Assembly (NCBI GenBank): GCA_009746045.1 | Contig: RPFO01000448.1 | Location: 1,474,547-1,538,546, forward strand | Direction of reading: 5' to 3' | Length of the DNA stretch: 64,000 nucleotides | Source: Mesostigma viride | Lineage: Eukaryota > Streptophyta > Mesostigmatophyceae > Mesostigmatales > Mesostigmataceae | In this document: one piece after another, positions 1 through 64,000 of the stretch | Layout: every line of letters starts with the position of its first letter | Numbering within the stretch: position 1 is the stretch's first letter | Translations under genes and position numbers: made by a program | The notes under the pieces: generated by a model | Database searches by the model: none | What the model was told of the DNA's origin: nothing | The model's input: the letters and a program-made list of their open reading frames with translations, nothing else

Positions 1-324
1 CGTTATAACAAGCTCTGCAGCTTCCCGGGCGCATTGATTATAAATCAGCAAGTGCTGACCAGCTACGCTGTCAACGGTAAAGAAAAGTACCTGACTCGTG
101 GCTTATTTGCCAGCAAACAACAGAGAAAGAAAAAAAAGAGTCATCTATTGCACCGTAGGCCGGCAGGATGCCCATCAAGCTGTGCGGTGCCCAACATCAA
201 GGAGGTGCCCAACATGTTTCCATCAAGTTCTCTCATCAAATAATCACAAGAACCAAATTAAGTAAGTACTTGCGTGTCATGGGCATGGGCATGCCACGGA
301 GTACTATGCTAATATCATCAGAAA

Positions 325-537
325 ATGATAGACAAGGAGAAATGGGTTGCCGTCTGCGATAAGCACCTTCCTGTGGGGCATGCTCCCGTTTCCTCCCCAC
401 GGGCCCCGCGGCCCATTGCTAGCCAGGGTAGAAGTCCTCAGGTGGAGGTTATTGCCCCTGAGAATAGCCGCTACAGTACCGCCTCGTCTGCCATTACAGT
501 AGAGGACAGCTCAGATGAGGATTATATCCCCCTCTAG
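325..537 (+). CDS. Possible 3' terminal exon of an unknown gene
   Basis: A short open frame follows a possible acceptor (ATCATCAG at about 317). It ends in a serine- and acid-rich tail (SSAITVEDSSDEDYIPL, then TAG). The tail looks more like real protein than the surrounding sequence, and this could be the last exon of a gene that enters from the left edge. I recognise no domain and no upstream exon. Most likely alternative: a chance open frame. Confidence 0.18.
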   Translation: MIDKEKWVAVCDKHLPVGHAPVSSPRAPRPIASQGRSPQVEVIAPENSRYSTASSAITVEDSSDEDYIPL

Positions 538-2600
538 TGTCTATATGGTTGGGTCATTGATTAATTAATTAAGATGGTTGGGGCATGATGCAGACGATAT
601 TTGTAACTTTCGTGTAATCATTTTCTAATGAGAACCAAATTACATGGCCAGGCTGTGCATATCATTTCCTGGTTACCTTTCAGCGACCTGCCAGACCCAT
701 TTTAAGGCGATGTCGCACAATAACAGAAAGACTGCTACCGCTTATGTCGCCACCTGCTGAAGGCATAAACAATACAAGGCGGTGCTCGGACACAAGCTTT
801 AAAAATCCAATCCACCGGATTCCATGAACATTTCTAAAAATCAAATGCAATTTCTGGTCAAAGCCAGCAATAAGCCGCATTAACAATAGCAGCGACGGCT
901 CTCACACCCGGTGAGCAGGGACTGCAGGGTTGGGTGCCTCATTCAAGCCGTGCAATGCCGCCCCACGTTTCAATTAGCTCATCACCAACGTCATGGCATT
1001 ATCTTTTAATGCATTATTTCCCAGGCAGAAGCATACTAACAATCGAGACACCCCAGTACGAAGCAGTCAACCGCCAAAATGCTAATTCCAGGTCAAGGCC
1101 GCGGCGATTGAGCGTTGTGTCCAACCTTGCCTCGATTACTGTCCCGGCTCCGGCCTAGGCTGGTGTCCTCGGCCTGCTCGTTCCAAATTCATGGCTGCCC
1201 CATTGTGGGTGTAATGACAGAATTTTATGCAGTGTATCAACGGCAGCAGTGTGTGAACAGCAGCAGACATTGCTGTGTACAGGGTGGCTGGGCCGCGCCG
1301 TGCAGTGGCTGGCTATGCTGGCTCGCTGGGCCGCTTGCCCCGGCCTGTGCGTGCGTGGGATCAAACTGTCTTTTCTGGGTGTTCCATATTAATATTAAGA
1401 TGAGGAGCGGTGGGGTTCGGCCACATTCAAAACCGAGGCCGACAAACATATCGGGCCGATTGATGCTTTACTGGTTTGAGAAAAGACTGTTAACAAGCAA
1501 GCGAAGGCAGCCTGCCTACTGTAATCTTATACCAGCTTCCAGTAGAGCAGTCATCACAGACAAAAACAATTCTTCTGTCGTCGGGAGTTCTTCTGTCGCT
1601 GCCTAAGTCAAGTCGGGCATCACCGTAGGTCAAATTGTACCATGAACGAGGGCTTCTTTTTAGTTCTTTTCACAATCATCTTCGTGAATTCTGTTTGTCA
1701 TTATGCCTGCGATCGTCACCTCCCATGATGTAGAGCATCGCCAGTTTCGCCACCGGTACAATTGTCCGTAGTAGTACACACCGTATTGCCCGTCACGTCA
1801 ACCCACGCTGACCAGTGAACGGCGTCCACGCGACAGTGTTTCGAATCTCCTCGGAAATGCAGAAACGAGAAGTCGTTACCTAGTCGAGAACCATGCTGTT
1901 GCAGACGAGAACCAAAAACTGCACCCAAGATCACGGTAACCATCTTCTGATATCTGCAAGATTCGCCTGGATTGCACAGGAAAGATCAGAAAAATTCTCC
2001 TGATATTTCGCTCGGATTCGAGTGGCTCCGAGCAACTTTTGTCTGCCGGTGCGATAAATAACATTTTCAAATGCTTGCTTGGCCCGTAAGCCCGTAGCCG
2101 CCCCGATTTTTCGAGGTACGGACCATTGCCATGAATATCTTGAACCGCGGTAGCAAAAGGCTGAACAAAACGGACACTTGACTGTGGCTTCTGTGAGTTA
2201 GTTAGTTAGTTGAATCCCACGCCGCACATGGGCAGCAGAGTCAATAGTGGCTTCTGTGAGTAGATGTCATGAATGCAGAAGTACTGACAGGGGACCCACG
2301 GCGATTCTGTGCAATCATGGACCCAGATGCCGTTTCCGCCATTTAGGAATCTCTAACTTGCGCGAGAAAAAGCGATATCGCAAAGCTTTCGCCTGATAGG
2401 TAGGGCACCTTTTCACTTTTCGTAAAGCGCCTTGTGCAGATTTGTTCGTATGGCGGCTCACCTGCGGATAACGATTTAATTTTCATATTATTTCTTTAGT
2501 CTCGGTGTATTTACGGTGTTTGGGCGTGGCCTTCGGTGTCCTCAAGGCATTTATACTAGGCAATTCTTAATACATGGACAGTTATGCGGAAGGGCTTTTA
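538..2600. other. Intergenic stretch, no gene recognised
   Basis: Short open frames exist on both strands (the longest is 163 codons at 1115-1606), but none has recognisable domains or good splice structure. The last few hundred bases should hold the promoter and 5' UTR of the GARP gene. I could not identify a TATA box or a transcription start. Confidence 0.5.
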
Positions 2601-2624
2601 TAGCAGCACGTATTCGTTACAAGC

Positions 2625-6337
<3,713 letters not shown>

Positions 6338-7200
6338 CTTTGAGGATTGGCCCCCAGATGCAACAGGGATTGCAACAGAATCAGAATGGAGATTTGGAAG
6401 CACGTTGCATGCTATGTTTGGAAGGGTGGATTATTTTTCTTGGTGGAGTTGGTTAACCGCTGTCATTTTTAGTGGCTGGCTTGTAGCCCTAATGTGCAGA
6501 TCTTTTTACTTGTGGATACTGTGTCCTTGGGCTTGAGCTTGTAAAGTACAGCCGTGCATGACTGCTTTGAATGACAGTCATGAGTGCCATGATATTTTCT
6601 GTCCCAGTCAGTGTTGTCCAAGGAGGGATTGCGGATGGCGTTTTCCCATGTTGACTTTTTAACTTGCGGCACCCACATTTTGTGAAAATATCATTACTTT
6701 CTTTGTCATTTTTCTTTTAAAACATGAATTTAGATCGCTTACATTATTGTTACTGCTATTGACTGTGGCTATCAAAGAATAATTGCATGAGGTTGTTTCA
6801 TGTGTTGAGGCTTTCCACATTTGTGCTGGCCAGTGATAATATTTGCACACAACTACTTGGGTGCTTTTGCTGCCATGCAAGCAATTGCAAACAACTTGGC
6901 CCACAGAGTAAAATGTGTTACAAAGATGTTGGAATGCCATGCGTGTATAGTTGTCTCACCTCATAAAAACAGCGTCCACGAATAGTTGTCTAAAACAGCG
7001 TCCAGGAAGAGTCGTGCTACTGGCTTTGTGCTACAAGCAAATGTTGCTACCAGGACCCCTGCCACCACATATTTATAATTTAATTGAATTGTAACATGCT
7101 CTTTCGGGAGCCACGAGGTAGCCATGGCTGACGGCGGAGCTCATAACTTTCACGCTTGAGCACCGAATTGAGCCGTGAATATCACAATCGACGCGTCTTT
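6338..7200. other. 3' UTR and intergenic DNA of the GARP gene
   Basis: A TGTAA pentamer lies at 6540-6544, about 200 nt after the stop. TGTAA is the usual green-algal polyadenylation signal, so this is a candidate 3' end. I see nothing else I can name. Confidence 0.35.
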
Positions 7201-7203
7201 CTA

Positions 7204-8092
7204 CGACGCACATTAATTAACTAATTAATTATCAACATCACTCCGTTGGGAGTAGATGTAGCACATAGCCCTGAGAAGGGGCGCTGGTTGTCTCCTTGAT
7301 ATGGCTTTTAATACATTCTAGGCTACTTCATGCAAGGGTGGGAATGTAAGCTACCCCTGCTCTAGGTGCACCAGGGCACCCGCACCCTCATGGTCTATCA
7401 CGCTATGCCCGGGTAAGGGGGGAGCATGCCTGTGAGGGGGAAGATCATCATGGCTATACAAAAACTAGAGCGTGGCATCTCAGCAGAGAGCAGCTCTCTG
7501 CATGGGCACAGCATTACTAAATAAAACTAGGCATCGTCTGGAGTGTGGCTAATCATAGGCACACATGTACATGATTAAATAAAGCGCGTGGCTTAGCTGG
7601 AATAGGGCCTCTAGGAGGCGTACATGTACATGGCCACGGTCTATCTATTCTACACTAATTAATTAATTAATTAATTAGGAACATAACTCCGTTGGGAGTA
7701 TATGTAGCACATAGCCCTGAGAAGGGGCATATGAGCCTATAATACATTCTAAGCTACTTCCTGCAAGGGTGGGAATGTAAACAACACTTGCTCTAGGTGC
7801 ACCAGGGCACCCGCACCCTCATGGTCTATCACGCTATGCCCGGGTAAGGGGGGAGCATGCCTGTGAGGGGGAAGATCATCATGGCTATACAAGAGCTATG
7901 GCATGGCTTCTCAGCAGGGAGTGACTCCCTGCATGGGCACTGCATAATTAAATAAAGCTAGGCATCATCTGGAGGGTGGCTCATCATAGGCACACATGTA
8001 CATGACTAAAAAGGCTAGGCCTAAGCTGGTATAGTGCCTGTAGTAGGCGGGCATGTCCAAGGCCACTGTCTAACTATTCTACACTACTGATG
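7204..8092. repeat. Two tandem copies of a ~430-bp repeat
   Basis: Copy 1 spans about 7230-7675 and copy 2 about 7680-8092. Both start with a TTAA-rich block and CTCCGTTGGGAGTA, then share long identical stretches, including one around the CCCGGGTAAGGGGGGAGCAT block. A third, truncated start of the same family is at 63925-64000, and a diverged relative lies near 48745-48880. Copy 2 runs into the sequence that follows the ORF1-like fragments, so the repeat may be part of that LINE family. Confidence 0.8.
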
Positions 8093-8099
8093 TATTCCC

Positions 8100-8711
8100 C
8101 TAGGCTGGGGCTGGAGTTGTCGGGGCCGCGGTGGTCGAGGGGGTCGCTTGCCAGGGCTTGTGGCCGACGTAGATGGCCGCCCCCTTCCAGTACACCGGCT
8201 GGCCCGCCTTGGTCTGCCGGAGCTGGATGTAGGTCGGCCATAGCTCCCGTCGCCGTTGTTGCTGTGCCGGGGTCAAGTCGTCGTCCACGGTGAAGGGAGT
8301 ATTCGCGAGCCGCTTGCGGCGTCTGAGAAACGAAATCTTGTCCGCTGGGCTATCAAAGATGAGAAGGAGCGGAGGCGCCCCTGCCTTACCCCGCGCGCGG
8401 GGGAGGCGGTGGGCGGTCAGCTTGATCTCACCAAGAAGGCCCATGCGTGCAAGGATTTTGCTCTCAAACGCACGTGCAAGCTTCTCGGAATTCTCACCTT
8501 CTTCCATGTCCAAGTTCTTGAGTATGGCGTTGAGGCTGCGCTTGGCGAGCTCGGCCTCCTCGCGGAGGTCAAGCGTCTGCCGCTGGAGCTGGGCTGCGAC
8601 GGCGGAGGTGGTGGAGGTGGTATGTTGCTTAAGCATGTCCGCCCAGGTCGTGATGGGAGGAGCATCGCCGGCCAGGCCAGCCGAGGCTGGCTTGGCGGCA
8701 ATGTCCTTCAC
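8100..8711 (-). pseudogene. L1-type LINE ORF1-like fragment (copy 1)
   Basis: A 203-codon open frame resembles the RNA-binding C-terminal half of L1 ORF1 proteins. A helical region rich in Glu/Lys/Ala is followed by an RRM-like part (GEIKLTAHRLPRARGKAG, KISFLRRRKRL) and a tail with RRRELWPTYIQLRQ and YWKGAAIYVGHKPW. Related L1 proteins bind element RNA in trans. No ORF2 follows, so this is a remnant. It is in tandem with the next copy, with which it shares about 440 bp. Confidence 0.6.
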
Positions 8712-8762
8712 TGCCTGGGCGGTGAGGCCCAGGCAGTTCTACACTACTACTGCTGTATTCCC

Positions 8763-9203
8763 CTAAGCTGGGGCGTCTGGAGTTGCTGGGGCCGCGGGGG
8801 TCGCCTGCCAGGGCTTGTGGCCGACGTAGATGGCCGCCCCCTTCCAGTACACCGGCTGCCCCGCCTTGGTCTGCCGGAGCTGGAGGTAGGTCGGCCATAG
8901 CTCCCGTCGCCGTTGTTGCTGCGCCAGGGTCAAGTCGTCATCAAGGGTGAAGAGGGTCTTCTCAAGCCGCTTGCGGCGTCTGAGAAAAGAAATCTTGTCC
9001 GCCGGGGTCTTAAAGGTGAGAAGGAGCGGGGGCGGCCCTGCCTTACCCCGCGCGCGGGGAAGGCGGTGGGCGGCCAGCTCGATCTCACCAGTAAGGCCCA
9101 TGCGATCAAGGATTTCTCTCTCAAAAGCACGCGCAAGCTTCTCGGAATTCTCACCTTCCTCCATCTTCAGATTCTTGACAATGACGTTGAGGCTGCTTGA
9201 CAA
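8763..9203 (-). pseudogene. L1-type LINE ORF1-like fragment (copy 2, truncated)
   Basis: This frame repeats the C-terminal half of copy 1 with a few substitutions (LTGEIELAAHRLPRARGKAG, FLRRRKRLEKTLF, ELWPTYLQLRQ). It is cut off at its 5' side near 9200. Spacing to copy 1 is about 660 bp, so this looks like a tandem duplication of part of one insertion. No promoter or ORF2 is visible. Confidence 0.55.
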
Positions 9204-9810
9204 CGACGCACATGCTGATATAATTTTCCGAAGCTGTTACGCAATATCATGTCGAGCAAACGCAACTCGACGAATCGCAGTTTGGAAGCTGCGATGAGCC
9301 AAGCAACTACGCCTGCAGCTCCGGCTGCAGCTTCGCCGCCCGGCCTCGCAGGCAACCGTGACCCTAGCCAAGCGATAGTGGTTCACTCGGCTCCCTCCGC
9401 GGCCTCGCCATCGGCATCGCCAGACCCTAAACGCAGCCGCTCATGCATCCTTTCCACGCGAACCGCGTTTCAAGCTCCACTCCTTCCATGCCGACGATCA
9501 CGACTGGTACAACAACATTTCCCCGGCAACTGCTCTGCATTGCATTTTCTTCGGGGACTACGCCTCGCTTCTTGAGCTGTGCCTCCACCTTCACAGCATC
9601 CGCCGCCTACTGGAATATGACGGCACTGATTTTAAACACTGATGAGCCGCGACCTGCTGCTAACGGGCCTCTACCCCTGGCCCGAGCTTCAGCAGATGCT
9701 TCTCTGCTCCCTGCTGACGAAGTCCGACGGCGAGATCTGGGCCCCCACCATCTCCGCAGCCACGTACCGCTCCATTCTCACGGAAGCCTTCCAGCAGCAC
9801 GTGACCCCCC

Positions 9811-10318
9811 TTGCCGCAGATGTGGCGGCAATGGGCGGCACGCTGGCTACTGCATGAGCTCCCTCACCTTTCCACCACCGTCACCTCCACCTCCACCCTC
9901 CTCGCCTCCACCTCCACTGCCACCTCCACCTCCACCGCAGACATCAAAGCCCAGCTCCTCGACATCGACCAGGGTCTCAAGGACTGCGCCATCGCAATGG
10001 AATGCCTGCAGAACACCGCCGGCATCACCGCCCAGTCGGCGAAGGACATCGCTGCCCAGCCCGCCTCTGCTGGCCGAGGCGGCGACGCCCCTCCCACCCA
10101 GACCTGGGCGGACCTCAGTGCTCAAGCACCACGCCACCTTCACCACCTCCACCATCGCGGCACAAGCCCTCGACCTCCGCGAGGAGGCCGACCGCACCCA
10201 GCGCAGCCACAAGGTCATCGTCAAGCACTTCGACCAGCCGGCAGAAGAGACCTCGACGACTCTTCTCACGGCATTTAACTCGTCGTCTGTCCCAACTCAG
10301 TCCTCACAGGAGGACTGA
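9811..10318 (+). pseudogene. LINE ORF1-like fragment, inverted and frameshifted (copy 3)
   Basis: The plus strand carries the N-terminal half of the same protein family. One frame reads AKDIAAQPASAGRGGDAPPT, matching the start of copy 1 (MKDIAAKPASAGLAGDAPPI). The continuation (ALDLREEADRTQRSHKVIVK) is in another frame, so at least one frameshift is present. A Ser/Thr/Pro-rich segment encoded by CCACCT repeats precedes it. The copy ends just before a perfect palindrome. Confidence 0.5.
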
Positions 10319-10321
10319 GTT
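10294..10321. repeat. Perfect 12-bp palindrome with 4-nt loop
   Basis: AACTCAGTCCTC, the loop ACAG, then GAGGACTGAGTT. The same arms recur in inverted order at 11947-11971, together with the neighbouring CTCGTCGTCTGTC, so the two sites bracket a ~1.6-kb segment. Confidence 0.9.
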
Positions 10322-11946
10322 GACAATTTTCAACCGCGTGTAGCGACTAGGTGGGGGGTCCATCCCAAATGTTTTGATGTGGATCGGGGGTGTACTAGAT
10401 GTCATTTTGTTGGCAAAAATACTGCATATGTGAAAACTTGACCCGAACACCTGAAAATTACACGGACGTTGGGCACCTCTCGCGAATTTGCATTTTTCGG
10501 GATAAGAACGAGTGGGAAAAATTCAATCAAATCCTGGTGCATGAAGAAAAAATATAGGCATGTAAACAATACAGTTCTTGAAAAGTGGCAAAAAACTGGG
10601 CTCGATTTGGCCACTGCAACTGCCTGAAACAATTAAAAAACTCTCAGTCCTCAGGAGAGGAATGGGGCTTTTGCTAACTTTGCTAGCATGTAAGTGCGGT
10701 CATACTACACACCACCGTGGCCACCAACCATCCCAATCAACTCATTTCCCTTCAAGCATTACAGGACAACACACTTGCATCATCATACTTCAGGTATATC
10801 ATACCTTATCATGCAGTGAGAGCCTATGCATGCATGTAGGGAAAGGGCTTGGATACCTACCAACAAAGGGTTATGTTTTAAGTGTCAACCACCAATATAA
10901 TGGGTAGGTTAAGCATATTTCCATTGTTTCTAACAACAATAGATATGGCTATAACTGTTTTGCCTTGCCATGATGTGGCCAACATAGTTGCTGGCACATG
11001 ATGGCAGTGGTTTGTCACCAAGACTTTTCACTCACCCGTAAAAGCTTGAATGCACCCTTGACGCAGCCCGTGGCCACACAATCATGCAGTATGAACGTAG
11101 CAAAAGAATAACTAACATCTACGAAGGTGTTTAAACCTGCACAGCTCCTAAAACCCTGCACAACTACACTGGGTTAAGGCAAATGCCTGCTAACATCATC
11201 TGAAAAGGGGGTTTTAGAGAGGGGCAGGCAACGGTCAAGAAAGAGCATCAAGACTTGAACCTGACAACGCCTCGCAAGCTTAAACTCATGTACGAACATC
11301 AAGAAACGAAGAGGCAACGATTATCCGGCTTTACCTGGCACGGCTGGCGTTACCTTGGCCCAGGCGGTGCCCGCAAAAGTGGCACTTTGCGGCACATAGA
11401 CCATGACGTGACAGAATGGTCGAAATCATCAAATCTATACTGTCACTCAATTTATTCTAATACAATGCATGTTAAAATGTAGAAAGAAACCTATCCGCCA
11501 TTGAAATTGCGCCGGAAAGCAAGCGCAGTCATCAATTCCGTCGACCTGCCTTATCGCAGTTTTTTCCAGCAAGAACAGTGCCGACACCGGGTAAATCGCA
11601 TCCCCGCGAGCTAAAAATTGATTTTTGTCATCTTTAGAGCATGTTAAATCTATTTCCTGAGTTTGGACAGCTAACTCGTCCGCAAACGTAAACTGCATGC
11701 ATGGGCGCGAGCCGCCATGGCTAGGTCGTGCATTTCCGGAACTCGCGTTTCACGTGGAAAAGTACCCTTACCACCTGTACTTTGACCGTACATTTTGCCG
11801 CTCATACCAAATCCAAAAAAATCCCAAAAATATGTCCAAGAAAGATCTTTTCACGTAGTATTTGAATAAATTTTGAGAGAATTTTTTTGTCAAACATTCT
11901 GACCGGGGCGAATTTTCTACGAAACCCAAAAACTCGGTCCTCTAGA
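10322..11946. other. Segment between two matching palindromes, no gene recognised
   Basis: AT-richer DNA with only short open frames. It lies between two ORF1-like fragments of opposite orientation (copy 3 on the left, copy 4 on the right). It may be an insertion or the centre of an inverted duplication. Confidence 0.4.
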
Positions 11947-11971
11947 GAGGACTGAGTTCAACTCAGTCCTC
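11947..11971. repeat. Perfect 12-bp palindrome, partner of 10294-10321
   Basis: GAGGACTGAGTT, one base, AACTCAGTCCTC. A further outer pairing (GGTCCTCTA with TAGAGGACC) extends the stem. The flank toward 12000 repeats, in inverse, the CTCGTCGTCTGTC found beside the left palindrome. Confidence 0.88.
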
Positions 11972-12009
11972 CGTAGAGGACCAGAGACAGACGACGAGTT
12001 AAGCGCGAC

Positions 12010-12200
12010 ATTCTTGCCCCCATATTTCAGGATGATGAACTCAGGTCGTCGTCCAGCGTGAAGTGAGTCCTCGAGTCTGAGCTTCTTGCGTTTTTTAAGA
12101 TCTCCGCCATGTACAAAGGTGAGGAGCACGGGTGCCGGGCCAGCCTTACCCCGCGTGCGGGGGAGGCGAACAGCCGACATCCGCAGCTCACCAATAATGT
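12010..12200 (-). pseudogene. Decayed LINE ORF1-like fragment (copy 4)
   Basis: A short piece of the same ORF1 family is recognisable by RLPRTRGKAGPAPVLLTF and a following KKRKKLRLEDSLHAG. It lines up with the RLPRARGKAG to FLRRRKRL part of copies 1 and 2. It is heavily shortened and fused to unrelated dispersed repeat sequence upstream. Confidence 0.45.
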
Positions 12201-12210
12201 GTATATTGAA

Positions 12211-12309
12211 CGACTCGAACTGACGCGGACAAGATAACGGCAGGCTCGAGCTACCATGCCGGTCCGGATTCTCTCGATTTCTGGCCTGTGCTGGTTGTCT
12301 CCTTGATAT
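12211..12309 (-). repeat. Dispersed repeat R1, copy
   Basis: Contains, on the minus strand, ATCAAGGAGACAACCAGC and the following CCAGAAATCGAGAGAATCCG block. The same unit occurs at 18688-18746, 32971-33080 and 63453-63630, with a fragment at about 7289-7302. Confidence 0.8.
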
Positions 12310-12714
12310 TAGATTGGTTGAATATAGTTCGTTTTCGGCTAGGAGGCGTGGCCTTTGCATGACGGGCAAGAGGATTTCAGCCGTGGGCAACCAAGCACTG
12401 ATGTCGTCGGGCTAGTCCGACGAGTGCGCACGTGAACCGGCACTCCCGAGTCCCGGTCACACACGACACTGGCATAGAGATAGTCAGCTGCACCGCCTCA
12501 TGTCGGCGAAACCCATAGTTCCATCGGAATCGTTTCAGCGGCCGGCACTTCCTCTCCGCGTTTCCTCAACCTCGTTTTCAGGATCATACTCTTCGTTCCT
12601 GCATTTTCCTCTTCCACGCAGGTTGTGGCTTTTTTGAAAGCCACGAATGTACCCGGGGATGGGACGCTTCGGCTGCCTCAATGCCTACACATTCAATACG
12701 ATGTCCCCCTCTCA
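12310..12714. other. No gene recognised
   Basis: Left flank of the hAT-like insertion. I see no coding features here. Confidence 0.4.
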
Positions 12715-12949
12715 CCCGTCCTCAGAGTGCAATCATACGCCGTATAATACGGTATAATACGGTATAATACGTAATACGCTGGCTTTGAGCGTATGATTCA
12801 TACGTTATAATACGTTTTAGCGTATAATGACGTATAATACCGTATTATACCGTATGATGCCGTGTTTTCCGCGTTTTTTTTACGTTTTGCGCGGCTAGGA
12901 TGCCAGAACGACAGGGCAACGATTTGAAGCCACAGATTTCGTATCTCTA

Positions 12950-13608
12950 CTATAAGTACTGACCCGTCTGAACTTTCACAATTCGACGCGATCTTATTTT
13001 GACATTGTGGTGCACAGTGCGCGCACCGTGCGGAGGTGGCCATGGCGACGTGCGTTCCGTTAAAATATGGCTAATCCGGCGGGCGACAGGCGAAAAAATT
13101 AAGCCGATGGTTAAAAGTGATGTTCTATTATGATGTTTCATAGCAAGATCTGCACTATTTGCAAATTCGCTGCCTTTGTTGGTACAGATTTGCACGGGGG
13201 TCTCATCCAACAATTTGGCCGCGATGAATAATCTAGCATGTGTGCCTGCGACGGTAGAACTCGATATTCGTGGGTTATTTTGATGCAGCAAGAGCCGTTT
13301 AGTAACGGACACCATGAAAATAACCTAAGCATCTTCGATCTGCGGCCATTTCCTGTCATTTCTAAAATGATTTCGTTCAGGCCTGCGCGATCCGCGGTTA
13401 ATCCATCCATGGCTGGCTGGCTTTTCTTGCGCGCCTGGGTAGGAAATAATGCCGGCCGTGGTACGTTGATTTGCCGCATGTCACCGCCCAGTCTGTTTGC
13501 GCTCTTAATGAACCTGGCATGAAACTTTTTGCGCCGTTTCTGGGCTTTTCTTGCTATTTTGTTCTCCACTTGTTGCAGTTGTGCTATCAGATTTTCCGCA
13601 GCTTTCAA
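12950..13608 (-). other. Unrecognised open frames inside hAT-like copy 1
   Basis: Two overlapping minus-strand open frames (13138-13608, 156 codons; 12950-13315, 121 codons) occur at the same place in both hAT copies. The first starts with a Lys/Arg-rich helix-like stretch (ENKIARKAQKRRKKFHARF). I recognise no domain. They could be captured host exons, a transposase remnant or chance. Confidence 0.25.
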
Positions 13609-13802
13609 TGGTTTTCCTTACGCTGCGTATGCCATGCTTCCTAAAGCTACCCAGAATTGATCGGGCAGTTATCTGGCTTTGCTACGCTTCCTGTATGGAG
13701 GTTTTCACACGGTAGACATTCTATATTGCGTAGTCAAGGACCCTAGCTGCCTGGGAGCGGCATCACCGTTGCAAGGAGCTGGCGAGCTCCACTAGGAGCC
13801 GG

Positions 13803-14200
13803 GTGTTGACAAAGTGTGACAATGCTTGACATGTCAGGTTGACAAAGTGTGACAAAGTGTGACAAAGTGTGACATGTGGTGTGACAAAGTGTGACAAAAG
13901 CTATACAAATGTTGACAAAACCATGACATATCAGGTCGATTTTACAAGACAATTCTTGACAAATTATCAAGGTGAAAGTGTCAAAAAATGTCACACATTG
14001 TCAACGTCACGCATTGTCAACATGAGAGTGAGATTTTATCACATTTTATCACACCACAATTAGTGACATTTGTGCACATTTATCACAACACAAACGTTGA
14101 TATATCACAGACAATCCTGAAAATTTATCAGGACTATAAAACAGACAAAAAGTGACAAAAAGTGACAAAAAGTGACAAAAAGTGACAAAAACCAGTGAAA
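13803..14200. repeat. Left subterminal repeat region of CACTA element 1
   Basis: Many short copies of GTTGACAAAGTGTGACA and GTGACAAAAA, in direct and inverse order. The mirror region is at about 20875-21205. Confidence 0.9.
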
Positions 14201-14939
14201 TTTTTCTTTTTATTACAAAATAAGCATTACTTAATGCTGACAGCAACAACGATTGTCTCGTAGGCAAAGTTCGGACGGCAGCCCATTGCGTTGCGTGCAG
14301 CCCGTTGTGAGCATGACTTCCACGGAAAGCTCTAAATGCTTGCAAAGAATTTGCAGGCAGCCGCCCGTTGGGTATATTGTGTGCAGCCGTCATTTGCGGA
14401 TGTCATTTTGATTAAAAGCTCTCGACTCTCCTGTAAAACACAGAAAAAAGATGCAGAGGTGGAAATAACATCAATGTATACATGGTTGTTGTCAGTTGTG
14501 CAACATTAAAGAGGCAGATTACGTTAAAAAACCTGTACAAAAACTTCCCTCTCTTGCTGCAAATGCAAAGAAGAAAGCACTGATCTATTTGGAACAAAAA
14601 AGGTAGCTGCAGGCAAACATACACTGCGCAAAGAAAACACCTCATCACACAGATTCAAAGACAAACCTGAGCAACCCGTGCATGGACCCTAGACGAGTCC
14701 GCCGGCTACGTCGATGACGACGATGGTGAGGATGCATATGGCACCAGAACAGCCGAGACTTCCTGCAGAAGAAAAACAAAAATTATGAATGTTTATTCGT
14801 AGTCAATAACAAATTTATTACGGTATCCATTGTGTACGAAATTTGGAGCATATGTTATGTTAATCGATTAGCTGCGCAAGCACACTTCCTTAAGAGGGCA
14901 TAACGATTGCAAGGTGCTTAAAACCCACCACAAGGAATT
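14201..14939. other. Interior of CACTA element 1, no gene recognised
   Basis: Only short open frames. The part from about 14762 to 14945 is a diverged duplicate of 15838-16020, so each minisatellite block is preceded by the same leader. Confidence 0.4.
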
Positions 14940-15826
14940 ATAAAGCTGCCCCACCTGCCCCCCATGACAAGGAAAAACTAACCCATTTGCCTACCCCCAT
15001 GACGCGGAATAATCTCCCCCCCATACCTGTCCCCCATGACAAGGAACAAGCCCCCCTGCCTGCCCCCCATGACAAGGATTAAACCCCCCTGCCTGCCCCC
15101 CATGACAACGATTAACGCCCCCCGCCTGGCCCCCAATACAAGGAATAATTACGCCCCCTACCTGCCCCGGGCATGACAAGGAATCATTGACCCCCCCTGC
15201 CTGCCCCCCACGACAAGGAACAACTAACCCCCGCTACCTGCCCCCCACGACAAGGAATCATTGCCCCCCCCTGTCTGCCCCCCGTGACAAGGAATAATTA
15301 ACACTCCCTGCCTGCCCCCCACGACAAGAATCATCCCCTCCCCTGCCTGCCCCCCACGACAAGAATCATCCCCCCCCTGCCTGCCCCACATAACAAGGAA
15401 CACTTGACGCCCCCTACATGCCCCCCACGACAAGGAATCATTGCCCCCCCCTGCATGTCCCCCATGACAAGGATCAACTACCCCCCCTGCCTGCCCCTAA
15501 TTACAAGGAAAAATTACCCACGCAGCCTGCCCCCCATGTGACAAGGATTAGCCCCCTCTGCCTGAACCCCCATGACAAGGGATAATTACCCCCCCCCGCC
15601 TGCCCCCCATGACAAGGAGTTACCCCCCCCCTGCCTGCCCCCCATGACAATGAATCATTACCCCCCCTGCCTGCACCACATTACAAGGAATAATTAAGCC
15701 CCGGCCCCTGCCTGCCCCCCATGAAAAGGCAATCAACCCCCCCTGCCTGCCCCCCATGACAAGGAGTAACCCCCACCCCTGCCTGCCCCCCATGAAAAGG
15801 CAATCAACCCTCCCTGTCCGCAACAA
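14940..15826. repeat. Minisatellite block 1, ~35-bp unit
   Basis: About 25 imperfect units of the form CCTGCCTGCCCCCCATGACA followed by AGGAATAATTA. Units vary by small indels and substitutions, unlike a CRISPR array, which would have constant repeats and unique spacers. Confidence 0.93.
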
Positions 15827-16017
15827 GACAAATGTAAAAGAAAAACAAAAATGATGAATGTTTGAAAGTAGTCGCCAACAGAAATATAACGCGGTCCATT
15901 GCTACAAGATTTAGAGCATATGCTCTGTTAATCATGTAGCTACAAAATCGCCATTTCGTAAGGGAGGACAACTGACTGTGAGGTGCTTTCAATCCCATGA
16001 CAAGAAATTTTTAAGCT

Positions 16018-16835
16018 TTTCTGCATGCCCCCATGACAAGGAATAATTAACCTGTCCTGCCTGCCCCCATGGCAAGGAAAAATTATTACCCCCGCCTTCT
16101 CCCACCCCACGACAGGAAATCATTTACCTCCCCTGCCTTCCCCTCATGACAAGGAATAAGAAACCCGTCCTGCCTGCCCCCCATGGACACAAGGAATCGT
16201 TAACCCCCCTGCCTTCCCCCACCCCATGACAGGGAATCATTAACCCCCCCTGCCTTCGCCCACCCCACTACAGGGTATCATGAGCCCCCCCTGCCGTCCC
16301 CTCATGACAAGAACAATTAACCCGTCCTGCCTGCCCCCCATGACAAGGAATAAATGTATATGCAATGCGCCTGCCCCCCATGACAAGGAATAAGTAACCC
16401 GTCCTGCCTGCCTCCCATGACAAGGAGTGATTAACCCGTTCTGCCTGTCACCATAAAAAGGAATAATTCACCCGCCCTGCCTGCCCCCAAGACAAGGAAT
16501 TACTAACCCGTCCCGCCTGCCCCCATGACAAGGAATAATTAACAGGTCCAGCCTGCCCCCATGACACGGAATAATTGACCCGTCCTGCCTGCCCCCATGA
16601 CAAGGAATAAGTGACCCGTCCTGCCTGCCCCCATGACAAGGAATTATTAACCCGTCCTGCCTGCCCCTAATGACAAGGAATAATTAACCCGCCCTGCCTG
16701 CCCCCATGAAAAGGAACAATTAACCCGTCCTGCCTGCCCCCCATGACAAGGAATAATTAACTTGTCCTGCCTGCCCCCATGACAAGGAATAAGTAACCCG
16801 TCCTGTATGCCCCCATGACAAGGAATAATCCTCAC
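16018..16835. repeat. Minisatellite block 2, same unit family
   Basis: Further units of the block 1 family, many with an extra AACCCGTC before the CCTGCC part. Block plus leader is a duplicated module of about 1 kb. Confidence 0.92.
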
Positions 16836-20286
<3,451 letters not shown>

Positions 20287-20874
20287 CGCTATCTCACTTT
20301 CTCGGTCCTAAAATCAAGCCATTACTCACAAACAGCCACGCGACTGCTGTGCTCTCACGACGTCTCATTACACACAGCTGATTTCGGGTATTCATCTCAC
20401 TTAAGATCTTTGTGTGTTCCCTTTGCTGCTTTGCCGGATAACGCATGTATCCCTTGCATGCAGGCGATCTACCTAACACAACCATGGCGGACACATTGGC
20501 CAGCATGGCGGGGAGGGCACCTGCGGACACAGATTTTGTAGGCTCTGAGCCCTCGTCACATCGCTGTAGCACTGGACATTGTCATGCGATAAATTTCTAG
20601 AGAGTCCATTTTTTTCAGCAATGATCGCTGGGACAGCCCTATGACGGATGTTATACTGCATTTGTGAGATGCTTGCGGTTGTACATCTTGCACGCCACCC
20701 TCGGACTGTGATTGAGTGCACTCTTCATTCATGTGTTTTGTCAGTAAAGTTTGTCATGCTAATGTAATGCAGAAAACCGCAATTCAGGCAGCAAGGCAGC
20801 AGCCATATTGATTTTAATGAAGTAAGTTTACCTGTGCGTGGTGTTGATTTGTCAGTTTGCTATGCCTTTGTTTA

Positions 20875-21205
20875 TCGTGTTGACATTTTGTCATGTTGAC
20901 ATTTGTTGACATTTTTCTTGCGTTTGGCCTGCGTTTGTAAACGTCATGACATTTGTTGACAAATCACCTTGGCTTGTCAGTGTTTTGACATTTGTTGACA
21001 TCTACATAAAGTTGACATGTCAACGATTGTCAACGTTTTGTCAACATTGTCAACATTCTGTCAAGTTTTGTCAAGCTGTTGACATTTTTTTGTCTAGTTT
21101 TGTCACACTTTGTCACACTTTGTCAACAATTTGTCAACAAGTTGTCACACTTTGTCAACAAGTTGACAATTGTTGACAAAAATTTGTCACACTTTGTCAA
21201 CACCC
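20875..21205. repeat. Right subterminal repeat region of CACTA element 1
   Basis: Multiple TTGTCACACTTTGTCAACA and TGTTGACATTT copies mirror the left end. Confidence 0.9.
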
Positions 21206-21771
21206 GGCTCCTAGTGTCATAGACGCCTGTCATGCTCTTCAGCCTGCTGGAAAACAAGGTTGTTGTATGGAAGGTGAGAATATGTGAGTTACTTATTATC
21301 ACATCCCCACCTGTTTAGCCATGTTTAACATGTTGGCCCCTTGCTGGCCCACTGCACGGTCCCCTAGTTATTGCTGGCCTTTTTACCATATATAATTACT
21401 TGCATCAAAGTGAAGGCACCCAAGTAAACATAACCAATATAAAGCCACATATATACAGTTATACACATGCACACAATTATGCATGCGCACGTTTACATTC
21501 TCAGTATTACATGCAATATATCGATCGTGTCCACAATATCCACCGTATAGAGTATAGCCGAGGGTAGGGCAACCTTGGATTATGTCCAAAACAGTGTTAA
21601 AAACATGTGGATTGATGGTGGGTGTCTTAAAATGTGTAAAATCAGAGTATTCTGAGTGTGTCCGTACGAAAACGTATAATACCGTATTATACCGTATTAT
21701 ACCGTATTATACATTATACTCCACCGTGACCGTATAACGCGTATAACGTACGATTGCACTCTGCCCGTCCT

Positions 21772-22292
21772 CCATCATTCCGCTCACATTGCACTACGTG
21801 TCTGTGTTTTGTTCTTTTTCTTGTTCTTGTTTGTTTTGCTGTTCTTGTCCTTTTTCTTTTACTCTTACTGAGGGAGCTAGGCTGGGCTGCGCGCTGTGTG
21901 TGCTACTCTCGTGTTTTTCTGTGGGCACTTGAGAGACTAACCAAGGATCGGGCCCCCCACACGGCAATATCAGCCTTTGCTTTTGTTTACCCTCCCATAT
22001 CTCTTTACAAACGCCAAAAAAACACAAAGGCAGGAGCACGGTGACTCATCTGGAACATGAAGAAGGGAAGTCTTTTCGTTACAGGAAAGAGGTGTCAAGT
22101 ATGACAGTTGGAAGGCCCCCCCACTGGGAATCCACATGTTCCGAGTCCATTCAGCTGTGTTGTTAGCCACATCCTGCGCGCCCCGGGGAGATGTATCATG
22201 GACCACCGCTATCGCGTAACGGGTGTTACGCAGTGAATGTTGACTTACCTCAATATGCTCCGCTCTGGTTCTGTTTGATGTCTTAGCTCTCA
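21772..22292. other. No gene recognised
   Basis: Flank between the hAT-like element and the Penelope-like fragment. A short inverted repeat GCGTAAC/GTTACGC is near 22216. Confidence 0.4.
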
Positions 22293-23826
22293 GTGCATCT
22301 CGGAATCATCATGAAACACCTTATGACTTTCTGGCATGCTCTTACCCTCCACAGAATACGGCAATCCAGTGGCATTGATTACCGGAAGTACACTGCTATT
22401 TCTCGGCAGTTCCCCTATCGTATCTCCTCAAAGGCATGGCGGAAGCGTTGTCGCATGAACACGCGCCATAACCATCACTGCAAGGATGACCATACTCTAC
22501 GTCGCCTCCGGCGCTTACAGCGCACGCATTTGTCGCTTACCAACTCCACTCGCCCACACCCCGAAAGCACCCGTCGCGTCATTTATGCCATTTACAACCG
22601 CAGGTACCCTCAGCGTATCTACGTTGGCCAGACGCAACGGGATGCCTGGACGCGTTTTCAGGAACATGTCCCGCGAGCGGCACGCCGCCTTCATATTGGC
22701 CGCCCTGCCGCCAACGACGACACCCCCCTACATGGCGCCGGCCATGGCCCATGCAATACGGGTGGTGGGATTGGCGCGTCGTACCCTTGGAACATGTCCC
22801 CGCGGCACCTTTACCGGCGCAGCTTTTCGCAAAGCCACAGGGCATCGGGAAACGTTTGGGAAACGAATGTTACATGCATTTCTGCCCCACGGTTTTTGCA
22901 TTGAAGGCAAGAGATTCAAAGCTCGGTCTCGCCGCCGCCCGCCTCCCCCCCGTCCCCGCCCTCTTATGTTCATCCGTGCCTGGCGTCTGAAGCACAATCT
23001 CCACCCATATCGCCCCTATCCCCCCCGCCAGCGTCACCCCTGCCCCTCCACCCTCCACACATGTGTCCACCGATCCTTCCAGTTTACTCCACCAGTCTCC
23101 GCTGCTTACGTCACATGTCTCGGCTTATGCAACGCGGCAACTTTCATGCATCCCGTATCTCGAAGCCTGCATGCAGCTTGAAGAAGCTTACCAGCTTACA
23201 CATTGCCGTCGGGTCGTGCTCCCCAGCTGATCTGCAAGTCCCCCGCTCCCATGCCGCTAGTCTGCGAGGCCTTCTCTCACGTATCATTCGGCACCATGTC
23301 AATGGGAATGCCGATGCACTGCGTCCGTGCCGTTTACTGATCTCACCTTTCATTCATGCTGCGATGGATGAGCTGTGTTTGCCACACATTCTGCATTTGC
23401 CGCAAGTGCAGGCTGCGATACCGCTCGTGGTGCGCAACACTTTCGGCACTCCCATTGCCGCCTGGCATTACTCTCCCACCTTGGGACAAATGGTTTTCAG
23501 CAACGGGAAGGTCAGCCGCGATACAACGCCCACCGAGCTGGCCACCATCTTGGCAGGGCCCTGCCCCTGCCAACAACAACGGTATTTCAAGTACCTTGAT
23601 CCCCATCTCATAGCACGTCATGACCGCTGACCTCAGCATCCTGCCGAGCCACACGCTTGTAGACCTTTTTGCCAAAGTGACCAAGTTTCGGCCGTGGGTC
23701 GATCCAGCGCACGTGTGCCAAAGAGGTGAATGCGATGCTCTCAATTATCACTGCGCAAATTCTGCACTGCCAATTGTGCACGGACCTACAGCTTGCTCCC
23801 TTTGCCATGGAACCACAACACCTTGA
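22293..23826 (+). pseudogene. Penelope-like element fragment: GIY-YIG domain plus start of RT region
   Basis: The first frame carries a GIY-YIG endonuclease start (VIYAIYNRRYPQRIYVGQT, then RFQEH). Its continuation (WRVVPLEHVP) lies one frame over from about 22750. Further frames give FKARSRRR and, near 23540-23690, the conserved pre-RT text CPCQQQRYFKYLDP and DLSILPSHTLVDLFAKVTKF. This order, GIY-YIG ahead of the RT, fits green-algal Chlamys-type Penelope elements. Several frameshifts are needed to read it and the RT core is missing, so it is a dead 5' fragment. Confidence 0.65.
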
Positions 23827-24640
23827 AATGGCCTTTTTATAAATTATGGCCCATGGCAAGTTTATGGTCAGATTGACCTAGGATTGGATCCCACCACTCC
23901 CCGGGATGTGTCTGGCTAGTGGTGGAGTAGTTGAGTCAAAATGTTAAGTTTACATGGCACTCCCTGCTTAAGTTAACTCCAGATCCAAGGCCAAAACTGG
24001 CCACCTAAACCACTTGCACTTGCATAGAAACAATAGTTGACATCAGATTATGCTGTAACTTTGCAGTGGTGATGAATAATAGTTGTTCTGACCTTGTACA
24101 AAGTTCTACGCCATTTGGAGCCCTAGTTGGTGACAAATGCTAGCAAACTTTTGCTAGCATTTGTCATTAATGGCCATTTTAAATCAATATTTAACCCAAA
24201 TAATGTCAGAATGCCTCCAAAACTTCTTGCCATCATGCCAGCACCTGACGAATGGTCTCAACAAGTCATGAGCAAAAATTCAGATCATGCAGAGCCCAAA
24301 ATGGTGACATTTGCCAGCAATTGTCACCATTTTTTGCTTTTTTACTCATAATTTTAACAACATTAACCACCAAAACACGCTCCAAGCTGGGGCACATCAT
24401 TTAAATCTTTGCAGGCAACTCAAGAATGACTAGTACAAACAGTGTGCAAAAACTTGGTGCATGTGAATGCCTGAGTGGTGACCATTGCTAGCAGAATCCA
24501 TCATGTAAGGTAGGCATTGCCAGTATGCCACAACGCTGTGATGTGCAGTGCATGTCCATATGTATACCCCATGACACCATGCCTCTAAACTACTTGGCAC
24601 ATTGCAAAATGGGAAGGAAAGGTGAACAATACATGCCACA
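23827..24640. other. Non-coding, holds a strong palindrome
   Basis: No gene recognised. 24131-24166 is a perfect 17-bp inverted repeat with a 2-nt loop (TGACAAATGCTAGCAAA and its complement). 24299-24331 is a weaker one (AATGGTGACA/TGTCACCATT). Confidence 0.6.
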
Positions 24641-24829
24641 TCACTAACACAGCCATTTGAATGCTACCAACACGCACCATGCATGATATACACTACGTGT
24701 AATACATGTCGAGAATATGCCGAGCGAGCATATCAAGGTGCAGTGACCCCAACGCTGGCACATGTCACCTGCAATCCACGTATGCTCACATGATATGGCA
24801 TTGGCATAGCCCATGTCTCCATCTCTTGC

Positions 24830-25655
24830 ACTTTGTGCGCACCAAGCCACCCATGCAGTCGCCCACCCGTGCAGCCACCTGGCCACCCACCCACACAACT
24901 GCTCACACACTCGCGCGCCCGTGCACCCAGACAGCCACCTGTCCTCCCACCCAGTGACCCACCCACCAAGCCAGCCGCGCACGTGCTTACCCAACTTATA
25001 TAACCATGCGTGCACCTAGGCAGTAGGCACCCAACCACCTACCAACCCACTTGGACATCCACGGTCCACCCACCAAGGCACCTAGCTGCGCAACCCACAC
25101 ACCAACTAGGTAATAAGGAGGCAATTTCCCCCATCCAATGAGCCAACCACCCAACCACCCAACCACCTAAACACCCAGCCAGCTGGCCCCATATGCACCC
25201 GTCCGGCCAACCACAGTTGACCCACCCACGCACCTACCCACTCAACCACTCACTGCCCCCACACCCTTATACCCAGTGACCCACCCACTGACCCACCCAC
25301 ACATGCATTTTCTCAGCCAGCACCCCGACACCTACCTCACCCCAGACCTGCACAGCCCTTCACCCGCGATAGGTGAGTCGGTCCCAACCATAAACCCATC
25401 CACGCATCCATATCTGTGCGCCCACCCGTCCATCTACCCGTCCCTTCGCCCACCCACCCACATCTAGTCATCTACACATCCACCAGCCACCAACCACCAA
25501 TGGCCCACCCACCAACCCACACACACACACACATCCCTAACCAACCAACCACCAACCCACCACCCTCAAAACCGTGCAGTTGTTTCACTCATGCATCCAA
25601 CAAAACACCCACTTCAAAGTCCCCAAAGCCTATCATCACCCAGCCACCTGGCCAT
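24830..25655. repeat. Degenerate CCACC/ACCCA-rich simple repeat
   Basis: Cytosine- and adenine-rich DNA made of imperfect CCCACCAA and CCAACCA motifs. It continues after the hAT insertion (27287-27700), so copy 2 landed inside this tract. Confidence 0.7.
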
Positions 25656-25663
25656 CTGCCAAT

Positions 25664-27278
25664 CAGAGTGCAATCATACGCCGTATAATACGGTATAATA
25701 CGGTATAATACGTAATACGCTGGCTTTGAGCGTATGATTCATACGTTATAATACGTTTTAGCGTATAATGACGTATAATACCGTATTATACCGTATGATG
25801 CCGTGTTTTCCGCGTTTTTTTTACGTTTTGCGCGGCTAGGATGCCAGAACGACAGGGCAACGATTTGAAGCCACAGATTTCGTATCTCTACTATAAGTAC
25901 TGACCCGTCTGAACTTTCACAATTCGACGCGATCTTATTTTGACATTGTGGTGCACAGTGCGCGCACCGTGCGGAGGTGGCCATGGCGACGTGCGTTCCG
26001 TTAAAATATGGCTAATCCGGCGGGCGACAGGCAAAAAAATTAAGCCGATGGTTAAAAGTGATGTTCTATTATGATGTTTCATAGCAAGATCTGCACTATT
26101 TGCAAATTCGCTGCCTTTGTTGGTACAGATTTGCACGGGGGTCTCATCCAACGTCAATTTGGCCGCGATGAATAATCTAGCATGTGTGCCTGCGACGGTA
26201 GAACTCGACATTCGTGGGTTATTTTGATGCAGCAAGAGCCGTTTAGTAACGGACACCATGAAAATAACCTAAGCATCTTCGATCTGCGGCCATTTCCTGT
26301 CATTTCTAAAATGATTTCGTTCAGGCCTGCGCGATCCGCGGTTAATCCATCCATGGCTGGCTGGCTTTTCTTGCGCGCCTGGGTAGGAAATAATGCCGGC
26401 CGTGGTACGTTGATTTGCCGCATGTCACCGCCCAGTCTGTTTGCGCTCTTAATGAACCTGGCATGAAACTTTTTGCGCCGTTTCTGGGCTTTTCTTGCTA
26501 TTTTGTTCTCCACTTGTTGCAGTTGTGCTATCAGATTTTCCGCAGCTTTCAATGGTTTTCCTTACGCTGCGTATGCCATGCTTCCTAAAGCTACCCAGAA
26601 TTGATCGGGCAGTTATCTGGCTTTGCTACGCTTCCTGTATGGAGGTTTTCACACGGTAGACATTCTATATTGCGTAGTCAAGGACCCTAGCTGCCTGGGA
26701 GCGGCATCACCGTTGCAAGGAGCTGGCGAGCTCATAGACGCCTGTCATGCTCTTCAGCCTGCTGGAAAACAAGGTTGTTGTATGGAAGGTGAGAATATGT
26801 GAGTTACTTATTATCACATCCCCACCTGTTTAGCCATGTTTAACATGTTGGCCCCTTGCTGGCCCACTGCACGGTCCCCTAGTTATTGCTGGCCTTTTTA
26901 CCATATATAATTACTTGCATCAAAGTGAAGGCACCCAAGTAAACATAACCAATATAAAGCCACATATATGCAGTTATACACATACACACAATTATGCATG
27001 CGCACGTTTACATTCTCAGTATTACATGCAATATATCGATCGTGTCCACAATATCCACCGTATAGAGTATAGCCGAGGGTAGGGCAACCTTGGATTATGT
27101 CCAAAACAGTGTTAAAAACATGTGGATTGATGGTGGGTGTCTTAAAATGTGTAAAATCAGAGTATTCTGAGTGTGTCCGTACGAAAACGTATAATACCGT
27201 ATTATACCGTATTATACCGTATTATACATTATACTCCACCGTGACCGTATAACGCGTATAACGTACGATTGCACTCTG
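25664..27278. mobile_element. hAT-like non-autonomous element, copy 2, uninterrupted
   Basis: This 1615-bp element has CAGAGTGCAATC terminal inverted repeats and a perfect 8-bp target duplication CTGCCAAT (25656-25663 and 27279-27286). It is nearly identical to copy 1 and gives the undisturbed sequence at the CACTA 1 site (GGCGAGCTCATAGACG near 26726-26741). The high identity and intact duplications indicate recent transposition of this family. Confidence 0.95.
25891..26552 (-). other. Unrecognised open frames inside hAT-like copy 2
   Basis: Counterparts of the frames in copy 1 (26154-26552 and 25891-26259). A 3-nt insertion changes the frame ends, so the first frame stops earlier here (132 instead of 156 codons). 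This weakens the case that they are translated. Confidence 0.22.
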
Positions 27279-27286
27279 CTGCCAAT

Positions 27287-28032
27287 ATCCGACCGCCCTT
27301 GCACTCATCCACCATGACCAGCGAGCCAGCCACCCACCCTCTCCAACTGCCTGTGCTCCCACCTACGCAGCCATGCAGCCATTTACCAAGGCATCCACCT
27401 ATAAGCCCAGCCACCTGCCATTGAACCCACCCACGCCTAGGCATCCCTTGAAGCATCTATAGCCCAAGCCTCCCACCCAAGGCTCTCTGGGCAATCAAAC
27501 AACCAAACAACCAATCACCCAGCTACACAACCACCTAACCACCTAACCACTCAACAACACAATCACCGAACCAACCAACTACCCAACACCCACACCAGCC
27601 AGGCATGTACGTGCCCGCCTCGCATGCCCTCACCATTGCAACACCCCATACACGCCCCGCTCACCTAGCCAGCCACACACCCAGCCAGTCTCCTGCTCAA
27701 CTCACGCATGAAGGCAACATCAGCCATGCATGGCCTCACCTTGCACCACTTGCATTGCCTGGGTAATTTGCATGAGACAGCTTCCATCTCATTGTCAGCA
27801 ACTGAAGGCTCTTTCTTCACAGTAATGAATAAGCAACAACGTTGGAAACGCTCTCCCACTCCTCTTTAAAACAGTCTTTAAATCAGAAAGACAAAGGCAA
27901 ATATCTGGACAAGGTGGCAATAACCACTGCACCATGCTCTTGAGAAAGTATTAACAATCCAGCTTTCTACCCTTTCAGAAGCTGCCTTGCGTTAGCAACG
28001 ATTCTGGGCTCTCTGACTCGCTCACCTCGCTT
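27287..28032. other. Simple-sequence continuation and unassigned DNA
   Basis: The CCACC-rich tract continues to about 27700. After that I see no gene. Confidence 0.5.
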
Positions 28033-28400
28033 CACTAGAAAAGCATATGACCGGGCGGTAACACGCCCGGTAACACGAACGAACCCGGTAACGGGGCCGG
28101 TAACATGCACGGACCCATGTTACCGGCCGGTAACAGGGTCCGTTCCGGTTACGGCCGCAGTTACCGGAACGTGCCCGGTAACGTGAACGTGGCCACGTTC
28201 GGGTTACCGGGCAATAACCAGAACAAGCCCGGTAACAAGGCCTTGTTATCGGGCCGATTCAGGTTACCGCCCGGTAACCGGAACGAGGCCACGTTCACGT
28301 TATTGCGCGGTAACTAGGCCTTGTTACCGGGCTGGTTCAGGTTACCGCCCGGTAAACGTTCAGGTTACCGGTCAGGTTATGGGGTCCGTTACTGTACGAT
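28033..28400. mobile_element. Candidate left end of a fourth CACTA element
   Basis: CACTAGAAAAGCATATGACC at 28033 is followed by dense GGTAAC/GTTACC repeats in a CCCGG context, the layout seen at the ends of the other CACTA elements. Just inside lies repeat A, whose inverted relative (repeat B) sits at the same distance from the right end of CACTA element 3. I could not find the matching right terminus or the target duplication. Confidence 0.5.
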
Positions 28401-29880
28401 CCCGGTATTCGTCCCGTAGGTTACACACTACCGGTACTACAATCATGTCGTTATGTCGTTCTGAATTGCAGTCACCAGGATGTCACTTAGAATTTCACTT
28501 AGCATTTCGGTCAACCTAACCCCTAACACCCATTTACCCGGGGGAAAAAAAAAATGAATGGGATTTGCAGCAAGGCTCATGCAAGACGAGTTTCATTTTC
28601 ATAAAACATTTCATTATTACATGCAGGATTACATGTCATGCACAAAAATCCAACGCCCTCACAGAAAGAAGCATATCAAGTCAACATCAAATTCGTGGCT
28701 TCTCTTCGTGGCTTGAAATACTGTTTCCATGCGGTGCTTAGGACAGATCCGGGGATGTCGGCACCGCACAGAAGCTCCATCCGGGAGCAAGTGCGCCGGG
28801 GGAAGATGTTGTACATCCAGAGCTCGATATGTACGGGAAGCCGTCGTGTTGGAAACCGAGGTGTCTCCACAGAATTCCGCGCGCAGGCAGCTTGTGCCTT
28901 TACGGGGGAAGACCTGCGACACAAAAACCGTGTCCGGACAAAGCAATACGGAGAAATGGCAACGGCAGATGGAGCCGGCAAAGGCCGCTTGTAAGGAAAG
29001 TGATTTTTAATGCACGAATCAATGTATAATGCATGCTACATCGCCATCGCTTGGGCGGTGAAAAGACAAGGACCAAGCACATGCACCCACCTAGCCTTCG
29101 TGCCTCCCTCCCTTGACGAGGACCAACCACATGCCCCCACCTACCCTTCGTCCATCCCGCCCTTGACGAGGCACAACCATGTGCCCCCACCTACCCTTCG
29201 TGCATCCCTCCCTTGACAAGAAACAAGCACGTGCACCTACCTAACCTTTGTGCATCCCTCCCTTGGCAAGGAACAAGCACACCCACCCACCTACTCCACA
29301 TGCATCCCTCCCTTGACAAGGAACAAGCACGATCACCCTGCTACCCACTAGCATGGTAGCAAGGCAGACCTTACAATTGCATGTGATGTTTATCGGTAGA
29401 AACTGTTAGACAACTAGCAAACGAGCCAGCCGGTGAAGAGCAAGGCACGCATGCAAGGAATTTGTCGTTGCCTATGTCTACCCTTGTGTTTGTCACTGCA
29501 GTTGATGGAAAAAGAGTGCTTAGAAAGCAAGAATGCTTTAACGTTGGTAATAGCAGAGGTGGCGGCAGCAAAAACACTGCGGATGGTTTCCAGCACTAAT
29601 GTGGATAGTGATAATGCATGCCACTTAACGGGACCATATAAACCACAACAAGGATAAATCGTGAGAGCAAAAGAAAGGGGAGTAAAAAATGGCCGGCTTA
29701 CCTAGCAACAACAAAAAAATTGCATGAAAAACGAGATAACTCACCTTTGTCGCAGCAGTGACCATATCAGACAGCTCACAAAAACTTGTTGATCCTTGAA
29801 ACTTCCTGCTTGAAGGCAGCCACCAACGGTGTGGAGTGTTCACCCCAGTCCTTCTCAACAGCCAAGGGAAAGGGAAAGAG
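28400..29880. repeat. Repeat A, inverted relative of 54215-56345
   Basis: Long stretches match the reverse complement of 54215-56345, from the CCGTAGGTTAC/CTACGGGAC area through ACCCCTAACACCCATTTACC to the start of the purine array. It lacks a ~760-bp insert present in repeat B (about 54630-55385). It includes short tandem units around CATCCCTCCCTTGACAAGGA. Open frames on both strands (such as 28638-28994) are not conserved cleanly between the copies. Confidence 0.85.
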
Positions 29881-30575
29881 AGAGGAGGGGTGCGGGAGGA
29901 ACAAGAGAGCGGGGGTTGGGAAGGGGGAGAGAGAGGGAGAGAGAGGGAGAGAGAGGGGGAGCGAGGGGCAGCGAGGGGGAGCGGGGGCGAGGGGGCCGAG
30001 GGGGGCGAGGGGGGCGAGGGGGAGCGAGGGGGAGCGAGGGGGGCGAGGGGGCGAGGGGGGCGAGGGGGGCGAGGGGGGGCGAGGGGGCGAGGGGGGCGAG
30101 GGGGCGAGGGGGAGCGAGGGGAGCGAGGGGGGCGAGGGGGGCGAGGGGGCGAGGGGGGCGAGGGGGGCGAGGGGGGGCGAGGGGGCGAGGGAGCGGGGGA
30201 GCGAGGGGGAGCGAGGGGGAGCGAGGGGCAGCGAGGGGCAGCGAGGGGGAGCGAGGGGAGCGAGGGGCAGCGAGGGGAGCGAGGGGGAGCGAGGGGGAGC
30301 GAGGGCAGCGAGGGGCAGCGAGGGGGAGCGAGGGGGAGCGAGGGGAGCGAGGGGGAGCGAGGGCGAGCGAGGGGGGCGAGGGGGGCGAGGGGGCGAGGGG
30401 GCGAGGGGGGCGAGGGGGCGAGGGGGCGAGGGGGGCGAGGGGTGGCGAGGGGGGGCGAGGGGTGGCGAGGGGGGGCGAGGGGGAGCGAGGGGGAGCGAGG
30501 GGGAGCGAGGGGGAGAGAGGGGGAGAGAGAGGAGAGAGAGAGGGGAGAGAGAGGGGAGAGAGAGGGGGGAGAGAG
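29873..30575. repeat. G-rich purine array (GAGCGAGGGGG family)
   Basis: About 700 bp with almost no pyrimidine except single C or T. It is built from GGGGGCGAG and GGGGGAGCGAG units with many runs of four or more G. Open frames in all directions here are artefacts. It has strong G-quadruplex potential on the plus strand. Confidence 0.95.
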
Positions 30576-30584
30576 GGCTACTAA

Positions 30585-31300
30585 AATTCACCAAGCAAGC
30601 ATGCAAGGAAGCAAGGCCGGACTAACCGAGGAAGCAAGGGACTAATTAAATTCAGCAAGCAAGCAAGAGTGGCTAACCAAGGAAGCAAGGGCCTAACCAA
30701 GGAAGCAAGGGACTAATTGAATTCAGCAAGCAAGCGTACATGCGCGCAAGGAAGAGAGTGGCTAAAAAAGGAAGCAAGGGCCTAACAAAGGAATCAAGGG
30801 ACTACTGAAATTCAGCAAGCAAGCAATTGCAAGCATGCAAGGAAGAGGGGCTAACAAAGGAAGCAACGGCCTAACAAAGGAATCAGGGGACTGCTTCCAT
30901 TCAGCAAGTGGTCAAGCATGCAGGGAAGGAACGGCCTAACCAAGTAGGCAGGGTCATATCAAAGGAAGCAAGGCATTAATTAAATTCAGCAAGCATGCTA
31001 GGAAGAGTGGCTGACAAAGGAAGCATGGGAATAACCAAGGAAGCAAGGGACTGATTACATTCAGGAAGCACGCATGCAAGGAAGCAAGGGAATAAAGAAA
31101 GGAATTAATCAAATTCAGCAAGCGGCTATACAACGAAGCAAGGGCCTAATCAAGGAAGAAAGCAACCACGCAAAGAAGCAGGCAAGCATGCAAAGACGGA
31201 AACAAGCATGCAAGGAAGCAAGGGCTTTATCGAACTCAGCAAGCAAGCAAGCATGCAAGGAAGCAAGGAGCAAGTGAGGGACCAAGGGACTAATCAACTT
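30585..31300. repeat. AAGGAAGCAAGG minisatellite
   Basis: Imperfect units combine GGAAGCAAGGGACTAAT, AAATTCAGCAAGCAAGC and ATGCAAGGAAG. About ten units with varied length. Confidence 0.85.
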
Positions 31301-32970
31301 TATGACACTTACCACGCAGAAGGGACAAACTCACAGCGGAGAAGATAACACTCCGTCCCTCCTGTTGCGATTGCAAAGGGGTGAAAGAATAGTGGTGATG
31401 TGAGGAATGAATTCCAGTGCAAAATTAGGAAAATACCTTCAATAACAAAGCTAGTAAGTAGGTAAGGTAATTAAAAGTAGGTAGCAAACTGATGACAACA
31501 CGCACATACTCACGCATGGACCAACCAAGTTAGTATCTAATCAACTATGTGGCTAATGAGGAAGCACCATGAAACATTTGACTTTACTGGCTTCATCAGA
31601 ACACGTCTAGATGCTTTTCCTTTGCAAAGATAGTCGCAATTGACGCTTGGGGCCTGCATGGGATTCAGGTCTGCATGGACGTGCTTTGACAACAAACGGG
31701 CATGTACACACAAAAATGCCGAAGGACGGTACTTCATGATGGTCATCTTCATGAAATTGACCACGCATGTAAGAGGAAAAGAAATCAAGAATTCAGAGTT
31801 CATGCAATACTAAGAAACCAGCTTTTGCTCAGAATGCCGCTTTTGCGGTCTATGGGCCTTCCAATGCAACCTGCCAAGCCATTCTCATAAGTATCCTTGC
31901 TCAGCTACGCCGTTGCTCATTTTCCCAGCTCCATTCCTCTTCGATCACAGCCTGTCCATGACGGCCTTGTAGGTTTTGGATAGCTCCAGAATCTCGCTCT
32001 GCTTATTCTTCGTTACTTATGTCACTCACATGTCGTCGCTACTAGAACCGCTTCTAGTGCGGTTCTCGCTGCCACCCCTGCTGCCATGCGGTCTGCACTG
32101 CAGCTCATCGCTCCATTTACCGCTCGCGTTCTCTTGAATTGCTACCCCTGCATACTGCCGGATTCGGGAGAGGCCTCCAGGATTGGCTCCTCGTCGGTGC
32201 TGTCGTGGAAATACAACCGCGGCTGACGTCCTAGCTACCTAACAAGAGGCACTGTGTACGTAGTGGGAATCACCATCCTTAGCTCATTTGAGCGATTCTT
32301 GACAAACTGCCAGGCCGCATTGAAAAAACAACCAGAATAACATCGACTTTCTCCAGGCATACTCGGTTACGGACCTACATCTAAACTGTATGTGGAAACT
32401 CTCTGAACTTCGCAGAGAGTTTTCCGTGCTGGCAATCCTTCTTTTCCCGACCTTAACAGTCCACCATTCCTGCCAGACGAATTCTGCCATGTCAACCCTA
32501 TCTTGTCCCGAGCCAGCACTGTCACAAGCGCTGGCGTACTGGCCAGCGGCGATAATGTTTCCGCCCGTCGCCATTCATGCCTTTCGTCAGTTCCGTGTCC
32601 GCCGACCGCCATCCCCGCCCCTGGTCTTCTAACGTCTTTCTTTGGAGGTAACAACCCGTTCCCCAAATTTGAAATCCGCGCGGCGAAGGTTTTGTGCCAG
32701 GCATTAGTACGCGCGGTACATTTCTGTGCTTCGAACCGTACATCAATGTGCCTCGTACTGAACGGTGCAACGTACGGCAAGCAAAACGGACTGGAAGGAC
32801 CCGTCTAGTATCCCGTACATAGGCAACGAACGCAAGATGTTAATTAATATGCTCCATGACTCCCTAACGGGAGCACGAGTTTAATTAATTAATAACGAGC
32901 TTAATTATTAATAACGAGTTTAATTATGTAATATTGAAGAGAGTCAACCATGCAGCACCGACATGTCATT
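31301..32970. other. No gene recognised
   Basis: Short open frames only. At 32838-32905 there is a TTAATTAAT-rich block with GACTCCCTAACGGGAGCACG, related to blocks at 50636-50760 and to the CTCCGTTGGGAG repeats. Confidence 0.4.
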
Positions 32971-33080
32971 TATCAAGGAGACAACCAGCGCAGGCCAGAA
33001 ATCGGGAGAATCCGGACCATGGTAGCTCGAGCCTGCCGTTATCTTGTCCGCGTTGGCGAGTCCGGTTCATGATGATGAAT
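32971..33080 (+). repeat. Dispersed repeat R1, copy
   Basis: ATCAAGGAGACAACCAGC, then the CCAGAAATCGGGAGAATC block and GATGATGAATATGAATGG. The other end of the unit (CTACACGTAAGCCAGCCATA) appears at 33311 in the opposite sense, after the GTTACCGGGC array. Confidence 0.8.
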
Positions 33081-33102
33081 ATGAATGGAGATCATCTCTT
33101 TA

Positions 33103-33306
33103 GGCTATGTACCGGGCCAGTTACCGGGCATGTTCGTGTTACCGGGCGTGTTACCGGGTACGTTCATGTTACGATGCCTGTTACCGGGCATGTTCATGTT
33201 ACCGGGCTAGTGCGTGTTACCGGGCCGGTTACCGGGCATGTTCGTGTTACTGGGCGTGTTACCGGGCACGTTCATGGTACGTTGCCGGTTACCGGGCATG
33301 TTCATG
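33103..33306. repeat. GTTACCGGGC array, inverse of the array at 28045-28320
   Basis: About 14 GTTACC units. Read on the minus strand it contains CGGTAACACGCCCGGTAACA, exactly as just inside the CACTA end at 28033. It may be the right subterminal part of the fourth CACTA element. No CACTA terminus is visible beside it. Confidence 0.55.
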
Positions 33307-33798
33307 TTACTCTACACGTAAGCCAGCCATAATTTCAACGCATGTAAGGCTACACATTTCCCGATGCGAACCTTGAGCCGAGCGTGTCGTGGCGAGGTCG
33401 TCTGCCCGACTCATCACATCTCGCAACCGCACTGCCGACTAATAAAAACGATGCCCCCCTTTGCCTTTTGTATCTGGCGTCAAAAGAACAATGAACTCGC
33501 TTGGAAAACACTGTCGCAAACAGCTTCCTACAGGCATTATAAGCAATTTTCGCAGCTTTTACCGCACTTACTGCACATCCGGAAGACCATTAGCGGCCTT
33601 AGCGCGGAACCTTGGGCACGCCATATCCTCTGGTGGCTTACTGCCGCAGGCTGGCAGTATAGGAAGGTCGGGCATAGCCTAAAGAGCTGATTATCTGACG
33701 ACAAAGATATGCATTGCATGAAGCAAGAAACAGACGGATTTCGCACCCCCATATTTATTCACGTCAATGCCGGATAATTAAAAGCGAAACTCAAAAAA
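33307..33798. other. No gene recognised
   Basis: Includes part of repeat R1 (about 33309-33360) and an open frame (33364-33690, 108 codons) without known features. Confidence 0.4.
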
Positions 33799-34126
33799 CG
33801 AAAACACTACCGTAGTGGCTCTTACATCAGTACGCCTAATTATGTACGAATCGACCCCGTACAGGCAGAAAAAAAACCTCCTTCTGGCCTCGTACATCCC
33901 AAGATATCACCCTCAGATGCTAATTAATACGTATGAGGGGCTTCCATATGTTGTCCCTAGGGTACTGCCGGCTCCCAAATATACCTACGATATACCCTTA
34001 CGATATACCTACGTACACTAAGAAAAAATCCCCAAAACTGACCCCGTACGCGTAACAAAAATCGCTAAAAGCCCTCGTACGATAATTAAGCGTACACATA
34101 TAAGAGCCACTACGGTAACGTTTTCG
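33799..34126. mobile_element. Small MITE-like element with imperfect terminal inverted repeats
   Basis: The left end CGAAAACACTACCGTAGTGG and the right end in reverse (CGAAAACGTTACCGTAGTGG) match at 18 of 20 bases, and homology continues inward through GGCTCTTA and GTACGC. It is 328 bp long and non-coding. No target duplication could be defined with confidence. Confidence 0.6.
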
Positions 34127-34518
34127 GGAATATTATAACAAACAAGCTGAGCTATCGTGCCGGGATTTTCGTATCCTCATGTACGTGACCAAGACTTTGA
34201 GACACGTACCACCGAGAAATCCGGTTTTCGCGAAAAACTGGTCCGCTGTGAAAAAAAACTTTTTGTCCCGTTCAATGCCCGCGTCGCAATCACAGCGTAT
34301 ATAAGTCCAAAATTATTCCATGGATTAACCGTGATGTAAGCTTCGTTTTGACATCTCGAGCGGCTGCAATGACGCAAGTTTCAGAACGCTAGCTCATGAA
34401 TGCTCGACCGCCATGGGTGTTTTCGTCGTTTTCGCCTCTCGCGTGGCGGGAAAAATCTAGATCTCGGACGAATTCCGGACAGTAATTTATGTAAAAATTT
34501 GGCGGGGCTCGCGGTGTT
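34127..34518. other. No gene recognised
   Basis: Flank upstream of the interrupted Penelope-like fragment. Confidence 0.35.
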
Positions 34519-34608
34519 GTGACCGTGGTTTCGCGCCGTCATTCACGAATGCAATGCACGTCTCACCAGGCTTGATTACCGTCTCCGGCAGGTCCACCGC
34601 ACCACCTG
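34519..34608 (+). pseudogene. Penelope-like RT, left part, interrupted by CACTA element 2
   Basis: After an in-frame TGA the sequence reads PWFRAVIHECNARLTRLDYR and on to ...HRTT at the insertion point. Skipping the CACTA element and one TG, the frame continues at 59640 as WLNTTDKALLDHF. This is the linker just before the RT core in Penelope-like proteins. The element appears 5' truncated close to 34519. Confidence 0.6.
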
Positions 34609-34629
34609 CACTAGGAACTCGTTGGTGGT

Positions 34630-34965
34630 AAAAAATACCACTTTTACCACTTTTTACCCTTTTTTACCACTTTTTACCACTTTTTACCACCAAAAAGCAG
34701 TAAAAAGCAGTAAAAAGCAGTAAAAAGCAGTAAAAAGCAGTAAAAAGCAGTAAAAAGCAGTAAAAAGCAGTAAAAAATACCACCTTTTACCACTTTTACC
34801 ACCTCCGTTAGGTGGTAAAAGTGGTAAAAGGTGGAAAATGGTGGTAAAAAGCAGTAAAAAGCAGTAAAAAGCAGTAAAAAGCAGTAAAAGTGGTAAAAAG
34901 TGATAAAAAGTGGCTGAAGTGGTAAAAAGAACACCACGACGAGCACAAAAGTGGTAAAAAACACA
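34630..34965. repeat. Left subterminal repeats of CACTA element 2
   Basis: Arrays of TTTTTACCAC and TAAAAAGCAG (10-bp units), with inverted orders around 34800. The right end (59289-59610) carries the same TTTTTACCAC units in the opposite layout. Confidence 0.92.
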
Positions 34966-35118
34966 AGGGCTGAACCGACAACAAGTCAGTTTAGGCCCAA
35001 ACAATGAATGATGCATCTTTATTCAACATAATACGGCATGATTACACTTGTGAGCAGCATCTAATGAGGCCGCAAAATGCTTGCACAGCAGCATCAATCA
35101 GAATCATCCTTGGCATCA

Positions 35119-38100
35119 CTATACCGTTAAAATCACTGTCATTCCCCTCGTTGCTAGGGTTTGTTCTCTATAGTCCCTGACCGTGCGCGCGCGTGCACTT
35201 GTGCGCAACGGGGGCATGGGCTCCTTCCCCTTGTGTGATGCAGGCGCCAAAGCCTCAGATTTCTTCTTTCTCTTGCGGGGCGGGGCTGCGCGTGAGGGTT
35301 CTGCCGCCGTGGTTGCCGGCGCGGGCTGCCGTTCAGCGGGCGGCTTCTTTTTCTTGCGAGGCGGGGCTGCGCGTGAAGGTCCTGCCGCCGTGGTTGCCGG
35401 CGCGGGCTGCCGTTCATCGGGCGGCTTCTTTTTCTTGCGCGGCGGGGCTGCGCGTGAAGGTCGTGCCGCCGTGCTTGATGGCGCGGGCGACGGATCAGCG
35501 GGCGGCGGTTCAGCGGGCGGCCGTTCAGCGGGCGGCTCAGGTGGGAAGTACCTGATGTCTTCCTGCCACCTTGTCGCCGTGCTTTGGAAAAACTCGTTCT
35601 CCAAAGCCCACCCGGTTGCCAGGTGACGGGGCAGCTTGCAGTGAATGACCGAAAGCTGGGGCTGATGCCGTGGGTCCAGCACAAACCCAACAGAGCTAAC
35701 AGATGTTGGCCACACTAGCTTTGCCGTGCGTGGTGCCTCGGCGCTGCGGACCAACACCAAGCGTTGATCCCGAATGTAAGCCACCTCCGATGCATCGAAA
35801 AGCTCTACTCTCAGCACAAGCTGTTTAGTCCACTGCCCCACCGGCTGCACCAGCTTTGCCACGAGAATGTGGGTCAGGTAGCCGTACTGAGTGCTGCTTC
35901 CCTCCTTATGGTAGGCTACACCACAGTTTGCAGTCCGCCATGCTTGCTTCCTGTCAGCTTCTTTTGTCCGGTAATTGAAACCGTACAAGTGCACCCTATC
36001 ATACTCCTCAGCCTTGAGCTGCACGCCGGCTGCTGCAGCCTGGACAAGCTCCGGGACCAGCGGCTGCTGGTTGAGTCCGATCCAGTCTTTGAGCCATGAG
36101 AGGTCGCTGCACAAGGGCCGCCTGCATGCACATCGTATACAAAGCAAGATAGCAATGCAAGAAAAAAAAAATTAGAATAACGGCAGTAGTCCTTGGAAAT
36201 CAGATGAAGTTCCCTATACTGAAAGAAAATCAGCTCAAAGAATAGCAACTTACAATAATAGGACAGCGGCGTCTTACCAGTAGGCCTCATCGCCGTTGAC
36301 TTCGGGATCTTTGTACTCCGCATTGGGCAGCGCATACTCCAACAAAATCGCGCCCACTTCATCAGATTCCGCGGCGGTGAAAGTGTAGAAATTCTTGCGG
36401 CTGCGCCCCCCCAACTCGACCTTCTTGGACGGGTCTGCGTGGATGACGTCCCAGATGTAGTAGCGGTCTTTTGGCTGAAAGAAAAAAAAGAAAGCAAACA
36501 AGACATTGCAAGCAGCGCACACAAATATGCACAGAAATTAGCTGCATGCAGCACAAGACCGTGCCACAAGGAGCGCGTACATAACACTAAATCTGCACAC
36601 AAATCCATTAAAAAAAAAAATCGGTCACTAGCGTGTACTTACCATCCCGGTTTTCACCATGTGATAGGCCAGATGGGTCAGCGCCTCAGACTTGCGATAT
36701 GCTCCGTCCATGGAGCACTCCACATTGACGTTGGACAGCTTAGCTTTCGTGATGGCCCCCATCATCCGCTCGCCCGACGCCATGGTGCGGGTGTCACATC
36801 GACCCAACAAGGGGATTTGCTGGGCCAGGTGGGCCATCATATGAACAGATTTTGCCATCTCAGACGCTGGCGCTATACGCTCCATCGCCACAGCAGCAAG
36901 CAAAAACATCTCGCCGCAGTCATCCAACTGCTGCTGAGTCGCCGGGCCGCTAGAAAACACAAAGTCCCAGGCCGCTGATTGAAGGAGAAATGCTTGCCGT
37001 GCATCGTCATCTAACCGCCCACGCAAGATGGTCGGGAGTTGCTTGCAAAAGTAGAGGATCTTGTCACGCGTCTTGGATTTTTCAGTACTCTTCGCATCGC
37101 AGAGCAAGCCACTGATCCGGCCGGTGAAGTAGTCGGGTAGGCTATGCGCCATGATGTCATCGAGACCTGCGCATTACAACCACACGCAAAAAAATAACAC
37201 ATAGTAGTAACACGACAGCCGAAAAAAATAGTCAGTCCTATGTAAATCACACAGACCATAGTCAGTCCTACATATTAAATTTCCAAATTACGGGAAAAAT
37301 AAAAACCCAATGTCACACTTACGCTTGATATCAGCCTTTTCCTCAGCCGTCAGCTGGAACCCGGGGCGCGGTGCTGGCGCCCTCTTCTTCTTGCGGCCTT
37401 TCTTCGGTGGACTTTGGTGGTCTCCCTCCGGTGGTGGGTCTCCCTCCGGTGGAGGGTCTTCATCAGGCCGCCACAGCTCCGGGTTCAGACCGAGGACCTT
37501 CAGCCTGCCACGAAGTGACCCGGTCGCCATAGCCTTCCCTGCATGGAGTACAAACAGAAAAAAAAAAACAAAACAATATTACATCAGCTTTCCATGTGAA
37601 CAGATAGGCCACAGTCAATGTATGCATGCAACAATCACAATGAAATGATACAATTAAATGTTTAGCAATTACCGCTTGTGCAATGAATGACCCGCTTGAA
37701 GTTGTTGGGACACAGATGGAACTCGTCAATAAAATGACGGATCTTCAGGTGAACCCAGTACGGTAACTTGAGAAACGGCTCGGGCTGCTTTTTTAGCGTA
37801 GCACAGTACTTCAGGTAGCCAGCATGGTCCATCTCCTGAACAACAGGAGCGTGAGCCGGCCGGCGGGGGTCACCCTCGGGAAACATGCGGTCATTGCCAA
37901 GGAGAACGATACGGCCATTTGAGATAAAAACCCCACGCCACTCATCACCATGTAGGACGCATTGATAGTACCCTGCATCTGGAATGTTCAGGGACTTGGA
38001 GTATGCCGGGTAGTCGTGAATTATGCCAGCAAGAATGGACCTCACAAATGTCGTAGTGTAAACACCCGCCACGTCCAGCGTCACATCACAAATGTAATAC

Positions 38101-39155
38101 CCCTTCCACAGTACCAGGAAGTCCTCAGCGATCAAGTCCAAAAAAATGGTCATGTTCTTGGGTGCCTTCCCCTTCATGGCGCCCACAAGAAGCACCATAG
38201 GGCAAAACCGCCCATTCACCATCACCCACTCGGGCAAGTTGACACAGGAAACAAACGCGGGCCAGCTGCTGTGGGTATCCATGAAAGACCTTGGACATAC
38301 TCCGTCAAAATTCAGAAGGAAGATGGTGTTCCGCGGCTGGCTGCGAAAGTCCCAGTTGTTCTTTATGTGCTGGATGGCACGGCTGTCTGCACGAACAGGT
38401 CCATGCACAAGAAACACCAGACGTAAAAAGAAAGGTATCCATCAGAGCAGTACAAACAAAAGATAAGCGCAAGAGGAAAAATCTCGAACTTGATACTTTG
38501 GCACACATTGCATAACAGAAGGCGTAGAAACAAGTGCAAACCTGCCTTTCAAGCCGTCCACAACGCGCGTGGATGAGTCTGGCTCCCTGTTTTCATGTTT
38601 CGCAGCGTACTGAAGGGCTTCCGCCATTTCCGGGACTCGGAACCAGGCCCTAATCCGATCCATCAGGGGGAAGTGCCTAACCTGGCGATGCGCTTTCCGC
38701 GAGTTGACGATGTCACCGTTTCTGTCAGTGTACGTCTCGTAGCGCGACAGCTTGCAAAGAGGGCAGCTCTTAGTAATCTTGTCCTTGTACAAGTAACCCT
38801 CGCATGGGCAGGCATCGTACACACGGTACCCCAAGCCCAAGCCTTTGATCACTTTCCGTGCCTTCCAGATACTGTCGGGCAGAGTGTTGCCCGCGGGGAG
38901 AACGTTTCCCAACAGCTTGAAGAGCTCATCAGCAAAGCTCTGAGGGCATGAGTTTTCCCCCATTAGCGTCAGCAATTGCAATGTAAACATCAAGGCCTTG
39001 CTCTCAGATCCCGGGTACAATGGCGTATCGTCCTTGACTCTGGCCACTGCTTCGTCATAATTTCTAGCAAACTGGCGTGCTGCATCCTCTCCACTGGCCG
39101 ACCCGTCGTCAGGGTCCTCGGCCATGAATTCATCGACTGTCTGTCCTTGACGCAT
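35119..39155 (-). CDS. TNP2-like (En/Spm, CACTA) transposase, six exons, intact
   Basis: Exons on the minus strand: 39155-38542, 38382-37673, 37538-37323, 37166-36643, 36474-36278 and 36121-35119. Every intron is GT-AG, all phases match, and the sum is 3264 nt (1087 aa plus stop). An in-frame TAA lies directly before the ATG. Exon 1 has the family text LPAGNTLPDSIWKARKVIKG and a CxC/CPLC cysteine cluster near residues 117-135. Exon 2 has the core LNFDGVCPR (Asp about 231), then CDVTLDVAGV and IHDYPAYSKSL. Exon 4 matches the C-terminal helical part (LPTILRGRL, VHMMAHLAQQIP). Exon 6 has the DUF4216-like part (YGFNYRTKEADRK, NCGVAYHKEG, YGYLTHIL), then repeats of RAAPPRKKKKPP. It should cut and rejoin element ends in the nucleus. 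No stop or frameshift breaks it. Confidence 0.88.
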
Positions 39156-39170
39156 TTACAATCTCTACAT

Positions 39171-39212
39171 GGAGGGCCGGCATCGACCGTTGATGGTCAA
39201 TGCCGGCCCTCC
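39171..39212. promoter_or_regulatory. Strong hairpin 16 bp upstream of the transposase ATG
   Basis: GGAGGGCCGGCATCGACC pairs with GGTCAATGCCGGCCCTCC (17 of 18 bases) around a 6-nt loop. It would lie in the 5' leader of the transposase mRNA or in its promoter. A regulatory role is inference. Confidence 0.55.
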
Positions 39213-39290
39213 GTGGCTAACCAGTCGCCATCGGGATCACAAATCGAGCCACGCTAGGGCGTCTGCGCCAGTGAGACCACTGGCAGCTCA

Positions 39291-39587
39291 CTAATCAACC
39301 GTGACCATGAAGTCCGGCTCAGTCGACATTTCCAGGAACGCATCCAACATAATTTGGCGATAAAACTCAGGAAGCCTGCAGGATGACCAATGAAACTGGA
39401 CAATGTAGGTATCCGTGGAGGAAGGGAAAGGAGACATCACGAAATTTGGCCAGCTAGCAATGTGTGTGTCGATGTAAGTGTTCGGCTCGATTCCGGTATC
39501 CATGGGTGGGACCGCCATCTTTCTGGTGCCACCCGCCGCCGTGATAGCCGCTAAGTCACCCGTTGCAAGTTTGTGTCTGCTCGCCAA
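39291..39587 (-). CDS. Small open frame upstream of the transposase, unknown
   Basis: A 98-codon frame (MASRHKLATGDLAAITAAGG...). It could be a 5' exon of the transposase or a separate small protein of CACTA element 2. I recognise no domain, and no clear donor joins it to the next exon. Confidence 0.25.
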   Translation of the reverse strand: MASRHKLATGDLAAITAAGGTRKMAVPPMDTGIEPNTYIDTHIASWPNFVMSPFPSSTDTYIVQFHWSSCRLPEFYRQIMLDAFLEMSTEPDFMVTVD

Positions 39588-40081
39588 CGCTTTCGATGTC
39601 GTCGATCCCTTTTGATCAAACGGACATTTTCTCAGTCATTCAAATGGTAGATATTACGGTCAGTGTACGGTAGTGTTGGTTAGTCACGGGCTCATTGGTA
39701 GAAGTCTACTGAAACGGTACAGCCTTAGCTCCTGAGGCCTCTGTACTTGTACCAAGCAGTACGGAGTTTAGCCGATCCGCACGCAGCCGCGCGGGGCGTG
39801 CGGGCCCCGCGCGAGGCGTGCGGTCCGGCCGTTTGTGTAGCTGCCGTTGGTGCCTTTTGGCGAAAGACGTTCAAAAAATTTTTGCGCGGGATGCTGCCAG
39901 GTTCGTCGATCTGCTGAATCCAACGGCGGACAGAGGCAGGTGCAGTGCGTCATGTATACGTTGGTTCGCAAAACGGGGGGATTCCGGACTTAGCCAGCCT
40001 TGGTCGCATATGGTGGTGTGCGACCGAACGTTGTAAATGCCGAGAAGGGTTGCAGTGCTACGACCAGCTCACGTGTGCAGT

Positions 40082-40375
40082 CCTGAGGAGTGGGAGAAAT
40101 TTGATGCCCGAGCATGTGAAGAGGAAAAGCCAAAACAAAACGTCGTTCCCTCCGAATATGTGCGGACCTTAAGACTGCAAATCACGACCTTCGGCCGTGC
40201 ATACCTCGTTGAGGGGTATGTCCTGAAAGAACAGGATGGCGCCATGCTGCAGTGGATGCTCTCATTAACCGGGTTAAGAAAAGCTGCATAAACTTTCTGG
40301 AAACATGTGTGGCTGACGACAACCGTGCAGAGCTGGATAAGTATGAGGCATCCAGCTGGGTGGTAGACCCGACGA
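40082..40375 (+). pseudogene. CACTA element 2 second gene (TNPA/ORF1-like), 5' part, broken
   Basis: A likely exon begins after CACGTGTGCAG at 40081 and reads PEEWEKFDARACEEEKPKQN, then YVRTLRLQI. The pattern, a P..W..F start followed by a charged helix, recalls the accessory protein of plant En/Spm elements. Near 40250 the frame must shift by one base to continue as VDALINRVKKSCINFLETCV. It then breaks at 40375, where CACTA element 3 is inserted, and continues at 56818. The family match is by pattern only. Confidence 0.5.
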
Positions 40376-40465
40376 CACTATACTTTTCGTCCGAGGGTGG
40401 TAAAAAGCATCCGAGGCGTAAATTACGAGGTCTTATCTTACTACCTAGATCCGAGGCGTGAGATC

Positions 40466-40477
40466 CAACGCCGTAAT
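40466..40477. repeat. LINE target-site duplication, left copy
   Basis: CAACGCCGTAAT, identical to 46191-46202. Confidence 0.85.
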
Positions 40478-40587
40478 TTCCGGGTAAATGGGTATTTTTA
40501 TTAACCAATAGGAATATCATTAGGTGAAGAGGTACCACGTATCGACCAGCTGGTTACCCTCTGAGGGTAGTGTGATAGGTGAAAGGT

Positions 40588-43500
40588 TTAGAAAGGAGCA
40601 TTGTGTGACCAGGGGAGCCAAGTGACGCGCGTAAGGTCACCGTGAGGAATGCAGGTAAACACCCTGTTGCGTCCCAGGAGAGCATGGAAGAGCTCCAAGG
40701 GGCTGGGCTTGTCATTGTTGGGCCCGGGGTCCCACACCTTGTATTGTTCTTGCGCCAAGAGCCAAGCGCGACGCATTGCTGAGTTCCAGAGAAAGATAAA
40801 CCGCCTCACCACGGCGGCTTTGGTGTATTCGTGCCGCACTTTGAAAACCGTCTCGTTCCGGATAGTCCAGATCGCGTATAGCATATTAGTTCGGAGCCAT
40901 ACCCAGGCTAGTTGACTGTTGGAGAGCTCCTCCCCGGGGGTCCCCGCCATACCGAATATGATACAACGCACGGATAGCGTTAGTGTGGAATGTGGTAGCG
41001 CGGTCCATGCGGACCATACGTTAAACAACCATTGCCACACCCCGCTCACTTGGCAGTAGAGAAAGCGGTGCTCAATTGTTTCCGAAGGGAAGGTGCACAG
41101 GCATGTCGCATCGTGGTGAAACCGGCTGCTGAGGGCCGCGTTTACCCCAATGGCTCTGTGCAGTAAAAGATGTTGAATGTCGGTCGCTCTGCGGTCCACC
41201 AAAGGGTGATCGACCGCCACGGTGATAAGTTTAATCCAACTGTACCCAGGCCATTGAAAGCCCCATCGTGGGCGGCCAGGGTGGAGCTTATGGTTCTCGT
41301 GCAATAAAATGTCATAACCCCATTCTGCCGTGTACTCGTAAAGACATTTGCTAATCCTAGACATCCCCTTGGTCAAGGTCCAGCCAAACTCCAGGGGTCC
41401 AATGGTAAAGTATCCAATCTCGTATTGCCTACGTGTAACCAAGTGATGGCCTCCGCCGGGGTCGTGGGGTCCGGCTGGAACATGCAGGACCTTGATACTA
41501 ACCACGGGACCATCCGGATACGGTGACATTGGTGGGCTGGAAGACAGACACATAATGTCGCCAACTGATTGAGGCAACCATTGTGGCCTGGAAGGGTGTC
41601 GGCCACTTGGACTTGAATTCCGGCCGGAGGCAACACTCCCCGGACCAGACCTTTGCATGTGGATGTGATCCCGTCCGGGTAAAAACTGATCCAATCACCC
41701 GGTTGGAGGGCCTTGCGTGGGGCCATCATCAGAGCATGCCATGTAGCTGGGATGGCCTGGATGAGGGTGTTCCAAGCGTGTAGCGATGGCATGTTTTGCA
41801 CCCAAGCATTAACTTCAGTGTATGCCCGTAACCGATATCTGTCCCCCTGCCACGCGTAGAGATCGAGCACTCTCAGAACAGGGGGTGATGCGCACAGGAA
41901 GCCAGCATAAGGGTTGTGCCCATGTAACGTGCCCAAGGGCTTGCGCGCATTGTCCACGATCAAATCATTGAAATAAAGAATCTGTCGTGCAACCTCCTCA
42001 CGAGTGGTGGGAAAAACGAGGCGCCCAGGTTTGAGCTTGTGATAACCTAACCATAGGCGCGACCAGTACCAGGGGAGCCCCTTGTATGATATCAGTGTGC
42101 AGCCAAGTACTCCAGCGTCAAGGTGCCATGATGTGCCATTAGCATGGGTGTAAATAGCGGAGAGAGACTCTTTTGCCAACAAGCAGCCAGGGTGCGTGTT
42201 CACTTCCATGTACACGCTGATCACTTGTTTAGCATACATCGACCACAAGCGCCATTGTATGTTGTGTAGCCCTAGGCCACCGTGCAACCATGACATAAAG
42301 GACATATCCCGGCTGATCCAACCATGTACCGTGTGAGATATCAAACCTTTTTGTTTCCAAACAAATTGCTGCCGATGCGTTGGATAAGCTGTATGGTATG
42401 ATCGTTGGGAGGGTGTGCCAGACAGTAGTATAAAACCTTGGAGAACAAGAGTTGGTTGACGATCAGTGCTTTTCCTCGTAAGCTCATCCGCTGGACGCCA
42501 CCCCACCGCCCTGCCGTGAGGAGCACTCCTGCAAGTTTGCCCACGTGGTTGGTTTCGTCATATAAAAACGCACGATGTTCAGCCAAACGTCCCTCTGGCG
42601 TGCAGCCAATGGGGCAATTGTGCAAAAGATGGTGTTCACCTGGTTTGACCCATGTCATGGCCAGGTGAGAGGGGTTTATCCGAGATGGGTTGGGTTTGCC
42701 GATGTGCAGTCCCGTGGACTTTTGCACATTACAACGTTGTTGTGAGGCCACAGAGTACGTGTTGATATTTTCCAAGACAGCATTCACTTCCTGTAGAGAG
42801 ATGCAAACATTGGTGGTGTCATCCACATATGCTATCTGTACAATACCTTTGGCACTGCCTGCAAGCGGGAAGCCCTGCAGACGAGGGTCGTGCTGGTGGA
42901 GCCAAAACAATCCTGCGTGTGCCAGTAGGAACAAGATGGGGGACATACAATCTCCTTGGGGGAGGGATCTTGAGCTGTGGCCAAGTGCAGATTTATGACC
43001 GTTGATAAGGATGTACCAGGTTAGCGATTTGATCATTCCCATGATGACCGTTAGGATGCGTGGGCCAAACCCTAAGCCGATCAATATGTGTCGGAGGTAT
43101 GCCCAGCACATGCGGTCAAACGCTTTTTCAAAGTCCCAGAAGAGGATAAAGCCAGCAATGTCGTCGCGCCATGCCTTCTCTACTATGTCCATTATGAGGG
43201 TGATGCTATCGTTGATATGGAGGTTAGCACGGAAGCCTACTTGCTCCGAGCCTATAAGGCAGTCGAGAACAGAGTAGAGCCTTTGCTGAATTATCTTGCT
43301 AATGATTTTGTACGCAACCGTAAGGAGGCGTATTGGCCGGTAATTTTTCCACTGTGTTTTGTCACCCTTTTTGAACAATAAAATGAGGGCTGTTTCGGCC
43401 CATTGACCCGTAATTTGTCCATGTTGCCAGATTTCTAGTATGCATTGATAGAAATCTACGTGTAAAAGGGACCAAAAAGTTTTCCAAAACTCGATGGGAA

Positions 43501-45004
43501 GCCCATCCACCCCTGGGGCACTACCGGTCCGGATGTTTTGCATGGCATTAGTAGCCTCCTCCATGGAGGGGGTTTGGTCTAGTTGGTGTTGTTGCGCAAG
43601 TGTGAGGCGGCGTGGGATAGCTTGTAAAATTTTTGCTATGGCCGCGTCGGCTTCGGGGTTGGGTTCATTTTGGAACAGCGAGGTGTAGAAACGATGTCCA
43701 CTTTCTAGGATGGGGGTTGTGGCCGTGTGTGTGCCTTGTTCATCCTGGATTTCTGAAATGATTGAGTTGGATTTTAGTGGTGGAATAAGTGCGAAAAAAT
43801 CTTTCGTCATGCGTTCGCCTACCTGATGCCACCACAGATTTTCAGAGTCTAAAGCTAGGGCGTGTCTTTCAAAACGGAGTTTGTCGAGTTCAGTTTGTGA
43901 ACTTTGAAGTCGAGCTTGTTCGTAGTGGTTTAGGTGGGGTTTCAGCTGTAGCTTGTTGACTATGCGTTGGTGAATTCGGTATGCGCGGCCTTTCTCCCGA
44001 CGTACGTTTAGGGAGTAGGTATGTGAATATTCTAGCATTTTGGCTAGGCCTTCCTGCATCCACGTGCAGCAGTCAGTGTAGCTATCCTTGTGAGTTCGCC
44101 AATTGCTCCAACGTTGCATGATCTCAAAATAAAACTGATCGTCTTGTAGAAGGATTTTATTGATGCGAGGGATGCCTGGGCCCCGTGGGGCCTGGGTGTG
44201 GTGGGCTAGCGTGACAATGCATGGGTAATGGTCTGAGAAGGCTGTGGAGCGTTCTACGCTGGCGTGGCAGACTAAATCGGCCCATTTGGGCGTGATATAT
44301 ATTTTATCCAAGCGACGGGTTGTGCGAACGCCCAGACGAGTGGCCAGCCAAGTGTGCTCCTGATCCCGTGACCGAATGACATCCTGCAAATTCAGGTCTA
44401 GAATGTGTTGGTAAAAGGAGGCTGTACGGTGGGCAGGGTGTTCGTTTAGATCAATGTTAAAATCCCCCATAAGTACTATTTCTTGGCCGTTGGAGATGAG
44501 ATCAGAAACCATTGCAAATATATGCTGGTAGAAAAGGTTTTGTTCAGCCGGCATATCTAGGGTCGGCGCATAGATGGTAATGAGGTAGCCCTGGCTTCCC
44601 GCCCATGTGATAGATTGTCGTGTCCATCTGCCCTGCCATCTAGCCGGGGCTGTGTCTACTTGTAATGTCCATGGCAAGTATGTCATGGTTGGGTTAGGTG
44701 GTTTGCGGTATTGTATGAGTGCAGTTCCCCCTTGGGTACCCCGAGCCCATCCCCATTGGCATAGTGTTCTAGGTGCAAGTGCTCGGACCGCCCGGAGGGC
44801 GGTACGTTCTGCATCTATCTGAATTTTGTGTTCTTGCAGTCCAAGCCAGATCTCGTGAGAGGGACCAACATATTGATGTAGGAGGCTATCCAATTCTACT
44901 GTAAGTTCCCGGATGCGAGTCATGGTGCGGCCCTGTCCCACTGTGCGGACTCCGTATGTGTTAAGCCCCCTGACATTCCACGAGACTAGCGTTAGTTGGC
45001 TCAT
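40588..45004 (-). pseudogene. LINE ORF2: endonuclease, reverse transcriptase, Zn-binding tail
   Basis: The first frame (45004-42341, 887 codons) has an APE-type endonuclease: SWNVRGLN at about 8-15, LQEHK at 56, LMGDFNIDL at about 178-186, SDHYPC at 257. The reverse transcriptase follows: RPIRLL near 556, WDFEKAFDR about 623-631, SLPQGDCMSP about 680-689, and YVDD at 726-729 in place of the common YADD. The frame then shifts near 42350 into 42506-41373, and again near 41440-41480 into 41694-40588. The last part has the zf-RVT pattern CLCTFPSETIEHRFLYC. If repaired, the protein would be about 1470 aa. Both shifts go in the same direction, as expected for single-base losses; real decay and assembly error both fit. 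Confidence 0.88.
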
Positions 45005-45042
45005 AGGATTATGTCGTGGGAAGGCAGAGGTCTTACCTGGTT

Positions 45043-46188
45043 TCAGGGGTCGCGGTCGCGGCGCTTGCCGGTAGCCGGTGTCGCCGACGCTTCCATGTCG
45101 GAGAGGCCCAGATCGGACGGGAGGTTGTGGTGCGGGGTGGTGGTGGCCAGCGCATCGGAGTTGTCCTGTGTCGGTTCTGCGTCGGCCTCTGCCGGGGAGG
45201 CATCGGCGGCCGCGGGAGGAGGGGTGCGCCGGGGGACCTCGATGAATTTGCCTGGGTGGATGCCTGATACCTCAAAAGCTTGCTCCCTCGCCACCTTATT
45301 CCAACGGCAGCCGGTGGTGGGCAGCTGTGTCGGCGGGTCGCCCTGCCCGTGTGTCGTCGTGCAGGGGATAATGACACTGATGTTGTGCCGCTCCTTGTCT
45401 GAGGTGCGTGGTGCCGTGCGCATGAACAGGGCATCCTGCGGGCTGTCAACCGTCACGACGCCGTGCATGCCCATTGCTTGCAGTTGGGCGTGGGCTGCCG
45501 CGAAAAAGTCCAATGGCTGGGCTGGGCCGTTCCTCGGTCGCGCTCCCATGGGAACCCACTTGACCATGAAGGGTTCCTGAGCTTGATTGAGCGGGCACAG
45601 CATGACCGTGTCGTCCCCAGGGTAGGCGATGAGAAGGATCAGCTCGAGGCCGATGTTGGCCTTGGCAGGGATCCCCAGTGCCGTACGTGCCGCGTACGGG
45701 AGGAGGGCGGCGTCGAGCCACTGGGTGATAAGCTGGGATAGGCCCGTGCCGTCAGGCGTGCGGTCAGCCCCCGGTGGCTGCCCGCCGTTGTCGTCAGCGG
45801 CGAGATGGGCCCACTTGCCCTTGCCCTTGCGGGCGTGGCTAGAGCGCTCCTTGCTGGCCTTGGCCTTAACAATCTTGGCTGGGCACTCGTACGTGTCATG
45901 CTCGCGGGATTCTAGGCAGGTCTGGCAGATGATGTCCTCGTAGTTGATTTGAGTAGTGATGCGGTTGCTGCCAGCAATACCGTGTCTGCCGGGCATGTCC
46001 ACGGTGAGGATGTCCGGGATGCACCTGGGGTTGTTACCGGAGTAGCCCCCGGGAACTCCCATGATAAGGTCGGTGCCCTTGTTGTTCACCCCTAGCTCCG
46101 GGTTGAAGTGCGGGGTGAAGCCCATGGTGGCGGTTTGAACACGGCGGATGAGCGTTGTGCTGTCTGTCGTCAATAGAGGTGTAATCAT
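45043..46188 (-). CDS. LINE ORF1: gag-like RNA-binding protein with zinc-knuckle-like motif
   Basis: A 381-codon frame directly upstream of ORF2. It has a CxxC-x5-H-x4-C knuckle (ICQTCLESREHDTYEC), a basic Lys-rich stretch (KAKASKERSSHARKGKGK) and a Pro/Ala-rich acidic tail. Such ORF1 proteins coat LINE RNA. It is unlike the ORF1 fragments at 8100-10318, so at least two LINE families are present. The start may not be the original one because the 5' junction is only 2 nt upstream. Confidence 0.75.
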   Translation of the reverse strand: MITPLLTTDSTTLIRRVQTATMGFTPHFNPELGVNNKGTDLIMGVPGGYSGNNPRCIPDILTVDMPGRHGIAGSNRITTQINYEDIICQTCLESREHDTYECPAKIVKAKASKERSSHARKGKGKWAHLAADDNGGQPPGADRTPDGTGLSQLITQWLDAALLPYAARTALGIPAKANIGLELILLIAYPGDDTVMLCPLNQAQEPFMVKWVPMGARPRNGPAQPLDFFAAAHAQLQAMGMHGVVTVDSPQDALFMRTAPRTSDKERHNISVIIPCTTTHGQGDPPTQLPTTGCRWNKVAREQAFEVSGIHPGKFIEVPRRTPPPAAADASPAEADAEPTQDNSDALATTTPHHNLPSDLGLSDMEASATPATGKRRDRDP

Positions 46189-46190
46189 TA

Positions 46191-46202
46191 CAACGCCGTA
46201 AT
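46191..46202. repeat. LINE target-site duplication, right copy
   Basis: CAACGCCGTAAT, identical to 40466-40477. CACTA element 3 subterminal sequence resumes after it. Confidence 0.85.
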
Positions 46203-46600
46203 CATTACTACGTAGGATGATTGGTAGTAATTTTACTAGCCGTAAGTAAGAGTAACGTTACGACTGCACATCTTTGGTAGTACATTACCGACAGAGTAAA
46301 TTACCGCGACGGGTCTTGGTTGGTAATCTACCACCTGTAGATTAGGTGCCAGTGATCCGATGCTGTAAGATACGTTTCAGTAAGCTACTTCGGGGATCTT
46401 TGCCTGTACACGGCCAGATGGATAATTATATTGTAATGGAGAAGTGGGAGAACGTGCGTGTCTATTAGCAAATGCAGCGAAATATAAAAATGTAGTTATC
46501 AGCCTTTTTCGCCTATTCAGCAGTTGTCGTTGTCGGCCGTTGTCATTAAGCGGCTATAGATTATGTGTGCTGGGGCCGGTGAAAAGACGCTAGCAAAGTT
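46203..46600. repeat. Left subterminal region of CACTA element 3, resumed after the LINE
   Basis: Scattered TAATTTTACTA, GTAAATTACC and GGTAATCTACC motifs match the style of the right subterminal array. Together with 40432-40465 it forms the left subterminal zone. Confidence 0.55.
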
Positions 46601-46607
46601 CGTCTGA

Positions 46608-47718
46608 ATGGCGTCCAATAGAGGGGATTTTATTCTTAGTGGATTGTTGGACGAGGAGAAGGCGAGGTTGCTGGCGGAGAATGCGAAAGAGCAGAGGGAA
46701 GCAGCGGAAGCCGTGCGTGGAAGATGAGGTAACGGGATGGAGTGTGGGCCCTGGCTTCTGGTTATGAAATGATGGCGGTTGCAGGCCAGCCGTGCTCGCT
46801 GGTAATGGGTGCGTGGTGTTGAAATCCAAGTTCTGCGCGTATTCTGTTTTTTGGTCAATGATTGAAGGGATGTCGCCTTGTTTTATTTTTGTGCATCTGC
46901 GTCCCGTCGTGACTGCCTCGTCATGGACGCCCAGGGGTAGAAGTTCGAACGAGGGAATGATTTTTCAAACGCCTGGATATGTTATGATAGTACGAATAAA
47001 TGGTAATGGGTAGAGGCGGCCAAAATTTTGTTGGAAGTGTGCCAACGCCGCACATACGACTTGAACAACCCTAGGTATCTTAGGAAAAGGAAACACGGAT
47101 ACGTCGGAGTGGAGGAAGAGGAAGACGATGACGATGGTGAAGACGGAGAGGTTTACAATGGAGGCCTTGAGAATGGGGAGACATTGAATCAGGAGAGCAG
47201 GGTAGCGGTGAGTGGCCCGTCATGAATTACATTGTGGTTGCAGTTGTTAGCGAGGCGTGTTGATTGCTTCTTGCCGCGGGTAATCGCTAGCGCGCATAAC
47301 CTTCTTTTTTCAACAGGTGTTCTGGTGCATTGACTGCCGCAAAGCAATTAATGGGACTGATTATGTGCCTATCATGCCGTTTGGGAATCATACATTGCCA
47401 ACATTTCGTGTTTAGAAGGCGCGCCTTCAGAAGCATATTCAGCACCGCACGAGCCAGGTGCTGAAGGCGTGCTTGGAGAGGAAGGGGTATAAAGTGCGCA
47501 TGACCGCATCGAAGAAGAAGAAGCAGCAGGAATCGGGCAAGACCATGATAACCGAGCCAGGATTGGCTTTCGTGCATGCAGTACATGGTGCGGCGCAGGC
47601 AGTGAATGCTGCATCGATTGCAGCGGTGCAGCCTGTGGCCATGGCGGTGCAGGGCGCGGGTCCTGAAGTGTGGGCGTTGGCGAAGCAGATTCACGATGCT
47701 GTCATGGCCACGTTGTGA
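46608..47718 (+). CDS. CACTA element 3 protein, BED/C2H2-like zinc finger, three exons, one in-frame TAG
   Basis: Inferred exons are 46608-46712 (donor GCC|GTGCGT), 47016-47207 (donor GCG|GTGAGT) and 47317-47718 (acceptor TTTTTTCAACAG). All junctions are phase 0. A TGA directly precedes the ATG. Exon 1 gives a charged helix (LLDEEKARLLAENAKEQREA) that continues in exon 2 (AKILLEVCQRRTYDLN), then an acidic stretch (VEEEEDDDDGEDGE). Exon 3 has FWCIDCRKAI and KHIQH, a CxxC...HxxH pattern like BED fingers, then a basic KKKK run and an Ala/Val-rich helix. TAG at 47413-47415 interrupts exon 3 between cysteines and histidines, so the gene is mutated, read through or spliced differently. A DNA-binding role like En/Spm TNPA is inference. 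Confidence 0.5.
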
Positions 47719-47779
47719 AGCCAAGGAATGGGTGTTGGTTCCAGTCAGGTGCCTCGCCCGGAGGAAGCTTTTCTGCTGT

Positions 47780-47926
47780 AAGCAGAGGTGCGGCATCAAG
47801 CATTTGCAATCGCCATGAGAGCAGTGGAGATGTCAGCGGCATGAAGCATTTGCAATCGCCATGAGAGCAGTGGAGATGTCTGCGGCATTGGGAGATCTGC
47901 AGACAATTGCAGGAGGACATTGTGCG
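47780..47926 (+). other. 46-bp tandem duplication and possible further exon
   Basis: AAGCATTTGCAATCGCCATG and the following 26 bases occur twice (from about 47797). The second copy opens a frame (FAIAMRAVEMSAALGDLQTI) that ends at a donor-like GCG|GTACGC. It may be an extra exon of the upstream gene. Confidence 0.25.
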
Positions 47927-48153
47927 GTACGCTTGTAGGGTGTATGCTGTGTTGTTCCGCTCGCTAATGGACATGTGCCCCTGTAACCTCTTCCAGGCTA
48001 GTATCTGCTATCCACCTCTTCAGGCTTGAAAAGTAAATTGCTGTACGGTTCACAATTGGCATGGCTTGACATGCACGCGTCCTTGACTGTGGTCTGCATG
48101 GGTTTGGGGTTTAGCGGTTTACATCAGACTCTGCTGTGTGTCTGCTTAATCAG

Positions 48154-48215
48154 CCGACGTGTCACATGGGGACAGCAACGGCGCTGGGATGCAGCCCGGT
48201 GTGAATGCGAGTAAG
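48154..48215 (+). other. Possible exon of the CACTA element 3 gene
   Basis: Between CTTAATCAG and AAG|GTACGC, a frame reads VSHGDSNGAGMQPGVNASK. Its frame is compatible with the exon starting at 48504 (phase 0 junction). No domain. Confidence 0.22.
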
Positions 48216-48503
48216 GTACGCGCTGTCATGCATGGCGGATGGGGCGTGGAAGCCACGACCCACGTTTTTGTGTGTGCACGGGGGGCTAGGGGGCAAGTCG
48301 TTGTGTTGCTGCCATCCATATGGCCATGGATATGCGGGAAGCTTTCCCTGTACCCATACTTAATGATGCATGGACTGGTTGTGACAGCCAAGGGTTTAGC
48401 TGTCGTGGGTTTGCTGAGTGATCATGGCAGTCTGCTAGGCTGGTGCTAGAACAGCAATAGCGCGGTTACTGCTATGTCTTGCCCGTGCTAACTGATGCTG
48501 CAG

Positions 48504-48632
48504 CCATGCGTGGAGCGCGAATCGTCCCGAGAGGAGAAGGAGGAGGCGGGGCCGGTGCACCCATGGGCAGGGCCGGAGAAGAAGGACGCGGAGCACCCAG
48601 TGTGGGAGAAGGAGAAGGCGGGGAAGCACTGA
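48504..48632 (+). other. Possible terminal exon, highly charged
   Basis: After ATGCTGCAG the frame reads PCVERESSREEKEEAGPVHP and ends GKH-TGA. The Glu/Lys-rich composition and frame agreement with the preceding candidate exon suggest real coding sequence. Confidence 0.3.
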
Positions 48633-48914
48633 AGCTCCACCCCATGTCAGGCCTCTAGTATAGGTGCCAGTTAACTAAACCCATGCACGTGCAGGTTGTA
48701 GCTCAGAATGTATTTAAAATCATATGCCCCTTTTCAGGTATATGTGTAACAGTGACTCCCAACGGATATATGTTCCTAATTTTTTAAATTCTTACTGAAT
48801 AATTGTTGTCTTTATGAACCCATGAAGAGCAAAGCCCGGTGGGGAGTACATGTAACGCATTACCACGAGAAGGGGTCCCCACACCGCATTTCTTCGCTCT
48901 CTGTTCCTATGCAG

Positions 48915-49034
48915 AACAAGAAGAGGTGGAAGACCAATGTCCCGGCTCACACGCCAGCCCATGTGGGTAAGCCCCCTCCCCCAAAGCGGAAGGGGCGCTT
49001 TGGGGAGAAGTGTAGTGAGGATTTTGTAGACTAG
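48915..49034 (+). other. Possible alternative terminal exon with nuclear-localisation-like patch
   Basis: After CCTATGCAG the frame gives NKKRWKTNVPAHTP, then GKPPPPKRKGRFGEK and a stop at TAG. The KPPPPKRKGR patch resembles a nuclear localisation signal. Its link to the upstream exons is not proven. Confidence 0.28.
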
Positions 49035-49245
49035 ACCTGGCAATAAACAAGCATTGATGGGATGGACCCAGCGATACATAATGGGCGTGCATGCGTAAAA
49101 AATATACACTATGCATGGCCCAATGGGCATGCATTCAAATAATTACAAATGAAGGCCGCCATGAGAGCACTGAAGCTAAACCAGACCGGGCCACAATTAA
49201 CCCTCCAGCACCAAAGTTCCACTGCATCATGTAAGACAAGCCTGA

Positions 49246-50392
49246 CATCCATCCATCCATCCATCCATCCATCCATCCATCCATCCATCCATCCATCCAT
49301 CCATCCATCCATCCATCCATCCATCCATCCATCCATCCATCCATCCATCCATCCATCCATCCATCCATCCATCCATCCATCCATCCATCCATCCATCCAT
49401 CCATCCATCCATCCATCCATCCATCCATCCATCCATCCATCCATCCATCCATCCATCCATCCATCCATCCATCCATCCATCCATCCATCCATCCATCCAT
49501 CCATCCATCCATCCATCCATCCATCCATCCATCCATCCATCCATCCATCCATCCATCCATCCATCCATCCATCCATCCATCCATCCATCCATCCATCCAT
49601 CCATCCATCCATCCATCCATCCATCCATCCATCCATCCATCCATCCATCCATCCATCCATCCATCCATCCATCCATCCATCCATCCATCCATCCATCCAT
49701 CCATCCATCCATCCATCCATCCATCCATCCATCCATCCATCCATCCATCCATCCATCCATCCATCCATCCATCCATCCATCCATCCATCCATCCATCCAT
49801 CCATCCATCCATCCATCCATCCATCCATCCATCCATCCATCCATCCATCCATCCATCCATCCATCCATCCATCCATCCATCCATCCATCCATCCATCCAT
49901 CCATCCATCCATCCATCCATCCATCCATCCATCCATCCATCCATCCATCCATCCATCCATCCATCCATCCATCCATCCATCCATCCATCCATCCATCCAT
50001 CCATCCATCCATCCATCCATCCATCCATCCATCCATCCATCCATCCATCCATCCATCCATCCATCCATCCATCCATCCATCCATCCATCCATCCATCCAT
50101 CCATCCATCCATCCATCCATCCATCCATCCATCCATCCATCCATCCATCCATCCATCCATCCATCCATCCATCCATCCATCCATCCATCCATCCATCCAT
50201 CCATCCATCCATCCATCCATCCATCCATCCATCCATCCATCCATCCATCCATCCATCCATCCATCCATCCATCCATCCATCCATCCATCCATCCATCCAT
50301 CCATCCATCCATCCATCCATCCATCCATCCATCCATCCATCCATCCATCCATCCATCCATCCATCCATCCATCCATCCATCCATCCATCCAT
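49246..50392. repeat. (CATC)n microsatellite, about 1.15 kb
   Basis: About 287 uninterrupted CATC units. Open frames of 385-472 codons on both strands (repeats of SIHP or WMDG) are artefacts. Confidence 0.99.
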
Positions 50393-51900
50393 TGATCGGG
50401 GTATAGTCCTAGTACAGCCATGCTACGTCCTGGCTATGATGAGATTACTTGCCCACGCTCCTAGTGTTATGCCATGCTCACATGGGTCTTATTGCACCCA
50501 CAGATTGCCGGATCGTTGGCGTGTCCCTTTAGCTAGCGTTCCCGAATGCAGCTGTGGCATGCCTTAGGCATGAAGGAGACTGGGGGTCTCTGCCCTTTCT
50601 CCTGTTGTCCACACACAGGGATTAAAAGCACTTCGGTGCTCCGTGACTCCCCAACAGGAGCACGTGTTTAATTAATTAATTAAATTAATTAATTAATCGG
50701 GGTTAGCTAATGCTCCTTGACTCCCTAATGGGGGCATGAGTTTAATAAATGAATTAAGTAGTTAGTTAATTAATCAGGTTGATTCAGATGAGGTCTGTGC
50801 TGGTTCCTTGTGGACTGGCCAGCCAGGGAGATATCTTCTTACATGGTCAGGCCCTTGCCGACCATGTAAGAACCTGTTAGGCGACGCAGTGGCCAACATT
50901 GGACATACCGCCATATGTTTGTCTCCGCGGTATGATTTTAGCTGACATGCAGAGCACAGACACTGTTGGCGTCATCCGCTCAACCCCTCTTATTCAGACA
51001 TGGGACCTCGGATGTGTAGGATTAGTAGCGTTGCCCAGGCGGACATTGTCAAAGACTACGACCCCCCAGTTGTGGGTCCTAGGAAATTTAACAAGCATGA
51101 TTGTCTCCTTGTTGATAGGCATTAATTAATCCTTGATGATAGGCATTGCTTGCGTGCAAGATTAGCTCGAGGCCCATATTTTAGACTACTAGCTGAGCTG
51201 TGGACATACATGTTGTTATTGACGTCTTGACGGATATTGACGTCTTGGGGTGACTTCCACTATATCTTCTTTGGGGAATTCAGAGATCCCGGTCCCCCAA
51301 CATGGACATGAGACTAATTAAAATCAATTAATCAATGTCATGAATAGAGCGCGTTCATGACGTTCAGTCATGAACAGAGTCCTAACCTTAAACACATAAG
51401 AAAACAATTATGGCGGGCCATGTGACCAATGTAAGAAGCTTAGCCCCCAAACATATTGTTGTCTCACGTAATGAATCACTTGCTGATCAACAAATCGATG
51501 ATTATCTCATAGGCACAATGTACCTCTGACCATCATTGCTGGCCCATGCATGCATGCACCAATGGCAGCCTACATGACACATACATCGCTTATTTGCCAT
51601 GTAAAAAATGCGACAAAGTGTCCATATAGGTACTCATAGATTAGCACAAATTCCTTAGCACGATGTGGACAACTTTACTTAACGGTGAAAGCCTGTCTCG
51701 CCCTTATTGCCTTGAGGGTTCCCGGCGATAGGTCCTGTCTGTTGGTCGACATTTTTCTTTTGCAGCTGGCCATCGTCGGTAGGTATGAATGATCTCGATG
51801 CTAGCAATTACGATGATGATACCCGAGGTAGTCTATACCTAGGATCGAGAGCTTCTTCTTGTATGGCAATGCCGGCAGTTAACTATTACTCCGAATAAAG
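50393..51900. other. Interior of CACTA element 3, no gene recognised
   Basis: Contains TTAATTAA-rich blocks with GACTCCCCAACAGGAGCACG and GACTCCCTAATGGGGGCATG (50636-50760), and a perfect 13-bp hairpin at 50836-50872 (TTCTTACATGGTC/GACCATGTAAGAA). Confidence 0.5.
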
Positions 51901-51904
51901 AGTT

Positions 51905-52580
51905 AAGAGGTTGGCCCTCGGCAGTCGGCATGGCGATCACGGAGCGATGACGGGGCGATGACGGGGCGATGACGGGGCGTTGACGCGCGTGATGAATAGG
52001 ATCTGTTTGACAGGCGGCGGCTATTGGTAATATAGATTGTTGATTAAGAGAAGAGTTTAGATGTTGGCCCGTGGGCGATGACGGTGACGGCGTCACCGTC
52101 ATCGCCCTCGACGGGCGTCATGAATACGACCTTTTTGATATGCGGCGGCTATTGGTAATATAGGTCGTTGACTACTACTCCGAATACAAATGTAAAGAGG
52201 TTGGCCCTCGGCTGGCTCGGCATGGCGATCACGGGGCGATGACGGGGCGATGACGGGGCGTTGACGCGCGTGATGAATAGGATCTGTTTGATAGGCGGCG
52301 GCTATTGGTAATATAGATTGTTGATTAAGAGAAGAGTTTAGATGTTGGCCCGTCGAGGGCGATGACGGTGACGGTCGTCACCGTCATCGCCCTCGACGGG
52401 CGTGATGATAAGCCCATGTTTGATATGCGGCAGCTATTGGTAGTATAGGTCGTTGACTATCACTCCGAATAAAGAGTTAACAGGTTAAGGCCCTCGGCCG
52501 GGCGATGACGGGGCGATGACGGGGCGTTGACGCTCGTGATGAATAGGACCTGTTTGATAGGCGGCGGCTATTGCTAATAT
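51905..52580. repeat. ~285-bp tandem repeat, about 2.3 copies, with long hairpins
   Basis: Units start near 51911, 52199 and 52488 with GGTTGGCCCTCGGC-like text and runs of GATGACGGGGC. Each full unit contains a perfect inverted repeat: 52073-52107 (16-bp arms) and 52348-52401 (25-bp arms, 4-nt loop). Confidence 0.85.
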
Positions 52581-52599
52581 ATAGGTCGGATATTTGTGT

Positions 52600-53050
52600 A
52601 CCACCCCCCTCCTTCCCGCGGCAGGTACGCAGCGACCCGCTGTTGCATGTCCTGGCTGCAATTGTGTATCACTTGTACGGTATTTGTGTATCACTTGTAG
52701 CGTATTTGTGTATCACTTGTCCTCCTTCCCACGGCAGGTACGCAGCGACCCGCTGTTGTCCTGGCTGCAATTGTGTATCACTTGTACGGTATTTGTGTAT
52801 CACTTGTAGCGTATTTGTGTATCACTTGTCCTCCTTCCCACGGCAGGTACGCAGCGACCCGCTGTTGTCCTGCCTGCAATTGTGTATCACTTGTACGGTA
52901 TTTGTGTATCACTTGTAGCGTATTTGTGTATCACTTGTCCTCCTTCCCACGGCAGGTACGCAGCGACCCGCTGTTATACTGGCGGTATTTGTGTATCACT
53001 TGTAGCGTATTTGTGTATCACTTGTACGGTATTTGTGTACCACCACCCTC
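52600..53050. repeat. ~110-bp tandem repeat, four copies, with 20-bp sub-units
   Basis: Units begin CCTCCTTCCC(A/G)CGGCAGG at about 52609, 52721, 52830 and 52939. Inside each, GTATTTGTGTATCACTTGTA repeats two or three times. Confidence 0.9.
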
Positions 53051-54046
53051 CATGGCCCATGCAGCCCGGCCCGGCATCGTGCCGTCGCCGACCCGACAAC
53101 GTTTTCTCGAACAACACGAATTTGAATTTTAGGGACTGGAGCGGCTGGCACGCTAGCGGCACGACCAACGGAACAGAGAACCGAGAAACTGTGGCCGCCA
53201 GGAGGATAAAGGTTTCAAGGCGCATGCGTTTGAGGCTAGCCAGAACCGAATGCGAGGTTTTACTTTATCAAACCGATGTATATCAATGTGGCCAGAATTC
53301 TTTTCCAGTTGCGGGGTCGTGTGTCGCCAATTTGTTGTTGGGCCGGGCACTTTAATCGTGATTGCAAGAAGTCAGTTCACGACGCCGTTAGCGTGGCATT
53401 TATGTACAGCAATTCATCGTTCGGCTTCTTTATCCTATCGGCAACTCCTCACGACGTGTGAGCGTGAGTCGGTTGTCGTGTGAATGGACACTTTCTGGGA
53501 AAGTAAGTCACTAGAGTGCCAATTTCACCGATCGCAAAACATTTACCCAGTTTGGGCAGATAGACCTGGCTAAATACGAGGGCGAGCGGAAGTAATTGTT
53601 GATGCATAGCCATCTGCTTCCTGCGCTTTGTAATTGTAATGAGTTGTTCGCAAATTGGCGTCTCTAGCGGTTACTCCTCTGTGCACAGCTGGCGACCAAG
53701 AAGACTTCATTGGCAGCCGGACTGCGGATGCGCGTCGTTGGAATATTAGCAACGTTAACATGTTTGCTGCGTTTTTTGTGAAGCTTGTCTAGCCGACTGC
53801 ATTTGGGAGACTTGGCAAGGTTGCCTCCAATCGTTGAAGTCACAACCTGGGTGTCAATTCACGTTTACTAGCCACGGTCATAGTAACATTCTAATGGCAT
53901 TTGTCCCAGTTTCAACATGGGTTTTCACTCTGATCTGATGGAGTGAAGGGCCTAGCTCCGTGGTTTTGTGTCATTGTAGCAGTTTAGTCGCCTGCTAACG
54001 TAGTGAATCTTCCATCCCACCTCTCCCACCCCCACCCGCACTTCTC
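53051..54046. other. Interior of CACTA element 3, no gene recognised
   Basis: Only short open frames. I see nothing I can name. Confidence 0.4.
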
Positions 54047-54185
<139 letters not shown>

Positions 54186-54214
54186 TCCCACCCCCGCTCT
54201 CTTGTCCCTCCCGC

Positions 54215-56345
54215 ACCCCTCCTCTCTCTTTCCCTTTTCCTTGGCTGTTGAGAAGGACTGGGGTGAAAACTCCAGACCGTTGGTGGCTGCCTTCAAGCAG
54301 GAAGTTTCAAGGATCAACAAGTTTTTGTGAGCTGTCTGATATGGTCACTGCTGCGACAAAGGTGAGTTATCTTGTTTTTCATGTAATTTTTTTGCTGTAG
54401 CTAGGTAAGCCGGCCATTTTGTACTCCCCTTTCTTTTGCTCTCACGATTTATTCTTGTTGTGGTTTATATGGTCCCGTTAAGTGGCATGCATTATCATTA
54501 TCCACATTAGTGTGAGAAACCATCCGCAGTGTTGTAGCTTGCATCTATAACAACAGTTTTTGCTGCCGCCGCCACTGCTATTACCAACATTAAGTCATTC
54601 TTGCTTTCTAAGCACTCTTTTTCCTCTTAGGCTGTTGGTTGGGATACCAGCCACCCTTGCACGCATAAATTCAAGCACCGGGTGCATGTGAAAACACAAC
54701 CAAGGCAAGAATGTCCCCCTCTCGCAATATCCCACCCACGCAACGCACCCAATGCAGCAAGAATGGGACCACCTTGTTGCCATGAGCTCTAGCACCGTTG
54801 CCACCCCTAGCTTTCTACTGTTCCCGTCCATCCTTATTTACACTGGCTGCTTTGCTTGCATTTCTGGCTCAGTGCCAGTTTGCACTTGCTAGCTTGCTAA
54901 GACAATAATGCAGCTTGCAAACGGCAAGGGCAAGCACCCGGGTAAGAGCAAAGGCAACCGCACGAGCAAAGGAAAGGGAAACTGGAAGAGCAAGCACAAG
55001 GCCAAGGAAAGGACAAAGGCACTTGTGCTTGCCAAAAGGGCAGGCTCAAGGGAAATGACAAGGGCAAGGGCAGGGGCAGGCACAAGGGAAGCGGATAAGG
55101 GCAAGGGCAGGCGCAAGGGAAAGAGATTAGGACAAGTCAAGCACGAGGGAACGGACAAGGGCAAGGGCAGGCACAAGGGAAAAGATGAAGACAAGGGCAG
55201 GCACTAGGGAAAGGATGAGGGCAACGGCAAACACTGGGGATCAAAGGATAGGGGCAAGGGCAGATGCTAGGGTAACAGTTAGGGCAAAGGCAGGCACAAG
55301 AGAAGAATAAGGGGCCGTGAAGTATAAGTGGAAATGCGGGTGGCGACATGGGGTTCGATCGGGCCTGCTGATGCAAATGCAGATTTCAACTGCAGTGACA
55401 AACACAAGCGTAGACATAGGCAACGACAAATTCCTTGCATGCGTGCCTTGCTCTTCACCGGCTGGCTCGTTTGCTAGTTGTCTAACAGTTTCTACCGATA
55501 AACATCACTTGCCATTGTAAGGTCTGCCTTGCTGCCGTGCTAGTGGGTAGCTGGGTGATCGTGCTTGTTCCTTGTCAAGGGAGGGATGCATGTGGAGTAG
55601 GTGGGTGGGTGTGCTTGTTCCTTGCCAAGGAAGGGATGCACAAAGGTTAGATAGGTGCACGTGCTTGTTTCTTGTCAAGGGAGGGACGCACAAAGGGTAG
55701 GTGGGGGCACATGGTTGTGCCTCGTCAAGGGCGGGATGCACGAAGGGTAGGTGGGGGCATGTGGTTGGTCCTTGTCTTTTCACCGCCCAAGCGATGGCGA
55801 TGTAGCATGCATTATACATTTATTCGTGCATTAAAAATCACTTTCCTTACAAGCGGCCTTAGCCGACTCCATCTGCCGTTGCCATTTCTCCGTATTGCAT
55901 TGTCCGGACACGGTTTTTGTGTCGCAGGTCTTCCCCCGTAAAGGCACAAGCTGCCTGCGCGCGGAATTATGTGCAGACACCTCGGTTTCCAACACGACGG
56001 CTTCCCGCACATATCGAGCTCTGGATGTACAACATCTTCCCCCGGCGCACTTGCTCCCGGATGGAGCTTCTGTGCGGTGCCGACATCCCCGGAGCTGTCC
56101 TAAGCACCGCATGGAAACAGTATTTCAAGCCACGAAGAGAAGCCACGAATTTGATATTGACTTGATATTGTCGTCAGAAGACTTGATATGCTATTTTCTG
56201 TGAAGGCGTTGGATTTTTGTGCATGACATGTAATCCTGCATTTAATAATGAAATTTTTTATGAAATAGGAACTCGTCTTGCATGAGCCTTGCTGCAAATG
56301 CCATTCATTTTTTTCCCCCGGGTAAATGGGTGTTAGGGGTTAGGT
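54215..56345. repeat. Repeat B, inverted relative of repeat A, with a ~760-bp insert
   Basis: The reverse complement matches 28490-29880 over long stretches, such as GCAGCCACCAACGGT(G/C)TGGAGT and AAAATCCAACGCCCTCACAG. Between about 54630 and 55385 it has extra sequence not in repeat A, much of it AAGGGCAAGGGCAGGCACA-type repeats (about 54905-55320). Confidence 0.85.
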
Positions 56346-56479
56346 TGACCGAAATGATGTGAAATCAAAGTGAAATTCTGATAAGTGACATGCGTACTGC
56401 AATTCAGAACGACATAGCGACATGATTGTAGTACCGGTAGTGTACGCGAGAAGCATACGACGTCTTAACCTACGGGACC

Positions 56480-56770
56480 GAGTACCGGGATCGTAAATTA
56501 CCAACTCGTAAATTACTACCTCGCAAATTACTACCTCGTACCTTACTACCTCGTAAATTACTACCTCGTACATTACTACCTCGTACATTACTACCTCGTA
56601 CATTACTACCTCGTAAATTACTACCTCGTAAATTACTACCTCGTAAATTACTACCTCGTAAATTACGACGTCGGATCTTACCTCGGATCTAACTCGTAGC
56701 TTACGAGAAAGATCCGACCTCCTATGCAAACGGTAAGAGTAAAAGCGGAGTAAATTACCACCTCGTAATT
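56480..56770. repeat. Right subterminal repeats of CACTA element 3
   Basis: About a dozen copies of ACCTCGTAAATTACT in tandem, then TTACCTCGGATC variants, directly inside the 56-bp terminal repeat. Confidence 0.95.
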
Positions 56771-56815
56771 TACGCCTCGGATGCTTTTTACCACCCTCGG
56801 ACGAAAAGTATAGTG

Positions 56816-56972
56816 GACTGGTGAGCTCACCGCCCAGAAGCCCAAGGGCTCCAAACCCAAAGCCCTAAGTGTTGAAGAATTCGTAAAAAAGGAGCTGAGC
56901 CGCTGGCTAAGCAACTCCAGCTTAAAAAAGAGGCAGAGTTTTGCCGAGGACGAGGATGATGACGTGAACTGA
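56816..56972 (+). pseudogene. CACTA element 2 second gene, 3' part
   Basis: Continuation of the frame broken at 40375. From 56818 it reads GELTAQKPKGSKPKALSVEE to EDEDDDVN and a TGA at 56970-56972. A neighbouring frame stays open to a donor-like AAG|GTAATA at about 57018 (ELKENTKALSDVTNMPK), so one base may have been lost or gained before the stop. The tail is basic, then acidic. Confidence 0.5.
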
Positions 56973-57159
56973 AGGAAAATACCAAAGCGCTAAGCGACGT
57001 GACCAACATGCCAAAGGTAATAACGCTATCTTTAGCTACAGGAGTCTGCAAGCTTCTTGGTTTTTTCTTTCATCGCAGGTCTGCTACTAACCGACTTCCC
57101 GAATGTTAACGTCCTTATTCCATGCCCCGCCCTCTGCTTGCACTAGACAACTCCTGCTG

Positions 57160-57246
57160 CCAAGCCGGCGGCCAGGCAAGCCGGAGGTCAAGCCGGAAGT
57201 AAAGCCGGAAGTAAAGCCGGAGGTCAAGCCGGAGGTCAAGCCGGAC
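57160..57246. repeat. 12-bp tandem repeat (AAGCCGGAGGTC family)
   Basis: Six to seven units of CAAGCCGGAGGT with A/G variants. One frame reads KPEV repeated until a TGA. Confidence 0.85.
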
Positions 57247-57247
57247 T

Positions 57248-58718
57248 GAGGCCAAGCCTGTGCACACAGGCGTCCGAGCAGATGAAATTCGGAGACTCAG
57301 AGCTCGGCTGGCTGCCCTTGAGGAGGAGTTAGAGCAGGAAGTGGCAGGGTACGCGCCTGCACCTGTGGAGGTATCGGATGTGAGGCCGCCGCCTCCGGTG
57401 GCCAAGAAGGTTGTACCGCCGCCCCCTCCCGTTCCCAAGCAGCCTGTCATGCCGCCCCCTCCGGTGGCCAAGAAGGTTGTACCGCCGCCCCCTCCCGTTG
57501 GCACGCAGCCTGTCATGCCGCCCCCTCCGGTGCCCAGCAACGCTGTGCAGCCGTCCCCTCCGGTGCCCAACAACACCGTGGAGCCGCCCACTACGGTGCC
57601 CAAGCTGGCCGACCTGCCAATGCCGGATGGTCTCCCGCCTGCTCGTGTGCCTGCCATCAAGCCAGATGTCTTCGAGCCCATCACGTCGCGCCCCGCCGTC
57701 AACAAGCCACCCGCCAGCAACAAGCCGGCCGCCAGCAACAAGCCGGCCGCCAGCAAGAAGCCGGCTGCAAAGCGAAAGCTTCCTAGTGGTCCCATGGACT
57801 TGGGGCTTGCGCACTATCTGAGCACCTTACTGCCAACCGCGGTGGTTCAAGAGCGACCGAGCCCTGGTGGTTTCGGAGAAGCACTGCACGGGGCCTTCGT
57901 GGCACAAAGGTACAAGTACGAGCGCGATGGGGCGCGGCCGGCTGCGTATGTTTGGGAGCCTGGCAAAGTGGTGGAGGTGAAGCCGAAGCTCAAGGCCCCT
58001 TACGGCACGCGGTTTGTGGAGCGTGATGGGGGCTCGCAAATGCTGTTTGTTGACTTTGCCACGATGCATTACGGTGACGCCGAGGGCAACGAGAATGCGT
58101 GGGTCCTTCTGGGCAACGTCACTGACGACGACCTTCGAGGCGCACGTGCGAAATTGAAGGAGAGTTGGGGGCCAGCAGAGGAGAAGGAGGAGGTGTCGGA
58201 TGAGTATGTACCGGCCAAGCGAGCGCGGGCGCCACCCAAGGAGAAGGCGTCTGCCGGTGCTCCCTCCGCGCCAGCGATCCCGCCTGCCTCTAGCTCTTCG
58301 ACCGCAACGGTGTCTGCTGGTGCTCCCTCCGCGCCAGCGATCCCGCCTGCCTCTAGCTCTCCGGCCGCAACAGCGTCTGCCGGTGCTCCCTCCGCGCCAG
58401 CGATCCCGCCTGCCTCTAGCCCTTCGCCCGCAATGGCGTCTGCCGGTGCTCCCTCCGCGCCAGCGATCCCGCCTGCCTCGATCTAGCTCTTCGACCGCAA
58501 CGGAGTCTGCCGGTGCTCCCTCCGCGCCAGCGATCCCGCCTGCCTCTAGCTCTCCGGCCGCAACGGCGTCTGCCGATGCTCCCTCCGCGCCAGATCTCAC
58601 CGAGGCGGAACTGGAGCTTGCCGCGCTCAAGGCCATGATGGCAAAAGCGCAGCGGAAAGTTGAGCTGGAGCGGCAAGCAAAGGAGTCCCAGAGTCAGACT
58701 CCTGATCCGGTAATTTAG
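57248..58718 (+). pseudogene. CACTA element 2 coiled-coil / Pro-rich protein, one 4-nt insertion
   Basis: The open frame starts without an ATG (an upstream exon is likely) with EAKPVHTGVRADEIRRLRAR, a short coiled coil (RLAALEEELEQEV). A Pro-rich region (PPPPVAKKVVPPPP) and a Lys/Pro/Ala hinge follow. Then comes a compact domain of about 130 residues (LGLAHYLSTLLPTAVVQERP, PYGTRFVERDGGSQMLFVDF, NAWVLLGNVTDDDL) that I do not recognise. Next are five to six 21-residue repeats (SAGAPSAPAIPPASSS; 63 bp each). Near 58480 an extra GATC relative to the other repeat units ends the frame at 58486. The next frame continues through the repeats into a C-terminal helix (LELAALKAMMAKAQRKVELE), ending at 58718. 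It may be part of the same gene as 40082-40375 and 56816-56972. Confidence 0.5.
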
Positions 58719-59288
58719 TGGAATGTTTTTTCTGAAGCACGTTTTAGCTATGTAGTGATGTGGTGTTGTCACACCCAATTGCCATGTGCGTATATTTTTG
58801 TTACTCATGTATGTATCACTCTCATGCTAGGTCATGCATCATACCCACAGGCATAACCCATTTCACCATGCATAGGATGTTTTGCTGGGCAACAACTATC
58901 TGCCGTGCCTGACTGCCCCCCCCCCCCCTGCCTTGCTGCCCTTGTGTCCTCTTCAATGGTGGTGCTCTGTGTGCCTGCAGGCCTCCAGAGCATGAGTGCT
59001 GGCAACTGTGTGGCTTTGTTCAGGCAAAGAAGCATCATTGATCATGATGACACCTGAAGAAGAAGTAAATTAATTGGCTGGGCTTGATGCGGCCTGTGTT
59101 ATTTCACAATGGTGTAAACGTATCGATGAGACGCCCAATGTGGGGCTAAATCCTCATTGTAAATCAAGAGAGACAACTGTTAATGGGATGTATTATTATT
59201 TGTAATAAAGAAACCATTTGGAATGATGGCCTGTTAAGCTGTTCTTAACAGTGCTTGTGTTGTAATGCTGGCAAATCTGCATTTTCCC
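58719..59288. other. 3' region of the CACTA element 2 plus-strand gene
   Basis: No gene recognised. AATAAAG is at about 59203. A run of 11 C is at 58917-58927. Confidence 0.4.
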
Positions 59289-59610
59289 CTTTTTTATCAC
59301 TGTCATTTTTACCACTTTGTGGTATTTTTTTACCACCCTCACTTTTACCACTTTGTGGCGTGTTTTTACCACCCTCGCTTTTACCACTTGGTGGTATTTT
59401 TTACCACTTTGGTGGTAAAAGGGGTGGTAAAAGGTGGTAAAATGATTTTACCACCTGCTTTTCTCCTAGCGTTTTCCACCGTTTTACCACTTTTTACCAC
59501 TTTTTACCACTTTTTACCACTTTTTACCACTTTTTACCACTTTTTACCACTTTTTACCACTTTTTACCACTTTTTACCACTTTTTACCACCCACTTTTAC
59601 CACTTTTACC
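59289..59610. repeat. Right subterminal repeats of CACTA element 2
   Basis: At least ten tandem TTTTTACCAC units (59482-59590) plus GTGGTATTTTTTACCAC variants. Confidence 0.95.
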
Positions 59611-59637
59611 ACTTTTACCACCAACGAGTTCCTAGTG

Positions 59638-61120
59638 TGGCTCAACACCACAGATAAAGCACTTCTTGACCACTTCACTGAAGCAGGACTTTATCATCAC
59701 GTGTGTTGACAAGAGTGCCAACAACTTTGCTTTTATATGCAAGAAGCACTACCTTGCTACTTTGCAACACGAGTTGGCGTCCAGCCCTACCTTTGTTCAG
59801 CGTGCACTGTCCACCGCCAGTATCACTGCTGCTCATCGGGCTTTTCTGCACACCCAAAAAATTGTTGCTCGGGCATTCCTTAAGCGGCAGCGACGCGCCA
59901 CCACCACTACGTTCCCGTATCTGTATCTCACTCTTAAGCTGCACAAAACTCCTGTTGCTTTGCTCACCGTTGCTGCATCGCATTCAGCCCCACTGATGCC
60001 TCTCTCGAAACTCATCTGCGATGCTTTGAATGCTCTTCTCCCCGAAGCCAATGCATTATGGGTGGAGGTGCTGTCGAATGCCGGGTATGAATGCGCTGGT
60101 AGTTGGATCGTCATAGACTCATGCAGCCCAAGTACGCCTACGCCTTGCCGCCCTTAGCCGTTCTAAGACAGCAGCAGAGAAGCGTATACCTATGCCCATA
60201 GCCACCTATGATTTCACCACTCTATATTAAAAAAATTAAATTAAATTATAACATGTGCCTCCGTGGGGAGGTCACTCTAAGTATACCACACTAGATTTGC
60301 ACGATTTGAAAGCTCGTTTAGATAGCCTCCTTACTCGTCTGTATGCACGTAGGCCTCACGGGCGCAACCACCTGCACGTGCGTGTTTCTCAGACCAAGCC
60401 CACGGCCGGCAACGTGGCTCTCAGGGATTGCGGCAGGTGCTATCGTGCGGGATGCTTATAATTATATTATCACGAAGGCTGACCTTGTTCATTGGATCTC
60501 TTATCTTGTTGATAACACCTTCATTTGTTTTGCGGGCAATGTATACCAACAAGCTATCGGCATCCCTATGGGCACTAACTGTGCCGGGCTCCTTGCAAAC
60601 CTCTATCTATACACTTATGAGCTTGCATTCATGGAGAATCTCATTGCCTCAAACGATGATGTTCTCATCAGGCGTCAGTTTTATCCACACATGTCGATAC
60701 ATTGATGATCGATGTCATTCCTTTCGACAACCCTGATTTCGCAACCCATTTGTACATCACCGCTGGTCTGCCTGGCATCTACCCGCAAGCGTCCCTCACA
60801 TTAAAGCTCACGTCGGAGGATACTCATTGCAATTACCTCGATCTTAACATTACCCGTAACAAGAAGGGCTGGCGTACGGCTGTCTATGATAAGCGCAAGG
60901 ATCCTAAATACCAGCAAATTCCTTTTATTCGTTACCCCGATATTCAGTCTCCTTTCCCACACAGCAAAATATGGTGTTGTTCTTTCTCAGTTACATCGTT
61001 TTTCCCGTCTTTGTTCTTATTGTGTCGATTTCATCAAGACTCTTGTTGAGCTCTTGCATCGTTTATTGGTCAAAGACTACACCGCCCGCATTGGTAGATT
61101 TAATTATAATTATAAATTAT
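59638..61120 (+). pseudogene. Penelope-like reverse transcriptase, right part, frameshifted
   Basis: Successive frames spell the RT of Penelope-like elements: DFIITCVDKSANNFAFICKK, YLYLTLKLHKTPVALL, then VYQQAIGIPMGTNCAGLLAN and LYLYTYELAFMENLI. A shifted YIDDRCHSF at about 60701 is the catalytic box. It continues with DLNITRNKKGWRTAVYDKRK and a C-terminal FNYNYKLF-stop at 61125. Frame changes near 59695, 60160-60430 (an AT-rich interruption around 60225-60260), 60700 and 60970 show it is dead. CACTA element 2 is inserted at its 5' side. Confidence 0.75.
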
Positions 61121-61179
61121 TTTAGTTCACCACCTGAAAGTGCTAAATAAAACAAACAATTTGTAAATAATTAATTCAC

Positions 61180-61420
61180 GAGTGTGCTCGTCTGTCTGTT
61201 TTCGGCCTGCCAAACAAACAAAGAAGTTGTAAATAAATATTATTTTCCTGTCACGTGTGCAGCTTTCTCGCAAACAAACAAAGAAATATTAAATCTCTGG
61301 CTGAAAAATGTGCTTTTCCTAGCCGTAAGAGCAGTGCACCCGGCTGGGTTATACAGAACAAAGTCAACAAACAAAGAATTATTAACCCATACTCCGTCAA
61401 GTGTATCCATTTGGATACAC
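61180..61420. repeat. CAAACAAACAAAGAA repeat, inverse relative of 19220-19450
   Basis: Three spaced CAAACAAAGAA boxes. CACCCGGCTGGGTTATACAGA corresponds, reversed, to TCTGGTATAGCCCAGCCGG at about 19304-19323 inside CACTA element 1. Confidence 0.6.
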
Positions 61421-63452
61421 TTGCACCCCCCGCCACGTGGCAAAATATTGCGCGAGCGCCGCGCCATCGGGTACGGATGTTAGTGGTCAGGCAACTCGGG
61501 ACAGACCCAATGTGAACGTAAATGCATAGGTTGGTGGGATAATTGCGCCATAGCCACCTAAATACCACGTTGCCAGGCTGTGCATCACGTGACTTTTGCT
61601 AACATTTTTGACCGTTGCGCGCGCGGATAGCGAGATATGGCTGTCAACGTGCCATTTGGTGGAAACTTGGGGTTCCGCAGCTTGAAATGGGTCAGATGAT
61701 GACCCCTGAACGATGATGCATTATGTTGGTTCGTCAAGAATTATCATATTCACGGAACTGTTAAAATACGCAGTGGTTATTATCTCTGTCTTGGTCGCCA
61801 CCATCAGAAGAGACGTCCCGTTTGGTATCGCCGGTTTCTTTTTGGTTTCTTGGTAGCTTCTTTCCGCCTGGGCCTTACATTGTTTTACGGAAGTCCGCTG
61901 CGCACCATCTGCTGGGAACGTCGACGCGTTAGACGTCATCTTTGCATAGATAAATCAACATGGTTATCATGACGGATGCATGGATAGAGCGGCTATGGCT
62001 GCCTGTGCCACTAGCATCAGTATCCGGGACGTATGAGCATGTCGGCCAGCGGAACCCGGCCAGGTCGTGATCGAGGCAGGTGCGGCGATTCGTTTCCGTG
62101 TTGGTTGCATGGAAACTCGTACGTTCATACATGTCTGATGGTGGATATATTAGTGGTAATTGCAACTGCCTTCCATGCCTGCTCAAGGAGGGGTATTAGC
62201 CATTATGTTGCACAGTTTGTGGCATTTCTTGGGGGATACCGTTCAGTGAGTGTCAGGTGGCTTCATATTTGTATTCCAGCATATTTGGCCGTCTATTGTG
62301 GTCAATTATATTGCATCATTGTATGGCATGGCATAGTTGGCTGTTTGCGCGCGCGTAAGCCACACACGTAAACGCGGGCATGGTATGGGTCAAATGGGCT
62401 ATCCAGGTAGTTTGACCAAAGGAAAGCACCATTGGACTATCCAACTAAATTGTCCAATGTTGGGTTTGAGGTTTCTGACCCTCCCCTCTGTAGAAGGGGG
62501 GGGGGGTATACTTTTTCTTGGCACAAAATGATCGTCTTTTGGCTCACTTTGACTGAAGGTATCATCCAAAGGACTAATTAGACTCATGATATTATTGCAT
62601 ATTATGAAAGCCCTTGAAGTGTAGATACTCCTAGCATCTTGGTTGGGGGTATTTGGAGTTGTGGTCTATGAGTTATGATTTTTGGCAATTTTAGGGGTCT
62701 GAAAGTGCCAAAAATGGCCTGACGGAGTATGGGTTAATTAAATTTCGCAGCCAGTTCAACGGTTGTTCGGTAACCAAACAAACAAACTAATAGTTAATTA
62801 ATTGGGCGGACACAGTAGCACTTTCAACCAATAAAACGCTAATGTCTAATTCCGAAGGGCCTTTTGGCTAAACTGAATTAAAACTACCAATGCGGGCGGT
62901 GTATGACCGAGACATTATGCTCCGTCAAGTCCGGTGTTTTTTGCAATTAACGTCACCCACTCACATCTGTTCGGTGCTGCCCCTTGGCACAAGCTCTACA
63001 AACAGGTCGTGGACCGGCTGGATCGCATAGTATCTCCGCACATCTGAACCCTATGATGCCAGATCTCCTTAGCGGCCGTTCCGAGCTTGGCACTGGATTC
63101 GTTGTCCACATCGTCGCGTCGCTGCAGCAACACGATGTTTTTTGGCATCCGCGGGCTTTTGGTTCCCGCCGCACATTTGAAACGGTGCTGTCCTCCGGCT
63201 TTTTGCCTTTGCACCGTGTGCAGTTCTTGGACGTTTGGAATCATGGCATGGCTAACGTGATGACTGACTAGCTAGACCTTTTCAGTGGTTTTCCATTTGC
63301 GGGTATTTCCTCGTCAGAAATGGTGGGAGAGCGATCGCAGCAATGGTGCTCACCACTAGACGGACTCCCGGCCAGTCATTAGGCTCGAAACACACGCCCT
63401 GATCAAGCATCATGTTGTTTCCGGCCCCACCGTCTATGTCATCTAGTCGCTC
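61421..63452. other. No gene recognised
   Basis: Short open frames only (the longest is 112 codons at 62033-62371). I cannot assign any. Confidence 0.4.
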
Positions 63453-63630
63453 TACACGTAATCCAGCCATAATTTCAATGCACCCGGATACACATTTCCA
63501 TCACCATTCATCTTCATCATCCTGAACGACTCGAACACGCGGACGGCAGGATAACGGCAGGCTCGAGAGTACCATGGTCCGGATTCTCCCGATTTCTGGC
63601 CTGCGCTGGTTGTCTCCTTGATATATCTCG
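63453..63630 (-). repeat. Dispersed repeat R1, longest copy
   Basis: Runs from CTACACGTAATCCAGCCATA through GATGAAGATGAATGGTGATG (reverse strand) to GGTTGTCTCCTTGATATA. It shows the full extent of the unit that is partial elsewhere. Confidence 0.8.
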
Positions 63631-63924
63631 ATAGAGTCATGCCTCTTATTTAATTTCAAGGTACCTCTTGATTAATCTCGGCCCCCGCCCTCCGACAATT
63701 TGACAATTTGACAAAAAGAGCCAGTTTACCCCGACTTGAGCTACGCTTGTCAGAATGAGCTCAAACTTTGGGGTTGTGTTCCCCCCCACTCAGTGGAATT
63801 TCGAATGTATGGATGACCCAATTCGATGTGTTGATGATTTGATTTTTTTTTTTTTGCTCAAAAAAGTACCCATTTTGCGGGGAAATTAATAGCTCAAACA
63901 ATTGTGATTATTTTGGCCGTGTGG

Positions 63925-64000
63925 ATTAATTAATTAATTAATTAGAAACATAACTCTGTTGGGAGTATCTCTAGCACATATCCCATGTGAATAGCCCAGA
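63925..64000. repeat. Start of a further copy of the 7.2-kb repeat family
   Basis: TTAATTAATTAATTAG is followed by AACATAACTCTGTTGGGAGT and TAGCACATA, as at 7676-7715. Truncated by the window end. Confidence 0.8.

Follow-up and report, generated by a model that had tools for sequence, protein, structure and literature searches.

How was a 51.4-kb block of interleaved transposons assembled in the genome of Mesostigma viride, and where do the short insertions scattered through its repeats come from? M. viride is an early-branching streptophyte alga, and we analyzed 64,000 nucleotides of one of its contigs, positions 1,474,547-1,538,546 of RPFO01000448.1, referred to here as the window. A first-pass annotation of this sequence had proposed four layers at 34519-61120, each interrupting the one below: a Penelope-like element, CACTA 2, CACTA 3, and a LINE. 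Genome searches for empty sites and copies were run against an M. viride assembly of 439,911,974 bases in 2,243 contigs. The published assembly has 441,847,188 bp and 66% repeats, and Penelope-like elements are a listed repeat class in a figure legend of the genome paper (PMC6947507, available in part).

The nest occupies 12207-63624, and its base is about 4.8 kb of one Penelope-like copy. It contains eleven insertions at three levels. Y1, X, CACTA 2, a 45-bp insert, and an element with CACCG ends lie directly in the Penelope-like copy; CACTA 1 lies in Y1; Y2, Z, and a MITE lie in X; CACTA 3 lies in CACTA 2; and the LINE, at the third level, lies in CACTA 3. The features are listed below in order of position, with a point in place of the strand where none is assigned.

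12207-12716, +, Penelope-like piece 1, the first piece of the base copy
12723-21763,., hAT-like Y1, CAGAGTGCAATC...GATTGCACTCTG, target duplication CCCGTCCT, interrupted by CACTA 1
13790-21216,., CACTA 1 in Y1, target duplication TC
about 21759/21764-23813/23814, +, Penelope-like piece 2, holding the GIY-YIG coding part (22287-22904)
23814-34521,., element X, CACAACACC...GGTGTTGTG, target duplication AC, in the Penelope-like element
25664-27278,., hAT-like Y2 in X, target duplication CTGCCAAT
28033-33363,., Z in X, CACTA-like left end, rearranged right end
33810-34115,., MITE in X, CCGTAGTGGCTCTTA inverted ends, target duplication TA
34522-34608, +, Penelope-like piece 3, between X and CACTA 2
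34609-59637,., CACTA 2, 25-bp perfect TIR, target duplication TG
40376-56815,., CACTA 3 in CACTA 2, 56-bp perfect TIR, target duplication GA
40478-46190, -, LINE in CACTA 3, RT frame 42344-45271, 12-bp target duplication
about 59638/59640-60227, +, Penelope-like piece 4, following CACTA 2
60228-60272,., 45-bp insertion, TTAAATTAAATTATAA stretch, about 7-10 bp duplicated (CACTCTA)
60273-61079, +, Penelope-like piece 5, between the 45-bp insertion and the CACCG element
61080-62901,., CACCG element, CACTA-like, CACCG...CGGTG, CACCGCCCGCATTGGTAG...CTACCAATGCGGGCGGTG, target duplication TA
62902-63624, +, Penelope-like piece 6, the 3' end

The core of the first-pass annotation was correct, and its extent was too small. 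The four layers that it named, and their order, were borne out by exact junctions and by empty sites. The target duplications that it gave are present at the CACTA 2 (TG), CACTA 3 (GA), and LINE (12 bp) junctions, the last being CAACGCCGTAAT at 40466-40477 and 46191-46202. Both frames said to be restored by removing an insertion, RTT-WLNTTDKALL across CACTA 2 and VVDPTT-GELTAQ across CACTA 3, read at the joins as written. The check proposed beforehand was a search for empty sites with joined flanks, and 40 of 40 scored copies crossed each of the three joins. Hits to the CACTA 3/CACTA 2 join covered query bases 1-243 or 1-242, eight of them at 100% (best 40 of 85 candidates); those to the CACTA 2/Penelope-like join covered bases 44-291 and began at window 34522, directly after X (best 40 of 494); and those to the LINE/CACTA 3 join covered all 218 bases of the query, with full scores for 15 (best 40 of 621). 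Many natural uninterrupted copies therefore exist for all three joins; since only the best 40 candidates were scored each time, interrupted copies are under-represented, and 40 of 40 is not an unbiased fraction.

Boundaries had been claimed to the exact base, which held for the three inner layers and failed for the outermost one. Position 34519 falls in the last bases of X, and this left edge is wrong because 34521 is the end of X, where many other copies of X also end; the 251 bases at the proposed edge matched 39 other places in the genome, all ending at window 34521-34525. Position 61120, the proposed right edge, lies inside the CACCG element, which starts at 61080. Four layers do exist, in a larger nest with five direct insertions and with the GIY-YIG half of the base element to the left of the proposed edge.

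Ten genomic places, taken from the 40 scored hits, were fetched and compared with the window pieces of the Penelope-like element. All six pieces were colinear with the ten copies. None of the ten contained X, CACTA 2, the CACCG element, or the 45-bp insert, and Y1 was missing from all seven copies that reach its site (L051-L053 end short of it). Some fetched copies (L050, L052, and L053) carry insertions of their own; L050 contains a short element with CACTA...TAGTG ends, flanked left and right by TG. At the left end of the window copy, 12207-12309 (103 bp) repeats the copy's 3' end (63523-63624) at 88%, as in tandem or pLTR arrangements, and tandem copies occur elsewhere: three hits were spaced 4552 bp apart on one contig, and L045 matches itself. 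Outside the nest, 7212-9196 holds adjacent duplicated blocks of 85-87% identity, and these turn up again close to several of the fetched repeat copies.

The inserted elements could be classified to different degrees. CACTA 2 has CACTA inverted ends and a TNP2-type transposase (Transposase_21; 37665-38441, minus strand), which places it in CACTA/EnSpm. It lacks a 3-bp target duplication such as is found in rice: 2 bp are duplicated in the window and in five unambiguous copies. Elsewhere in the genome, seven of seven CACTA 2 copies with both ends visible had matching 2-bp flanks (two of these lie in microsatellites, which extend the match), and 3 of 10 copies did not show both ends. Inside CACTA 3, a (CATC)n array runs without error for about 287 units (49246-50392). 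The LINE was recognized by its reverse transcriptase (RVT_1, E 1e-22), by endonuclease models that scored below the Pfam cut-off only, and by its 12-bp target duplication; no poly(A) or simple tail was found at its 3' end near 40478. At its 5' end (46181-46208), GTAATCATTAC flanks the right-hand duplication on both sides. The LINE frame (42344-45271) is matched at 99% and 75% by public M. viride gene models with an RT domain (P0001 and P0002), so transposon frames sit among the annotated genes of this alga; the 99% match (jgi Mesvir1) covers 74% of the query.

Y1 and Y2 each have an 8-bp target duplication and CAG...CTG ends, as hAT elements do. The empty site of CACTA 1 is present within the window itself, in Y2, which at 1.6 kb has no frame of 200 aa. 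A clean copy of X elsewhere in the genome measures 3461 bp, and the window copy carries three insertions; equal 2-bp flanks were seen in two of three other copies examined and not in the third. The 18-bp inverted ends of the CACCG element are CACCGCCCGCATTGGTAG. X and the CACCG element may be classed as CACTA-like by their CAC...GTG ends and 2-bp duplications only, and neither has a frame of 200 aa outside nested parts. The insertion of Z is less certain because its right end is rearranged, and X lacks 29 bp at that point. The right end of Z also holds fragments of the Penelope-like 3' end (32968-33092 and 33310-33361), which face opposite ways and are separated by an array. Z (28425-29981) and CACTA 3 (54126-56443) share about 1.6-2.3 kb of interior, inverted and 86-89% identical, which begins some 370-390 bp in from the element ends; the ends and subterminal arrays differ, a pattern that an exchange of termini between CACTA families could possibly have produced. 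The 45-bp insertion appears retroposon-like.

The base element itself encodes one uninterrupted frame of 1020 aa in two intact natural copies. Residues 774-974, the RT part, match the Penelope-like protein P0032 (BLASTP E 2e-9), and residues 72-191 match the GIY-YIG domain that lies at the C terminus of P0032 (BLASTP E 6e-7; PF01541 in P0032, E 3e-5). A Pfam search of the intact M. viride protein gave no domain at E ≤ 1; RVT_1 was absent from it and was found below the cut-off in P0031 (E 0.025). A protein search with the RT region returned 188 proteins at E ≤ 1, 120 of them listed; the nearest among those listed was 81-82% identical, and the next 38%, in the RT region. By iterated profile, GIY-YIG was detected in 62 of 121 proteins (P0031-P0151), before the RT in 61, several of which are truncated at the N terminus, and after it in P0032. 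In a tree of 40 rows picked from the 120, the M. viride protein belonged to a group of 15 rows (support 100/97) that have no zinc-finger-like cysteines; nine other rows without them fell elsewhere. The relation of the RT, the predicted nuclease before it, and the tandem or terminal repeat (pLTR) identify the base element, as far as sequence can, as a permuted Penelope-like type with an N-terminal GIY-YIG, which we take to be Naiad/Chlamys. Craig et al. (2021) reportedly described Penelope-like elements of this name with a permuted N-terminal GIY-YIG. The hammerhead ribozyme is common in the group and does not define it; Rfam gave no hammerhead match in the window (gathering threshold) or in L047:1600-6700 (E up to 5). 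P0134, a permuted relative, is labeled as a Terriglobales bacterium MAG, probably through eukaryotic contamination. The family provides a many-copy example from this early-branching alga.

Divergence drops from the outer layers inward, the pattern that a nest must show; how far a copy is from its relatives gives only a rough idea of when it inserted. The Penelope-like window copy differs from the copies compared by 1.64-3.21% substitutions (8 of 10 between 1.78 and 2.17), the window copy of X by 1.00-1.30% (three copies), and that of CACTA 2 by 0.27-1.15% (15 copies; nearest, 0.27%); Y1 and Y2 are 0.25% apart. Five intact Penelope-like copies are 0.05-0.51% apart.

Compared with the intact copy L047, the window copy of the Penelope-like element has 31 short insertions (95 bp) and one deletion (2 bp). 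We compared three families, each including the window copy: the Penelope-like element (16 copies, reference L047), X (7 copies, reference the clean copy), and part of CACTA 2 (15 copies, reference L022). Indels of up to 10 bp present in one copy only were counted, and those by runs of at least five equal bases were dropped. Insertions and deletions, told apart by a single reference copy in each family, numbered 78 and 18 in the Penelope-like element, 18 and 4 in X, and 14 and 15 in CACTA 2, whose copies thus show no insertion bias. Two of the 14 CACTA 2 insertions were later dropped because they duplicated a single tandem-repeat event. In the window copies, private insertions and substitutions numbered 30 and 94 (Penelope-like), 8 and 35 (X), and 5 and 9 (CACTA 2).

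Insertion size peaked at 4 bp, the length of 42 of the 108 private insertions that remained. A 2-bp duplication was kept in 32 of these 42, and 23 had the palindromic form NN-rc(NN)-NN (Penelope-like, 17 of 29; X, 5 of 8; CACTA 2, 1 of 5); 10 lacked the duplication, and 19 were not palindromic. When the same 4-mers were dealt among the sites 2000 times, the means were 6.5 for the duplication and 3.4 for the palindrome (maxima, 15 and 10), and random 4-mers give 16.3% and 1.06%, respectively. A stricter script, run at four alignment settings, found 38-40 4-bp insertions, 30-31 with the duplication and 21-22 palindromic. Other sizes behaved differently: 1-bp insertions showed no excess (5 of 11 against 45% expected) and 2-bp insertions little (5 of 17 against 16%), a 3-nt palindrome was seen in none of seven 5-bp insertions, and 13 of 18 insertions of 5-9 bp kept the 2-bp duplication. 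Many of the putative scars are concentrated in few copies (window copy 12, L052 6, and L030 5, of 29). Among the copies compared, no resident element was found at a scar site, and no scar could be tied to a particular element. L052 has a resident element with AGTTATTATAAATAG inverted ends (5282-6323) a few bases from the site of a window-copy scar.

These observations are best explained together by a nest built stepwise and by repeated entry and exit of transposons that left scars, with CACTA-like transposases as the likely source; we give this joint reading a probability of roughly 0.75. For the nest, the junctions, target duplications, empty sites, and inward-falling divergence show the stepwise order. 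The Penelope-like retrotransposon with its N-terminal GIY-YIG nuclease arrived first. It was entered directly by the hAT-like Y1, with an 8-bp duplication, by three CACTA-like elements with 2-bp duplications (X, CACTA 2, and the CACCG element), and by the 45-bp retroposon-like piece. These were hit in turn, Y1 by CACTA 1, X by Y2, Z, and the MITE, and CACTA 2 by CACTA 3, with the LINE entering CACTA 3 last. Many other DNA transposons would have entered the same repeats and then left; both 2-bp target copies would have stayed behind each time, often with two complementary nucleotides added, which would give NN-rc(NN)-NN. The 4-bp insertions do look like excision scars of CACTA-like transposons with 2-bp duplications, and the CACTA-like elements in the window make just such duplications (TG, GA, TC, AC, and TA).

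Opening of a hairpin at the flank, as with RAG and hAT, or strand switching during repair would each yield such palindromes, the hairpin if it were opened off-center. The palindromic form may reflect a flank hairpin as an intermediate. The fuller claim, that the scars are P nucleotides of CACTA-like excision through flank hairpins and that such excisions are a leading source of small insertions in M. viride repeats, is one we hold only tentatively; "leading source" refers to the window Penelope-like copy, in which 30 short insertions are private and substitutions number 94.

Slippage, or end-joining errors at ordinary breaks, might have made the 4-bp insertions instead. Short insertions have many origins, and 19 of 42 lack the palindrome; slippage or overhang fill-in should, however, give tandem duplications, and before duplicates were dropped exact 4-bp tandem duplications made up 4 of 44 insertions against 25 of 44 for NN-rc(NN)-NN. 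The size peak at 4 bp also argues against this origin, which we regard as unlikely. A different group with 2-bp duplications, such as mariner, is more doubtful still as the source. Mariner-type elements leave scars such as TA-CTG-TA or TA-CAG-TA, one of each was found among the 5-bp insertions, and a TA-flanked MITE is present. Mariner duplicates TA, however (PMC4423477, available text), whereas the duplicated pair in the 25 palindromic events counted before dropping varied (CA 4, TC 4, TT 3, TG 2, AG 2, AA 2, GT 2, and six further pairs once each) and was never TA; the CACTA-like duplications here vary in the same way.

That the nest is an assembly chimera made of repeats is very improbable: the region is highly repetitive and was seen in assembled sequence rather than reads, but misjoins would not be expected to give matching target duplications at every clean junction or uninterrupted copies through every join. 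Hardly credible is a nest of only four layers at 34519-61120 with the flanking Penelope-like pieces as separate insertions, since, many as the genomic Penelope-like copies are (494 candidates), the six window pieces are colinear and run on without a break in natural copies, and the joins carry target duplications.

We conclude that the nest is a further example of a known, ordinary kind. Nests are common; in this one an empty site of its own exists for most levels, which allows the order, the target duplications, and the relative ages to be read off directly. Its interesting part is the regular scars together with the 2-bp duplications, a variant worth testing. If the scars are CACTA excision products, copies of repeat families record how a transposase cuts, and sequence can be used to ask whether CACTA enzymes pass through flank hairpins. 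CACTA enzymes are said to have motifs in common with Transib and RAG1 (PMC12730594, in the part available).

Several known systems resemble parts of this locus. Like Naiad/Chlamys-type Penelope-like elements, the base element combines an RT with an N-terminal GIY-YIG and occurs in tandem; it differs in that Pfam detects no domain in the M. viride copy at E ≤ 1 and in an RT 38% identical to the next-nearest listed protein. Chlamys is also named in the available portion of PMC12477816. The CACTA...TAGTG ends, the subterminal repeats, and the TNP2-type transposase of CACTA 2 are those of CACTA/EnSpm, whereas target duplications are 2 bp here and 3 bp in rice CACTA elements (PMC4423477, sections at hand); 2-bp duplications are published for the related fungal Plavaka group (PMC12730594, same portion). 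Giant EnSpm and KDZ elements of Ectocarpus are likewise large DNA transposons with unrelated insertions, but those insertions are generally fixed among copies, as far as the accessible text goes (PMC12477816), whereas the best 40 of 85 CACTA 2 hits all lack CACTA 3. Excision footprints in rice likewise combine the target duplication with small changes at the donor site; perfect excisions were 8 of 94 over all superfamilies, and the others were mostly deletions or filler (PMC4423477, as above). In M. viride, unlike rice, a regular palindromic form of 2+2 bases dominates the 4-bp class.
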